Below are positions 1 to 64,000 of a stretch of DNA of 64,000 nt, piece after piece. Both the position numbers and the translations under genes were made by a program. This stretch comes from Auricularia sp. M13. Lineage: Eukaryota > Basidiomycota > Agaricomycetes > Auriculariales > Auriculariaceae. Numbering within the stretch: the first letter of the stretch is position 1; each line of letters begins with the position of its first letter. The notes under the pieces were generated by a model. It was given only the letters and a program-made list of their open reading frames with translations. It was not told the DNA's origin and ran no database searches. The stretch lies in assembly GCA_037042915.1 (NCBI GenBank), contig CM073196.1, positions 3,720,001 through 3,784,000 of the forward strand, written 5' to 3'.

Positions 1-2022
1 CGCTCGGCGCACTGCAGCCCTGCCGCTGCGCAGCCCGCACCTGCCATCGCGAGTACCCGCCCGCAGTACGCGCTTGACGACGCTGTTGCTCGCCCTCGCG
101 CGCGCGGCGCCCAGCTCGCCATTGCTTCCCGCGACTGAAAACACCATTGGGCGCTGCCTGTGCGACGAGGAGCTGGTCGTTTGCCCTCGCCGCTGCGAGG
201 GCGCGATGTTCAACTCGCAGCCTGCATCGCGAGCTATCCACGACCCTCGCGTCCCTTCCACCTGCCGCGAAATCCAGCTCGCCACCGCATCCCATAGCTA
301 CAAGGACTCCTAAGTGGCAAATGCACCGCCCACGTGACGACGAGCTCGGCACCCTCGCCGTGCGCGCACGGTTGGCTCGCCGCTATCGCGATCTACTCCG
401 CGACACGCGCCTCCCTCCCTCGACGCTCGCCGACCCCTCCCGCTGCGACGCTCAACTCGTCGTCGTATCGCACGGCCGCCAAACCCATCTGATGGAAGCT
501 TGCACACTGCACAGCGAGCGCGCTGATGAGACCTGGCGCTACATATGTCACTCGCAACCCGCATCCCGCGCTGCTGCACGCACCTGACGACCTCTGCTCG
601 CGGCGATACCCAACTCCTCGTCGTATCCCCGCGCGGAGACGTGCACGCGCAGTCCACCGCCACTAGATCAGCAGGCCGCGACCGCATGGGCAGGCCACGG
701 CAGCTCAGACCACGACACCCGCGACCCGCGCGCGCAGACTGAGACTCGAAGCGCTTGTGCGTCGCGCCTTGCCGCGCCGTCCGCGTCCTGCTCCGCCAGA
801 TTGCGCTGGCCGACGCTGACAGCAAGATCACTGACTCGACGGGTTTCTTCGTACTGCCGCCGCCAAGACGGAGCCTGCACCACGCACAGCGTCGCTCTCA
901 TGTCGCGCCTCTCGGCCAACGTGGGCTTTGCGTCCGATGTTTGTCTGTCTAGGCGCTTTGCTCTGTTTCTGCTTCGTCGCCGTCGTCGACCCAATGGCGC
1001 CGCCGTACATGCGCAGTCCGGCACAGGCTCCGCTGGCCCTTTTTTTGCTCGCAGGTCGCCTGGACCAGAGGCCTGGTCAACTTGAGCAGCCAGGATGTGT
1101 CCCGCTGCCATCGCCGTCCAGCAATTTGACCGCGCATCCCCCCCGACCGTGCCCGCGTCGCTGAGCCATTGACGCGTGTCCCGTTGCGCGGGAGTCGCTG
1201 CGGGCGGCACACACGGTGCGCATCCCCGCCGCCATTGTACGCCCAGCTTCGCGCTGCCTTTGTGCGTCGCGCATACACCGCCGGCGGGGGTGCGCGTGCT
1301 ATGCCTGCATACGCCGCAGGCGTGCATCCATCACTCGCGCACCTGATACCCCGCGCGCTGCACAGTCCTATCCCCCGCTTTCTCCTCCACTGTCTTGTAT
1401 TCACTGTGCTCTCTGGGAACTAGTGTGAGCGTTGTGCAGTTCTTGAGGTTGTCCGCCCGCGGCGACCTATTAGTGTAGCGCATGAGCGTGCCCGCTCTCT
1501 ATCCATAAACACTTACTTTCCTCAATTTTGATTTACAGGAACACAGGGACCGTCAGTGTTACATTGAAATGGAGATCTGGCTGCTGGGCAGTCGTTGCAC
1601 TTCAAGGTTTAGTTTGTGGAACTCTGTTCATGATCTCCAGGGCATTCTACAGCATTCTGAGCATCCTAACTTATGACCATATTGCTGGATAATATTGGGG
1701 CTGCAAAGGTAGCGGAACGGCCTGTGACAGAATCCTGCAATTGCAAGCTGCACGATATTCCCGAAAGCCGGCAAGCGTGAGATACAGTACTTCTTGGTGT
1801 CGCTTGAGATTAGCTAGAGAGTTGAAAGGGGGAGGGATTTCAATGTAAGGAGGAGTTTGGGCAGTTTGGGGACGGCGACAGTACGGCGCGGAAATGCGAG
1901 CCGGTCCTGGTTGATCTCCGAGTCCGACTGTACATCAGAACCGGAAGCTGAGTTTATTCCCAGCCGTCCGCACGATCCGACCGACCACACCGACCAAGCT
2001 CACCCCGCCTCCCTTTCACAAT
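1..2022. other. GC-rich left edge without a supported gene, then RPS21 upstream region
   Basis: I see no convincing gene in the first 1.9 kb. Positions 1-1430 are very GC-rich, with recurring CTCGTCGTATC- and GACGACG-like words. Open frames exist on both strands, but they are arginine/alanine-rich, overlap one another and show no domain, which is what GC-rich noncoding DNA produces. From about 1430 the sequence becomes AT-richer and ordinary, and it serves as the upstream region of the ribosomal protein gene that begins at 2023. A distal exon of a gene lying to the left cannot be excluded. Confidence 0.5.
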
Positions 2023-2409
2023 ATGGAGAACGACCAAGGAGTTTTGGTCGACCTTTACGTCCCCCGCAAGTGCGCGGCGACCAGTACGCCCACCGCTTTT
2101 CTATGGGCTGTGTCTGGTTTTGCTGACCATATATGGCCTCTGTAGACCGCCTCATAACCGCAAAAGACCACGCGTCAGTGCAGATAAGCATTGTCGACGT
2201 TGACGCCGAGGGCCGCGCGTTGCCCACCTCGACCTCCTTCGCGCTCTGCGGCCAGGTCCGCGCCATGGGCGAGAGCGACGACTCGCTGAACCGCCTGGCG
2301 ACCAAGGCCGGGCGTAAGTATCTATCTAGCTTGCAGTCTATCTACTCTAGCTGGTGCTGACGTTGATTCTTTTTCAGTGCTGCGAAATGTGTGGTCCTAC
2401 CAGAAGTGA
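2023..2409 (+). CDS. RPS21: 40S ribosomal protein eS21 (RPS21)
   Basis: Small-subunit ribosomal protein eS21, needed for 3' maturation of 20S pre-rRNA and part of cytosolic 40S subunits. Three exons read cleanly: 2023-2083, 2146-2313 and 2378-2409, with GT-AG introns of 62 and 64 bp. The 86-residue product starts [17 protein letters not shown], continues through [16 protein letters not shown] and [11 protein letters not shown], and ends [10 protein letters not shown]. It matches yeast and human eS21 along its full length (about 83-87 residues), which fixes both the start and the splice sites. The early first intron, just after the PRKC-AT block, is usual for fungal ribosomal protein genes. 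I see no defect; expression is expected to be constitutive and strong. Confidence 0.96.
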
Positions 2410-2573
2410 CCGCGACGCGACGGTTGTCCTGGATGCTAGTCGCGTCTGAACCTTGCAATAGACCCTGTTTGCCGATGAGATATTGCGAAACGTGCGACGC
2501 TCTGGCCTCGTTGAGTTAATCTTGAACCCCCGGTCGCCGTTCCCTGCCAATACCACTGCCTCGCGCACCATCC

Positions 2574-2867
2574 ATGACGGACGACTCGCTCTTCCCGCCG
2601 CGCTGCTGCCGGCACGAGTTCCCGTGCGGCCCTTGCTGGCCGCCGCACTGCTGCAGCGTTTCGAAGCTAAAGATACGGAGCTGTGCACCCTGCGCGGGGT
2701 GTATTGCGCGAACGCCGCGTGCTCGCGCTTCCTCGGCGCGCAGACCGCGAGCCCGGCGCCGCGCGTGCAGCTCGCGTGCCCCTCCCATGTGCGGCGGCCA
2801 CGTGCTCGGCGTGCTCTGCAAGCGCTGCCGCAACAATCGTCTCTTAAGCATCCAATTCCAAAGTTGA
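2574..2867 (+). pseudogene. Relic of an RBR-type (IBR domain) E3 ubiquitin ligase gene
   Basis: The stretch begins DDSLFPPRCCRHEFP in one frame. It then continues in another frame with VRPLLAAALLQRFEAKD and RGVYCANAACSRFLG, and returns to the first frame near CGGHVLGVLCKRC. This order (start of the IBR region, long helix, YCxxxxC, CxxC) is that of the in-between-RING part of RBR ubiquitin ligases, a family greatly expanded in mushrooms. About two frameshifts (near 2622 and 2790) separate the parts. The N-terminal RING1 and C-terminal RING2 parts are absent, so this is a broken fragment and not a working ligase. It lies 165 bp downstream of RPS21. The assignment rests on motif order and cysteine spacing only. 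Confidence 0.6.
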
Positions 2868-2943
2868 CTGCTGCTCGCAGTGCGCACTATGCATATAATT
2901 CTTTACTCTATTGCCGACCTTGGACTACATACGCGCCTCTGAT

Positions 2944-5900
2944 TCAAACCATCTCCCCAGGATCCAGTGCACGCGCCTCCTCTGAGCCTTCCTGCGATTC
3001 GACGTCCATGTCTCTGAGGTCCGCGTCCATGGGGACCGAAGGGCCGATGAGCAGGCTATTGATGTCCTCGTCGTCGTTGGACAGCATAAGCTGCGAGATC
3101 GTGCTGTCGTCGTCGTCGTCGTCGTGCCGCGAGCTCGAGGCGCCGTCCTCGCTCTCGCTGTCGGGCCGCTCCGCGCGCTGCATCTTGATGGAGTTCGGAC
3201 GACTGCGAGTCCGTACGAAAATGACGTCTGGCTCCGGGAGCCCGACGATGTCCTGCTGCGAGAGCGCGGGCTGCGAGTGCGTGCGGTGCAGCGGCGGGAC
3301 GTAGTACTTGAGCTTCGGCTGGCGCACGGTCGCGGGCGGGGCGACCACTGGCGGCGGGCCGCCCATCGACATCCTGGATCTCGGCCGCGGCGGCCTGATG
3401 GGTTCTTCGTCGCGGTCCAGCGATAGCGAGCGCGCCCAGGGCGAGGACGGCAAGGAGCGCGAGCCCGCCTGCCGGCGTGCGGTCGGCGCGTGACGCGGGC
3501 TGTCATTCATAACGGGTGCTGCGAGCAAAGACGTCGCCGCGCCAAGGGCGGATAGCAGAACGCTATCCGAATCGCGCGGCGCGTTATGCGTCGACGACGA
3601 CCGCGGCTTGAACAACGTGCTTGTGGAGGTACCGGGGAAGACGTCGTTTGTGGACGAGCGGCGGAGCGGTGGCAGGCGCTCCGTCGATGCAATGGACCGC
3701 TCGTCGAGGAGGCTCAAGTTAGACACCATTCTGCCTTTTGTGCGTCCATGCGAAAATGAAGGCCGCGCAGGATGCGTGTACGATGAATGTGCGATGGAGG
3801 ACAGGGAAGACTGCGAGGAGCTGGGTCTGACTCTTCTTCTCTTTCCATGGCTGCTCCCCCTCGGCGTCGCGTCGTTGTCTGGCTGTCTGCGCCCGGCGGT
3901 AACGGTCTGGACGGGCGCGATCTCAGGCGAGTCTAAAGCATACGGCAACGCGTCCCGCCATATATCGTCCGTGATATCGGGAAGTGGGACAGTAGCGTGT
4001 GGATGCGTCTTCGGAGCCCAGCTTGTATGAGAGACAGGCGAGTCGTCCTGCTCGTCGTTCCTTTGCGAAGCTACAGCAAAAAGGTGTCAGTCTCGCGCTA
4101 AACCGGATATAGCTCGTGCGCGGACTCGGACATACCGCGAGAACTGGGACGCTTAGGCCCTGGGGAGACTGCAGCGTTGGCCGGACTGGGGCGGTAGCCA
4201 AGTTGCGGTAGGAACGCCGGGATTCCAGGGCTGAGACCTCCAGGAGGGGGCAATACAGGGCCGAGTTCGGCGTCGGGAGTGCAGCTCCGTAGGAAGCGCG
4301 ATAGCATCCTTTGCAGAGGATGCAACGCGCGAGATCGCAGAATGCCAGACGAGGCGCGGCGCGAGAGAGGCGTCCATACTCGCCACATAAATATCCACGC
4401 CACGCAAGCAGAGCCCACGACCAAAGACAACATCGCGACCGTGCCGGGACTTGTAGCTTTGCTGAAGGCGACAAATGACCCGTCGATTGTCTGCTGCCAT
4501 CCCCGAAACGCGAAGATGAGGATGGCCGAAACAAAGCACAGGAAGCTCCAAAGCAGAAGAACGATTGGTACTGAGAGAATAAAGGCGAATGGAACGGGAG
4601 AGCCGGAGAACCGCTTCGCCCGCCTGAAATAATTAACCTATTTGAGAAATGAGTAACGCAGCCGATTGAGGGCAGCCGCCACACGGCAAACTTACAGCAA
4701 TATCCGCAGTAGTGTTGGCGCGCGGTTGATGGTGCCAGATAAATAACATGCCGACCAGGACACTTCCGATGGCAAGAAGTACAGCGAATAAGCCCATCAA
4801 ACGGGAATTATCTTCGATTCCCGGGATAGCCAAAAAACCAACCGTGGCACTAGTTCAGAGCGTGTCAGCCTCAAAAATGCAGAAATTTCCAAAATGAAAG
4901 CGTACGAAATCAACACAGTTGCCTGGAAGAAAAAATCAGCTTGGGTGGACCCACGAGAACGGATTTGCCGCAAGTACGTACGAGCAGGTTGGAATCTGTC
5001 CATTCTTTCAGCATGGACCCCACGAATGCTTTCCATCGCATGCTGTTAACGCCGTATCCGTGATCAGTCTTGTCCACACTCAGGATTCTCCGGTGGTACG
5101 AGTGGGGGATCCCGAGAAACAGAGCAGTGCCGACAACGTAGTAAAGTATGGCAATCCGTATGCCAAATTCTTCGTGCGTGGCATTCATGTCATCGGCTTC
5201 TCGTTGCCTGTGTTGTGGTGCATCGGGCTGACCATGGTGTGTGCACAAGCGATCGTGTGCTGCGTGTAGAACTGGGGTGAGAAAGGCAGGTGACACTAGG
5301 CCAATGCCCACTCACCTATTTGGCGGAGGACGGCAGCCATGAACCAGTTGCGCAGTGCGAAAGAACCGGGTGTCCTGCGATACGCCGAACCGCCGTCCGT
5401 GGAACCCGTGTCAACGTCTTTGAGGCGTGTGAGGATCTCCAGAAGCTCCTTACTGTCCTCTCTGGAGAACGTTGCGTTCGTCTGCTGGAAGAGAACCCGC
5501 TCAGCGTGGCACCACACGAGTGCGTCGTGTGCCTCCTGCCACGCTGTCTGAAGAGGGGCTCGAGGTACGTGATTAGGGTGGGACTGGATGTAGGTCCAGT
5601 AACGATGTTGCCGCTTCAGTTCTGAGGAAGGACGGTGAGGCCTCTTCAACAAGAGAAACAAAGAGACAATAAGCTATAGACGCACGGGAGACTATTCCAC
5701 CGTTGTCGATCTCGCGGTTGAATTCCTCAGGGTCCTGTCCCGGCGTACTTGCCGATTGGTTCTGATGATCGATCCAGATAAACCCACGAGACCCAAGGTA
5801 AATCTCCCAATGATCTTCACGCATATCCAGCTTTGAGGACGACTCCAGACGATGTATGATCACGGCCAATGCAGCGGGATTGGACCGTAAATCGTAATTC

Positions 5901-6903
5901 GACGTTAGACGCCGGGCCTCATTTTCATAGTATAGAGAGCCGTTCGGATGTATGTGGACCTGTAAAAGGAGGCATATCTCTAGGCGCCCAATCGTGGTAG
6001 TGTGCAGATATACAACGTACTCGCCAGCCTTCGGGGAGAGCAGTCTCTTCGCTTTCGCTGCTGGCGCTGCTCTGAGAGTTAGACAAATGATTGTGAGAGA
6101 AGGATAAAACGCACTCGTCGTCAAGCGAAGGTTCAGATGGATATGCATTCTGGCCAGGGATATCGTCGGCCCACTGAATGTAGGGGAGATCACTACAAGG
6201 CGTTCAGAGCGTCGAACGGTACCTACGAGCGAGGGGCGTACTAAATATGCTCGTCCGGTGTAACCTGCTCATGGTTTGTCCCATCTACGCCATCGACAGG
6301 TCTGTTTTCGCCTGCAGTTGTTTCTGATTCGTCTGGCATGGTGCTTGTTGTCCAGGCGGGGGACGAGTCGAGCACTAATATCGAAAGAGGCGCTTGGCGT
6401 AGCTGGGAGCTACTAAGGCGCGTCGAAGGCTAGAGCACGAGGCGCGGGAGAACCTCCGCTGCCTTGGAGGGATCCTGTCAGTGTTGGAAGCAGGTTACCG
6501 TGCTATTTGCAGAAGGATTATCGGGAGCGCTTATCGGTGGCACTATTGCACCCTCGCGTTCATACAAGCAACGCGCCATCGCAGACCGTATGGCATGAGA
6601 GCCGAGATTGGCTACATTCTCAGTCGACGGCTCAAACCTCGTGTTGACCGCGACACGGTCCGGGTCAAGACGCGCGTCGGAGTTTGTAGACGAGACGCTA
6701 CCCTGAGTTCTTCTGTTCCCTGCAGCCAATGAAAACGAGCCGCTGCCACCCAGAGCTGGCTCAAGGACGTAACGCTGTGCCTGGCGTGGTAATCTAACGC
6801 GGAAGCGTCCTTGCGTGTTTGCCTTCACCTGAGGCGTGTCTCGCCATTGGCGGATTGCAGCCAGTACTCTCCTTTTCCATCGACGCAACTTACGTAGAAT
6901 CAC
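2944..6903 (-). CDS. WW-domain protein with C-terminal membrane segments and Ser-rich tail
   Basis: A multi-exon minus-strand gene of a lineage-restricted Agaricomycete-type family. Reading 5' to 3': a basic start (LRRWKRRVLAAIRQWRD), a linker (DLPYIQWADDIPGQNA), then a WW-like module assembled over a 61-bp intron (5960-6020) as LPEGWR plus VHIHPNGSLYYENEARRL. A second WW-like strand (GFIWIDHQN) follows. Next come a helical region with YWTYIQSHP, a hydrophobic stretch near 5200 (ILYYVVGTALFLGIP), two clear membrane segments near 4750 (LFAVLLAIGSVLVGMLFIW) and 4560 (LSVPIVLLLWSFLCFVSAI), and a roughly 350-residue Ser/Arg/Asp-rich cytosolic-type tail ending at the stop at 2944. The function is unknown; a membrane-anchored adaptor is a guess. 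The 5' end is uncertain because no in-frame ATG sits at 6903, so a small upstream exon is likely. The middle exon borders near 5300-5700 are approximate. Confidence 0.68.
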
Positions 6904-7510
6904 TGGTAGATGGGTACTCTGACTATAGATTTCTCACTCCCGTATCAATCATGCAAGCACCACCGCTATGCAAGCCGCCCCTGCGTCAATGACCCTTCCT
7001 TCGCTGAGTCCAGCCATCGCAGCATTTCTGCCATAGGCATAAAACGCTCGCTTTATCAAATACTGCGGTGCTCCACGTCCTCGCCCGCCCAGAAGGCAAT
7101 AATAGCTAGGGTCTGTAGCTTAACATGAGCAATCGTTCAACTACTATACTATTAATATGTGGCAGCGAGGCGGCTCAGGACATACTCGGCCTCGGCAGTT
7201 ATCGGAGCCCTGGGGCCTGCCCATGTAAATTCAAAATGTGTCATGTATACGGTTCTGCGTGAGCCCCCTGACTTCAACTCTTGGTTGTATTGGATATCTG
7301 CATCGGGAAGGTGTGATTCTACATGAATGAGATATTTCGTTGGGCCTATATATTCAATTCGATAAGTTGTGGTCAGGCTGAGGTCTGTCGGAAGAACGGA
7401 GGATTAGTCATCTGCGGAGAGTTTAGTTCGACTACTAAAAGCCACTATGTCATCCGGCGTTACAACGTCCTTCGTGCCGGCTGAATCAGCCGTAGGGCAT
7501 TCGCGGTCGA
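6904..7510. other. Intergenic, divergent upstream regions
   Basis: About 600 bp between the minus-strand WW gene and the plus-strand dehydrogenase. I see no ORF with domain signal, no RNA gene and no repeat. It presumably holds the two divergent promoters. Confidence 0.55.
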
Positions 7511-7516
7511 TATAAA
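7511..7516 (+). promoter_or_regulatory. TATA box of the short-chain dehydrogenase gene
   Basis: TATAAA inside GATATAAAGAG, 48 bp before the ATG at 7565, where a fungal TATA box would sit for a short leader. No other AT-rich candidate is as close. This is inferred from position only. Confidence 0.45.
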
Positions 7517-7564
7517 GAGAGGGGTACGCTACGTTTCCCTCCCACCACCCTCTCATCTAAGCTC

Positions 7565-8656
7565 ATGTCGCAGTCATTTGGAGCCACTACCACCGGCGAT
7601 ACCGTCGTCGCTGCATTTGCCGACCGCGTCAAGGGTCGCATCTGTACGTTGATACTCGCAGGATTTAGTTCCAAAAATCTCACATACCTCTAGTCCTCAT
7701 CACTGGGCCCACACCTGTGGGGATAGGCGCTTCTACGGCTTACTCTCTGGCCCGCGCCCAACCCGCTTCTATTCTTCTTGTCGGTCGCAGCCCAGAGAAG
7801 TACACCGAGACTGTGGAGAAGATTCGCAGCATTGACGCGAACATCGATGTTCGCGTTTACGCCATGGACCTCGGAAACATCGCCTCTACCCGTGAGGGTG
7901 CTCGTAAGATTGCGGCCGAGGTCGACCACATTGACGTCCTGATCAACAACGCCGGCGTCGGCGGCCTCCCCTACAGGAAGACCAAGGACGGCATTGAGGA
8001 GCACTTCGCGACGAATCACATCGGCCACTTCCTGCTGACGAACATCCTCATGCCCGTCATTCTCAAGAGCAAGGAGCCGACCATCGTTAACCTCACCAGC
8101 GGCGCACAGGTCCAGGGTACCGGAGGTGTGCTACTTGATCTGTCGCGTGGCGGACGTCTGGTCTGATATGTGTTTCCAGATTATTCGGACTACAATTTCG
8201 AGAAGACCGAGTACACCTGGGGCAAGGGCTATGCTCAATCTAAGCTTGTGAGTTGACGCGCGATACCGCTTTGTAGCCCGGTAACTAACCCCCTGATCTC
8301 AGGCCAACGTCCATTTTACCCAATCCCTTGCGAAGAAGCTCGGGTCGCGTGGGCTTGTGGCGCTCTCAGTCCATCCCGGCGTCATCTGGGGCACGTCTCT
8401 CATGTCCCCGCTCTCGCAGAAGGACATCGACCACATGCGTGAATTCTCGAAGAACTTCTCCCAGAAAAATCTCGCCCAGGGATCGTCGACGACGCTGGTC
8501 GCTGCGCTTGACCGCGACCTCGGGCTCAAGCATAACGGCGCCTACCTGGCTGACTGCCAAGTGGCGGAGACGGGCCAGGGTTCAAGAGTTCCTGGAGCAG
8601 CTGATCAACTCTGGGAGCTGAGCGAAACCCTCGTTGGCGAGAAGTTCAATTACTGA
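7565..8656 (+). CDS. Short-chain dehydrogenase/reductase
   Basis: NAD(P)-dependent oxidoreductase of the classical/extended SDR superfamily; the substrate is unknown. Four exons (7565-7643, 7694-8125, 8180-8247, 8303-8656) give 310 residues. The Rossmann motif TGPTPVGIG is near residue 30, INNAG near residue 100 and the catalytic YAQSK (YxxxK) near residue 180, with a serine-bearing NLTSG before it. After the active site, ALSVHPGVIWGTSL is the usual PG loop that shapes the substrate pocket. Mushroom relatives are often annotated as retinol dehydrogenase/WW-domain oxidoreductase-like, acting on lipids or aromatic compounds, but nothing here shows the substrate. A TATA box lies 48 bp upstream. 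The gene ends about 200 bp before the 3' end of the convergent GPI14 gene. Confidence 0.9.
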
Positions 8657-8859
8657 GATCCCAAGTGTGTCAGGCGCATCGGCCTTCACGTAGCATGTGC
8701 CCGGACAATTGATAGATGTTTGTGAAGTGTACTAGATATGTGGGCCAGTAGCCTACAAATATATGTTGACTAGCGTATCCGCAATGTTCGTCCAGGTTGG
8801 CGACGTTGGAATGCCCGCTTCGCACGGAGCAATACAAGGCGTTGATACTCAACCATAGC

Positions 8860-10351
8860 TCATTGGGTTTTATTGGTAAGTTCTTCAGTACATCCAGCGG
8901 CGTATGCACGCATAATGCGCACTAAGATCCAAGAATTGGCGGCGAGGAACACGACGCTCGCATACCAAAGGGGTAGAAAAACCTGCCGGCGCTCGAACTC
9001 GAGCTGATAAGCGATACCCAACCACAGCGCCTTGCAACCATTCAGTCAGTGTATCAGTGTGATGTAGATACAACATACCTGCGCGGCGACCCAAACGGCC
9101 GGCAAGGCCAATTTCTCCCAGAAGGACATCCGTAAACGGGGAAGCACGAGTGGTAAAAACCAGATGTACCACATGAAGTACTGCTCGGATGTCACCATAA
9201 AACTAGAATGTGCATGCGACACCACTGACCTGGGACGTGCAGACCTTGTTGAAGGTGACGAAGATGACCGTCTGTATGAAAAACGCAAACGGGAGGTCCT
9301 GACGTCTTCGACCGATGAAAAGGCCGGCCAGAGCTGAAAGACCCAGTTGGGGGACGAAAGAGAACAGCGACGTCAGAGACACTCCCGAAGAACGCGTTGC
9401 ATCGGGGGTGGGATACGACAAATATGTTGGGTAGAAATAGGGTGAGAAGTTGTGCCTATGGTCCAGCCTGCCAATGTGGTACAGATAGGCATGCTGCAAG
9501 AATGGTTGACCCCAGCTGCATAATCAATCAATTGGAGGTGCGGGGGCCAAGGCGGGTGCGTACATGAGGTAAAACGGCAAGGTCATGAGCACGAATGACG
9601 CAGCGCAAAGGAGAGCAAATCGTATAGCGCGCAGATCAAGCCATTGCGGTGCCGAGAGTAGCGAAAGAAAGCTCGCGCCGTAGATGAATGGGTATATTTT
9701 GAAGTGAACAGCCAGCGCAAGCAGGGCAGCCGTGCGCGCGTCGTTGGAGTTGCTTTGGGTGCGTAAAGCAGAGTACAAGACTGCGAGTACAAGCACTCCC
9801 AGTATAGCCTCCGAAGAACCACGCGTAGAGATGGAGAACACGAGCGGATTGAAGAGCCAGCCTAGAGCAATGTACAACTCGGCGTCTTGCACCTGCGTCA
9901 GATACGCGATTCGACGGAGTAGAACAGCAGCCACTATGTCGGCGGCGGAGAACAACAGTTTGCCGAACGCAGGGTGGATGAATTCATTCGGTAATAGCAA
10001 AAGAGCGAGTAATGGCGTGTAGCGGTATGTCGCGCGTTCATACGGGCTGAGGTCAAGACATGTCAACGATCAGTCGGAGGCAAGAGCGCGGCGAGCTTAC
10101 TCTCCAATGTTGACAAAAGATCCTAATGGCCCTTTGGCCACGTTGTCTTCGAGCGTGCCATTGAGTAAGTCGCGGCCGGGCTGCCAGACGAAGCGCGTAG
10201 CATCGCTGAAAACACGGTAATCGACATCCGTGTACTTGACTTTCGTAGTAGGTAAGGCGTCATAGTACTCGCTATACGCAACGAGCGCGACCCTTAGAGC
10301 CAATGCTAACGTGAGTAATCTCGTCCATGACGGTAGCAGGCGAAGCAACAT
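8860..10351 (-). CDS. GPI14: GPI mannosyltransferase 1 (PIG-M/Gpi14)
   Basis: Endoplasmic-reticulum multi-pass mannosyltransferase that adds the first alpha-1,4 mannose, from dolichol-phosphate mannose, to the GPI anchor precursor. The N-terminal membrane segment is followed by the lumenal DxD motif TDVDY (residues 41-45). PYERATYRYTPLLALLL comes next, restored by an intron with GTAAGC donor just before it, then GWLFNPLVFSISTRGSSEA, the characteristic signature of this family. HFKIYPFIY, LDHRHNFSPYFYP, FNKVCTSQYFMWY (across an intron) and FLPLVLP complete the PIG-M pattern. Total length is roughly 420 residues with at least eight hydrophobic segments, as expected. The start at 10351 is the first ATG before the hydrophobic segment; the stop at 8860 follows a hydrophilic tail. 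At least four introns. Confidence 0.92.
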
Positions 10352-11907
10352 GTTTGCACAGCCACCGATTGTTTGCTTTAACAGCGTTATATAATATTCA
10401 TATTTTATTATGACCCTCAGCTATTGACTGAGCACATCCATGCGAAGAAAAAGAAAGAGAAAAAGGAAGATCTATATGTCATTGTCAAAGTTCGCGTTTG
10501 TCTTGCCGCAATATGCGCACATGTGTTCATCACGATGTCTCTACGTACTTGCTCGGTGGTCTTTCATTATCAGAGCGAGTCTTCCGACATCGGTAGAAGC
10601 TTCGACAGACTTTACCTCGTAAGAGAACGCGCCACAGAACCTAGCCATACGAGAAGGACTGACTCACTACGTACAGCTTCGATCGCGTGCGGAATATTGG
10701 ACTTCTCCTCAGCGAGCCTTTCATCTAGAACTGCACTCCCATGTGAGCATTGAAATACCGAAATCCAGGCTTCGTTCTCAATCTCACACTGTTTTGTCTC
10801 GTGTAAAATCTGAGTGTTTCAACGTTTGAGCATGCGCAGCGAGCCAAGGTCGTCGTCTCACATGGTGACTTTATGTATGTAAGGCACATCGTCTCACAGA
10901 AAAATGCGCAGTCTCACCATCATGGGGGTGCCTGACAGTCCAGATGCCAGCTTCCTTGTAAGTAACATGCAAAAATTGCCTCGCCAGACCCAATAAAACA
11001 TGAGGAGTGTATTTCTGAGCAGCGTAGAACCTGCCGCACATATGTATGTGGGGAAGGAAACTTGCAAACCTGGATGTGAGCAAGCGACTTCCGCTCGGTA
11101 CGGAGTCCCGATGTCCGGAGATCGCTCCGATGCAAGAATCTCGCCTGCCGCCATGCCAACAGAGTGCAATTTCGCTTGTGCCTGGCCGTGATCGGAGCGC
11201 TGCATGTACCTGGACGTCTTCGGGACGCTGCCACTGGCAGCGATGAAGACTCTCCACGTTCGTGAGCCTCAAAAGCCTAAGTATGGATCAAGAAACCGCT
11301 GAATTGTGGCGATGTATGACAGATTGCATGTATCCCAGATGATTATCCATCAGTCATGTAATATACTCATGCTGGGTTGATTGACACCCACTGGGCAGCT
11401 CGATAGCTGCGTGCGTTCCTTTTCTGTACTCGATTCACCACATCCTTCCATGGTGGTAGAAAGCAAGTGGAAGGCCCTACATAATAGAAAGTCGGAAACC
11501 ATACTGATGCATGCACGGAGATTGATAAGATTTGAATTGCGCGGCCGAGCGCATCAGAGAGCTCGCTTAGACTTCCGTTGCGCGGATGAGCGGCAACAGG
11601 CGCTCGCGTGACCACGCGACGACGGCGAGTCGCCCATTGGACAAGGCCTGTCTTTCGAGAAATTCTTGCGGCGAACGGATGCTCCACTCGTTTGTGGCGG
11701 CTGCTGGTCTGTACACAAGTATTCGGCATAGGCGACGCTTCGGATATTGATATGAGCGAAGCGGAGCTGGACCTGGGGCCTGACGCCTGCAGATCTGCAA
11801 GATTATGGAGGATCATCCCGAATGCTCAAATACCGGCCGTGGCTTCTACTTCGCTTTCCCATCCACCTTCCCTCCCCTTCCCTCCCAGCGCCCGGTCGCG
11901 TCTGACC
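10352..11907. other. Intergenic, no supported feature
   Basis: About 1.5 kb between the divergently transcribed GPI14 and P450 genes. Several overlapping frames of 60-150 codons exist, but none has domain signal, plausible splice partners or codon use like the neighbours. I see no RNA gene or repeat. The last 60 bp before 11908 are pyrimidine-rich (CTTCCCTCCCCTTCCCTCC-like), a usual 5' leader feature of fungal genes. Confidence 0.5.
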
Positions 11908-14149
11908 ATGTCGCTCCTCCTCAAGCTCGCCGCGCTCCCTGTGGCGTACGCCGTCTACCTGACGCTCAAGGTCCTCAATGCCAAGAAGAAGATTGGCTAC
12001 TTCCCTGGCTTCACGCTCATCGTCTCGTCGCTGTATCCCATCCCGATGCCGCGCACCATTCGCGGCGTTATCATGCGGCGCGGATGGCCTTGGACTAATA
12101 AGTACGACTGTACGTGAGCTCGCGCCGCGTCTTGCATACTCTAAACTCCCATTTCGCAGTGTTCAAGGAGGCTGGACGCGATGTGATCTCGGTGGTATGC
12201 ATGCTTCCGTCCATTAGTCTCACGTCTGATTTCTCTGTTACAGACCTCGTTCCTTCCGGCCCGGGCGACCTATCACACCTGCGACCAGAAGGCGATCTTC
12301 CAAATGACGACCGCGCGTGCAAACAAGTGGTTGAAGCCACTAGCCGAGTTCTACGCGCCCTCCCTTGCTTTCGGTCCCAACCTGGTGCGTGATAAAGCTG
12401 CATTATGAGCAAATATATACTGAGAACCGTCCCGCCGCAGGTTGTCAGCGAAGGCAATGACTGGAAGGTATGATCCTGGACGCAGGCGCGGTGGTCCGTG
12501 CACTTACATCCCACATTTCTTATCTGCAGAGGATGCGGAAGCCTGTTAGCCCCGCGTTCGGCGATCGCAATGCGCGCTTGGTGTGGGACACGGCGGTCGA
12601 GGTTACCAAGACTCTCTTCGAGACGCCAAACTGGAAAGGGAAGAAGGAAGTTGATGCCGGCCACATCATTTACACGACGCTTCGGGTGAGACTTGCTCAA
12701 CAATCGTCACGTGTCTCCAAACTAAACATACCGGTCTAGATGGCCCTTCTCGTTCTTGTGAAGGCCGGCTTTGGGAGCGAAATCTCGTGGGATGAGACGG
12801 AGATCGCTCCTGGTGCGTGCATCGTGGATAACTCATACACGGTGGCTAATGTGTCTCCAGGACACACCATGTCCTTCATCTCGGCACTGCATATCGTTTC
12901 GGAGACGCTGCTTCAACGCTTCGTCATCCCTAAGTGGCTCTGGCGGTTCAATCCAACGTGGCGCAAGATGGAACTTGCTGGCCATGAATACACCGTACAG
13001 TCTTGCTTTCTCGTCCACTGTCGCCGTGGCTGATCAGATCTAGGCCTACGTCCGCGAGATGGTGCGCGAGCGCCGCAGCTCGCCCGAGAAGGCACAGATG
13101 TATGATATCTTCTCGGGCTTGCTCGAAGCTACGGGCGTCGACGACGACCCTATTAGCGACTATGAGCTTGAAGGTGGGCCGTTAGGAATGGAGTACAACC
13201 GAGACTTATTATTGTTAACAGGCAACCTATTCATCCTACTCCTTGCCGGTCATGAGGTACGTGCCCAATTTATGTTTGTCCGTACCGCTATACTAAACGC
13301 CCAATAGACCACGGCCCACACCATGGGCTTCGTTTTTGGCGTTCTTGCGCACCACCAGGACGAACAGGAGAAGCTCTACCAGCACATCATGGAGGTCAAG
13401 AACGCACTCAGGGCTGAGCCGGTATGCTACTAGGAGTAGATGATCGCCACTTGCTAATACGTATACAGACGTTCGACGATATGCCCCGCTTCAACCGCTG
13501 CCTTGCTGTGATAAATGAGACGCTTCGTCTGTACCCAGCAGTGCGTTCTGATAGCTTTCATCTGACTTTGTACTCACTTGAACGTGCAGATCTTGACCTT
13601 GGTTAAATTGAGCGCAGAGGACACGCAACTCCCCATGTCTGACGGCTCCAGTATCTATGTCCCGAAAGACACCATCGTCGAGATGTCTATCATTGGCATG
13701 CACTACCACCGTACGTTCATCGGTAAAGGTCTAATGGCATCCCATTCACCATTATCCTTGCAGCCCAATACTGGGAAAACCCCACTGAGTTCAACCCGGA
13801 GCGTTTCCTGCGCGACGACTGGCCGCGCAATGCGTTCATGCCCTTCAACGCCGGTCCCCGCGCCTGCCTCGGTCGCAAGTGCGTATCTCGATTGCGAGGC
13901 CGACCGCCGATGTCTGATGTATGTGTAGATTCTTCGAAACTGAGGCCGTCGCGTTCCTCGTCACGATGTTGTCCCACTACAGGATCAAGCCGCGCAATCC
14001 CAAGGCCACGCGCGACGAGCTCATCAACGCCCAGTTCGCTGTCTCTCTGTTGTAAGTCCACCGAGTCCACGGTTGAGAAGGGTGCTGACGCTGATTTGCG
14101 TATGCGCAGCCCTGTCGACCTTCCGCTCGTTTTCGAAAGACGTGCCTAA
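11908..14149 (+). CDS. Cytochrome P450 monooxygenase
   Basis: Heme-thiolate monooxygenase, microsomal type, about 530 residues in roughly a dozen exons. The N-terminal hydrophobic anchor is MSLLLKLAALPVAYAVYLTL. The C helix reads NDWKRMRKPVSPAF, the I helix LLLAGHETTAHT (AGxET oxygen-activation motif), the K helix NETLRLYP (ExxR), and the meander ENPTEFNPERF. The heme loop FNAGPRACLGRK has the axial Cys, and the protein ends PVDLPLVFERRA. All hallmark residues are present and I found no break. The exon joins I checked (for example after RDVISV and across HEY/TAYVREM) have GT-AG borders. Redox partner would be the general P450 reductase. Substrate and CYP family cannot be named from this sequence alone. 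No biosynthetic partner genes lie next to it. Confidence 0.93.
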
Positions 14150-14521
14150 GCACGCGTGCACATAGGCTTGCATATAACGTACAAAAACCGGAACCAGCCT
14201 GCCCCATGCAATGCGCGGGTCTGTAAAGGGTGTTAGAACTACATTTGCATATTGCTTGTTTGTGGAGCTTGAACTACCAGCTGTCTGCGTGGATGGATCT
14301 GATTTAGTGGATACCTATTTGAATGGATATATACCATCTACATACTTGGTACCGCCGCACGAGTAGACTGCTACTTGCGTTTAACGTCCGGCATTGGTAG
14401 TGTGACTCAAGCTGACTTTCCGGATAATACCGCATCTTACCTAACTACCTGTACCGCTGCAGCAATCACTGCGTGCAGGCAGCTAGCCGTCGCCCTTATT
14501 ATTGTCGAGCTCTTCCCAGCT

Positions 14522-16906
14522 ATGTGGTCAGATTCTGAGTCGGACGACGAGTATTATGGACCCGACGAGGGAAACGAGTACAAATACTACTCTCAAACCG
14601 AACTCGAGCTTCGCCTGCTTCAAAGATGGGAACATGAAGCCAAGAACTACATGTCCACGCACTTGCGCCGACGCGTTGGCAACGACGGCGACGAAGCTCC
14701 ACCGGTCATTAACGACCAGCGCGCGCTCATGCGCGAGCGATGCACTCAGGATGATCTCGACTGGCTTGAGGATTGGAGGTCTCCACGCGTTAAGCGATTC
14801 TTCCGTGATATGGCCGGTTTTCATCTGGTCAGTACCGCACGTCCAGGCCGCCTAAGTTACTGAACCGCTGACAGGGAGAACTTGACCTGACCGGCCGCTT
14901 TCACAATGTATGTCAAAGTATTGTTGAGATAGCAAGCGACTTGACTAAGGCTGCTTGATTGTACCAACAGCGCTATACAAAACTGAGGGCTAGGTGGGAT
15001 GCCTATATCCTAGACTTCCAGGCTCTTGCTCCATATGTTGGCGAGGCTCCGGATACGAGACCAGAGCTTGTCCGTGATGACGACGGCAACTATCGAGTCG
15101 TCGAGACTGTCGTCAACGTCCCTGTAATATCGGACGCGGCTGTCTGGAAGGCTTTCAGGACCAAGTGGAAGTTGTCTCCTCTGCAGACTTACGAGGAAAT
15201 TGTCCAACTCACTGGTACGGGCTTGGCGGTCTGTTACAGGTAGTTGACTGAAGAAATCTCTAGACTACACACGCCATACCCTCGAGCGAAACCCTCAGCC
15301 GAAATTTCAACAACTTTGTCTGGTTGATCTACCACCAGAGATACTGCACGACGTCTTCGCGCATGCCGGATCGTACACGCTTGCCGACTGCTGTATGCTT
15401 GCTTCTACATCAAAATATCTGCACGACGTGGGACGTCCGTTCATATACATAGTAAGTCCACCGAGGCTCTCATGGTATCACAGACCTCGATCATCTTACC
15501 AAGCGTTCTAGTCGCGCAACTTGCTGCTCGGGAAACAGTTCGCCTATCTCAAACTACGGGACGATCACTCTGAAGAAGAGGCCACGGCAGTTCAGCACAA
15601 GATGATGCATGATGGCGAGCATCTCGTTGAACAGCTGGACTTTCTGATAGGGCGACCGGACATTACCCAGAAAATTCGCTCATTGCGGCTTTGCAATAAT
15701 TGGTGCAATCTCCGGTACCCTGATACCCCCCAAGCCCTTGCCCACTTCTCTGACAGAGACATGTTCGGCCGCGTACTTGAAAGGATGAACGAATTCTTCA
15801 AAGGGACCTCGCTTAACTCCCTAACCATCCTTGGATTTCCTATCGACGTTGGCTTGCTGCACTCCGTCGCGCACCAATCTGAACTGCGCGATGCCAGATT
15901 TCTTTGCTGTCGGCTCACGCACGCCGCTCGGAGATTCCTCGTATCAGAGCGCACTAGAGACGTGGTGTTCTCTAACCTCAGATACATTGACTTTCTGCTG
16001 CCTCGCGAGCCCGACGGCCAGTCATCCCTCTGGGCGGTTCTTGCGCTTTGTCCTCACATCACCCATCTTACCGTCAGATCTGTCAGGAGTGACGCCGTTG
16101 GATTCTATCTACCTCTTCACGCCATGCATGCTCGGCTTGCGGATCCATTATGTTCTCTCGAACGTATTGATTTTGACGGTGTAGGGTCGTGGATCTTAAA
16201 CCTGGAATTGCTCATGGAATGGTTTCGGTCGGCCACGGCAGCGGGTCCTCTGCGAGTCACGCACCTTCGGCTCGTGTTCACGTATGGTGTCCAGGACGAC
16301 TTCATCGCCGAACTCCTTCACGAACTGCATTCCCGGTCGGCGCCTCTAGCCGTGATTGTACTGGACGGCCTGGCTCTCAATGGCCCGCCGACCGTCTTCG
16401 GGCTCATAGCCCAACTATTTCCAGACTTAAATGGTCTGACGATCATGCGCCGGGCCAACGAGCGACAGACGAAGTTGAAGTCATGCCACTGGCCACGTCC
16501 CATTTACGAGTATGCGGAAGCGCTGTCAGCATTCAGCCGACTGCGTTACTTTGGTGCAAACTTCAGCTATAACTTTGAGGCGCTGCAGCCCGAGTTATTG
16601 GAATTCTTCGACGGTCCAATCGCTGACGAGCAGCGGCGGGCAGAGCGCAAAGAATGGCGGGATTTCTATGGCCATGACGGAGCGGCACTCTACCACCAGG
16701 GCATAGCACGTCCTTTCGCAACACATTGCCCTTCACTGGAGTTCTTCGTCCTCCCGAAGTCACTGTATTATTGCGTCATCAAGCGAACGGCGTCGGGTAG
16801 AATGCAGTTTGTGGACGCGATGAGGCGGGAACATGCAGCATACTACAGCACAATGCAGCAGTATAGTCCTGATTTCTTTAGTTCGTGGGCCCGCGAGGGC
16901 GAGTAG
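14522..16906 (+). CDS. F-box protein
   Basis: Putative substrate receptor of an SCF ubiquitin ligase, roughly 720 residues over five exons. An acidic start (MWSDSESDDEYYG) is followed by a helical region split by short introns (FHL/GELDLTGRFHN/RYTKLR). The F-box is at about residue 210: LCLVDLPPEILHDVFAHAG, then LADCCMLASTSKYLHDVGR. The last exon (about 15512-16906) holds a 460-residue leucine-rich C-terminal part with irregular LRR-like strands (SLRLCNNWCNL, ITHLTVRSV, LNGLTIMRR) and ends WAREGE. Mushroom genomes carry large families of such F-box proteins with unknown targets. I chose the ATG at 14522; the frame stays open upstream to 14375, so a longer N-terminus is possible. Confidence 0.83.
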
Positions 16907-17068
16907 TCGCTATTCATACGTATGCCTTGCCCAATAGATTCTCACGACTCATATTGATTCAACTTTAATCTATCGAGTTGCCAACTGCATTGCCAGAATT
17001 TATACATGTTAAGATATCTATCCGACCATCATAATAAGCTCGTGGGAAGCCGTGGACGCGAGACGAGA

Positions 17069-18697
17069 TCAGACGGTAATATTCACCTGGCCGCGGAAGA
17101 CCTTGGCCGTCTGAATAGCCTGTCGAGCCTGTTCCATTGTCAGGCCCTCGATATCGATAGAGTACATTGACGGTCCCCTCTGATAATCGTGAGCGCAGGC
17201 GCCGTTTCGAGAAAAATTCACACATACCATGCGACGGAGCTGGTCCTGCATACCGCGTTGTTGCTCAGGCGCCATCATCGCGCTGACGGCCCAGGACATC
17301 AAATCGATTTGCTCGTCATTGCTGAGCCCAGCGTCGATGAACGTCGTCCGGTGTTTATCGTGTTCCTCCTGGGGGTCGGCACCGGTTGCACGAAGACGAC
17401 AGAGGAGCTCGCAGATGGTCTTGTGCGGATGAGGTGTCGCGCGCCAGTCCGCGCGTTGACAGCCACGGCAACAGTAGCGCGCTAGCTTGCAAGCCGCGCA
17501 CCAGGGGAACGGCGCTGCCTCGTCTTCGTCCAGCATTTTGCGCGAGCAGCCCGGGCCCGAGCATGATCGCTGCGTAGCGAGCCGGCGCAGGTGCGTGAAG
17601 ACAAAGTTGACCATGGTGTTGCCGGTGTGCTTGAGGTTCTCCTTGAAGAACTCGACGAACACCTCGTCGAGGTCTTCCACTTTGACGCCGACCTTTGTAC
17701 ACAGCTCGACTGCATGGCCGACAAGGATTGGGAAGCCTTCATGGTCCCGCGGGAGCGCGCGCGCCGCTTTACAGATTGCACTGTAGAAGACGGGTTCATA
17801 GCCGACCGTGAGTGGCACACCGTCGTTAGACACCGAATCTGGCCCGCGCTCGAGGATGTTGAGGAAGTGTGCGGCGGTGTCCAGTGCCTTGCCCTGCATC
17901 GTACGAAGGGGACGAACGCGTCGGATGGGCACTGGCCCCTCCCATTTGTCCGGAACGTTGCTCAGGTCACCCCTCAGCATTTGCGCCAGCACATATACGA
18001 GCTGGGCATGCACAGGCTGCACCGTGAGTTCCGGATATATTCTGGGGCGTACCACCGTCAGCATGACGGTGAGCAGAGCGATTGGCCCATTCGACATGCG
18101 AAAGCTGGACCACAAGACCAGCATTTCGACCGTGACGCGCGAGCCGAACGGGAAGAGCTGCTCCATCGAGGTCGGCCATGCACCGCGACTATTCTTGAAT
18201 GACTTGTTGGGCCGTACACGCGTTACCGTGGATTGAGGTCCGGCTTCGAGACACGCGCGAAGAGCAAGACATAGGCCCTCAACCAGCATGAAAAGCTCGT
18301 CTTCGGGTCCGTCGCCGTAGTTAGGGTTCGACATGCGAAACATCCTGTGGCTCGCGCCCCAAGGACAGTTCTTGAGATTATTAGAAAGCTGCCTGCGCAG
18401 TTCGGGGAGGGAGCCGATATCGCGCGGCATGGTGAGCATAGCCATGCTGGAGTTGAAAAATGCTGGATATTCCATGCGCATCTGCTCGACGACGCCGATA
18501 TTGCCGTTCAGAAGATACTCCTGAAAGAACCATCCAAGCACATGAATACAGAGTGGGCAGCATTTTGGCTGCGCCGAGTCCTGCATAGACTCTGTGAGCA
18601 TAGGAAGGCGTTCCAGCGTGTCGTTTGGATCGCATTTTTTGGCAAGGCGCATAACACGCCTCAGAGCGGTGGCCTGGTCCATATTGCGGCGCGACAT
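17069..18697 (-). CDS. MYND-type zinc finger protein
   Basis: Protein of about 526 residues with a helical N-terminal body and a C-terminal MYND finger, a protein-protein interaction zinc module. The finger reads CSGPGCSRK, then WCAACKLARYCCRGCQ, then HPHKTIC near residues 385-430, giving the C-x4-C, C-x2-C, C-x2-C, H-x3-C layout. The rest has no recognisable catalytic domain; in particular I see no SET domain. An in-frame 48-bp stretch (17180-17227) with GTATGT donor, CTCAC branch point and CAG end is best read as an intron near the 3' end. If it is retained the protein is 16 residues longer. Such MYND proteins form large families of unknown function in mushrooms. Confidence 0.85.
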   Translation of the reverse strand: MSRRNMDQATALRRVMRLAKKCDPNDTLERLPMLTESMQDSAQPKCCPLCIHVLGWFFQEYLLNGNIGVVEQMRMEYPAFFNSSMAMLTMPRDIGSLPELRRQLSNNLKNCPWGASHRMFRMSNPNYGDGPEDELFMLVEGLCLALRACLEAGPQSTVTRVRPNKSFKNSRGAWPTSMEQLFPFGSRVTVEMLVLWSSFRMSNGPIALLTVMLTVVRPRIYPELTVQPVHAQLVYVLAQMLRGDLSNVPDKWEGPVPIRRVRPLRTMQGKALDTAAHFLNILERGPDSVSNDGVPLTVGYEPVFYSAICKAARALPRDHEGFPILVGHAVELCTKVGVKVEDLDEVFVEFFKENLKHTGNTMVNFVFTHLRRLATQRSCSGPGCSRKMLDEDEAAPFPWCAACKLARYCCRGCQRADWRATPHPHKTICELLCRLRATGADPQEEHDKHRTTFIDAGLSNDEQIDLMSWAVSAMMAPEQQRGMQDQLRRMVCVNFSRNGACAHDYQRGPSMYSIDIEGLTMEQARQAIQTAKVFRGQVNITV

Positions 18698-19224
18698 CGG
18701 CTACAACGTCGCGATAGCAACTTGGACTGTGCAAGCGCCGAAAAACGAGAGAGATAGACGCGAGTTGGAACCCCGCAACAGACGCGTTAACTCCGCCCGC
18801 CATCTTCACTCTGGTGCTCACACACGGGCTTCACGTCGAAACTACCTCTTGAGAATAGATTTGTTGCTCAATGAGATACAAGGGAGAAATTTTTAGAAAC
18901 TTAGGGCATGAATTCTATTCCAATATTCGCTCGTTACTCTCAGCAGAGTCCGGACACTACATCACGCTCACCCAATGTCTGTCTTGACCAACTCCCATGC
19001 GCAGTGACATATGCTACTGTAATATGCAGAACATTGTTTCAGAGCGGGCCGAGGAGGGCGTTCCAATCGTAACCAGGTCTCGGTCCATAATGAAACACGG
19101 TGAAACACTCAAAAAAGACTTTAAAAGGTTGAGTTGCCTACGAGTAGAATTACTATCTAGCGATCTTCTCATACGCCATTGATCAAGCTCTATAACGTCC
19201 CATCAGCCATATACAACAACCAGC
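18698..19224. other. Intergenic, no supported feature
   Basis: About 530 bp of ordinary, AT-richer sequence between divergent genes. No ORF, RNA or repeat can be supported; it presumably holds both promoters. Confidence 0.5.
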
Positions 19225-19941
19225 ATGTCCACCGTAAACGTTCCAGCTGCTGCCGCCTCCGCAACCCAGGATGCATTCACGCGCACAGCTAGCCCCGAAC
19301 ATGCAACACTCGAGCAGATGAGCCACAGCCGACGAGGATCCGTCCCAGCCACTGTCTCGTCCGCCGCTGGCACTGTGTCGGACGCCGGGACGACGGGAAC
19401 ACGTGTGACCCTCCCGCACGACGTGATTGCTAAGCTCGAGAAGGCCGAGGGTGAGTGAACCACTCCAATCTCCTTTTCAACAATTCTGATCCCTCCTTAG
19501 CCAAGGAAGCGAAGCAAGTCTCGAAGATCCTCGTGCAAGAGGGCAAAACGACTGAGAAGGCGCTGTCTGCGGCTATCAAAGAACTTGCTACGCTCGAGAA
19601 GGAACACAAGAGGGGAGCCAAAGCCGAATCTTCTGCGGAGAAGGCGAGCACGAAGGCGGCGAAGAAGGCGCACAAGCTCGAGGTCGCATATCTGAAGGCG
19701 AAGAGCAAATTCGAACAGGCGCAGGCAGATATCGAGGCGAAAGCGGCGTTGCTGCAGACAGCGAAAACGCACGCCGCCATGATTCACGAGAAATTGCAGG
19801 CGAAGACGAAGGACGTCGAGGAGATGCGCCAGCAAAAGGCTATTGACGACGTGAGTCTATCTTGTGGCTTCCCCGAGAACGGGATGCTGACTTTTAATGC
19901 AGCGCGAACGGTCTGCCAAACTGGAGGTTCTGAAGCTCTGA
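19225..19941 (+). CDS. Small coiled-coil protein of unknown function
   Basis: Three exons (19225-19450, 19501-19850, 19903-19941) give 204 residues. The first 75 are Ala/Ser/Thr-rich and look disordered (MSTVNVPAAAASATQ). The rest is one long charged coiled coil with repeated Lys-Ala-Glu heptads (AEKASTKAAKKAHKLEVAYL), ending RERSAKLEVLKL. There is no signal peptide, membrane segment or known domain. Both introns have perfect GTGAGT donors, and the phases join exactly, which supports the model. I do not recognise the protein; a structural or scaffold role is only suggested by the coiled coil. Confidence 0.72.
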
Positions 19942-20010
19942 AGGCCAAGCGTTGGCTTGTAATAGATGCAATGGACGATATAATTTATCGTGTACTGTGA
20001 TGCGCGCAGC

Positions 20011-22081
20011 CTATGTTGAGGGTCGACATATGCCGTTCAGCCAGAGCTGCATCAAATTGAAGTTGAACATGTCCCGCGCGTCCCAGTCCATCGGGGCTTT
20101 GACATATTGCAATCCGGCCTGCGCAAGTAATGACCGATAAGCTACTCACACCTGCAGGCGACAAGTCATATTACACACCTTGATAGGGTTAGGGTAGTCT
20201 GCCTCCAAGAAAGTCGCCATGAAGTGCACATCGTCTATCGTACAAGCGTCAGCAACCAAAGGGAGTGCAGCAGCAATATTCAAATGCGCACCGTATCCGC
20301 TCTTGATGGGGCGTCTATCCCGCACGATATTTCGTCCGTTATGCAGCCGCGCAAGTCTGTCGGCGGGCAAGGCATTGATCCTCGTATCGCCCTTCGCGCG
20401 GTGTCCTTCAATCCACCGCCGCATCCGCCGGTTGCGCCAGTAGAACTCCCGATAATTGGAGTTACGCTTTTCCGGCGAATGATACCATGTGTATTGCCCG
20501 CGCCAGTCGGGGAGCAGCCTGTCGAACGCGTCGCGCAGCTCGTTGAGGTCCTCGTAGCAACCACGCCAGTAGACTATGGATTGCACCACCACGTCTGCAC
20601 GAAGGTCGAGAACGCGTTGGACGTCCCAACTATAGTAACTGTGAGCAACATGGACGATGCAGCAGAGGCTGACGTACGTGTAGTTTTGAAAGTCATGCCA
20701 GTCGAAGACGATAGAGTACAGGCTGTCGGAGGGTATGTCACACTGTCGGTCAGGGCATTCAGGAGTGAACTTGTCTGCATAGCAGACCGAAATAAGGCTC
20801 TGAAAAAGCGTTTTCAGGACAATAGCGCACCCGTTCCGTCTGGGAAAACAACATATGATGTTGTCCCCCAGTTGTAGAGATGTTCTGCGTTGGTCGGGAT
20901 ACCGCGCAGATAGTTGATAACGCGCGTGTACCTGGAGGACAGTCAGTACAAGGTACGATATTGAGTGACGGTTGCCAGTACATCTGACGAATCATTGAAT
21001 CACCCGAGAACACAATTCTTTTGCCCATGAAACATCGTTGGGCGTCTTCAGGCGTGAAGAACGCGTAACCTTCATCGTGGTGCATGTCCGGACCATCTGT
21101 ACTCGCTGTCATCAACGGCTAGCGTACACGGCAGGCGAGTCAAAGACGCACAGGGATGCCATAAATCATCTTCTAACCACCGACCAGGCGAATCAAAGTC
21201 CAGCGTGTCTGGACGTTTGGCGCTTAGATCTGCACTGACACCAGAGGAACCAGCAGAAAGAACTCGGCCAAGACTGGCTGGTTCTCCAGAGCGCCAGACA
21301 ACGCAAGGCTTATCGCTGTCACCGGGCGCGCAAAGGCCGGGAAACGGACAGTGCGACACTGGATATGTGCTCTGACAGTCTCTACCGCGATATTGCGCCA
21401 CCCAGGCTGCTGGAGGATGCGCCACGACGATATTGGAGTATGCTGATGCCGGAGCAAGACCTGATATCGGTTCGACGGTGAAGTTGGTCGCGCCATTCGC
21501 TGCGCGGTCGCCAGGGAGTTCATGTTCAGCATATTCGGGGTCAATCCCTATGAAACCGCGATCCAGCATAAGCCACGGTATTCTGGTGCAAGAAACAATC
21601 TTCAGCAAGCTGCCAAAGCACTGTAGCATAATTGAATTTGACGAACCGAGCGGCTTCACGAGCATAGCTGAACCTCAGTCCTTCAGAGACTGTGTCGCGT
21701 CTTAAACGCGAGTTTCGCCATATTCTAAGCAGGCCGCGCCACCATTGGTCCTTTCCAACTGCGAGTAATAGGAACAAGAAGTTGGCCAGAATATAGAGGG
21801 CCAGAAACCAAAGCGCCAGTCGACCACGCCTCGTGCGCAATAATCTCGAAGGCAAGGAGTCCCCGGGCACAGTCAATCTGTTCCGCTTCGCGCCTAAGCC
21901 TCGATGTGAATAGGCAGATGGTGAGCGCCCATGCTTGTACATCCAGCGCGACGAGGAAGATGAACGGGGCCAACCGTCGAACGCGTTCCCAACTCCGCAT
22001 GCCCTCCTCCTTCTTACCCAGGAGCCGATTGAAGGCAGTCGTTGAAGCATATATCTTGTACTGAATCACAGTTTTCGACAT
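20011..22081 (-). CDS. PC-esterase/CAS1-like SGNH-type membrane protein
   Basis: Minus-strand multi-exon gene of the fungal family related to the N-terminal SGNH/PC-esterase part of CAS1-type polysaccharide O-acetylation proteins. After the start MSKTVIQYKIYASTTAFNRL comes a hydrophobic membrane anchor (APFIFLVALDVQAW). A middle exon ends DSPGRWLEDDLWHP and joins over an intron to STDGPDMHHDEGYAFF, the W-x-P/DG/M-H block of the family. Block I follows: GKRIVFSGDSMIRQMYW, with GDS as the nucleophile. Near the C-terminus, TIDDVHFMATFLEADY gives the D-x-x-H pair. A last exon (AGLQYVKAPMDWDARD, ending RPST at 20011) is reached through a 60-bp intron. Likely a Golgi/secretory enzyme acting on glycans; substrate unknown. 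Exon borders between 21250 and 21950 are not certain. Confidence 0.68.
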
Positions 22082-22180
22082 TTGGTCACTTTGGCGTTCA
22101 TCGGGCGAGAGCGAGAGACAGAGAGAGAGGAATTGAATTCGTTGCACAGGTAAGGAGTGTTGTGCGTAGTACATGCAGCA

Positions 22181-22262
22181 AGAGGGCTCATTGATCGAGC
22201 AAATAGAACGTGAAGGACCGGTAATCACAAGAGGGCTCGCTGACCGAGCAAATAGAACGGGA
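22181..22262. repeat. Two-copy imperfect direct repeat, 49-bp period
   Basis: AGAGGGCTC followed by a short variable part and GAGCAAATAGAACG occurs at 22181 and again at 22230. The two copies differ at a few bases (ATTGATC versus GCTGACC). It lies in the upstream region of the PC-esterase-like gene, about 100 bp before its start, so it could be a duplicated regulatory segment. Confidence 0.6.
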
Positions 22263-22482
22263 AGGGAGGGGGTGCGTGGTAATTACACGACCATACAATG
22301 GCGCACAACGGAGCGCGCGGTAGGGGGAGGTAAGGAGAGGGGAGAAGCCCAGCAGTCGCGCCTATGCGCGGTATTGCGGACTTGGGTGGGCATGGGATAG
22401 GAGTCATGGAACATACCTTGAGGTGCATGGTGGATGAGGAGGAGGGGATGGGAGGGAAGGCATACGGAAAATGCGCTGGCGC

Positions 22483-23930
22483 TCACTGCTGGCAAAGCTT
22501 CAACAGCTCGTGAAAATGGTCGTTGACGAACGCGGCGACGCAGGTCATGACACGCAGCACGAATTCGGTATCCGCCTCGTCTTTGTAAAGCTCGCCCGCA
22601 ACGTATGTCTTGCCTCGGTAGTGCGTGTCGTGCAGGACGAGACGGGCCTTCTTGAGCTGCTTGGCAGTCATAAACCGCGCGCAGGACACGAAAAATTCGG
22701 CGACGCTGGTTTCATTGACGAGGTGGAGTGAGTATTCGGGACTGTGGTGCGTTTAGCATGGGCCTGACGTTCGAAAGCGGGCAGCGTACCTGAAGAGGAC
22801 GGGGAAGGGGAGCTCACGGATGTGGATGGGATCTGGTGAAGACATGCAATTGTTCCTGAAGTGGGAAACGCGCCGCTCCCAGACCGTGTACGCCTCCTGC
22901 GGAGTAAGCACCTCGGGGTTCTTGCGACGCTCGGCGTGAGCGGCCGCCGCCGCCCGGCGTTCCTGTTCGAGATGTTGGAACCGCTGGGCCGCCAACTTCT
23001 CGCGGGCGTCGATCTCCTGCAGCCGACGGCGCTTCTCCTCGAGGTCGCGCATATGGGCCTCCTTGGCGCGATGGTTCGCCTCACGCATCGCGGCCTCGGC
23101 GCGCGCGAGCTTGATCTCGATTTCCTCCAGCAGCGCTTTGCGCTTGCGCTTGTACTCCTCGCGCTGGGCTCTGCGGCTCGCGCGCGCGCTCGCGGTCTTC
23201 GGGAGCCGCGGCCGCTGCTGGTGCATGCGCTTCGCCGGGCGCGCCTCGGGGTGCTCGTGCGTCTGCACCTTGGCGCGCTTGCCGAACGCGTTGGGCGCGC
23301 CGGTGCTCGACGCCTGGTCGCCGGGCCGGACGGTGTCGACGCTCATGTGGCTGGCGCGCGAGGCGACGGTGTGCGTGTCGACGCTCATCGCCGAGTAGAG
23401 CTGCGAGACGACGGACTGCATCGGCGAGCCGGGAGGGAGACTGGGCTCGTTGCGGAGGGAGGTGAAGCGCGCTGAAGGCGACGAGGGCGCGCGGCGGGGT
23501 GTAGCGGTGCCCTCGCTCGAGGCGTCCGACTCGGAGTCCGAGTCCAGTTCGGGGACGTCGTCGCGGTACTGCGAGGTCGACGAGCGGATGCGGACCGCCG
23601 TTGGGAAACCTTTCTGCGGGATGGTGCAGATGTGGGTGCCGGCGAGCTTGATCCTGTCCCACGCGTCGCGCTCCATCAAATACTCCACACTGTGTACGAG
23701 TCAGTGACAATATCCATACAACAACAAATGAAGACATACCCATCCAACACGACGGTGCGCGGCCAGGTCCCTTCGTCGATGACTCCAGGAGCGAGCCTCG
23801 GCGGAGGAACCCACGAACAACGCCATTGCCCTGGGATAGAGTCGTCGACGACCGCGCGAGGCCGATATTTCGCGGTGTTGTCGGGGCTCAAGAGGTCTTC
23901 GGGGTCGACCCAGTTCGCGAAATGCAGCAT
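22483..23930 (-). CDS. Conserved-looking coiled-coil protein of unknown function
   Basis: Three exons on the minus strand. The first starts MLHFANWVDPEDLLSPDN (ATG at 23930) and has RPRAVVDDSIPGQWRCSW, which looks like a folded N-terminal module. After an intron it continues VEYLMERDAWDRIKLAGTH. A disordered Ser/Pro/Asp linker follows, then a basic coiled coil of about 90 residues (QREEYKRKRKALLEEIEIKL and onward), then AYTVWERRVSHFRNN. The last exon adds SPEYSLHLVNETSVAEFFVS and LRVMTCVAAFVNDHFHELL, ending at 22483. The exon phases join cleanly. I have a sense that this family recurs in mushroom genomes but know no function. There is no catalytic motif. Confidence 0.68.
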
Positions 23931-25157
23931 CTTGAGGGGCGCCTTGGACAGGGAGGAGACGAGGTTCGAGGAATCATCCTAGCCCTGTGAAGGGATTTAT
24001 AGACATCTTGTCAGCGTTGTACTTTCGTCGCGGGGACATACCCGTGGCTGTGCCGACTGATCCCGCGCGTCACCAAGAGGAATACAACCTGGTCGCCAGG
24101 CCGCGATGAACGGCAGCTTCCAGCGTTGTTTTTGAAGGCGCCTGATACGCTACGACTGTAGTCAGAAGTTCAGCGACGTTCGACGGCGCGTTGCCAGGAT
24201 GATACGTACTTGAGGTACAACGATATTCGAAGCATCATCTGACGAACAAGCCAACTAGACTGAATACTCTGCTGTGTTGCCGAAAACGATGGACAGCCCT
24301 CTGCAGGTCTACAACGAATTTGGCGTTCGCTTGGTTGTGCAGGATGCGTTGATCGTCGAGCGACGCAAGTGCGGATGTCAACACGATATGAACCTTCTCT
24401 CGGCCGGAAAACGACACGAAGACAACCCTGTTTTCTCGGCATGCAAGCTGAAAGACCGGACGCTCCCTGGGTCCAGGCGGTGTACAGCACTAGAGAGATA
24501 CCCCACGACTCTCGTTAGACCCTGAACAGGCAAACAAGGCGAGAACCGGGCGGCAGAGTGATACGTTATTGATTTCACTCATGCAAGGCAGCCATAGCAG
24601 GGACAAGAGATGGTTCAGGAGCCCAAGTCGTCGGACTCAGGCGTCGTTAACGATGGCACCAGCTGAAGTGGAAACTGTCTGAATGGCCGCCTTGGTCCAA
24701 CATGCACATGTACGGCCACACTGTATCGAAGCCTCGATGACCGCCTTGCGAGCTGGTTGAGAGTCTATCTGCTTGTGTCCTGAAGATCTACAACAGCTCG
24801 GTGCACTGTGCAGTGGTCTCTTGTGCCGGAAGAACGCGATGATTGGTGCTCGAGAGCGTACCCATACACGGCGCAATCAATATTATGCAGTCCTTGGGTC
24901 ATGCAGGCGGCCTTGAACTTTTGCCAGTCGTTCAAGTCGTCGAGGTGGGAACCAGGGAAGAAAAGCGGAGGTTGCCGTCGAGTCGCTCTTGTCTTTGTCT
25001 CAGGAGTCATCAAATCGACCTCACCAGTGGCATGGCCATGCACATAGAAAGTCTGGTGCCAAAGGACTGGCAAGTAATATAGGAGGCTGCAGACCGGGCA
25101 GCCGGCAGCGCAGCCGCGGCGGAACTGTCCGCAACAAAGCGGGGGTTGTCTTGCGAA
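23931..25157. other. Intergenic, no supported feature
   Basis: About 1.2 kb between the coiled-coil gene and the dehydrogenase-like gene, transcribed away from each other. Frames near 24170-24580 and 24640-25210 lack domains and overlap on both strands. I see no repeat or RNA gene. Confidence 0.45.
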
Positions 25158-26324
25158 ATGATGGCAGCCGGCGAGCAAGACATGGAGCACGAGCTTGTTC
25201 CGCCACCACATCCAACGCCGGACGACGTTTCGCGTGCCTCACTCAGATACTGGCTCTTTGGCTATCCCATCTCGCACAGTGCCTCGCCCGCCTTCCACAA
25301 CTGCATTCTGCAGTCCTTGTATCCCAGCGCCTCCGACCGCCCAACCTACGCGCTCTGCGACACGCTGTCGGTCTCAGACAGGCATTTCATTGAACACATA
25401 CGCAACGATGCGCGCTTCGGCGGCGCCAGCGTGACTATGCCGCTCAAAGTCTCGGTCACTCAGCGGCTGGGCCCTGAACATGCGCTGGACGAGCTGGACG
25501 ACATCGCCCGGAAGACGGGCAGCGTCAACACCATCGTCGTGCTCCCCGGGCCCGAACGCAGACTCCTGGGCACCAACACCGACTATCTCGGCATCCGACA
25601 GTGTTTCGCCCGCGCCGCAAACCTCGGCGCGTCCGAGCGCTTTGCCACGGTTGGCGGTCAGCCTTGTGCTGGCTTCGTGGTAGGCGCCGGCGGCGCCTGC
25701 CGCTCTGCTGTCTGGGCGCTCCACAATCTGGGCCTGTCTCCCATCTACTTGATCAACCGCGACCACGACGAGATTCGCGACGTTGTCGCTCATTTCGCCG
25801 CCGTCGAGCCTTCGATGAACTTGTGTCCGATATTTTCGGTGGCTGCATGGGTCCCGCTGCGGGACAGGCGTGACATCAGTCCCGTCGTGGCCGGCGTCCA
25901 CGCCATCCCCGCCGTGGAGCCCTCAACGGACGCGGAGAAGATAGTACGTCTTGAACGAATCCGCGCACCGAGCCTGACCCTTTTCCAGGCGTGGCTCGTC
26001 ACGGTCGCGTTCATTAGAGACCCCAATACAAGAGGGATCGACCGGCGGTTCTTCCTCGATATGTGCTATAAACCACGTCAGACTCCCATGCTGACGGCTG
26101 CCGCTAACCGCGGCTGGGCGACCATAGCCGGCGTGGACGTGATGATTGAGCAGGGCCTTGCGCAGGCTCGCATGTGGGCCACATCTGCGGCAGCAGCGAA
26201 GGATGCTACCGCGGACAGCGTATTGCGTTCAGCAACCGTAGCAGGCGAAGATGGCCGCCTCGGTGCTGCGGCTGAAGATAAAGCTAGACGGTTGGCACTG
26301 ACTATGGATGATATTGTGGTCTAA
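25158..26324 (+). CDS. Shikimate/quinate 5-dehydrogenase-like protein, stand-alone
   Basis: About 373 residues, two exons joined over a 45-bp in-frame intron at 25944-25988 (GTACGT donor, CTGAC branch point, CCAG end). Substrate-binding motif YPISHSASPAFHN is near residue 35, with the two serines that hold the carboxylate. The catalytic-lysine motif GASVTMPLK is near residue 95. NTDYLGI with its Asp, the glycine-rich NADP loop GAGGACRSA and the C-terminal block CYKPRQTPMLTAAANRGW, then GVDVMIEQGLAQARMW, complete the AroE-type fold. In fungi, shikimate biosynthesis uses the fused AROM protein, so a separate copy is more likely a quinate dehydrogenase, a catabolic enzyme or a regulator of the quinate pathway. 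No quinate cluster partner is visible nearby. The start at 25158 is the first ATG in frame. Confidence 0.87.
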   Translation: MMAAGEQDMEHELVPPPHPTPDDVSRASLRYWLFGYPISHSASPAFHNCILQSLYPSASDRPTYALCDTLSVSDRHFIEHIRNDARFGGASVTMPLKVSVTQRLGPEHALDELDDIARKTGSVNTIVVLPGPERRLLGTNTDYLGIRQCFARAANLGASERFATVGGQPCAGFVVGAGGACRSAVWALHNLGLSPIYLINRDHDEIRDVVAHFAAVEPSMNLCPIFSVAAWVPLRDRRDISPVVAGVHAIPAVEPSTDAEKIVRLERIRAPSLTLFQAWLVTVAFIRDPNTRGIDRRFFLDMCYKPRQTPMLTAAANRGWATIAGVDVMIEQGLAQARMWATSAAAAKDATADSVLRSATVAGEDGRLGAAAEDKARRLALTMDDIVV

Positions 26325-26580
26325 ATTGCTCTCGTTCAATCGACCCCTGTAGTGGTTGCCACGCATTTCAGATATTGCATCCATCAGCTGTCCAGAAGTT
26401 CTCCAAGGCTCGAAGCAAGGGCACTTCCCAGTCGGAGTGCAACTTCTCATGACTAACGCCGGGGCTTGCCTTGGCTCTCAAGTCTGACCCTCAGGTCGGT
26501 CAAGTGTCTCATTACATTTTCGCACGTTCTGCGGCGGGAAGTTTTGGTTCGAGAGGGGATTTATTGGGCGATTCACGAAT

Positions 26581-26871
26581 CTAGTAGGGTAAATATGGAG
26601 CCACAGGGCAAAAACCAGCTACAGGGCGAAAGGATGGGGAGAATCTTTCCATCCTGAGCTGGAGAAGCAGACGTAGAAGCTTATCATTTTGCACGCCGAC
26701 GTCTTCCTCGTCCCCCGAGGCAAGTGCCTCCTCCTCGGTGTAGACCATGTACGCGCACACAGCCTTCGTAACCATCGCCTCCTCGCGCGTAAGGCCTTTC
26801 TCCGGCGCCCAGATGAGGTCTTTGAGGTTGAGGCGGCCCTGGTTCAGTGCGAGAGCCAAATGTGCAAGGTA
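26581..26871 (-). pseudogene. 3' exon fragment of an unidentified gene
   Basis: Starting behind an acceptor (ACAG, at 26872), the minus strand reads YLAHLALALNQGRLNLKDLI, WAPEKGLTREEAMVTKAV and an acidic segment (EEEALASGDEEDVG), ending at a stop at 26581. Codon use looks protein-coding, but no upstream exon can be found. The sequence beyond 26.9 kb is AT-rich and leads into the transposon at 27.1 kb. It is therefore either the last exon of a gene truncated by the insertion or chance. I do not recognise the family. Confidence 0.35.
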
Positions 26872-27105
26872 CTGTACACTTTCGACCGTACCTTCATTGT
26901 AATGTGTAATGGTCGGGCATGAAGGTAACTAAAATGTAACAGTAATGCGTAACACCGGCCTATGAACTAGCACCATTACACCGAATTTTCTCCGGCCGCT
27001 CCGCGGCCCGTTGCTGACTCATCTACGTCCACCAGGGTGGCCATTTAATAACTTTTTATCTGTGAATAGAGTGTATCTGTTTATTTGTAATAACTGGACA
27101 CGGCC

Positions 27106-27230
27106 GCTGTATTCCCGAACTGCATGCTGTATTCCGACGAATGCCGCTGTATTCCGACGAATGCCGCTGTATTCCGACGAATGCCGCTGTATTCCGACGA
27201 ATGCCGCTGTATTCCAACGAATGCCGCTGT
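27106..27230. repeat. Left subterminal tandem array, 20-bp unit
   Basis: Unit cgctgtattccgacgaatgc. Copies begin every 20 bp at about 27105, 27125, 27145, 27165, 27185, 27205 and 27225; the outermost are degenerate and four in the middle are identical. Read on the minus strand, it contains ATTCG then ACAGCG with about the same spacing as the 21-bp unit at the other end of the element. This suggests transposase-binding subterminal repeats. Confidence 0.75.
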
Positions 27231-27746
27231 GTATCGTTGCAACCCTATATACTACATTATAGCCCACACAAAGCAACCTCGTACCCCTTTGGCATGGGGT
27301 TCGACTCGCTGCGAGCTCCAGAGCTGGCTAGGGAGACTTTTAAATTTGCTAGAGCAATTCGGCCACGACTCGACAACTTGCCTAACCTCGTCGCTTGGTG
27401 TGGCAGTTGTTGCTTGTCGGAGAGTCTGCAGTATAGGTATGCTTAGCCTAGGGGCTTCAGAGCTTTGCGAGTGAGTACCACTCGTGGCCGAGTTTTGAGG
27501 TACGATTCAACCAGGCAGCTGGCTGGGTTGTACTCTATGCTTTGGCTAATCAGTTAACCTTTTCATGCACTGGAACACTACCTAGAGTAAATTGACCAGT
27601 ACGAATGGCTTATGCAGATGTAAAATCAGTTCGAACTTCGCTTGCAGCCTACTTGTGCACAAATCCACCTTTGCAGTGAGCATACTCCATATCAAGAAAA
27701 ACATGGAGGAAAAATACGAGACTACAAATTGTGAGCATGCGAAGGT

Positions 27747-28757
27747 CTACTCGGTTGACATAGCAACATTTTCGGCAGGGGCTGGGGCTGGGAAGGGAGA
27801 AATCATCGCCTGCAGGGTGTCTTCAGCGTTGATCATCGTCAGCTCCTCAAGAAACCACATCTCCTGATCGTCGAGACGCTCCATGTTGTCCGTCAGGCAG
27901 CTGTTGCAGAGGTGGGGCATGCGGCAGCCAGCGAGCCAGAACTGTGCCTTCGAAGCCTTGAGCGGAGATGTCGGGTGGAGGTAGCGCTGTGCAAATGGAG
28001 CGTAGGCATGTGCGAGCCATAGCGCCTTGCATTGCCCTGGATTCTTGCAGGTTTTGCCGGCCTTGAAGTCGCCGACAGTGTGGGCGATGTACAGACGAAT
28101 GCGCGAAATCTTCTGGATCGTATCGAAGAGGAGCTTATAGACGGTAAAGCCCACGATGTTGGATGCATCGCCTGAGATCTGCGAGAGCTGGGTACTTGGG
28201 AATTCGACGAGGCCATAGAAGCCTGAAGCAATCCAGTCGGGTAGCTGTGCACGGACCCCATAGGCAATCTGCTGCAGAGCAGTAGGGGCAGGCGAAGCAT
28301 GGCTGAGTTCGCGAAGAATCCAGGCTCGCATGTCGTGCATCAGTAGGAAGCTTGACAGGTCGAGCACGATGAGCTTCTCGTCGGTCGTAAGAACAACATC
28401 CCTTCGTGCAATCTGTTGTCAGCTGGGTTTCAGTGGGCCTAGTATTAGAACGAACCTGTGGACGACACACTTCAGGAGAAGTGCCAGGTGTGCAGCAGGG
28501 ACAGGCAGGACGATAGGCAGTTCGTCGCTCGCACCCTCGACCCCAGTTTTGGGCGGTGGCATCTGGAGCAAAGTCTCGAAGAGCTTTGATTCGCTCTTCA
28601 AGAAGCCACTGTGCACCCTGAAAAGCACATCTTCGGCCTGAAGAGCCAGGTGTTCGTAAGTCAGGACTGTGTGCAGTTGCAAAATTCGGACACATACTGC
28701 AAGGATTATATCGCCCCAAGCCTTGTAAAGTGTCTCGTGGCGCGTTCGCAGAGGCAT
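27747..28757 (-). CDS. BTB/POZ domain protein
   Basis: Starts MPLRTRHETLYKAWGDII (ATG at 28757). An intron (GTATGT donor) joins it to give DIILAAEDVLFRVHSGF, the classic opening of a BTB fold, followed by LKSESKLFETLLQMP and VLPVPAAHLALLLKCV. After another intron comes TTDEKLIVLDLSSFLLMHD and a long helical C-terminal part with a Cys-rich patch (CKNPGQCKALWLAHA, CRMPHLCNSCL), ending at 27747. BTB domains dimerise and recruit Cullin-3 or chromatin partners. Mushroom genomes contain hundreds of BTB genes, so this one may be a captured host gene. It is divergent from the transposase gene with 134 bp between the ATGs, so both may share a promoter. Confidence 0.75.
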
Positions 28758-28891
28758 TGCTCCTCTATGCACAGTTTCGAAGTGGACAGAATGCACTGGG
28801 TCCCCGAAGCTTCGTTGCACTGGCCGATGGCTGGCTCGTAGACCGAGGTACAAACAGAGTGACAAATACAAACCTGTTCGCCGTCGCTCGC

Positions 28892-30990
28892 ATGCAGCCT
28901 CTGTCTGTCCTCTCCTTTCCAGCTCTCCCTGACCCTCCTCAAGGGTTCCAATGGCCACTTACTCTCATTCGTGCACACGATAAGCTGTCTGATGGCTTCA
29001 ACTCGATCCTGGGCACCCTTACCCAGGATGACCACGATCCTGTTCGCATTCGTTCTCTGCGAAACAGGTTTGCCCTCGAGCTGGTTCCTCTCCTCGAGGC
29101 AGTAGAGAAATCCAACCAGCTGGACGAAGAATGGCTGGTTGCTGCCTCTCACTCGTTCGGTAAACTTATGCATGCCCTCGACGAGGCCCTCGATGCTGCT
29201 GCTCAATCGTATGCCCCTTGACTTAATTTCAATACCTAAAACCGAGATAATTACACCTTTTTAGGGAAGACAAGAAAATTCTACACTTGGCACCTCTTGC
29301 ATCTGTGCACACTGGTGGCCGAGGCCGTCCGAAAAAGCAGATCGATCCTTCGTACCTCGCCGAGGCTATGTCGGCGGATCGCAATATCTCCATCTCGCTC
29401 CTTGCACGTGTTCTTGGTGTCAACCGGAAAACAGTCCGCAAGGAAATGCGGCGCCAGGGCATCGCCCACGACTTCAGTAATGTCAGTGATGACGATCTCG
29501 ATGATCTCTTCCGTGTCTTCCGGCTGCGTAATCCTGCTGGCGGCCTCGAATATTTTCTGGGCTTTCTGCGCGACAACAATTTACGCGTACAGCGCAACCG
29601 CATTACTGCTGCAATGCGCCGTGTCGATCCATTGGAGGAGGAGCTCCGTCGCACTGCGTTCCCTACCCAGCGTATCTACGAGGTCTCACGTCCCAACAAA
29701 GTCTGGCACATGGATGGGCACCACAAGTTGATCCGGTATGGCATCGTGATACACGGCTTCGTTGATGGTTACTGCAGGACGGTATGTGGCTTTGACTTGC
29801 GACTGGCTAGTTGTCTCACATGTTTAGATAACTGGGATGCGCGCGCATACCAACAACCGCGCAGAGACTGTCCTGCGGTTATTCCGTGAAGCAGTGGATC
29901 GTTTTGGTGTCCCATCTCGCATGCGGGGTGACCGGGGTGGAGAGAACCTCTTGGTCGCTATCTGGATGATCTGCTTCCGCGGTGTGAACCGTGGCTCCTT
30001 TATGTGGGGATCGTGAGTAGCCAGTGCCGCCTGATTTCTGCTGCTGAAATTAGGGTGGCAGGTCAACCCGCAACACGCGCATTGAGCGTCTTTGGCTTGA
30101 AGTGGGTCAGAGATTTGCTCGACTCTGGCGCGCATTTTCTCGCGGCTAGAGCGTCTCCATGGTCTCAACATTGACGATCCCCACCATCTCTGGCTTCTGC
30201 ATACGCTTTTCCTGGACGAGATCAACCTCGACGTTGAGCACTTCCAGGAGGAATGGTCCAGAAAGCCTATTTCTGGCCCCCACACTCATTTTCAGTCGCC
30301 AAAGGTGTAGTAATTCTGGGAACAATTTATGAGGTGCGCACCTAGCTGACATTTACTAGGACATGCGCTTCCTTGGTCAGACACAGCATGGGATTTATGA
30401 TCCTGATGACTGTCAGGGTTTGGATCTTTCGCTCATCCGCCGCTATTATGGTGTGGATGATACGACTGCGCAGCATGGTATTTATTTACATGTCATTACA
30501 ATCCGATGCTGATTTTCTTACAGAGGTTGATTCGGCAGACAGCGACAGCGACGAATACTCGGACATCGACGACATTGAGGACCACATCGCAGATGTAGGT
30601 CTCTCCAATGTCGATGCTGATGTCTTAACTCAGGTCCTTCCCGATGGTCTTGACCTTGACGACCTGGAGCAGCGGGTTGCTGCAGACCAGGAGCCAAACA
30701 TTCGCCACGATGCTGTCGAGACCCCTGCGGCATCTTGCCCATTTGACGATGCAAAGGCTGCAGCATTCTTTGCTTGTCTTGCAGATCCCGATATGGCATC
30801 GCACATTCCGGCTGGCTTGGGTTTTACAGCGGAAGAGCTGGGCGCTGCTGGGTACCCATTGGCTGAGACGCTAGCCATTGGACGTGGGAGGAAGCTGGCT
30901 GAGATTGAGTTGCCAATTCCAGTTTGGTATCCACGTGCATTGCGCTGGGCATGTGCTCTGGAATTGATGAATACCTTACTTGCACTATAG
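28892..30990 (+). CDS. DDE integrase-type transposase (one frameshift)
   Basis: Starts MQPLSVLSFPALPDPP. An N-terminal helical region is followed by a helix-turn-helix (SISLLARVLGVNRKTVRKEM). The rve core then has the first Asp in VWHMDGHHKLIRYGIVIHG, the second in RMRGDRGGENLL and the Glu in STRNTRIERLW, across introns with good GT-AG borders. Behind the core come WLLHTLFLDEINLDVEHF, then MRLFLGQTQHGIYD-like DMRFLGQTQHGIYDPDDC. An acidic tail (DSDSDEYSDIDDIED) ends at 30990. The expected continuation after WRAF is in another frame from about 30135 because a T run seems one base short, so the protein is interrupted just after the catalytic Glu region. The host family could be Ginger- or IS3EU-like; I cannot settle which. 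Confidence 0.8.
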
Positions 30991-31011
30991 GCATGTGGCT
31001 ATATACAAGAT

Positions 31012-32650
31012 TTATACTGCATCACTTTCCTCTGGAAGCCCATCCACAGCACGTCTATCTGGCTTGCCACACAGCAGTGCATCTGACTGTGCCTGGTCAA
31101 ATGCCTTCTTGATGTGAACCGAAAATGTCTGGGTTAGGTAGTACTGGTCCAGGTTCCAGGACTGTGTTGTGCCGTGGGGACGATTGGCGCGGAAGATGAT
31201 AAGCGTGTCAGGTGCGGCGACGACCTTGACTCCAGCCGCGCAGTCGACGAAGTGGCCCCCACCAGATGCGCTATCCGTGTCACGAATATCTCTGCCCAAG
31301 TTCCATGTCAGCGTATATGTTGCCCAGGTTTTGTCCATGTGGACAGGCCTATCCACTGGTTAGTACACTGATCAAGGCGGACCCAGGAAATGCGCACGCG
31401 GTGTAGTTTTTAGACATATATGCCTCACATGGAGGCCGCCTGCCAGTTGGAAAGTGTAACTCCTGGCCATCAATAGTGAGTGTATAGCCTTTGTCTGTAG
31501 TTTTCTGGTAAATGTAGGGTGGAGCATATGCAACCAACAGCATACCTGCACGATCACCAGCAGCAGACATTGGTGGCAGACCGGCAGCCGCAATCTCGTC
31601 GTGAAGGACAGCCATAACATCTGCAGGGACTGCAGCACATGCCATGTTCCACATCAGGCCAATGACACCGAGAATGCGCCGGTTCTTTGCCTCAACCTGT
31701 GAGTCAGAAAGGCGCGACAGCTTGGACTGTGAGATGTTCTTGACATCGCCAAAACGCGGCAGCCGTTGACCCAGACATTGCGCTGGCCAGCGTTCTGGCC
31801 AAACTGCACCATCGTTCCAGGGTGTGTCGGCTTAGAGAGTAGTATGAGTATATGTGTCTGTGCACACCATGTACCACATACCCGGACGTTGTTGCGGTCA
31901 GCCACAGCTTCATTGACGACTTGAACCAGGTCCGACAGCGAGTCAGCACCGCTGGCATTACGCACAACAAGCATGTGAACCTGCCCTGCAGTATAAGTCA
32001 GCACCTAGCCCCAGCTAGTGGTGTTGTTACACACCATCGCGGTCGAAGACTGCCAGGTTGCGATTGGCAGGGAGAACGGTGATTGGACCCGCAGTCGTAG
32101 TAGGCAGAAGACAAGCATTGCTTGGGGCGCCAGCATACGTCTGGCACTCGGCATCGAGGAGAGGTGTGCGCCGTTTAGCCGGGATAACTGGCACAGGGCC
32201 CAGCTCAATGCAGACTGCATTCGTAGCCGCAACCCACTCGCGTGCCGTGTGGAGTGGCAAACGACGAAGCCCGAAGGTATCGACCTTGAACTGTGTCAGA
32301 ATGTACCAGCGTGCGAAACTATGCAACGACGCACAACACGCTGCTTAATTCGGCGCAACGAAGCACTTACGGCGGCACGCAGGGCTTTACGTGCGGCCAG
32401 TGCGTCACTGAGTACCTGCAGATGGGCGTCCAAGGGCCGTGGGGCACGTCCAAGAGCTGAAGATATATCAGACAGCTGAGCACTGATTAGCCTACATATC
32501 CAGGTGATAATTGCCCAGGACTTTACCTCAGGATTTGCTTCCAGGCCGTAAAGTGCTGCGATGGACTGCAGATCTTCATAGATGTCTTCGTTGCCTGCGA
32601 GGCGTGCAACCAGGCTATCTGTGTGAACAATGGCACGAAGAACTGACAAA
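31012..32650 (-). CDS. 2-oxoglutarate/Fe(II) oxygenase-like protein
   Basis: Minus-strand, at least six exons; 5' end uncertain (no in-frame ATG near 32650, so a further exon probably lies upstream). The N-terminal helical part reads DSLVARLAGNEDIYEDLQSI and ALGRAPRPLDAHLQVLSDAL. Then come FARWYILTQFKVDTFGLRRL and QVEAKNRRILGVIG. The C-terminal jelly roll has VHMDKTWATYTLTWNLGRD (HxD iron ligands), GGGHFVDCAAGVKVVAAPDT and LIIFRANRPHGTT (distal His). This layout is that of double-stranded beta-helix oxygenases. Fungal TET/JBP enzymes with this fold travel with DNA transposons, but I cannot show that this is one; a 2OG-binding Arg after the distal His is not evident. It converges with the transposase gene, 21 bp between stops. 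Confidence 0.62.
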
Positions 32651-32874
32651 TGGCATTAGAACACATGGGGTTGAGTGCACCCGGTACTGACAGCTTGCCA
32701 TTTGTTTGGTCTTCGGTGGCATGCTGTGTGCGAGTGCTGGAAGGGGACAAATTTCGGACCCAGCCAACTCAGCTGTCTCCCCCCACCCCCACACACCCAG
32801 CCGGGCCCAGCTCGCCCACCCACATGCCTATCAGAGCCCCACCATGCACCCCCACCCCCCAGCCATGGCATGCC

Positions 32875-32968
32875 TCTGGAGGGCACTGTACTGCCACTAT
32901 AACCCGAATCTTATGCTAGCATTGCTGCATGGCTGCAGGGCATGGTGGCAGTAGCAGTGCCCTCCAGA
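32875..32968. repeat. Inverted repeat (hairpin) between divergent genes
   Basis: The left arm at 32875-32897 (TCTGGAGGGCACTG and onward) is repeated inverted at 32945-32968 with one or two mismatches, separated by 47 bp. It sits between the start of the 2OG-oxygenase-like gene and the Cys-knuckle gene, next to a C-rich low-complexity tract (32770-32870). It could be a tiny inserted element, a transcript hairpin or a shared operator. Confidence 0.7.
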
Positions 32969-33137
32969 GTCCCAGGCCCTTGGACTGGAAGGGTCACCAC
33001 CCTGGGTCATTTGCTCTGCTAGGCATGTGGGTCATTGCTGCCTGGAGTAAAGCAATTCTTATTTTCGCTTCTCCCACCGGAGATTACGATATGTAAATGA
33101 TTAATGCAGAGAGCAAACCAAGTCAGTATGGAGCAGT

Positions 33138-33206
33138 TGGCTGAGGTGCTTGAACTTGCTTGATGCTGGCTGTGAGTTCAACTCGTGCCAGTGGCTTTCT
33201 TTTTTC
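33138..33206 (+). other. tRNA/SINE-like Pol III promoter boxes
   Basis: TGGCTGAGGTG at 33138 resembles a Pol III A box. AGTTCAACTCG at 33175 resembles a B box at normal spacing, and a run of six T follows near 33201. No convincing cloverleaf can be folded by eye, so this is not called a tRNA; a decayed tRNA-derived SINE or chance are the options. Confidence 0.25.
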
Positions 33207-33446
33207 GAGCTCTCCAGTACCACTTTCATGGACATTAAATCTTCTTTTTTGAAGTGGTATTCATTCCCAAGTGGGGTGATTATTTTCCCGGCCAAACTAT
33301 GCATTTACTTATATGTGAGCCATTGCGAGCTCGCTCAAATGTGCAAAGTCCAAAAAGTCCGACACTCGCTCCCTTCCCGACTTTTTTCTCGTCGCCCAAC
33401 AGCAGCCACTGTCGTTACTCGTATTCTTACCCCCACTTGGTTCTCG

Positions 33447-35142
33447 ATGGGTGCTTGCTCCAAGTGCGAGTGCCCTTACTACTTCAGAAAGAAAAAGCGA
33501 AAGTCTGGCACTGCTCGCCGATGCACGAACTGCCAGCACCTGAAGAACTTCCACAACCAACCAGAGCCCGAGCCAAGCTCAGAGGACGACTCGGGGGAGG
33601 AGGATACACCTGTGGCTGGTATGTTTAACTTGCTCTGTTTACGACACAGGCTCTAACAACAACACAGCGAAGAAGCTCGCCCTCGCCGCTAATAACGAAG
33701 CCGGGGGTAGTGCCTCTGTCAAGCCGTTCGTCGAGCCTGCCACTCAGCGATCTGCACCAGTGGTGGCTTCAATCCTCGGTCGTTACTGGCCTGGTGCTGG
33801 TGCTGGTCCATCCTCGTCGCTTGTCTCGTCGCTCGCTCCTCCCCCAACTTCCTCGACAAGTCGCTCGAATGCACTGGTTCTTCCGACAACTGCAGGCCAG
33901 GCCTTGCCAGTCACTGCAGCTTCGGAAGCCCTGAAAGGCTGGCGCGATCGCAAGGCAGCTGCTGACTCGGGCACCAGCAGTTCTGCCGCTGCAAGTCGTA
34001 CGAAGGGCAAGAGCTCTGGCAGCAATAAGGGCAAGGAGGTTTGTCGCTGGCCACCAATATAGTTTGCCGATGTGCTAAACATGTCTGTCTAGCGCGAGAG
34101 GGTTCGCAAATCTGGCTTTCTTGTCGTTTTTACCCAGCCTGGTGTCGAGGTTAGTTTGATTTATGTTACGATGCCAGATGAACCTAATCGCTGCAGTGGG
34201 ACATCAACGATACAAGCCTTCCTGTACCCACAGTCGTACCCAAAATCACAGCTGCCGAAATCCAGACGTTGGCGAACCAGGGATTTGCTGTCATCGACAC
34301 CAGCAACGGTATTACATTTCGCCCCAGCATGTCGTCGAACGAGCTGGTCGACTGGGTCTGGGAGCTCCTGCCTGCTGTCCACCGCGCCTTCCTCGATCGT
34401 ATTCAGGAGTTCTCGGTGGATCGCTCGCCACTTGTCCTGCTGCAGAAGAACCGACAGAAGCTCGTGCTCTTCCGCGAGCCTTACCCTGCTGGGTCGCACC
34501 TTAACATGGTCATAGCAGGTGCCGACCAAGCCTGGTACAGGAATGGAATATATATGGGTATTTCATATCTTCACATGCAGGCTAGCAGTCGGCTCACAGT
34601 TTTTTTTTTGGCAGCATTTTCGTTGCCTATCCCAGGCTCTGACTCGGAGGGCTCGCCCTTGAGGTCCTCCATTCATCGCCTGCCCTCTCCCAACCCCTTC
34701 TTCGACGATACATGGCCAGACGACGCAACGAACGAAGCGACTGGCTCAACTACGCTGGCACTGGACGATGAGGACGACGACGAGATTCGTGTGGTCGGGC
34801 ACAAATCGCGACAGCACTCTGGTAGCCCAGAGCCCCGTCGCTCAAAGCGCCTGAAGAGGAGCTCGCAGCAAAGTGCAGGTAGGCATCTATCCCATCGCGA
34901 GTCGCCCAGGTATTAACTCTGCATCAGGATCGGCACCCGACGACCCACTCTTCATCCACGGTAGTAGCGATGAGGCCACGAGTGCCAGTGCTTCGAATTT
35001 CATCCCAGATTCCGATAACGAGTCGGACCAGGGCCAGCAAAATCGTGCGTCTACACCCCCCAACCTTCGTGGTTTTGTTGCAGTACAGCACCCCGACTCG
35101 CCCGAGAAAGTCAAGCCTGACTGGAAGAACGACTTCCTCTAG
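33447..35142 (+). CDS. Ser-rich protein with N-terminal Cys4 knuckle
   Basis: Starts MGACSKCECPYYFRKKKRK, followed by RRCTNCQHLKNFH, so two CxxC pairs about 20 residues apart form a probable zinc knuckle with a basic loop. After an intron come a Ser/Ala-rich linker and a KGKSSGSNKGKE basic patch. A conserved-looking folded block follows: RKSGFLVVFTQPGVE, WDINDTSLPVPTVV, AEIQTLANQGFAVIDTS, SNELVDWVWELLPAVHRAFL and QKNRQKLVLFREPYP. The tail is acidic, with a basic patch (RRSKRLKRS), and ends WKNDFL. At least five introns. I do not recognise the family. As part of the transposon it may bind DNA or the transposase; that is inference from position and charge. Confidence 0.68.
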
Positions 35143-35422
35143 CTATGTTCTGTCCTTGCCCTCTCTGTCATACCCTATCCCCTTCACCATGTCCACAATC
35201 CATTGCCGTACATATGCCCTAAGTCGCATAGCCGTGAATTGCCTGTACATGCCAGTTTCTAATCCTGCCCGACCCCCCATCGTCCATCTCCCACATCATC
35301 AATCTAGACCCCTCCACTCGTTGTGAGCTCACATGTTTTTACGGTTGCCACAGCGATAATGTCACCCTTTGCAGAGCCAGACTCGTCAGTCAGAAGTCCT
35401 TGCATTTGTAGTTCGAACATCA
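35143..35422. other. Element 3' flank, no gene
   Basis: About 280 bp between the stop of the Cys-knuckle gene and the right subterminal array. Nothing but ordinary sequence is seen. Confidence 0.5.
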
Positions 35423-35590
35423 GGATTCGCGATTGAAACAGCGGGATTCGCGATTGAAACAGTTGGGTTTGCGATTTATACAGCGGGACTCGCGATTTAT
35501 ACAGCGGGACCCGCGATTGAAACAGCGGGGTTCGGGATTGAAACAGCGGGTTTCGCGATTGAAACAGCGGGGTTCGCGATTGATACAGCA
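35423..35590. repeat. Right subterminal tandem array, 21-bp unit, eight copies
   Basis: Exactly 168 bp, eight head-to-tail 21-bp units. Each has the form GG-RTTYGCGATT-KAWACAGCG, with the fifth to tenth bases and an A/T pair variable. The ATTCG and ACAGCG words also occur, in inverted orientation, in the 20-bp array at 27106-27230. Probable subterminal transposase sites. Confidence 0.8.
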
Positions 35591-35793
35591 GTAGAATCAA
35601 TACAGGACGGGGTACTAATATATATATTACGGGTTTATTTTTTGGCCAGTCTGTAAGCCATAACTCATGCTGTATTGCTTCCGGCTTTTTTGCGGACCCC
35701 GCAAGAAACTGGTTGTCCGCATTCCACAACCATTGCCCCGGTATATCACTTTAAACACGCATCTGTAACACTCCACATGCACTCTGAGTGCTT
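35591..35793. other. Junction between two transposons
   Basis: About 200 bp of AT-rich sequence (a TATATATATTACGGG tract) between the right array and the stop of the Ulp1-DDE_1 gene. The right terminus of the first element and the 3' terminus of the second must lie here or close by, but I could not find terminal inverted repeats. Confidence 0.4.
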
Positions 35794-38700
35794 TTAAACT
35801 GCCCAATCGTTGAACTTCAAGTACCACCCAGCTTCACGACGCGATCGCGATGACACTGCTCGTGGTGCCTGCGGCAACAGCTTCATCCTACCAGGAGCCC
35901 AATCGTCGTCTGTTGTGTCGGCATCGCTCATGCTTGCAATAGGATCAGGTACTGTCGCTCCTGGTGCAGTATCGCGTGCGATGCTGATTGCGTCGCCTAG
36001 ATTGATCTCATCCGATCCAGTGCCAAAGACAACTTCTGGTGAGTCGCTTTCTGCTGCTGAGTCGATGAATACACGTCCGTCCTGTTGAACTAGGCTCTCG
36101 TCGGTGGTGTTGCCCAGGACGGCCTCGACGATGTCGGCAGTTGGCACGGCCGTGTCGTCCGTTTCGTCATCGAGTGTTTGGTCAAGCGTTGGTGGGTCAC
36201 TTTCTTCGCCCATCGCGAGGGACCCTGCGCCTGTATTGAGCTCCTCCCAGAATTCCGGCATTGTCTGTGGCAGAGCTCGCAGTCGTTCCCGGACTGCACG
36301 CGATGTGATGGCTTCATACGACAGATTCTGGTCGCCAATCGTGCACATCTGCCATGCCTACAAGTATTGTGAGTTGGAGCACTGCTGGATACATCTTTAG
36401 ATCACCTTTTTTACTAATTCAACATTGTCGCCAGCCTCGAAAGCCTTGAGCATCCACTGGACGGAGCGGTCGCGCAGCGTTCCGACGCGTGAGTCCAAAT
36501 GAATTGCTTCAGCCGCTGTGCCGTCCTCCAAACTGCTGACAGTCTCTGCGACGATATCGACGTGGCTCGCGCGCTTGAGCGCGTGCTTTATGACGCGCTG
36601 CATCCCAACGTCGCATGGCTGAAAAAGCCCCGTGCAGCCAGCTGGCACGAAGAGCATGATAATGCGAGGGTGCGTGACCTTCATCCAGGTGCGGAATTCG
36701 TCGGATTTGTGCACTGACCAGCAATCTAGTTGCCAGATGAAATACTGGTCCTCTGGACAGCCAAACTCGATGCGGCGGCGTTCAAAGTATGGAACAAGGA
36801 CGTTGGTGACGTACGAGCGCATGGTTTCCTGTGTTGACCAGTACGTCTGTGTGTTCGAGTATTCAAACAAAAATGAAAGCTGCTTTGCCCGGTCCATGCC
36901 TGGAGCATTTGCGGAGGGCAGAGAACGAGTCGATTTGCCGCAGTAGATCGCTTGGAAAGGCAGCAGGACACCGTCCATCGAAACACCGACATTGAGCGTG
37001 AATGCACGCTTCTCCTCCTGGCCGACGACACTGACTTGCTTGGCGCCAGTGGAAGCCCAGGTCATCGCAGTACCGTATGCGTAGATTGACTGCGTCTGAT
37101 CGGTGTTGACACAGAATGCCGCCAGAATGAACAGCTTCTCAACAAGATGGGCAAATCGCAGAAGAAGCTTGTCACCGAGTTCAAGAGCGTTGACAGGCAC
37201 CTTCTGGGCAGCACGTGTTGGTCTACGAGGAGAGAAGCCCACAGCGTTGTGCAAGAAGCTGCGTATCCAGGCATCCGAGCAGGTGAAGGTCTTTCCGTCC
37301 TTTGAACGAACCTCAAAGACCTCTGGCGCGAGGTGAGTGATCATGCCCTGGACAAGACCACGGATCGAATAAATCGACAGGGGTACTCCAGCATCGCGAA
37401 GCACCTTGAGCCTCTTCACGATCACGGCAGCGGCATCCGGATACGGTGCCTGTGAATGAAATTAGTTAAGTGGATCTCTGAAAGAATGACGAGTACCAAG
37501 ATTCCAATGCGTGTAGAGTCCCCGCCGACTTTATAGCCTTTGCCCGCGCGGGCCAGAACTACGTCCTTCCAGCGAGGCGGTTCCCCGAGTGCACGATGGA
37601 TCCAGGTACCAACAACCTGAGACGTGAGCTTTGCGTACACCACACGGTCACGGCGTTGGACGTCTTTGACGATGGCGGTTGGACTGAATCCGTTCCGCAC
37701 TGCCGATGCGTCGATAGCTAGCCACAAGATGGGACTCTGCCAGTTGTGGCGTGTTGCTGGTGCAACGATCTTTGTGGTCGGTCGTCCGGGAAGCTTCTTG
37801 CTCTTCTGCAGCATCTTAAACGAACGGTAGGGACGACTAAGCTCGGCGATATTTTGTGCAGGAGCAGATGACAACGCAGTCGGCGCTTGGGCGGTTGAAG
37901 ACGAAGCAGCGGTCGCCACTGCGCTGGTGTCAGTGTGATCGATGTCGATGTCCCGTTCAGGCTGAGGGTCTGCAAGCTTCTTCTTCCTCTGCGCAATATT
38001 TTCAGAGAGAATTACAGTACATTTGAGCAGCACGAACATACCGGCTTTCGGCCCTGCGCCGGACACAATCCTTGCGCGATTTCAGAGAGCTTCTTCTTCT
38101 CTCTGAACTTGCGCACGCGGGCAGCGTTAGCAATGCGAAGCTCAAGCGCCTTCACCTCGTCATCCTGTGCTTTTTGCCAGAGGAAGTCCTGACGTGCCTC
38201 CTCCCGCAGCTCGCGATTTGCAGCGGCAGCAGCAGCACTGCGCTCACGATTGAGCACTGTTACGGTGCGCGGCGATCTTGCCCATACGCCGCTTCCGTTG
38301 GATCTCTTTCGCCGCTTCACCCGCTCCGTCGGACCGATATACCCGTTCCGCATGCCTCTCCGGACCGCTGGCACCTCGGCTACCTTCTCTCGGCGTCACC
38401 GGACCCCTGTCAAGCTCGGTCCTTGGATGCGACGCACTATTGCCATTGTTGTCGATCACCGCTGCGTTGGTTTCCAACCAGCGTGTAGCCGTTCGTCGGT
38501 CCGTCTCCTCGGTGTCACATTACGGCCTACACCTTCGGAGATGCCGCACACCACACCTCGGGTATTGCCCTGCATGGCCGGTGTGCGCTGGGAGTACAGG
38601 GGAAGCTGCAATGATCATGCCGACGTACATCCTTCACCCTCTGTCCCCTGGATGCTCGACCGCTCCGGCACCTCGGACCTCGGCCGCCACACTCTCCTCG

Positions 38701-39994
38701 GTCTGCGCGCGGCATGGTCCATGGTCCGGAGGCTGTCCGGATGGAGTGGGAGTGTTGATTGCTGGGTGGTGCGCCCGTACCTCGCTCGCCGACGCGTTGC
38801 GCTCGCTGCTGCGCTCGCCATTGCGTCGGCGCCTTTCGCCCCCGGTGTCAGTGTGTGCATACATGCAAGGACACCTCGGTCTGTCTCGGATACCCGCCCA
38901 ATACCCTCCATAGGCACGGACATCCTTTATCCCCTTCGTCCGGAGTCGTTCTGCGCCTTCGGCGCGACGCTTCACTCTTTCTTGACCCTCCCTTGACTCC
39001 CTTTACCCCCCATTGCTTCCACTGGCTCCCGATTACCCTCGGTGACTTCCCCGATGCCTTTCCCATCGCTTCCGGACCTCTCTTTGGTGTTGGTTGGCTT
39101 CCTTCGTTGTCCGGAGCGTTCGGATCCGGTTTGCCTCCGATCGGACTATATGTACCGGCGATTGCCCTCGGATGTACCCTAGGTTGGATCTGGTCTATTA
39201 TGTGTTCGACCTTCCCCTCCTGAGTACCCTTCCTGGTCGGCTACGCCTCCTGGTCGGTGGTGTATGCAGCACACCGTGACAAGCACCTTCTCCTCAGCGG
39301 TGAGCTGCTTAAACGGCAGTACCGATTGCTTTGTGGCTGCAGGGAGTGACCGATGGAAAGTAGCAGCGGGAGGGAGCTGCGGAGTATCGGTAGCGCTGGC
39401 AACAGAGGTGGAGGGTGCACACGCGGTCGGGCTGGTTGCCACAGGACTTGTCGCAGTTGGGCTGGTTGCAACGGGATCCATTGCATCGGGACTGCTCGAA
39501 AGGTCGATTACGACAGACGCTGGTATGCTCCAGAGCTGCAGCGGGAGTTCAGAGACAACATTGCCGGACTGGTGACGTTCGAGCAGTTCAACGAATTTGG
39601 TGATACGGAAAACATCGCAGTGGACCTGGCAGAAGAGGGGGACGTCAAAAACCGCATGCTCAATGGTGTTGATGCATGCAATTCCGCAGGAAATGTTGTC
39701 AGACTGATTTCCATGCGTGAGGACTCCGATTCGAGTGTGGGAGTTGACCACAAGTCCCAGAGCTGACATCCAGGCCATCAGGCCCGCACGTAGGTCCTGT
39801 GGAAATCCGTACTCCTTGGAATCGCCATATGACAGAGTGACGCCATTCCCGCCAATACGGTGGATCTCGCAGGCCGCCCAGTGACCGACGATGTTCAGGT
39901 GGTATGGAAACAGCACCCGAATGGTCTGACGGGCTACAATACGACCGCCCAACTCGCACCATAGGTTGCCGCAAACCGGCCCAACAAGGCGCAT
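35794..39994 (-). pseudogene. Ulp1 protease-DDE_1 transposase gene, split by a solo LTR
   Basis: Minus-strand gene. The Ulp1 (C48) part has GHWAACE (catalytic His, about residue 38 from 39994), YGDSKEYG (Asp, about 58) and NISCGIACINT (Cys, about 103). It runs into LPFKQLTAEEKV, where a 1,024-bp solo LTR (38258-39281) is inserted. Beyond the LTR the frame continues into a basic coiled region (AARVRKFREKKKL). The linker WQSPILWLAIDASAVR and a DDE_1 transposase follow: VNTDQTQSIYAYG (Asp 1), LDCWSVHKSDEFRTW (Asp 2), AGCTGLFQPCDVG (Asp 3, 37 residues on). An acidic tail ends at 35794. The catalytic residues of both enzymes look present, so the LTR is the main damage. The 5' end near 40.0 kb is lost at the border of the KDZ element. 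Confidence 0.75.
38258..39281. mobile_element. Solo LTR, 1,024 bp, with 5-bp target duplication
   Basis: Begins TGTTACGGTG and ends CACCGTGACA, the imperfect TG...CA inverted ends of an LTR. It is flanked by AGCAC at 38253-38257 and 39282-39286. No internal region and no second copy remain, as expected after LTR-LTR recombination. Its ends resemble, but its body differs from, the 284-bp LTRs of the Gypsy element at 43 kb. Orientation cannot be told. It is a fossil; age cannot be estimated without a partner LTR. Confidence 0.85.
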
Positions 39995-40037
39995 CCCGAC
40001 TCATTTGAAGTTGGACCTCGAGGGCCTTCCTGGGCGC

Positions 40038-40104
40038 AGTCGCGACTAGCCAGGACTTTTCAGCAATCCAAAGCAATCCCTGTGATGCCGAGTCAGTCGT
40101 GACT
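40038..40104 (+). promoter_or_regulatory. Palindrome cluster 1 (AGTCGYGACT)
   Basis: AGTCGCGACT at 40038-40047 and AGTCGTGACT at 40095-40104, with a one-mismatch copy at 40117-40126. The full copy nearest the small plus-strand gene ends 79 bp before its ATG at 40184. Confidence 0.65.
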
Positions 40105-40183
40105 ATGCCTGCTCTAAGTCGCGCCTATTGCAGGTTGCTGTGTGGTGCATACAAGCCCCGGCCGTGCACACTCCTTCTCCGCA

Positions 40184-40561
40184 ATGACCTCTCCCAACCA
40201 AACACCGCAAGACGTCGCCAGCCTTCCCGCATTTAACCGCGACTACGAAACCAAGACTGCATACGATCTCATAGCGCAATTAGTCCTGCTAGTGGATTAC
40301 TAGACCACATTCACCGCCGCTCTCAGTCTCGCAATTGTTTTGTCCGAGGCCCGTCTCTTATGTGCATTTCCCTTTCGACATCTTACAATATCCGCGCAAA
40401 AGCCAATATACCAGGTTGCACGCAGACACACAACGAAAGAAAACATCAATTACATTGCATCTCTCAAGCGTCCGCATTGCTTTCTGCGGCTGGATCGAGC
40501 TCGTGAGATCTTCAGCGAAGCGTCCATGAGTCCTGTGAAATACCAGCCGCAAACGCTCTAG
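40184..40561 (+). CDS. Small element gene, unknown function
   Basis: Starts MTSPNQTPQDVASLPAFNRD, then YETKTAYDLIAQLVLLVDY, after which this frame stops at 40303. A second coding-looking segment in another frame ends NINYIASLKRPHCFLRLDR, AREIFSEASMSPVKYQPQTL at a stop at 40561, only 2 bp from the convergent neighbour's stop. An intron between the two is likely but I could not place it with confidence. The palindrome 79 bp upstream matches the spacing seen for other genes of the element. No domain is recognised. Confidence 0.4.
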
Positions 40562-40563
40562 AC

Positions 40564-40959
40564 TCACCAACTCCTAAGTCGCACTGTCGGCCTGACTCGG
40601 TCCGCGCTGCTGCCGCGCCTGCGCACCTCCTCGATCTCCGCGATCTCGGCGTCCGTCGCGACGTTGAGCTCGATGCAGCGGACGATAAGCCTCGTGATCA
40701 GCTCGTCCAACTGCGCTTCCTTGGCCTCGAGCCTCTTCGTCCAGTTATTGAACGTCCGTTGCATCTTGCAGAACTCGTTTCGGGCTGCTGGTAGGACAGA
40801 AGATCCAGGAGTTGTTCGTCCAACTTCTTGAAGTCAGAGTCCAAGCCGGTGTGGACGGCGTAGCGTATCTGCCCGAAGAGAAGGAGATATAGAGATGCGG
40901 GCACACGGCGGATAATGCGAGGAGGGATGTCCGTCGTCTCTGAGGCGGGCTCGGGCATT
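40564..40959 (-). pseudogene. Small helical element protein, one frameshift
   Basis: Starts MPEPASETTDIPPRIIRRVP (ATG at 40959), then ASLYLLLFGQIRYAVHTGLD and LDEQLLDLLSYQQPE. The natural continuation (NEFCKMQRTFNNWTKRLEAK, then EAQLDELITRLIVRCIELNV) is in another frame, with no usable intron between, so about one base is missing near 40765. The last part predicts an amphipathic coiled coil, ending near 40564. It shares a divergent promoter with the plus-strand gene at 41208, where a palindrome lies 76 bp before its ATG. Function unknown. Confidence 0.45.
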
Positions 40960-41035
40960 GCGGTGTGCGACGCGGCGAAGGAGAGTACAAGGTTTCTCAG
41001 AGTCGGTGATGCTGGCGCGCCGACCTCATTTCCAC

Positions 41036-41135
41036 AGTCACGACTTCTCTCTTGCTTCTCTCGCCGGCATAGTCGCGACTGAACAACCTCAGAAGTCGCG
41101 ACTGAACAACCTGTACAGAGGCACAAGTCGCGACT
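41036..41135. promoter_or_regulatory. Palindrome cluster 2, divergent promoter
   Basis: AGTCACGACT at 41036-41045, then AGTCGCGACT at 41071-41080, 41094-41103 and 41126-41135, between the minus-strand start at 40959 and the plus-strand start at 41208. Outer copies lie 76 bp and 72 bp from the two ATGs. A TATACAA word near 41170 may be the plus-strand TATA box. Confidence 0.7.
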
Positions 41136-41207
41136 ATCGACGCCAATCATGTGCAGTTCCACCCTTTCTTATACAAGCACTTACGCTGTGCTCCTCAGGT
41201 TTATCCC

Positions 41208-41846
41208 ATGTCCGGTGCCGTGCCCGACCGCTGTGGCCCTCTCTACGACCCCGCTTGCGACTCCGGAGGCCCGCGGACACCTTCTCCTCCTCCCCCGCGG
41301 GCGATACGGCTCAGCTGTTTGCTGCCCTGTCCAAGCTCGACTTAGTCCGCCAGAATTTAGACTGGACCACGCACCTCGGCCTGCTGTACGAGAAGGACCA
41401 GATTACTCAGGAGAACGCCCGCCTGAAGTCCATCTGCGATGTCCTTGAAGCGGATCTCGCCAAGGCTAAGGCATTGCAAAAGTCGCTCCGCGAGGAGTAT
41501 ACCCTGCTCTACGACACCTCACTCCAATTTCGCGAGCGCATGGTCTACTATCTCGTTCAGTTCTACAAGCTTTCGGACGCATCTCAGTGCTTGGAACAGG
41601 ACGAGTACCATCAGCGTGCATTCGCGGCCGCACAGGAATCTCGGTGCGTAGACTACTTGCTCTGACTCGGCCGGCCTTGTCTCACCAATTTCCTGTAGTC
41701 GGCGCGACATAGAATGCGCGCGGAGACAGCTGACCAAGGGCCATTCTCGCGGCGATTTTATTCCGTTCTACGCACGGGTGCATGCATACGATGCTACGTT
41801 TTCTGGACAAGGTCATGACGCCCAGACGACCAACGGGTCATCTTGA
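41208..41846 (+). pseudogene. Coiled-coil (leucine-zipper-like) element protein, one frameshift
   Basis: Opens MSGAVPDRCGPLYDPACDSG, GPRTPSPPPP. It then continues in another frame with SSPAGDTAQLFAALSKLDLV, NLDWTTHLGLLYEKDQI and a long coiled coil (LKSICDVLEADLAKAKALQK), then FRERMVYYLVQFYKLS. A clean 55-bp intron (41644-41698, GTGCGT to GTAG) joins RRRDIECARRQLTKGHSRGD, FIPFYARVHAYDATF, ending at 41846. The shift is at the CCT/CCC run near 41285 and could be slippage or an assembly error. The order of blocks suggests an element-encoded structural or regulatory protein; no enzyme motif is seen. Confidence 0.5.
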
Positions 41847-41954
41847 ACTTGCCGGTCAAGTTGTCACTGCTAAGCCCGCCGCACAATGCCACTTCGGTTT
41901 TGAGTCTGTACCGTTCGCCGTCGCGCGCGCGTCAGTGGCAAGTCTCATCGTCTG

Positions 41955-42241
41955 CAGTCGTGACTAGTATTGCGGACAAGTCGGGCAAGTCGTGACTATC
42001 GAGACAGTGAAACAGCTCAAGTCGTGACTAGAGACGGGAAATCGGTCAGCAGTCGTGACTAGTATTGCGGAAAAGCCGGGCAAGTCGTGACTATCGAGAC
42101 GGTGAAACAGCTCAAGTCGTGACTAGAGACGGGGAAATCGGTCAGCAGTCGTGACTAGTATCGCGGAAAAGCCGGGCAAGTCGTGACTATCGAGACGGTG
42201 AAACAGCTCAAGTCGTGACTAGAGACGGGGAAATCGGTCAG
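41955..42241 (+). repeat. Tandem repeat, three units of 95/96 bp
   Basis: Units at 41955-42049, 42050-42145 and 42146-42241, nearly identical, plus a decayed partial fourth. Each unit carries three AGTCGTGACT sites in the order CAGTCGTGACTAGTATYGCGG, CAAGTCGTGACTATCGAGAC and CAAGTCGTGACTAGAGACGG. The array lies upstream of the small gene at 42462. Confidence 0.85.
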
Positions 42242-42382
42242 CAGTCGTGACTAGCACTACGGGGAAAACGCTCAAGTCGTGACTTCTGAGAGCTGTCGAA
42301 GTCGCGACTGGCGGCATGCGAAGTGCGCCAAGTCGTGACTGTAAGCTGTGCCAGTCGTAACTTGAGTCTTGTAGTCGCGACT
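41956..42382 (+). promoter_or_regulatory. Palindrome cluster 3, about a dozen copies
   Basis: Nine copies lie in the 95/96-bp tandem units; more follow at 42242-42382 in a looser arrangement, mostly AGTCGTGACT. The last, an unmutated AGTCGCGACT at 42373-42382, is 79 bp before the ATG at 42462, with a TATAAG word near 42417 as likely TATA box. Confidence 0.65.
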
Positions 42383-42461
42383 CTACTGTGGACCAAGTCC
42401 GACTCCGGCCTCCTCTTATAAGTAACACGCCCGCCGTTCCAGATGTTCTTTCCATCTCACC

Positions 42462-42629
42462 ATGTCCTCAATGCGCTGTCTAATTGCGCGGCAAAACCAG
42501 CATCCCACACCGAACGGGGTGCCGCAGGCCTTCCTCAGTGCTCACGATGTTCGCGCACACCTCGCCTCACAGCACGTGACCATCAGAGATCTCATTGACG
42601 AGCTCAACACGCTCGCTGGCGGCCGCTGA
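42462..42629 (+). CDS. 55-residue element microprotein
   Basis: A single 56-codon frame: MSSMRCLIARQNQHPTPNGV, PQAFLSAHDVRAHLASQHVT, IRDLIDELNTLAGGR. The C-terminal half predicts two amphipathic helices. It has a TATA-like word about 40 bp upstream and a palindrome 79 bp upstream, the same arrangement as the larger genes of the element. This is my main reason for calling such a short frame. A splice to a downstream exon is possible but unseen. Function unknown. Confidence 0.45.
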   Translation: MSSMRCLIARQNQHPTPNGVPQAFLSAHDVRAHLASQHVTIRDLIDELNTLAGGR

Positions 42630-42696
42630 TTGCACTTTCAGGTAAAGTTTGAGACGATACTGCCAGCCGCATACTCATAGTATTTCATCGGTAGAA

Positions 42697-42897
42697 TCAC
42701 CCTCCTTTACCTCTTCGCGTTCGAACCTGTCGCCTTGGATGTACCTCATTCTCAATCCCGCATCTGCTTGTCGTTCTCCGTGTGACGCGTGCAATAAATG
42801 CTGTTGTCGCACTAGTTCTAAAGCCGCGCGAGTTTGTGCGAGACGCGCGATTTTTAGCGCCGGTCTCGCCGCTGGCACAAAGATTCAATCCGACCAT
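42697..42897 (-). CDS. Possible small minus-strand element gene
   Basis: MVGLNLCASGETGAKNRASR from an ATG at 42897 stays open for 66 codons; a competing frame (ALKIARLAQTRAALELVRQQ) is more helix-like and may be the real one after splicing. A palindrome lies only 13 bp upstream (42911-42920), unlike the 66-84 bp elsewhere. Support is weak. Confidence 0.22.
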   Translation of the reverse strand: MVGLNLCASGETGAKNRASRTNSRGFRTSATTAFIARVTRRTTSRCGIENEVHPRRQVRTRRGKGG

Positions 42898-42910
42898 TAT
42901 TTTCCGCGAT

Positions 42911-43021
42911 AGTCGCGACTAACGAGAAGCATATCTCGCGAGAGTCGTGACTATCATTAGTTGCATCTCGCGAGAGTCGTGACTATGATTATTCGCAGTC
43001 GTTACTGTGGTCATAAGTAGT
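42911..43021. promoter_or_regulatory. Palindrome cluster 4
   Basis: AGTCGCGACT at 42911-42920; AGTCGTGACT at 42943-42952 and near 42975. Decayed relatives follow (AGTCGTTACT near 42997, AGTCGGGACT near 43019). Two copies are preceded by the same TCTCGCGAG word. It lies just past the 3' end of the long minus-strand gene. Confidence 0.55.
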
Positions 43022-43177
43022 CGGGACTACCGCACTGGCGCATTCACTGCATTATATTGTCAAAGACACGACGTTGGACGCAGTCACTACAGCGGACGCA
43101 TCCCGCTCCCATTGGCAAAGTTCTCGAACTGGAGGAACAGCTCAAATCTGCGCATGAGCTCAGGATCTACCGGCGTG

Positions 43178-43461
43178 TGTTACGGCTCATTCGCTTTTCG
43201 CTCCTATCGCCGTTGGGCTTATCGGACCTCACTCGCGCCGACGTCATACGGACCGAGTCATCAGACCGAGACCCGCCGGCGCATGCGTGGCCCCGGCCTG
43301 CGGTCAGCGGTCCGGCCGGATCCGGACCCCCTTTATATACCGTGTGTTGTCCGCTCTTTGTATGCTAGATTCAAGCTGGTTTGCCCACCGCCGATACATC
43401 TCGTCCTTTTCCCCCCACCCGCAGAGCGTCCGTTCGGCGAGTATCCTCGGTCACCGTAACA
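43178..43461 (+). repeat. 5' LTR of the Gypsy element
   Basis: 284 bp, begins TGTTACGGCTC, ends CACCGTAACA. Contains TATATA near the U3/R border (about 43335). Confidence 0.9.
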
Positions 43462-43637
43462 TAAGCTCGAATCTACCCCTCCCTTACCGACGCTCCGCGT
43501 ATCCCCCGTTCCTTCCCCCGCCTTCACCCCGCGCCCTCGGTCAAGCTGTCGCACACCACCCCCGACGTCCAGGCCGACGGCGAAGAACTCGCCTCCCATC
43601 TCCAGCGCCTTTCGCTTTCCCCGACACCACCGTCAAG

Positions 43638-44740
43638 ATGCCGATGACGACCGAGGAGTTCGCTACCTCCATCGAAACGTCGTTGGTCAACGCCATCAAA
43701 TCGCTCGGACTCAAACCGGGCAACCCACCCACCAAAAACTACGTCCAGGCCCCGGAGGATTACGATGGGACCCGCGCCAACTACGAGACCTTCCGTCGGA
43801 CCTTGGAGCTCCACGTCAAAGGAATCCCCGGCGACCGCAACAAGATACTCGCCGCGCTCGGCTTCCTGACCAAAGGTGACGCCGACGCTTGGGCACAGAA
43901 CTGGGGTCAGCTCCACGACCTGGACTCGCCGGACCTCAAGTGGAGCGACTTCCTTCGCGACCTCGACGAGAAGTTCCTCGACCCGCGCATCGCCGAGCAC
44001 GCCCGCGAGGCGATCTCCAAGCTCACTCAAGGCCGAGGCGACGCCGACACCTTCTTCCTCAAGTTCGACGAGCTCCGCATCAAGGCCGGATTTACCAACC
44101 CGGAGTATCACGACATCGTTCTCGTCGACTACCTTCGGCGCAACCTCAAGCCGGCGCTCGTCCTCGCCGTGATGCAGTCGCACGAAATCTTCCGGACCAC
44201 CAGTCTCGCCACGGTCGAAGGACTTCGCAAGGCCGAGGTCGCAACCGAGGACAAGCTCGTCAAGATGGAGGCCGACGCCGAGAAACCGCTCGGATACTTT
44301 CAATTCCGCAAGTACGCCCTTGAGCAGGACCCGATTATCCGCCGCCACGGTGACCACGCCCGGCCACCAACTCTACGCCGCGCCCGGCGGCCAAGCCCTT
44401 CGTTCACCATTACACCGAGAGGGTGACTCAACCGGTGATTGTACCTGCCGCGGCGCCCGCTCCGGCGATCACCGCCCCAGCCACCACCGGTCCTGCGCAC
44501 GACCCGGACCCCATGGACGTGGACCGTCACCGCGCTCGGACCCTAGGACTCTGCTACCGCTGCAAGAAACCCGGCCATCTCGCTCGGGACTGCCAGGAGA
44601 GGAACTTCAAGGACGTCATCCGAGGCCTTTCCACCGAAGACATGGAGGAGATCGCTCGGATGGTCGAAGGAAAATCCACGCTCCTGGAGGAACACGCCGA
44701 GGAGACCGAGGACAAGGATTTTTCCGCCCCGCAGTGATTT
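43638..44740 (+). mobile_element. Gypsy gag region
   Basis: Capsid-type helical region opening MPMTTEEFATSIETSLVNA, with a retrotransposon-gag pattern (DWAQNW-like DAWAQNWGQLHDLD, FLRDLDEKFLDP). A single CCHC zinc knuckle, CYRCKKPGHLARDC, lies near 44550. Fossil; details of its state are not listed. Confidence 0.85.
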
Positions 44741-47700
44741 CCGCGCGATCCCTGTGGGAAGGCGACGGTGTGCCCTCCGTACCGAATACAGATGAACGTC
44801 TTGTCGATACGCACACCGAGCGTGAACACCTAAGACTCGCCGAGGTCCGACCCTCGGCCCTAAGGCAAATGAACATACCTCTCACCCTCACCTCCCTCGA
44901 CACCGGAGAACGGATCCCGGCCAAAGCTCTTTTGGATAGTGGATGCACGACCTCAAGTGTGGACCAGGCGTTTGTCAAACGCCGGCAGCTTACAACCCAA
45001 GCCGCAGCCGTCGTTCGGACCGTCTACAACGCCGACGGCTCGGTCAACGGATTTATCAAGGAGTACGTCGAACTCCTTGTGGTCGTGCGCGACGCACGCG
45101 GCCGCGAACACGGCGAACGGCGCGACTTTCCGGTAGCCAATCTTGGTGGAAAACACGACCTCTTTCTAGGATACGACTGGTTGGTGGAGCACAACCCGGA
45201 AATTGACTGGCCGAAGGGGGCGCTCACGTTCACCCGCTGCCCTCCTCGCTGTGGCATGCCGAACCCGGCGCCGAGCTCGGCCCGCTACCTCGCCAAGGAC
45301 TTCGCCTCACTCGCCGACGCTTTGGAGTTCGCGGCCGACGACGAAGAAGAGTACGTTCGGGCTTTCGAGTCTATCTCAACCCGCATTGAGCAGGCCGCCA
45401 AACCCGCCGTCGTCGCCGACATCCCCGAATACTACCGCGAGTACGCCGACGTGTTCGAAAAGAAGGAATTCGACAAGCTACCCCCCCATCGTCGGTGGGA
45501 TCACGAAATCAACCTCCGGCCCGGATGGGAGAACGACCGCAAGCTCCGCGGAAAGGTTTACGCCTTGTCGCCGAAGGAGACACAGGCGATGAACGAGTTC
45601 TTGGACGAGAACCTCGCGACGGGTCGTATTCGGCCGTCCAACTCGCCCATTGCATCGCCGCTTTTCTTCGTCGGCAAGAAGGATGGAGGACTCCGACCGA
45701 CTATGGATTACAGGAGGCTCAACGACCACACCGTGCGGGACTCCTACCCCCTCCCGCTGGTCGCCGACGTCATGACCAAGATCAAGGACGCCCGTTATTT
45801 CTCTAAGTTCGACGTCCGATGGGGGTACAACAACGTCCGAATCCGACCGGGAGACGAATTCAGGGCCGCGTTCATCACGAGCCGAGGTCTGTTCGAACCC
45901 ACCGTCATGTTCTTCGGCATGACCAACAGCCCGGCCACCTTCCAACGCATGGTGGACGACATATTCGGCGACCTTATTCGGCGGATCGTCCTTATCGTCT
46001 ATATGGACGACCTTTTGGTTTTTACCCGCACCTTGGAGGACCATCGGACCGCGGTTCGGGCCGTACTGGAACTGTGTCGGCAGACAGGCCTATACCTCAA
46101 ACTGGAGAAATGCGAGTTCGAGCAAGCCCAAGTCAAGTTCCTCGGCCTGGTTGTAGGAAACGGGCAGGTATCCATGGACCCAGTCAAGGTGGAGGCCATA
46201 CGCCGTTGGAACCCCCCGCGCAACCTGCGGGAGGTCCGGTCGTTCATGCAGTTCTGTAACTTCTACCGGAACTTCATCCCCCATTTCGCGCACATCACGA
46301 AACCCTTCAACCGTCTAACGGAAAAGGGGGTCGTATTCGAATGGGGCCCGGAGCAGCAGCAGGCTTTCGAGGACCTTCGCGACGCCGTGTGCAACGACGT
46401 TACTCTTCTTCTCCCCAGGACCGGGCCCCGTTCAGGTTGGAGACCGACGCATCAGACTACGCGGCAGGAGGAGTCCTCCACCAGGTCATCGACGGGAAGC
46501 TACGCCCACTCGGGTTCTTTAGCAAGAGCTTCAGTCCCGCTGAGCGTAATTACGAGATCTACGACAAGGAGATGCTCGCGATGATGCTTTGCCTCGAACA
46601 TTGGCGCCACTTCCTCAAAGGGGCCCCGCAGTTCCAGATATGGACCGACCATCGGAATCTGCAGTACTTCCGCGAGCCGCAAAAGCTCAACCGTCGGCAA
46701 GCTCGTTGGCTCACCGAGCTCTCCGAGTATGATTTTACATTGCACCACCGGCCGGGCAAGACGAACGTCATCGCCGACGAGCTGAGCCGGAACATGCCTA
46801 ATGAGGGGGCAGAAGACAACGCCGACGTTGTCCTCCTGCAACCGGACCGTTTCGTCAACTCGCCGAGGAGCACAACGGACCGTTGGACGTGATCATTCGG
46901 CAACTAGGACTCCGAGACGAGGACCACATCCTGGCCGAGGTTTGCAAGTACGCCAACGAACGCGACGAGGCAGTCAAGAAGGGCCTGCTTGCGTACCCGC
47001 AGGACTTTGTGGAGACGAACGGCGTCGTCGAGTACAAAGGCCGAGTCTACATCCCGCGTAACCGCCGACTACGTGAACGCATCGTCAGCGCATTTCACGA
47101 CACACCGATAGCAGGACATCCGGGCAGGTACAAGACTTTGGAGCTCCTTAACCGGTACTACTGGTTCCCCGGCATGACCGCGTATGTTGCGCGTTACGTC
47201 CGCGCATGCGACGTTTGCCAACGCTCCAAACCGAGGCACGGACCCCTGGCAGGACCCCTACACCCCAACGAGGCGCCGAGTGCTCCGTGGGAGGTCGTTT
47301 CCGCCGACCTCATCGGGCCATTGCCCGAGTCGTTTGGCTTCAACGCGGTCTTCGTCGTGACCGACCGCCACAGCAAGATGGTCATCCTCTGCCCGACGCA
47401 TGTTACGGTGACGTCGGAGGGTATAGCGCGCTTGTACCGTGACTTCGTCTTCAAACGGTTCGGCCTGTTCAAGAAGCTCATCAGCGACCGCGGCCCGCAG
47501 TTCGTGTCGGGATTCGCGAACGAGCTCTACAAGCTCCTCGGTATCGAGGCAAACCCGTCCACCGCGTACCACCCGCAGACCGACGGACAGACCGAGCGGG
47601 AGAACGCGGAGATCGAGAAGTACCTTCGCGCATGGACCAACGCCCGGCAGGATGACTGGGCCGACTGGCTCGCTATGGCCGAGTTCGCCATCAACAACCG

Positions 47701-48500
47701 CGCGTCCGAGGCGACGGGTACGTCTCCGTTCTTCCTCAATCACGGTCGCCACCCACGTATGGGCGTGGAACCGCGTCGAGCGGTCACCAACGAGTCGGCC
47801 GCCCAGTTCGCCCAGCGGATGGAAAGGACCTGGGAGGAGGCCCAATCCGCACTCACCAAGGCCGCCGCGTCCATGAAGACACAGTACGACCGGCGCCGAG
47901 GTGCTTCGCGACAATACAAGGTCGGCGACAAAGTGTGGCTCGAAGCGACCAACCTCAAGCTTGCGGTCTCGTCCAAGAAACTGGCCGAACGGCGCTTCGG
48001 TCCTTTCAAGATCCTCGAAAGTGTGGGTCATTCCGCCTTCAAATTGGAGCTGCCGGAGGCGTGGAAAAACCTACACCCCGTCTTCCACGAAAGCCTCCTC
48101 TCGCCGTACGTTGCGCCGTACGCCCGCACCAACGCCGCCCCGCCCCGCCGGCGCCGACCATCGTGGACGATCACGAGGAGTACGAAGTGGAGGAGATCCT
48201 GGATTCCAAGAAGCTCGGACGAGGCGTTGTCTACCTGGTCAAATGGGCCGGCTACGGGCGCGAGCACAACTCCTGGGTCCCCAAGGAAATCTCGGCAACG
48301 CGATCGGCGCCGTCGAGGACTTCGTCCGCCGCAACCCGGGTAAACCCCAGAACATCCACTCTCTCGTCTTCGACCGTGCCATATTTCCCTCCAACTTCTT
48401 CGAGCGCCACCATACCACAGGGATCGACTTCAACATCCCCGACCCGGTCACCGCGGCCCGCAGGGCGCGGGCCCTCGGCACGACGCTCGTTCGGTCCTAG
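44741..48500 (+). mobile_element. Gypsy pol region with chromodomain
   Basis: Aspartic protease (ALLDSGCTTSSVD) near 44930; reverse transcriptase with the YMDDLLVF catalytic motif near 46000; RNase H near 46440-46700. Integrase follows, with zinc domain (HPGRYKTLELLNRYYWFPGM, CDVCQRSK) and DDE core near 47100-47650. A chromodomain (EILDSKKLGRGVVYLVKWAG) near 48200 marks it as a chromovirus, the kind that targets heterochromatin. Fossil. Confidence 0.9.
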
Positions 48501-48511
48501 TAGGGGGGTTA

Positions 48512-48795
48512 TGTTACGGCTCATTCGCTTTTCGCTCCTATCGCCGTTGGGCTTATCGGACCTCACTCGCGCCGACGTCATACGGACCGAGTCATCAGAC
48601 CGAGACCCGCCGGCGCATGCGTGGCCCCGGCCTGCGGTCAGCGGTCCGGCCGGATCCGGACCCCCTTTATATACCGTGTGTTGTCCGCTCTTTGTATGCT
48701 AGATTCGAGCTGGTTTGCCCACCGCCGATACATCTCGTCCTTTTCCCCCCACCCGCAGAGCGTCCGTTCGGCGAGTATCCTCGGTCACCGTAACA
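48512..48795 (+). repeat. 3' LTR of the Gypsy element
   Basis: 284 bp, near-identical to the 5' LTR. Preceded by a short G-rich polypurine stretch (TAGGGGGGTTA). Confidence 0.9.
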
Positions 48796-51700
48796 GCGTG
48801 GCGCCCACTGTTCCTGCAGCCATCGGCGCCCATGGTTCTTGCGCAAGGTGCGAGGCAGGCGCAGTCGGAGGGGGCAAAGGTGGGAGTGGCTGGCCTTGCC
48901 CCGCACCGGAAGTGGATGGCAACAATGCGCTCCCCGCGTCAAAATGCGTAACGGCCGGAATACGCAAGTCGGGAACTGGCAGGGATGACTGGAGATGCGG
49001 CTGCGCGCGGTCGCCGATGGGGCCAGCCATCGGCGCCCTGTTTGCCTGCGCAGCAGGCACAGACTGAGCGGGAAACGGTGCGAGCCCTGCGGACGGCGTG
49101 GCGGCGGAGGCGGAGAACACGCTCGCGGGGTCGATAGTCCCGGGTTCCGACGGCCTCAGCAGCAGGTTCGTCGTGTCGACATATCCGCCTTGCACCGGCT
49201 GCTGCAGATCGAACGCCTGTGCCTCATGCTCATCGTAGTCCAAAAAGAGTGGCCCCTTTCCAGTCCCGTCTAGCGCGCGCCAAGCGTTGTCGCCCTTGGG
49301 AAATATCCCGGGTTTTCCCTCTCCAGTTGGTCGAAGATACTCTCCGAGGGCTCACGGTTGTGTTCGCGCAACAGTTCTGCATTCTATGGTCATGTGCGCG
49401 TCAGTTCTGAGTGACGTATTTCTGTTGCTCTGTGCGTACTGTTGCCACGCTCTCCTCCTCCTCCTCCTCCATCGCGTCCTCGATCGCACCGCCGCCTCCA
49501 CGCTGAGTGTTCCGCGGCTCCGCCTGGCGACCCGCCGCCGGTGCGCGCGGCGCTTCTTCTGCGGCGCGTCCGTCTCCTCTGTCGCCTTCTTGCGCTTCCT
49601 TGCCGGCTCTTCGCGCGGCCTTCGCCTTCGACGAACTCGCGCCAGGCTTGTCGTCGACCTGGTCGGCTTCGTCATCCGCCTTCGCCTTCTTAGCGACACC
49701 TGTCGCCTTGGACGATTTTGCGCCAGACTTGCTGTCGACCTGCCCGCTGCCGGTTGCCGCGTCCTGCGCTCTCATGACATCGGCGATGCGCAGCAACACG
49801 GTGCCTTGATCTGTCGTCCAGAAAGGCAGGTTCTTCCAGTCGCTATACGAGCCTGGCTCATAGCGCAGCTGACGTTCCTCTGGGTGTCATCAGCTTCGAC
49901 TTGTCGCGCGGTCTCTGTGATCCACTAACCTTCAGTGTACGGCACCAAGCGCAGTCCGATGACGCTGTCCGTCGGCGAGCGCAATAAAGGCCACAGAGCG
50001 TCGATGAGCTTGATCATTTCCGACCGGCTGTAGTGAGTCTGAACGATGTCCATCGGCAGCCTGACGCCGTCCGGCCAGCCCTCGACGTGGTGATCGTTTT
50101 CGTGGACCTTGGTGCCGAACTTCGCATACGTTCCCTTTGAGCTGTCCGCAACGTCTGCGTCGATGGTACCTTTCTGCGCATCAGCATTCATCGCCGTCGT
50201 GAATGGAAAAACCATACCGAGCCACCTCTGGAGTGCCTTGCGGAGTGCACTGCGAACCATGCCCTGGTCCTTTTTCTCGCGCTTCAATTTCGCCTGCATG
50301 TCCTCGCTGTAATCTTCAAACGCCTGCTCCTTCAAATTGAGCGCTAATTAACAATACACAGTCAAGTCAGCGACGTTCTCGACGCTCGCGCCGCCGTTAC
50401 ACGCACCCTTGCAGGAGCACCTGCTCGTTGGCTGCCGTCGCGAGGGCTACTCCGTTTGAGGCCGCCATCTTGCGCGCTATCCGATTGTTCGCGAAGCAGC
50501 AACTTGCCTGCTGTGCCAGCGTTTGCCCCGGCGAACGCAGATCATCCACCCGAAGACCGAGATGCCGAAGTTGTAGTAGTACGGCTCCATCTGCGAGTCC
50601 AGGTTAGACAGGTTCAAGTGTCGGGCAGTAGCAAGCTATTGAGCTTACTTCCGACTCGATGTGATTTGTGAGGCGACGCATGACCTTCGCCGTGTTGCCC
50701 AGGCTCACTTCTGTCGTCGCCAGCTCAGCATCCAGGCGCTTGTTCCATACCAGGAGCTTCTTGTGGAAAGCGTCGCGTTCGGGCTGCGTCTTCAGTTTGG
50801 CCATTTCCGCCTCGTATTCTTCGCGGCATCTTCTCGCGAAGACAATTTTCTTGTCGGGGTCTGCGGGTTTGTTAGTCGCGTCCAAGGACACTGCGAATTA
50901 CCAGGTCCGCTCACCTTCACTCGCTTCGAACGCCTTGCGAACTTCTGCCCAGAACTTCGTCTGCCAGAGGTTCCATGTCGTCGGACCCTTGGACTGCAGC
51001 GCGTGGAGCACCACGCCGAGCCGCTTGATGAGGGACTGCGGCGAAACACCATACTCCTTGGCCTTGTCCTCGACCCACTTCAGGAACTTCTTCCCGCCTG
51101 CATCGAACTCGTCCGCGTACGCCTTGGGGAGAGGACCTGGCTTATATGCACCCGCAGGTCGATGAGCGCCGTCGCTGTCGTCGTCGCTTTCTTCGCTCTC
51201 GTAGCCCTCCACCGCCCTCGGGTCGAACCTGAGGCCATCGTCCTCGTCGTTGATGTCGCTAAAAAGTAGCGGCCTACAATTCGGCCGCCGCGGTCTTGAG
51301 TCAGTATTAACTCATGAACTAGATAGCGGGCAAACGCACCTGCGCGCCATCTGCGGTCGCCGTGACCTTGTCCTCGTCGCCAGCGGCGTTAGGAGCCGGT
51401 TGTAGTGGTTCGGACGGTACAAGGTGTCCGCCGCCTCGTGCACCACGACCTCGAGCCCGACCGCGTCCACGCCCGCGACCACGCCCGCGCGCCGAGGCAG
51501 GCGCGCCGTCGTCAAGGACCCCGTGCTCCTCCGTATCCGCCTCCTCGCCATCCAATGGCCGCTCTGACGTGTCGTGCTTCGACGCGCCGAGAGCACGAGT
51601 CGCAGCGCCGTCGTCTGACTCCGCCTGGTCGGGCGCGCGCGCGTTGGACTTTGCCTGCTTGGCCGACTTTGGCACCAGCGGGGCGCGCGTGTTGGAGGTG

Positions 51701-51810
51701 GGCTGCGGCTTCGCCTTCGTCGACGAGGCCTGTCCACCCGCCTTCACCTGCGCGGTCGACGTTGATGCCGCCTGCGCGGCTGTCTTCTGCGCAGGCGGCT
51801 TGAGCGGGTC

Positions 51811-52665
51811 TGTCACGGCAGAGCGCTCGTCACTCGCCGAGACCGACGCCCAAGAGAGGAGAGAGGGACGAGGAAGAACGGACAAGCGATACAATTGACC
51901 AGACCAAACCTGGGGTACACGCATCTACACCCTACAACCTATATACCCTTCCCCCAGGGTCCGATGATCCGGTCCAGGGTGATCCCGGAGCTAAAGGGTC
52001 CATTCACCATCATCTCCCATGATGCCAACACCCTACCACACCTCCAATCGAACCTGGTCCGAGACAGGACAAAGGTGCCGAGGTATGCTATCCACATACA
52101 CACCCACCGAGGGCACGAGCCGGGAGGAAGGCACCTCCCGAGTGCACGGGGAGAGCGCCGAGCGGCTGAGGCCACGGGCCGAGGGTCCGAGGATGTAGCC
52201 GAGCTTGTACCAGGCGATGACAACCGGCCTACTATCCCTCCGAGGGGTGTCGCACCAGCGAGGAGTCCAACAGAGGCGTTCCAGACCCTCCGAGGTCGTT
52301 CAGGGTGGCCCACCGAGTTCGCCCGAGGTCAGAAGGGGATCCTAGAGTCCATCCCGAGCATCACAACACCCATACCCGACGCATACAGCGAGGGGAGAGC
52401 TGCCGAACCCTGGTCCGAGGATAAGAAGCCTCCACCGAGCCGAATTGGGGTATGCGCCGAGGTCGTCTCACCCCTAGACAGGTAGAGAGCGGCGCATCGA
52501 TCATATCCCGAGTTGAGCAGCCCGAGGCGTATAACCCTGGCCGAGTCTCCGTTCGAGGGTAAACAGTGCGCCGACTGTATGCAGCAGCGACCGAGCGCTC
52601 GGCGAAGCGGCGTAAAACCCGCGGACGAGCGGACAGAGCTTGCGACGGCCGTGATGACCGCAACA
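51811..52665 (+). repeat. 5' LTR (855 bp) of the non-autonomous element
   Basis: Begins TGTCACGGCAG, ends GATGACCGCAACA. Confidence 0.9.
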
Positions 52666-52834
52666 TAACCCCCCCTTCAAGCCGCGAGCCGAGGGAGTGT
52701 CCGAGAGAGGGAGGCGAAAGGCGGGGAGGACGAAACAACGGACCGAGGGCGCCGCGGACTGAATAGCAATTCAGTTCACGGTTTGACATAAAGCGTCGGC
52801 CTGTCAGTTTGCTTCTTGTCCTCATACCACCACC

Positions 52835-54280
52835 ATGCCCGCTACAGACCGCGTTGACAACGTCCGCGCCGACCAGCCCAGCAGCGGGGCGCCCGCCTGG
52901 GTGCCCGTGTTGGACGACTTTGTTCTTTCTCGCGCCCGGCCCGATGACCTGGAGGCCCGCGTCGTCGTCCTCGGCGACGCCGTCAACCGTATTGTCGCCG
53001 CGCTCGTTGACCCTGGGATCCCGCCCGCGCACCGTGACTTGGCCCGCCACCGCCAGCTTGAGTTCGAGACGGAGCGCCGCTTGTTGCTCGCGCTGTTGCC
53101 CTCCGCCCGTGTCCTGGCAGCCAGTCTGGCGGCGTGCTCGTCGCCGTCGGACGCGCTGCTCCTGCCGTCCATGACCGTGCCGCCGTCGCCGTCCGACCCT
53201 GTCCGTCCGCTGGCTTTGCGCTTGCCCCCGTTGCCGTCGGACGCTGCCTCCCGCCCGCGCTGCTCGGCGTTGAGGATTCCGCCCGGGCACCCGTTATACG
53301 CTGAGTGCAAGGAGCCCGCGCCGTCGTCGTCCACTGCTGCTCCGTTGCCGCGCCGTCCCGTACCGGCGTCGTCGTCGTCCCGCGCGCCGGGGCCGTCTTT
53401 CCCTGCGCGCTCGGCGCCGACCCCTCGTCCGCCGCGCTCGTCGTCTGCTGCCCGCGCGCCGCCCGCGTCCGCGCCACCACCGCCGACACTTCTCCACCAC
53501 CCGCGACGGCCGAGGACACCCCCGGCCGGTGTGTACGAGCGTCCGGCGCTGCGCGAGCGGCGTCAGGCGTGGGATAATGCGTTCGCCGACGGTCTGATCG
53601 ACCGCCACGGGGTCCCGACGTCGGTAAGTGCTTTGTTCTGTTGCTGCTGGTAGCGGGGTATTAACATTCGGCAGCCGTGTAGCCGATGCGTGGACCGCGA
53701 CGATGAGTGCCTTCCGGCGCAGGGGCTGGCGGCGTGCCTCGAGTGCTCGCGCCGGAAGGTGAAGTGCTCGTGGAAGGATCTGCGCGCGCCGCTCGGGTTC
53801 GGGACCAAGACCGGGAAGGGTTCCAAGGCGCCGGCGTCGGACACGCGTGCGCCGCCATCTCGCTCCCGCGCCGCGTCCGTCGTACCCCAGGCGCCCGCGT
53901 CGTCATCGTCTCGTGCTTCGCGGTCTCGGACCGCGAAGGAGAGTCTGCCTGCGCTGCCTATTGAGGCACCGAGTGCGGGCGTCACGGCGGCCGCGCCCCC
54001 GCTGCATCCCAACTTCATGGCGCAGTTCGCGGCGGCGTGGTCATTGGTTGCCGGGGGAGCCGCTCCGCCCGCGTCGTCGCATGTGTCCGTGCCTTTGCGC
54101 TCGGCCATGCGCCGCGGCACTCGTTTTGCGGCGGGTACGGCGACGCGGTCGTCCCGCTCGTCAGTTACACCCGGGGCGAGCTCCTCGCGCGCGTCGGGAC
54201 CACCTGAGTCGGGTCCGGAGGAGGAGGAGGAGGACGAGGACGAGGTGGAGGAGGTGGAGGAAGCGATGGACATGGACTGA
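52835..54280 (+). CDS. Zn2Cys6-like protein inside the non-autonomous LTR element
   Basis: Two exons (52835-53623, 53675-54280; 51-bp intron, GTAAGT to GCAG) give about 464 residues. The N-terminal 130 residues look folded and helical (FVLSRARPDDLEARVVVLGD, LEFETERRLLLALLPSARVL), followed by a Pro/Ser/Ala-rich linker. The intron splits the zinc region: PCSRCVDRDDEC, then AACLECSRRKVKCSW, giving C-x2-C-x6-C and C-x2-C-x6-C, the spacing of fungal Zn2Cys6 clusters with the basic RRKVK. The C-terminus is Ser/Ala-rich and ends in a run of Glu/Asp. It may be a DNA-binding protein captured by the element or serving it. It is not a canonical transcription factor: no fungal TF middle domain is seen. 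Confidence 0.7.
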
Positions 54281-55278
54281 GGATTCGGTTCGGCATCCTG
54301 TACTTAGTCTTTCTTGTCGCAATGGGCGCATGTACAGAATATAAATAGCTTTCTTGAATCTGGGACCGAAGTGGGAGTCCGAACCAGCGCAAAGACCAAT
54401 TGGACTTCTTTCTGCGGGTCCGGGACTTTGGCTCCAGTCGTCGGCGTATCCATCCTGGTGTGGCACCTTCCGACCCAGGCATCCTGCGGCCGACTCCAAG
54501 GTCCGGGAAAGGTTGGATTCCAGTCCTGTGCTGTGTCCTGTTGGTCCGACTGCGCCTGCGCACCGACCCATAAGTGATAAGGGAAATAAGGAACGTGTGG
54601 GATCCGCCGTCGGCGGCTGGGGTTCGCGCAGCGAGTGAAGTTACTGGTTGCTGGAGCTTCGGCGTGAGCTCGGGGCATCGTTAAACGTCGTACATGTCGT
54701 CCAGCCAGCGGCCGGTGGTTCGTGACGTCCTCGGGGCGAGGGTGTTCATATCTCGGGCGTTGCGGCGCGTGCATCCAGTCCATCCGGATCACGGCCGAGG
54801 CCCCATCTGCCGATGGCGTGCGAGAGGGGGGGGGTGTAACAGCTGTGGCTTGAGCGCGCAAGTCCAGACAACCGGGGTGGGGTTTTGGGCGTGGGCGAGT
54901 GTCTCGGTTTACTCGCCGAGGTGGAGGGTGCGAAGGAGGTGCTGCACCAGGGGTCGCCGAGGGCGGGATCGGGGTATCCCGCGCGACCGTGTGGAGAGGC
55001 TGTGCCAAGGGCTTGGTCATGCGCTGCGGCCGATGGGATGGAGATAGGGCCTTGGCAGCGGACGCCTCGCTTCTCGGTGTGGATGGCGACTCCGAGGGAG
55101 AAGGATGCGGGTGCCAATGGACCTCGGCCGGTGCACAGCGGCTAGCTGACGGCGAGGCCGGCCTGATGAGGTCGTCGGCGTGACACACGGGCGATAGTAG
55201 TCGGGAGGACGTCGCGGCCGTGTGGGGAAGAAGAAGAGGGATGAGCGTCGGTCGAAAGGGAGTGAAGGTTTGGTCTTA

Positions 55279-56135
55279 TGTCACGGCAGAGCGCTCGTCA
55301 CTCGCCGAGACCGACGCCCAAGAGAGGAGAGAGGGACGAGGAAGAACGGACAAGCGATACAATTGACCAGACCAAACCTGGGGTACACGCATCTACACCC
55401 TACAACCTATATACCCTTCCCCCAGGGTCCGATGATCCGGTCCAGGGTGATCCCGGAGCTAAAGGGTCCATTCACCATCATCTCCCATGATGCCAACACC
55501 CTACCACACCTCCAATCGAACCTGGTCCGAGACAGGACAAAGGTGCCGAGGTATGCTATCCACATACACACCCACCGAGGGCACGAGCCGGGGAGGAAGG
55601 CACCTCCCGAGTGCACGGGGAGAGCGCCGAGCGGCTGAGGCCACGGGCCGAGGGTCCGAGGATGTAGCCGAGCTTGTACCAGGCGATGACAACCGGCCTA
55701 CTATCCCTCCGAGGGGTGTCGCACCAGCGAGGAGTCCAACAGAGGCGTTCCAGACCCTCCGAGGTCGTTCAGGGTGGCCCACCGAGTTCGCCCGAGGTCA
55801 GAAGGGGATCCTAGAGTCCATCCCGAGCATCACAACACCCATACCCGACGCATACAGCGAGGGGAGAGCTGCCGAACCCTGGTCCGAGGATAAGAAGCCT
55901 CCACCGAGCCGAATTGGGGTATGCGCCGAGGTCGTCTCACCCCCTAGACAGGTAGAGAGCGGCGCATCGATCATATCCCGAGTTGAGCAGCCCGAGGCGT
56001 ATAACCCTGGCCGAGTCTCCGTTCGAGGGTAAACAGTGCGCCGACTGTATGCAGCAGCGACCGAGCGCTCGGCGAAGCGGCGTAAAACCCGCGGACGAGC
56101 GGACAGAGCTTGCGACGGCCGTGATGACCGCAACA
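55279..56135 (+). repeat. 3' LTR (857 bp) of the non-autonomous element
   Basis: Same ends as the 5' copy; preceded within 100 bp by purine-rich stretches (GAAGAAGAAGAGGGA and GAAAGGGAGTGAAGG), one of which is the likely polypurine tract. Confidence 0.9.
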
Positions 56136-56797
56136 GGGTCCGGCGGTACCGTCTGATGAAGGACGTCCGCATTTTGCGCCTCCCAGCGGGCGGCCTGCAC
56201 AAACGGGTGGTGCTCGTCAGATGCGGCCGACCTTCAGGCAAACGCTGACCGCGTACCCTTTCTGCCTCTTTTTCCGCTTCAAGTTCCTGTCTCGTCTTTC
56301 TTTTCGGACGAGCAGACCGCGACTCCTAAGCAATGTGAGGAATCGTGAGCACCATGTATAACAGACTGAATCAATGACATACCGTGGCGAGCATAACGTC
56401 AGAGACCGCGGGCCGTGCAACGGGGTTCGACTCCTCGCGGTCGGCATGCGTGCCCACCGAAGGCGGCTGGTGGACGCATAAGCCTGACATCACCATGAGT
56501 CGCAATCACAAGAGGCTTACCTGTGCTTCACGCGCGATGACAGAGGTACCCCGTTGTCCCTGCAATTGTGTTTCTACGTCGCGAGTCAGTAACGGAAAGT
56601 TATTATGTTCAAGCAGACGACGTACCATCCGCGAGCACTGAAGGCGCGTTGTCCGGAGCCTCGGGTCCTGGCGTAATTTTGCGCGGCTCGGAGACGGTGG
56701 AATCCTTAAGCTGCGCGCGCGTGAGAGGCATGGCGTGAGTACGACGTCGGGAGAGTCAGGACAAGGCGCGACTGATGCTGGGCGCGACTGACCTTTA

Positions 56798-57235
56798 AGT
56801 CACGACTGCAGCTGCGCCACCCGATCGTAGTCGCGACTACACGCCCGCGCTGGGCTGCCGCCAGCGCGGGCGTGATACGGTGCCTTGCGCGCGCGTGGGA
56901 GGTGAGCAAGAGGGATCCGGCGAATCCCGCAGAACGGTCATCACACACCCTATTTTGCACGCAATCTAGCCGAGCTAGTCACGACTACGATGAGACTGCT
57001 GCGGACGATCATGAATTCCATCTCCAATCAGATATCAGTCGCGACTTACGCATATGCGGTCAAATTTCAGTCGCGACTTCTCCCGCTCCAATCGACCTTA
57101 GTCACGACTTTTGGCTCTGCAATGATGTCCCAGTCGCGACTGCAGTATCATTGACTTCCTCGGACGACGCGTTGCTCTGCATCATGCAGTACTCAGTCGC
57201 GACTGAGCGGTGCGGCGCGTGGTCTAGTCGCGACT
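56798..57235. promoter_or_regulatory. Palindrome cluster 5, divergent promoter
   Basis: Nine copies: AGTCACGACT at 56798-56807, 56977-56986 and 57100-57109; AGTCGCGACT at 56829-56838, 57037-57046, 57069-57078, 57132-57141, 57195-57204 and 57226-57235. The outer copies lie 66 bp from the minus-strand ATG at 56731 and 84 bp from a plus-strand ATG at 57320. Confidence 0.7.
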
Positions 57236-57319
57236 TTACCCCCCCGTCGCTTACATACCCTAGAGGTCTGCGCGCATTTCAGAGACCTGCCCTCTTTCTC
57301 TCGCTGGTTCACACTGCAG

Positions 57320-58158
57320 ATGTCGCACTCACCTCAACTTCCGTGAGCTCGTCCTCGCATCCGCACTCTCATGACTGACAAACCTCTCTGAAGTTCTGAA
57401 GCACCGGTGCAGGAGCCTCCCGACGACGTTGGTAGCCACAGGTGTGTAGGCACACATTCTATATTGGGTATTCCTCATCGTGCGCATTAGACTCCGGCCG
57501 ACGGCGGATGCTCAGACGCGCCCGGTTAACGGTGCCTCTCAGACGGTCTCCAGTTGGTCATCAACATGGGACGACGACCAGACCGACGAGGTTCAGCATG
57601 GGTCCGGCTGGCCCGAACCTGTATTCCGCCGCATCAGGGGCTGGGGTCTCCCCCCCGCCCGGTGGCACCGACGCGAAATGGTACCACGACAGCGACGGCA
57701 GCGACAGCGACCGCGAGTTGCCCCCGGACGACGAGTTTCCCGACCCCCAGGAGGACCGCGCCTACCTCGAGTTTGTCTTGCACCAGCGGGACTGCGCGAC
57801 TCGCCGCCGAAATGCTGGGCTGCAGCCGCGGACTTGCACCAGACTGGACCCCTGCAACGACTGTGCCGAGCACGACGGCGCGTACTTTCCTAGCACGTTC
57901 TGGCAGACCATCAGCGGCGCCAGCCTGCAGGCGCACGTCGCGGAGTATCTCGCGCGCCGGCCTTCGCTTCCCGTCTGGCGCTCGACGCGGCTCCCCAACT
58001 TGCATGCTCCTCGTCTCATCTTTGGTCCGCCGCAGCATTCGGCCGCAACGCCCGTGGTCGCGGACCGATCGTCTCCCGCGCAGGAGGAGGGGACTAGCCG
58101 TCCTGTTTTTGGTCCTGAACGCCCGGTCACGGAGAGCGACATCGAGCTGAGCGACTGA
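57320..58158 (+). CDS. Acidic element protein of unknown function
   Basis: The main exon runs from about 57598 (MGPAGPNLYSAASGAGVSPP) to the stop at 58158, 187 residues if that ATG is used. It contains DAKWYHDSDGSDSDRELPPD, AYLEFVLHQRDCATRRRNA, a Cys pair region (CTRLDPCNDCAEHDGAYFPS), FWQTISGASLQAHVAEYLAR and an acidic end (TESDIELSD). A short first exon from the ATG at 57320 (MSHSPQLP, then a GTGAGC donor) would place the start 84 bp from a palindrome like the other genes; the splice into the main exon was not resolved. I do not recognise the family. Confidence 0.5.
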
Positions 58159-58265
58159 GAGGTGAGTGATTAAGTGCTATCCTCGTTTCTCATCCTCACA
58201 CTTTGCCAATCAGACGACCAGCGCACGGGAGAGGAGATGGGAGCCAAGGCATGTATACCGTGATG

Positions 58266-58992
58266 CTAAATACACTGCCACGCCAACTTTTCCGAGTCGT
58301 ACATTTCTTGAAGCAAGGACTCCCCAGCCTCATGAAGCGTGAGCAGCTCTCTGAGCCCGTGAGCAATATCATGAGCACGCTGCGCGAGTTCGTCCAGCTC
58401 GCTCTCCTCCGACTTGATGCGCCGACGCCACGCTTCGTGCCAGCCTGCCTGCGCTATGTCGAGAACCTGCTGGGCCAAATTGGCCTTTTTGCGTAGTTCC
58501 AAATGAACTTTTGCCTGCTTCTTGCTGTTGAGCATCGTTTTGAGAAGGCGGGTCGTGTATTCCGTCCATGCGGCGTCATCATCGACGTCGTGGGCCTTCC
58601 ACCGCGCCAAGTCGGCGCGGAGAGCCGCGGCCGCTGCTTGCAAGGGCGTCGAATCCTGGATCTTTGCAGGACTGCCAAGTAGCTGCAAAACATCGGTGCA
58701 TTTAGGCAATGGGTGGTCTGCAGGGAGCGAACGAGAACGTACCGATGTAGTGCATGGCAGTGGATCCAGCTCTCCGCGACGTTGTCTCCTGCGTTGTTTC
58801 TGCGTGTCTTTGCGAGAGTGCCAGCGTTTCAAGGCTGACAGTCTCTCCTGCTCCGCATGGCTGCGAGGACTTCGGCTGAGAGAAACACGAGCAGGAGCGC
58901 CGGACGACGCACCTTGCGTAGTACTTGCGGCGGGCGCGCCTGCGCGCCTCTTGGCGCTCCTCCTCGGTGAGGTACTTCGGCGGTCGTCCCAT
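58266..58992 (-). CDS. Basic/coiled-coil element protein (MGRPPKYLTEEE type)
   Basis: First exon MGRPPKYLTEEERQEARRRA, RRKYYA, a basic AT-hook-like start (GRPPK) with a charged helix. A 37-bp intron, short for this genome, joins SRSPRSHAEQERLSALKRWH, and the second exon continues KDTQKQRRRQRRGELDPL and LPKCTDVLQLLGSPAKIQ. A long helical region (LRADLARWKAHDVDDDAAWT, SELDELAQRAHDIAHGLREL) ends at 58266. Small proteins opening MGRPxxYxTxEE are, as far as I recall, common beside transposons in mushroom genomes; the role is unknown, possibly DNA binding. No clear palindrome lies at the usual distance. Confidence 0.55.
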
Positions 58993-59234
58993 GAGCTGAA
59001 GGAGAGCCTAAAAGACCACTTGACAGTCGATTCCCGAGCGGTCAGTTCACAAGTGTGAATGGAATGGAAGAGAGGAGTCGCCGGCTTTCTCCCGCAACTA
59101 TGAACTGCATGGCCTCCAGCCGCACTGTTGGAAGATATGCAACAGAAAATTAGTGCACACTGAAGGGCATATACACTCGATTTGTTTCCCTTCATTATCG
59201 CGTGCTGAGGGGCGCGGGACGGACTACAGGAGAA

Positions 59235-59545
59235 CATCCCAGACCTTCTGGATCGAAATCCGGCTTTTGGCTTCTGGATCGAAACGCGCCACTTCGCGCG
59301 CATTTCGAAACTGGTTCAGAGGTAGCATGTGAAGTGCAATTGCACGATGTTATGAGGGATGGTGTACATTCATTCAGCCATACTGTAATGTCTTGGGGAC
59401 TTCAGCAGACCACTGGCCAAAAGAAACGCTTTCCGGCTTCGGGATAAAAACCTGCTCAGGCTTCTGGAGAGAAACCATTTCTCATTTCGGGACAGAAACA
59501 CAGTTCAGTCGCGACTCGGGACAGAAACACAGTTCAGTCGCGACT
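59235..59545 (+). repeat. Degenerate ~29-bp repeats upstream of the KDZ transposase
   Basis: Words of the form TTCTGGATCGAAA, TTCGGGATAAAAAC, TTCTGGAGAGAAAC and TCGGGACAGAAACACAG recur irregularly. The last two units (59488-59516 and 59517-59545) are an exact 29-bp duplication, each ending in AGTCGCGACT. Confidence 0.6.
59507..59545 (+). promoter_or_regulatory. Palindrome cluster 6 before the KDZ transposase
   Basis: AGTCGCGACT at 59507-59516 and 59536-59545; the second ends 71 bp before the ATG at 59617. Confidence 0.65.
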
Positions 59546-59616
59546 AATTTGGATGGCGATGTGTTCATCCGAGACGCGTTTCTAGACTCCGACCCGTCGT
59601 TCTATTCGCCGTCACG

Positions 59617-62600
59617 ATGAGCGCCGCGTTCCGCACAGGCACAGGGACCAAGCGCCGGCGCGCGGGCGCGCGTGCAGACGCAGCGGAGCGCGTTAATGCA
59701 GCGCTCGCGGATCCCGACCGACCGCCCCCGCCCGTGAACCTGGACGACTACAAGTTGGTGACCAAGTCACAACTACCGCGCCGCCGCCGATTGCCCGGTG
59801 AACCCAAGCTACCGCGCGGTATTCATCGTGACGTCGCGCTCTCTCTCCCTGGCGGCAAGAAACTGTTCCAGAAACCCGGGATCCCGCCATCTGCCGTGCC
59901 GGGGCGATCGGCCACAGCGGCGCTCTTCGCAGCTCGCCAGGAGGCCCCCCGCCCTGAATGGTTCGACGTGGACGCTGCGCTCGGTGTCGACCAGGACGAC
60001 TCCGACGACTGGGACCGCGATCACGGGTTCCATGTGCATATACCGAAGGAGTCGAACAAATCGAGGCACCGTCGGCGACGCGTGGCGCAGAACCTGCGTT
60101 GGCGGGAAATGGCGGCTGAACGACTCCCTCGACTGTACCTGGACCTCAAGCACGGGCAGGGCGTCGAGGATATCGCGATGTGCGGCTGCGGGAAAAGCAG
60201 GGCGCTGAAAGTGATGTGTGCGGACTGGGCAGGTGCTTGAAACCCGTGCGGTTCGTGTCGTCCGTGCAGATGCTAATTGAACTGCTGCAGGCTCGCACAG
60301 CTTATTCATAACGATTTGCGACTGTCGCCCCGCAGCAGAGCAGCTCATCGCGCGCGGATATTTCCCTTGCGCTCCGATCTGCCCGTCCATGGCGTTCCAC
60401 TTGGATCTCCTGCATTTCATCTCCATCCATTCCCTCCTCGTTGCCCCGAACGTGACGGCCTGGGCAGAGACCCTCGAGACTTTCTGGACGCGCGACGCGC
60501 CGCAGGAAAAACTTACGGTATTTGCAACGTGAACGCATTTCGCCAGCGACTTACGGATCGACCGCTGCTTTCAGGGACGGCTGCGCAAGCGTCTAGGGAT
60601 GGCGCTTACCTGGTACCAGGTCGTTCTGAACAAGGCGGACCTTCTTGTCGAGTCGGAACTGCACAGTGAGCACCGCGGTTGCGTTTGAGGAATGTGCGCC
60701 GCCGACAGCTGATGACAGCGTGATTTCCCCTGCTACAGAACATCGCCCAGCTCACGGGAACAGCGTGCCGCCCGAGCGCGACGACGACGGGGCAGCAGAT
60801 CGCGCGCAGCAAGACGACGGGCACGCCGCGGCTGTCAATCGCCGCGCCGTCGTGCGCGGCGAGGGCGATGGGGTGCAGGCAGTCGCCGCCGGCGACGGCG
60901 TCGGCGACGGCGACGGCGTCGGCGACGGCGACGGCGACGGCGACGGCGTGGAGGCGACTGCGCAGCGCCGTCCGTCCGCATCTCTGAGACAGAAGTGCGC
61001 GTTATGCTTCGGCGGCGAAAGACCTGCGCTTGTGCATTCAAAGTGCGTCGCGGTATCGCTCAATTTTGTACAGGGCTGACGCTGTGCACAGAGCGCACGT
61101 CATAGTCTGTCTCGATGCCAATTTTGCGCAGAAGCGACGCAAATGCGCGGATGGCGACCCACCCCTCGAGTTTCTTCCGTCGCGCTTTGCGACGGAGGCT
61201 GAGGCGTCCTCGATGGCCGCCGAGATGGAGACTTTGCAGAAACGACCAGTCCGGCGGCGCAGGAAGGGCAAGGCCGCGCGCGTGAACGATGAGGTCCTCG
61301 ACCAGTGCGAGCAGTCGTTCATCGCCGCGCAGGAGAAGGTCACAAAGGCCTCTAAGAATTATTTTGCGGACACTGGCCTGATGGCCTTGCTCTGCCGTCA
61401 CGACCGCGTCCTCTGGGTCGTCAGTATATCCACACCGGGCAAGCGGCAGTTCTACGCGCTCACGCTTCTGCGCAAGCTCGGCGAGGAGATCCCCCGGCAC
61501 TGGAGGGTCGGTTTGCTCTACGACATCGCGTGTCAGCTGAGTCGTGGCATAGAAAAGGTCTGTGACAGTTGTGCTCTCCCGAAGATGACGTGCGCTAACA
61601 GGACATTCAGTGGGGTTATCTTCCAGAATTTGCGGATCGATTCGAGTTCGCTGTTTCGGTCTTTCACGCGTACGGGCATCAGTGGGAATGCCAAGTCGTG
61701 TTCCACCCCCGCAAATGCGAAGGCTTTGGCTTGAGCGACGGCGAAGGGTGTGAACGGTTCTGGAGCTCTATTCGACACCTGATATCCGGGCTTCGCGTCT
61801 CTGGGGTGCGTGTACAATCCCGCACAGTATGAGGCAAATTAACTGACGCGTGCAGTTCTACCGCCGCTTGTTTGTGCTGAACCGTCAGATGGATGCGCTG
61901 AGCAAGAGCGCGCTGTGGAAAATAGGCACGTGGTTGCGACGGAAGTACCTCGAGGCCCAGAGGCGTCTTGGTGAGGCGCGGGCGATCCTGTTGGGCACGG
62001 GCGTGCCGCGCGTCGAGCTGCGCGCTCAGTGGAAGCTGCAAGTGGATGCACAGCTGGCGAAAAACACTCGTATGCTCACTTCACGGCACCCGAAGCATAT
62101 GTACACGCTGACCGCATTTCAGGACTTTCGGCCAATGCGGGCGACAAGGCGATCGACGAGATCCTTGTCGCCCTCGCGACAGTGCAGGACTACAAGGACG
62201 AAATCCGCGACCTGCGCAAGGAGCTACGGAAGGCGCACGCGCTCACCGCTGGCCAGTTGCAAAAGACCACCGCGGCGCTGGAAGCCGCGCGACGAAACCT
62301 CGAGACGACGGAGTCGCGCGTCGTTGCATTACACGCGACGTTGGGCACCGAGCGCTGTCGCCGCCTGGAGGAGATGCGCGGCAATGCATACGTGTGCGCG
62401 GCGTCAATGCACGCGCTATGCGTGCGGCCATTCGGGCTAATCTCGTCAAGCACAAGTTCGAACATCGCAAGGTGGAACGCGCGTACAGGCACCAAGTTCT
62501 CGGTGAGTTGCATTGCAGTGCAATAGGCCGGCACGCATACTAACGCCAGGTCCAGAGGCCCGCGAGCACAGCCAAACGAAAGACGCAATCCAGCGTCGCG

Positions 62601-63293
62601 AGCAAACCCTAACGGCACAGGTCAAGAAGTACAACGCCTTGGTCGACAACATGAGACGGCTCGCGCGGCAGGGTCTAAAGCCTCCTGGGCGGTCACCACT
62701 GCCCAAGACGTTGGAGGCGAAGAAGCTGTTCAAGCTGGACGTAGACGACGAAATCTGGCAGGAAGACCCAGGCCTCGGGCCACAGGACGAAGGCGACATC
62801 CCGCGCTGGCAGGCCGACGACAACGTCAAGCGTGGCATACTCGCATTGCTGGAGGAAGATCGGTGTCTGGAGGAGATGGAGCGGCTCGACGCCGAGCAAG
62901 CCGCGTTGGCGCAGTGGTGGAAGGAAGAAGACAGTGCCATGCGCGCGTTCTGCGCAGAGGCTTCGGGTACGCGCTGCGTGATAGCTGCCAGAGCATCGCT
63001 GACATCACTATTAGGGGGTAGCAGTGTTCTGGGTGCGATAGAGCGTCGATTGGAGACTCACCGACGTATGCTGCAGGTCTGGCAGCACGATCTCAGGTCC
63101 TGCGCGCTTGGGCTCCGCTTCGCAGCCGCTACAGATACAACAGCCCGAGAAGAAGAAGCGCGGAGTTTCTCAATGTCGCCGCCGCCGTCGCCGCGCGAGG
63201 TCGACTCGGATGACGCGTCAGACGCATATTCCGATATCCAGGAAGATGACGACCCATTCCTCGTGGATATCCTCGATGCGATGGTGCTGAAGG
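59617..63293 (+). CDS. KDZ-type transposase with CxC cysteine cluster
   Basis: Multi-exon. A basic N-terminus (MSAAFRTGTGTKRRRAGARA) leads to the CxC region: CGCGKSRALKVMCADWAG, then over an intron SHSLFITICDCRPAAEQLIA, RGYFPCAPICPSMAFHLDLL and a TAWAETLETFW block. After a low-complexity Gly-Asp repeat (60889-60950) and CALCFGGERPALVHSK comes the RNase-H-fold core: VCLDANFAQKRRKCADGDP, VLWVVSISTPGKRQFYALTL, VGLLYDIACQLSRGIEKWGY, FAVSVFHAYGHQWECQVVFH and GFGLSDGEGCERFWSSIRHL. These are KDZ signatures. The C-terminal coiled parts (RNLETTESRVVALHATLG, LDVDDEIWQEDPGLGPQDEG) are typical too. A frameshift is likely near 62405. The start is the ATG 71 bp after a palindrome. It probably continues into the Ulp1 part downstream. 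Confidence 0.85.
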
Positions 63294-64000
63294 ATGAAGG
63301 AGATGGAGATGGGGGGGGGGGAGGAGGTGAACGCGATGGCGTCGCAGCTGCAAGATGCTGCGGATATACGGGCAGACGCTCAGGTGAGCACTTCGAGTTG
63401 GAGGAAGGTGCTACTGATACAGACCTCGTCGACGCAGCAGGACGTCATGGAGGACTCTGAACCTGAGTCTATACGCGACGCGACGCGACCGAAGAGAACG
63501 CGGGCGGTCCGCTGGGTATATCAGGCTGGCGACTTCAGGTGCTGGGACGAAGACGTCGACCGTATGGCCCAGCGTACCGCCTGGTTATCGGGACCGGGCC
63601 TTACGGTTTTCTTGCAGCACTCACTGGAGCAATCGGGCCAGCAGAACATCAGCGTCTTGCACTCGGTCATTCTGGCCGACATCGAGTCGTATGCAAATTT
63701 CAGTACGGACGGCAACGCGGCGGGAGCCGAGACCAGCAAGAAGCATGTGGTTCTGGCTCTCAAAAGGGTTCGCACATTCAATTCACGTATGATTGCGGCT
63801 CCAAGTTGACTTTGCAGGCCGTTGCGCCGTCTCGGGCTCGGAAATGGTTGATGCTAGGCCATGTACCGAACCCGGGACACTGGACGCTTCTGGAAATCCG
63901 GTGGCCGCAGCGAGCGATCCACTTCTACGACAGCTTCTCGCGCGTCGGGGGGTACGCAAACCGTCTAGAAAAACTGACGCGCATGCTCTTGGACATATGC
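63294..64000 (+). CDS. Ulp1-type (C48) cysteine protease domain of the KDZ gene, runs off window
   Basis: In a frame different from the end of the transposase part, entered at an 11-G run (63311-63321). A 41-bp intron (GTGAGC to ACAG, about 63384-63424) joins ADIRADAQ to TSSTQQDVMEDSEPES. Then come RAVRWVYQAGDFRCWDEDVD, AWLSGPGLTVFLQHSLEQSG and, after another intron, RKWLMLGHVPNPGHWTLLEI. The catalytic His lies in GHWTLL and the Asp in IHFYDSFSRVGG; the Cys would lie beyond 64000. Ulp1 domains cleave SUMO-type conjugates and accompany KDZ transposases in fungi. It is either a fused domain or a separate downstream gene. Confidence 0.72.

Follow-up and report, generated by a model that had tools for sequence, protein, structure and literature searches.

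Palindrome arrays at the gene fronts of a KDZ-type transposon as predicted element-private binding sites

Introduction

What might a short palindrome do that recurs in front of one predicted gene after another of a single transposon? We address this question in a 64-kb window, meaning the whole stretch of DNA analysed, in which an earlier note had described one palindrome lying 66-84 bp before the starts of seven genes on both strands, and had read this fixed spacing as a core-promoter or operator code shared by the whole element. Everything known here comes from one copy of the element in this one window. In their passages on KDZ elements, two papers deal with termini, target duplications, transposition and TET/JBP genes and mention no internal motif arrays (PMC12730594, PMC12810828), the target-site duplication being given as 7 bp for Kyakuja and 8 bp for Zisupton (PMC12730594). 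Judged by title and abstract among the matches listed, with subscription papers mostly outside the scope, we found no description of these arrays, and papers containing the exact 10-mers, likewise among the matches listed, look unrelated from their titles and opening abstract lines.

The element and its predicted genes

By its predicted proteins the element is a KDZ-type transposon. The KDZ domain PF18758 is matched in ORF 60988-61731 (E 1.1e-27, 97.6 bits against a cutoff of 26.6), and ORF 60281-60529, which precedes it, holds a CxC cluster with a match to CxC1 PF18802 (E 1e-07, 32.5 bits against a cutoff of 26.9) and another to CxC2 that stays below its cutoff (24.9 bits against 27). A KDZ transposase with a CxC cluster, a large element and a basidiomycete-like genome are shared with the fungal Kyakuja/Dileera/Zisupton elements as the KDZ passages of the two papers portray them (PMC12730594, PMC12810828). 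A weak Ulp1-like match, below cutoff, lies in ORF 63467-63997, and BLASTP found no relation between this transposase end and the Ulp1-like ORF 39182-40000. No KDZ-domain relatives appeared in a scan of viral contigs. The genes and insertions are as follows.

40567-40958, minus strand: predicted small gene that starts at 40958 and reads 86 codons to its first stop; no Pfam match at cutoff
41208-41665, plus strand: predicted small gene, 45 codons before the first stop, intron required for the long frame; no Pfam match
42462-42629, plus strand: predicted 55-codon ORF
43178-48795, plus strand: Gypsy-like LTR retrotransposon, a later insert in the element, with 5-bp target duplication GCGTG
48796-56731, minus strand: predicted large gene, start 56731, 40 codons before the first stop; presumed exons flank the LTR element at 51811-56135; no Pfam match at cutoff in the ORFs scanned
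51811-56135, no strand assigned: LTR element, a later insert in the presumed minus-strand gene, with 5-bp target duplication GGGTC
57320-58158, plus strand: predicted gene of 8 codons before the first stop, a presumed intron, then ORF 57436-58158; no Pfam match
58269-58994, minus strand: predicted small basic protein, N terminus AT-hook/basic-region-like by eye; no Pfam match
59617-64000, plus strand: KDZ transposase gene, 207 codons before the first stop; runs off the window

An ATG is present at all seven starts that had been assigned to genes. Counting 40184, with 39 codons, five of the seven open at most 55 codons before the first stop, so their ORFs are tiny unless spliced.

An enriched palindrome confined, within the window, to one element

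The palindrome of the earlier note is real and strongly enriched: the window holds 15 exact copies of AGTCGCGACT against 0.13 expected, all inside 40038-59545, and 39 copies against 3.69 expected when one mismatch is permitted. Its fuller unit is the ten-letter AGTCRYGACT, of which the window contains 34 copies, or 37 with at most one mismatch. All 34 lie inside 40038-59545 in non-coding parts of the KDZ-type transposon, within 2,940 bp of intergenic DNA whose stretches were drawn by hand. The top 8-mer of these stretches, AGTCGCGA, has 30 matches there (two per palindrome) and none in the comparison sequence, and most of the other top 8-mers overlap with the motif. The copies group into seven arrays, which stand before most of the element's predicted genes and have no strand assigned.

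A1, 40038-40126: AGTCGCGACT (40038), AGTCGTGACT (40095) and AGTCGCGCCT (40117)
A2, 41036-41135: 4 copies, between the divergent starts 40958 (minus) and 41208 (plus)
A3, 41956-42382: 15 copies, that at 42353 with two mismatches; upstream of 42462 (plus)
A4, 42911-43028: 5 copies (two mismatches in that at 42997), followed by no called gene start; the Gypsy insert starts about 150 bp beyond
A5, 56764-56838: 4 copies, that at 56780 with two mismatches; upstream of 56731 (minus)
A6, 56977-57235: 7 copies, upstream of 57320 (plus)
A7, 59507-59545: a 29-bp tandem repeat that holds 2 copies; precedes the KDZ transposase start 59617 (plus)

The claimed absence of the palindrome elsewhere in the window also held, since the other 44 kb, which cover little of the host genome and include at least one host-like gene, contain no AGTCRYGACT. 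The host-like gene encodes a shikimate dehydrogenase domain. This absence speaks against the idea that the arrays are host transcription factor sites, captured and multiplied by the transposon, through which a host factor turns the element on in some cell state. According to abstracts on BANP, CGCG-type host-factor sites do exist elsewhere, and the BANP site TCTCGCGAGA is present at two positions of the window, each within A4; such sites resemble ours in their CGCG centre with CpGs, but they serve an animal host factor and have other flanking halves. We regard a host origin as improbable.

A preferred pitch within the arrays

The note had measured from the copy nearest each start; the copies turned out not to be single sites but to form multi-copy arrays in which a pitch of 31-32 bp is preferred. 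Many copies were produced by tandem duplication, so that 34 copies do not represent 34 independent events: A3, the longest array (427 bp), grew by a 96-bp tandem duplication (41950-42254) with three sites per unit, part of A4 is a 32-bp duplication, and A7 is duplicated as well. With tandem copies excluded, 8 of 21 intervals measure 31-32 bp against a mean of 0.86 by random placement, a value reached in 0 of 5000 placements, and when the best 2-bp bin may fall anywhere the 8 compare with a mean of 3.5, again reached in 0 of 5000. In A6 the intervals are 60, 32, 31, 32, 63 and 31 bp, and the pitch is held although the spacers are unrelated (six comparisons, shuffle p 0.09-0.85).

The duplications in A3, A4 and A7 are what one would expect of passive minisatellites, in which tandem slippage spread the motif and its position at gene fronts is a by-product. 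Yet the motif occupies seven separate places, A6 combines constant pitch with unrelated spacers, and half-sites are kept while spacers differ, and we consider this explanation very improbable. Helical phasing at 10.5 bp is not claimed: a uniform null gives p 0.0018, but the signal weakens to 0.13 when distinct spacing values are used, and the statistic is flat over periods from 9 to 12.5.

Distance to predicted starts

At all seven starts the ATG lies 66-84 bp beyond the nearest AGTCRYGACT (79 bases at 40184, 77 at 40958, 72 at 41208, 79 at 42462, 66 at 56731, 84 at 57320 and 71 at 59617), six arrays serving the seven starts. These values reproduce the earlier ones, apart from a start given as 40959, which was one base off and had yielded 76 instead of 77 bp, and both strands are served as stated. 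When the 200 bp downstream were simulated as first-order Markov sequences and the 19-bp interval was free to fall anywhere, all seven distances came within a common interval in 1 of 2000 simulations. The spacing is partly borne out, as a distance to the array edge, given that imperfect copies with one or two mismatches lie nearer (distances by hand) at 40117 (57 bp), 56764 (32 bp) and 56780 (48 bp). One-step variants underlie three of the seven distances (40184, 40958, 56731), and at five (40184, 40958, 41208, 42462, 59617) the motif is followed by another ATG ahead of the start, so that one or both affect six of the seven starts. The spacing from copy to copy (0/5000) is supported at least as well as the spacing to the start (1/2000).

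Between array and start, a TATA-like box is present at 41208 and 42462 at an offset of 33-34, with weaker ones at 40184 (CATACA at 43) and 57320 (CATACC at 18); three of the seven starts have none. This placement suggests an upstream activating site or operator. Of the two forms of shared code that had been proposed, a core-promoter element therefore fits less well, the sites being multi-copy arrays with TATA-like boxes nearer the start, whereas an operator- or activator-like code fits, because the motif is private within the window, intergenic, and next to predicted starts on both strands.

Together the arrays extend over 19.5 kb (9.6 kb once the two LTR inserts are subtracted), and their distribution bears on whether they are repeats that the transposase binds and that transposition requires, like the subterminal arrays of Spm/En or Ac, in which case any influence on transcription would be secondary. 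Short-motif arrays close to the ends of a transposon are a known arrangement; in Spm/En, TnpA is an element-encoded DNA-binding protein with multiple short sites at the element ends. The KDZ arrays share the several short sites and, if our interpretation is right, the element-encoded binder. The left end of the element was not located, and A1 may lie close to it. The arrays differ in standing at internal gene fronts and are not confined to the ends; the final copy stops at 59545, and from there the right end, situated past the edge of the window, is 4.4 kb away or more. A primary role in transposition is accordingly hard to credit.

Sequence variation and the question of silencing

Within AGTCRYGACT the two inner bases vary among copies and the outer AGTC and GACT halves are constant. 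Among copies with no more than one mismatch, 37 in all, there are 19 inner-CpG transitions, about eight by our own count once tandem duplication is considered, and no outer-CpG transition. Half-sites are broken in the copies with two mismatches, by an outer-CpG transition at 42353 and by a difference in one half at 42997 and 56780. CpG decay as the sole source of the variants was set aside, because region-wide CpG loss is absent (CpG observed/expected is 1.15-1.26 in the KDZ parts, which are not CpG-poor) and outer-CpG transitions are lacking among the copies with at most one mismatch; the transition at 42353 is a counter-point.

The resemblance of the arrays to VANDAL/VANC anti-silencing arrays is one of anatomy. 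In Arabidopsis VANDAL21 the VANC21 motif, YAGTATTAY, is described in the passages concerned as short, highly enriched in one transposon family, mainly non-coding, dense and expanded through tandem repeats (PMC5735166, PMC10398659). A short one-family motif (here private as far as the window shows) in dense non-coding arrays with tandem-repeat growth is thus common to both. However, YAGTATTAY as given there is not palindromic and has no CpG, whereas AGTCRYGACT is palindromic and CpG-bearing; the 31-32 bp pitch and the link to gene starts are features of the KDZ arrays; and VANDAL21 belongs to another transposon group in another kingdom.

This likeness raises the possibility that the arrays are landing pads at which an element protein strips silencing marks element-wide, instead of activating promoter by promoter. 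TET/JBP genes, reported in some mushroom KDZ elements in the passages on them, point the same way, and such element-borne enzymes have been offered there as a silencing escape, their function in the element being stated as not experimentally validated (PMC12730594). Each of the 34 AGTCRYGACT copies keeps at least one CpG, but this is uninformative, because a hand estimate puts the number of AT-centred copies to be expected in any case below two. Among the 50 ORFs scanned (32 in KDZ parts) of an element incomplete in the window, neither a TET/JBP domain nor, in Pfam, a VANC-like domain was matched, and the tie to predicted starts is more promoter-like. We hold the anti-silencing explanation to be possible but doubtful.

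A predicted regulon of the element

We favour, with a probability of roughly 0.55, the reading that the palindromes form binding arrays private to one KDZ-type element, through which a symmetric protein would control the element's genes together. From motifs that are intergenic, multi-copy and private within the window, with a preferred pitch, conserved half-sites and a distance of 66-84 bp from array edge to ATG, we infer protein binding, its cooperativity and an effect on transcription. Counting against this reading are array A4, which has no called start behind it, the three starts that lack a TATA-like box, the five short start ORFs, the share of copies owed to tandem duplication and the broken half-sites of the two-mismatch copies. 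A symmetric (dimeric) DNA-binding protein would read AGTC-RY-GACT; the pitch of 31-32 bp, roughly three helical turns, would allow several dimers to bind together; the bound dimers would sit just upstream of each gene's core promoter; and the transposase and the accessory genes would thereby form one regulon switched by a single factor. The binder would most likely be encoded by the element itself, candidates being the CxC zinc cluster of the transposase and the small basic protein at 58269-58994. More speculatively, and with considerable doubt, the regulon of this fungal KDZ element may be methylation-gated, an element protein reading spaced CpG-palindrome arrays at gene fronts, switching the element on and lifting silencing through a VANC-like private code with fixed pitch; the literature searched yielded no account of such a regulon.

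If the pattern is valid in other copies, large multi-gene KDZ elements would own a self-contained regulatory code, the arrays would serve as a marker delimiting the element and its genes and as a ready site for pull-down of the DNA-binding protein, and the escape of such elements from silencing would become testable.

Pairs of motif copies 18-26 bp apart were also sought elsewhere and were found in 84 stretches, 6 in viral contigs and 78 in prokaryote genomes. Two or three copies were present at 73 of these loci and four to eight at the other 11, and some of the loci have a 15-bp pitch, like short tandem repeats.

A degenerate palindrome is repeated across a KDZ transposon

In a large KDZ-type (Kyakuja/Dileera/Zisupton) DNA transposon, the palindrome singled out by the earlier note, AGTCGCGACT, is indeed strongly enriched, with 15 exact copies in the 64-kb window against 0.13 expected from dinucleotide shuffles and, at up to one mismatch, 39 against 3.69 (37 of them inside 40038-59545, the other two at 2438 and 22354). 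It supplies 15 of the window's 94 perfect 10-bp palindromes, the runner-up 4. The true repeat unit, which that note overlooked, is however wider: AGTCRYGACT has 34 copies (centres GC 15, GT 15, AC 4, AT 0), all of them within 40038-59545 and in six intergenic stretches (hand-drawn, 2,940 bp in total). The motif copies are grouped into seven arrays, listed here with the imperfect copies found besides these 34 and the main parts of the element.

40038-40126, array A1
41036-41135, array A2
41956-42382, array A3
42911-43028, array A4
56764-56838, array A5, fronting the start at 56731 (-)
56977-57235, array A6, fronting the start at 57320 (+)
59507-59545, array A7
40117, 43019 and 56764, array copies with one other mismatch
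42353, 42997 and 56780, array copies with two mismatches
43178-48795, Gypsy-like LTR element inside the KDZ element, GCGTG at both flanks
51811-56135, second LTR element inside the KDZ element, GGGTC at both flanks
60281-60529, ORF with CxC1, E 1e-07
60988-61731, ORF with the KDZ domain PF18758, E 1.1e-27

The LTR pairs of the two inserted elements are 99.6% and 99.8% identical. The Gypsy target duplication joins 48796-51810 to the DNA left of 43177, and that of the second element makes the right part continuous with 48796-51810; because of both duplications and the common motif, the leftmost arrays were assigned to the same element, whose left end was not found in the window and whose right end lies beyond it. 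Minus-strand ORFs flank the second LTR element on both sides and may form one gene starting at 56731. The accessory ORFs matched no Pfam family at cutoff, and the domain matches of the 50 ORFs scanned (32 in KDZ parts) included neither a VANC-like domain nor a TET/JBP domain, the latter known from some KDZ elements. Between the CxC and KDZ ORFs, the transposase gene contains a CGGCGA hexamer repeat at 60882-60948. Together with the LTR elements and apparent small introns, the KDZ and CxC domains mark the host as basidiomycete-like, a label drawn from these features of the DNA.

Most arrays front predicted gene starts

The motif-to-start distances reported previously were reproduced to within one base, and each of the seven starts has an ATG 66-84 bp past the nearest AGTCRYGACT copy, a 7/7 match reached in 1 of 2000 runs with simulated downstream sequences (free window), which is somewhat favourable since the array directions and the copy class counted came from the earlier note. 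The proposed spacing is nevertheless qualified by an earlier ATG at five of the seven starts and by the imperfect copies at 40117, 56764 and 56780, which lie closer to the starts. The starts at 40184, 40958, 41208, 42462, 56731, 57320 and 59617 are followed by 39, 86, 45, 55, 40, 8 and 207 codons before the first stop, so that most gene calls depend on presumed introns. TATA-like boxes occur at an offset of 33-34 at 41208 and 42462, as CATACA at 43 (40184) and as CATACC at 18 (57320), with none in the array-to-start gap at the remaining three; where such a box is seen, the arrays sit upstream of the core promoter.

Copies are spaced at a preferred pitch

Counting two-mismatch copies, and 96-bp tandem units once, gave 26 adjacent spacings, or 24 after removal of two more duplicate pairs, of which 11 were 31-32 bp and four 22 bp. 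Outside A7 and the tandem block, and with the copy at 42975 omitted, 8/21 spacings were 31-32 bp, a number reached in 0/5000 runs of random placement in the same array spans, both for this bin (mean 0.86) and for the best 2-bp bin at any position (mean 3.5). Recent duplication does not explain the pitch of A6, since its spacers are dissimilar (six comparisons, p 0.09-0.85). Three turns of B-DNA span about 31.5 bp, so the pitch may reflect binding on the same DNA face, but in a helical phase test 10.5 bp did not stand out from other periods, and the signal was lost when each spacing value was counted once. At 42933-42996 in A4, a 32-bp duplication bears TCTCGCGAGA, the same as the published animal BANP site, adjoining a AGTCGTGACT motif; this identity is likely a coincidence.

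Variation falls mostly at the inner CpG and is polar within arrays

The outer-CpG transitions AGTTGCGACT and AGTCGCAACT do not occur, against 19 occurrences of the two inner-CpG transitions, many of them tandem duplicates (about eight independent, counted by eye); the imperfect copy at 42353 combines one inner and one outer transition. General CpG decay would not account for this pattern, since the KDZ parts are not CpG-depleted (observed/expected 1.20, 1.20, 1.15 and 1.26). Constraint on the palindrome halves would. As a post hoc observation, the degenerate half has uniform polarity within each array with at least two variants (5/5: A1, A3, A4, A5 and A6; 40038-57235), for which duplication may be the source. 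Read toward the gene behind, the variants of A1, A3 and A5 have an intact distal half, AGTCG, and carry their changes in the proximal one; those of A6 are oppositely oriented relative to 57320, pointing to 56731.

Proposed mechanism and comparison with known systems

Most likely, a symmetric protein would bind the palindromes, several of which would be occupied at once beside each core promoter, and the element's genes would be switched as one set; of this, the anatomy was observed, and we infer that a protein binds, that it does so cooperatively, which way it acts and which protein it is. A small gene at 58269-58994 (-), whose protein starts MGRPPKYLTEEERQEARRRARRKYYA and appears AT-hook/basic-region-like by eye, encodes a candidate DNA-binding protein of the element.

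The anatomy resembles that of the VANC21 arrays of Arabidopsis VANDAL21 transposons, described in the excerpts available of PMC5735166 and PMC10398659 as short motifs that are dense, chiefly non-coding, scarce in other elements and expanded via tandem repeats, some found ahead of a gene and others within introns, with the VANC protein causing loss of methylation across the entire element. The KDZ arrays differ in the motif and its symmetry, in their placement at gene fronts and in their preferred pitch, those excerpts stating no fixed pitch for VANC motifs; and whereas VANDAL21 has a known array-acting protein, the KDZ arrays have a candidate binder only. Excerpts of the fungal KDZ literature (PMC12730594, PMC12810828, PMC7641404, PMC8889193) contain no mention of such arrays, and a search confined to viral contigs found no relatives of the locus. 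We therefore rate the KDZ arrays, all findings on which come from a single element copy, as a novel form of an already known motif-array type.

Other arrays and inserts

Tandem arrays at 27103-27230 and 35416-35589, with units of 20 bp and 21 bp, align in inverted orientation with a local score of 40 (300-shuffle maximum 25; direct strand 11), and an integrase-core ORF (29251-29886, PF24764) lies between them; they are possibly a private array pair of the neighbouring integrase element. At 38258-39281, a solo-LTR-like insert (TGTTACGG...CCGTGACA) with AGCAC at both flanks (partly by eye) lies between an Ulp1-like ORF (by eye) and a minus-strand DDE_1 transposase ORF (36400-37461, PF03184). In one bacterial MAG, Bdellovibrionales bin.161, AGTCRYGACT recurs at a 29-30 bp pitch on several contigs.
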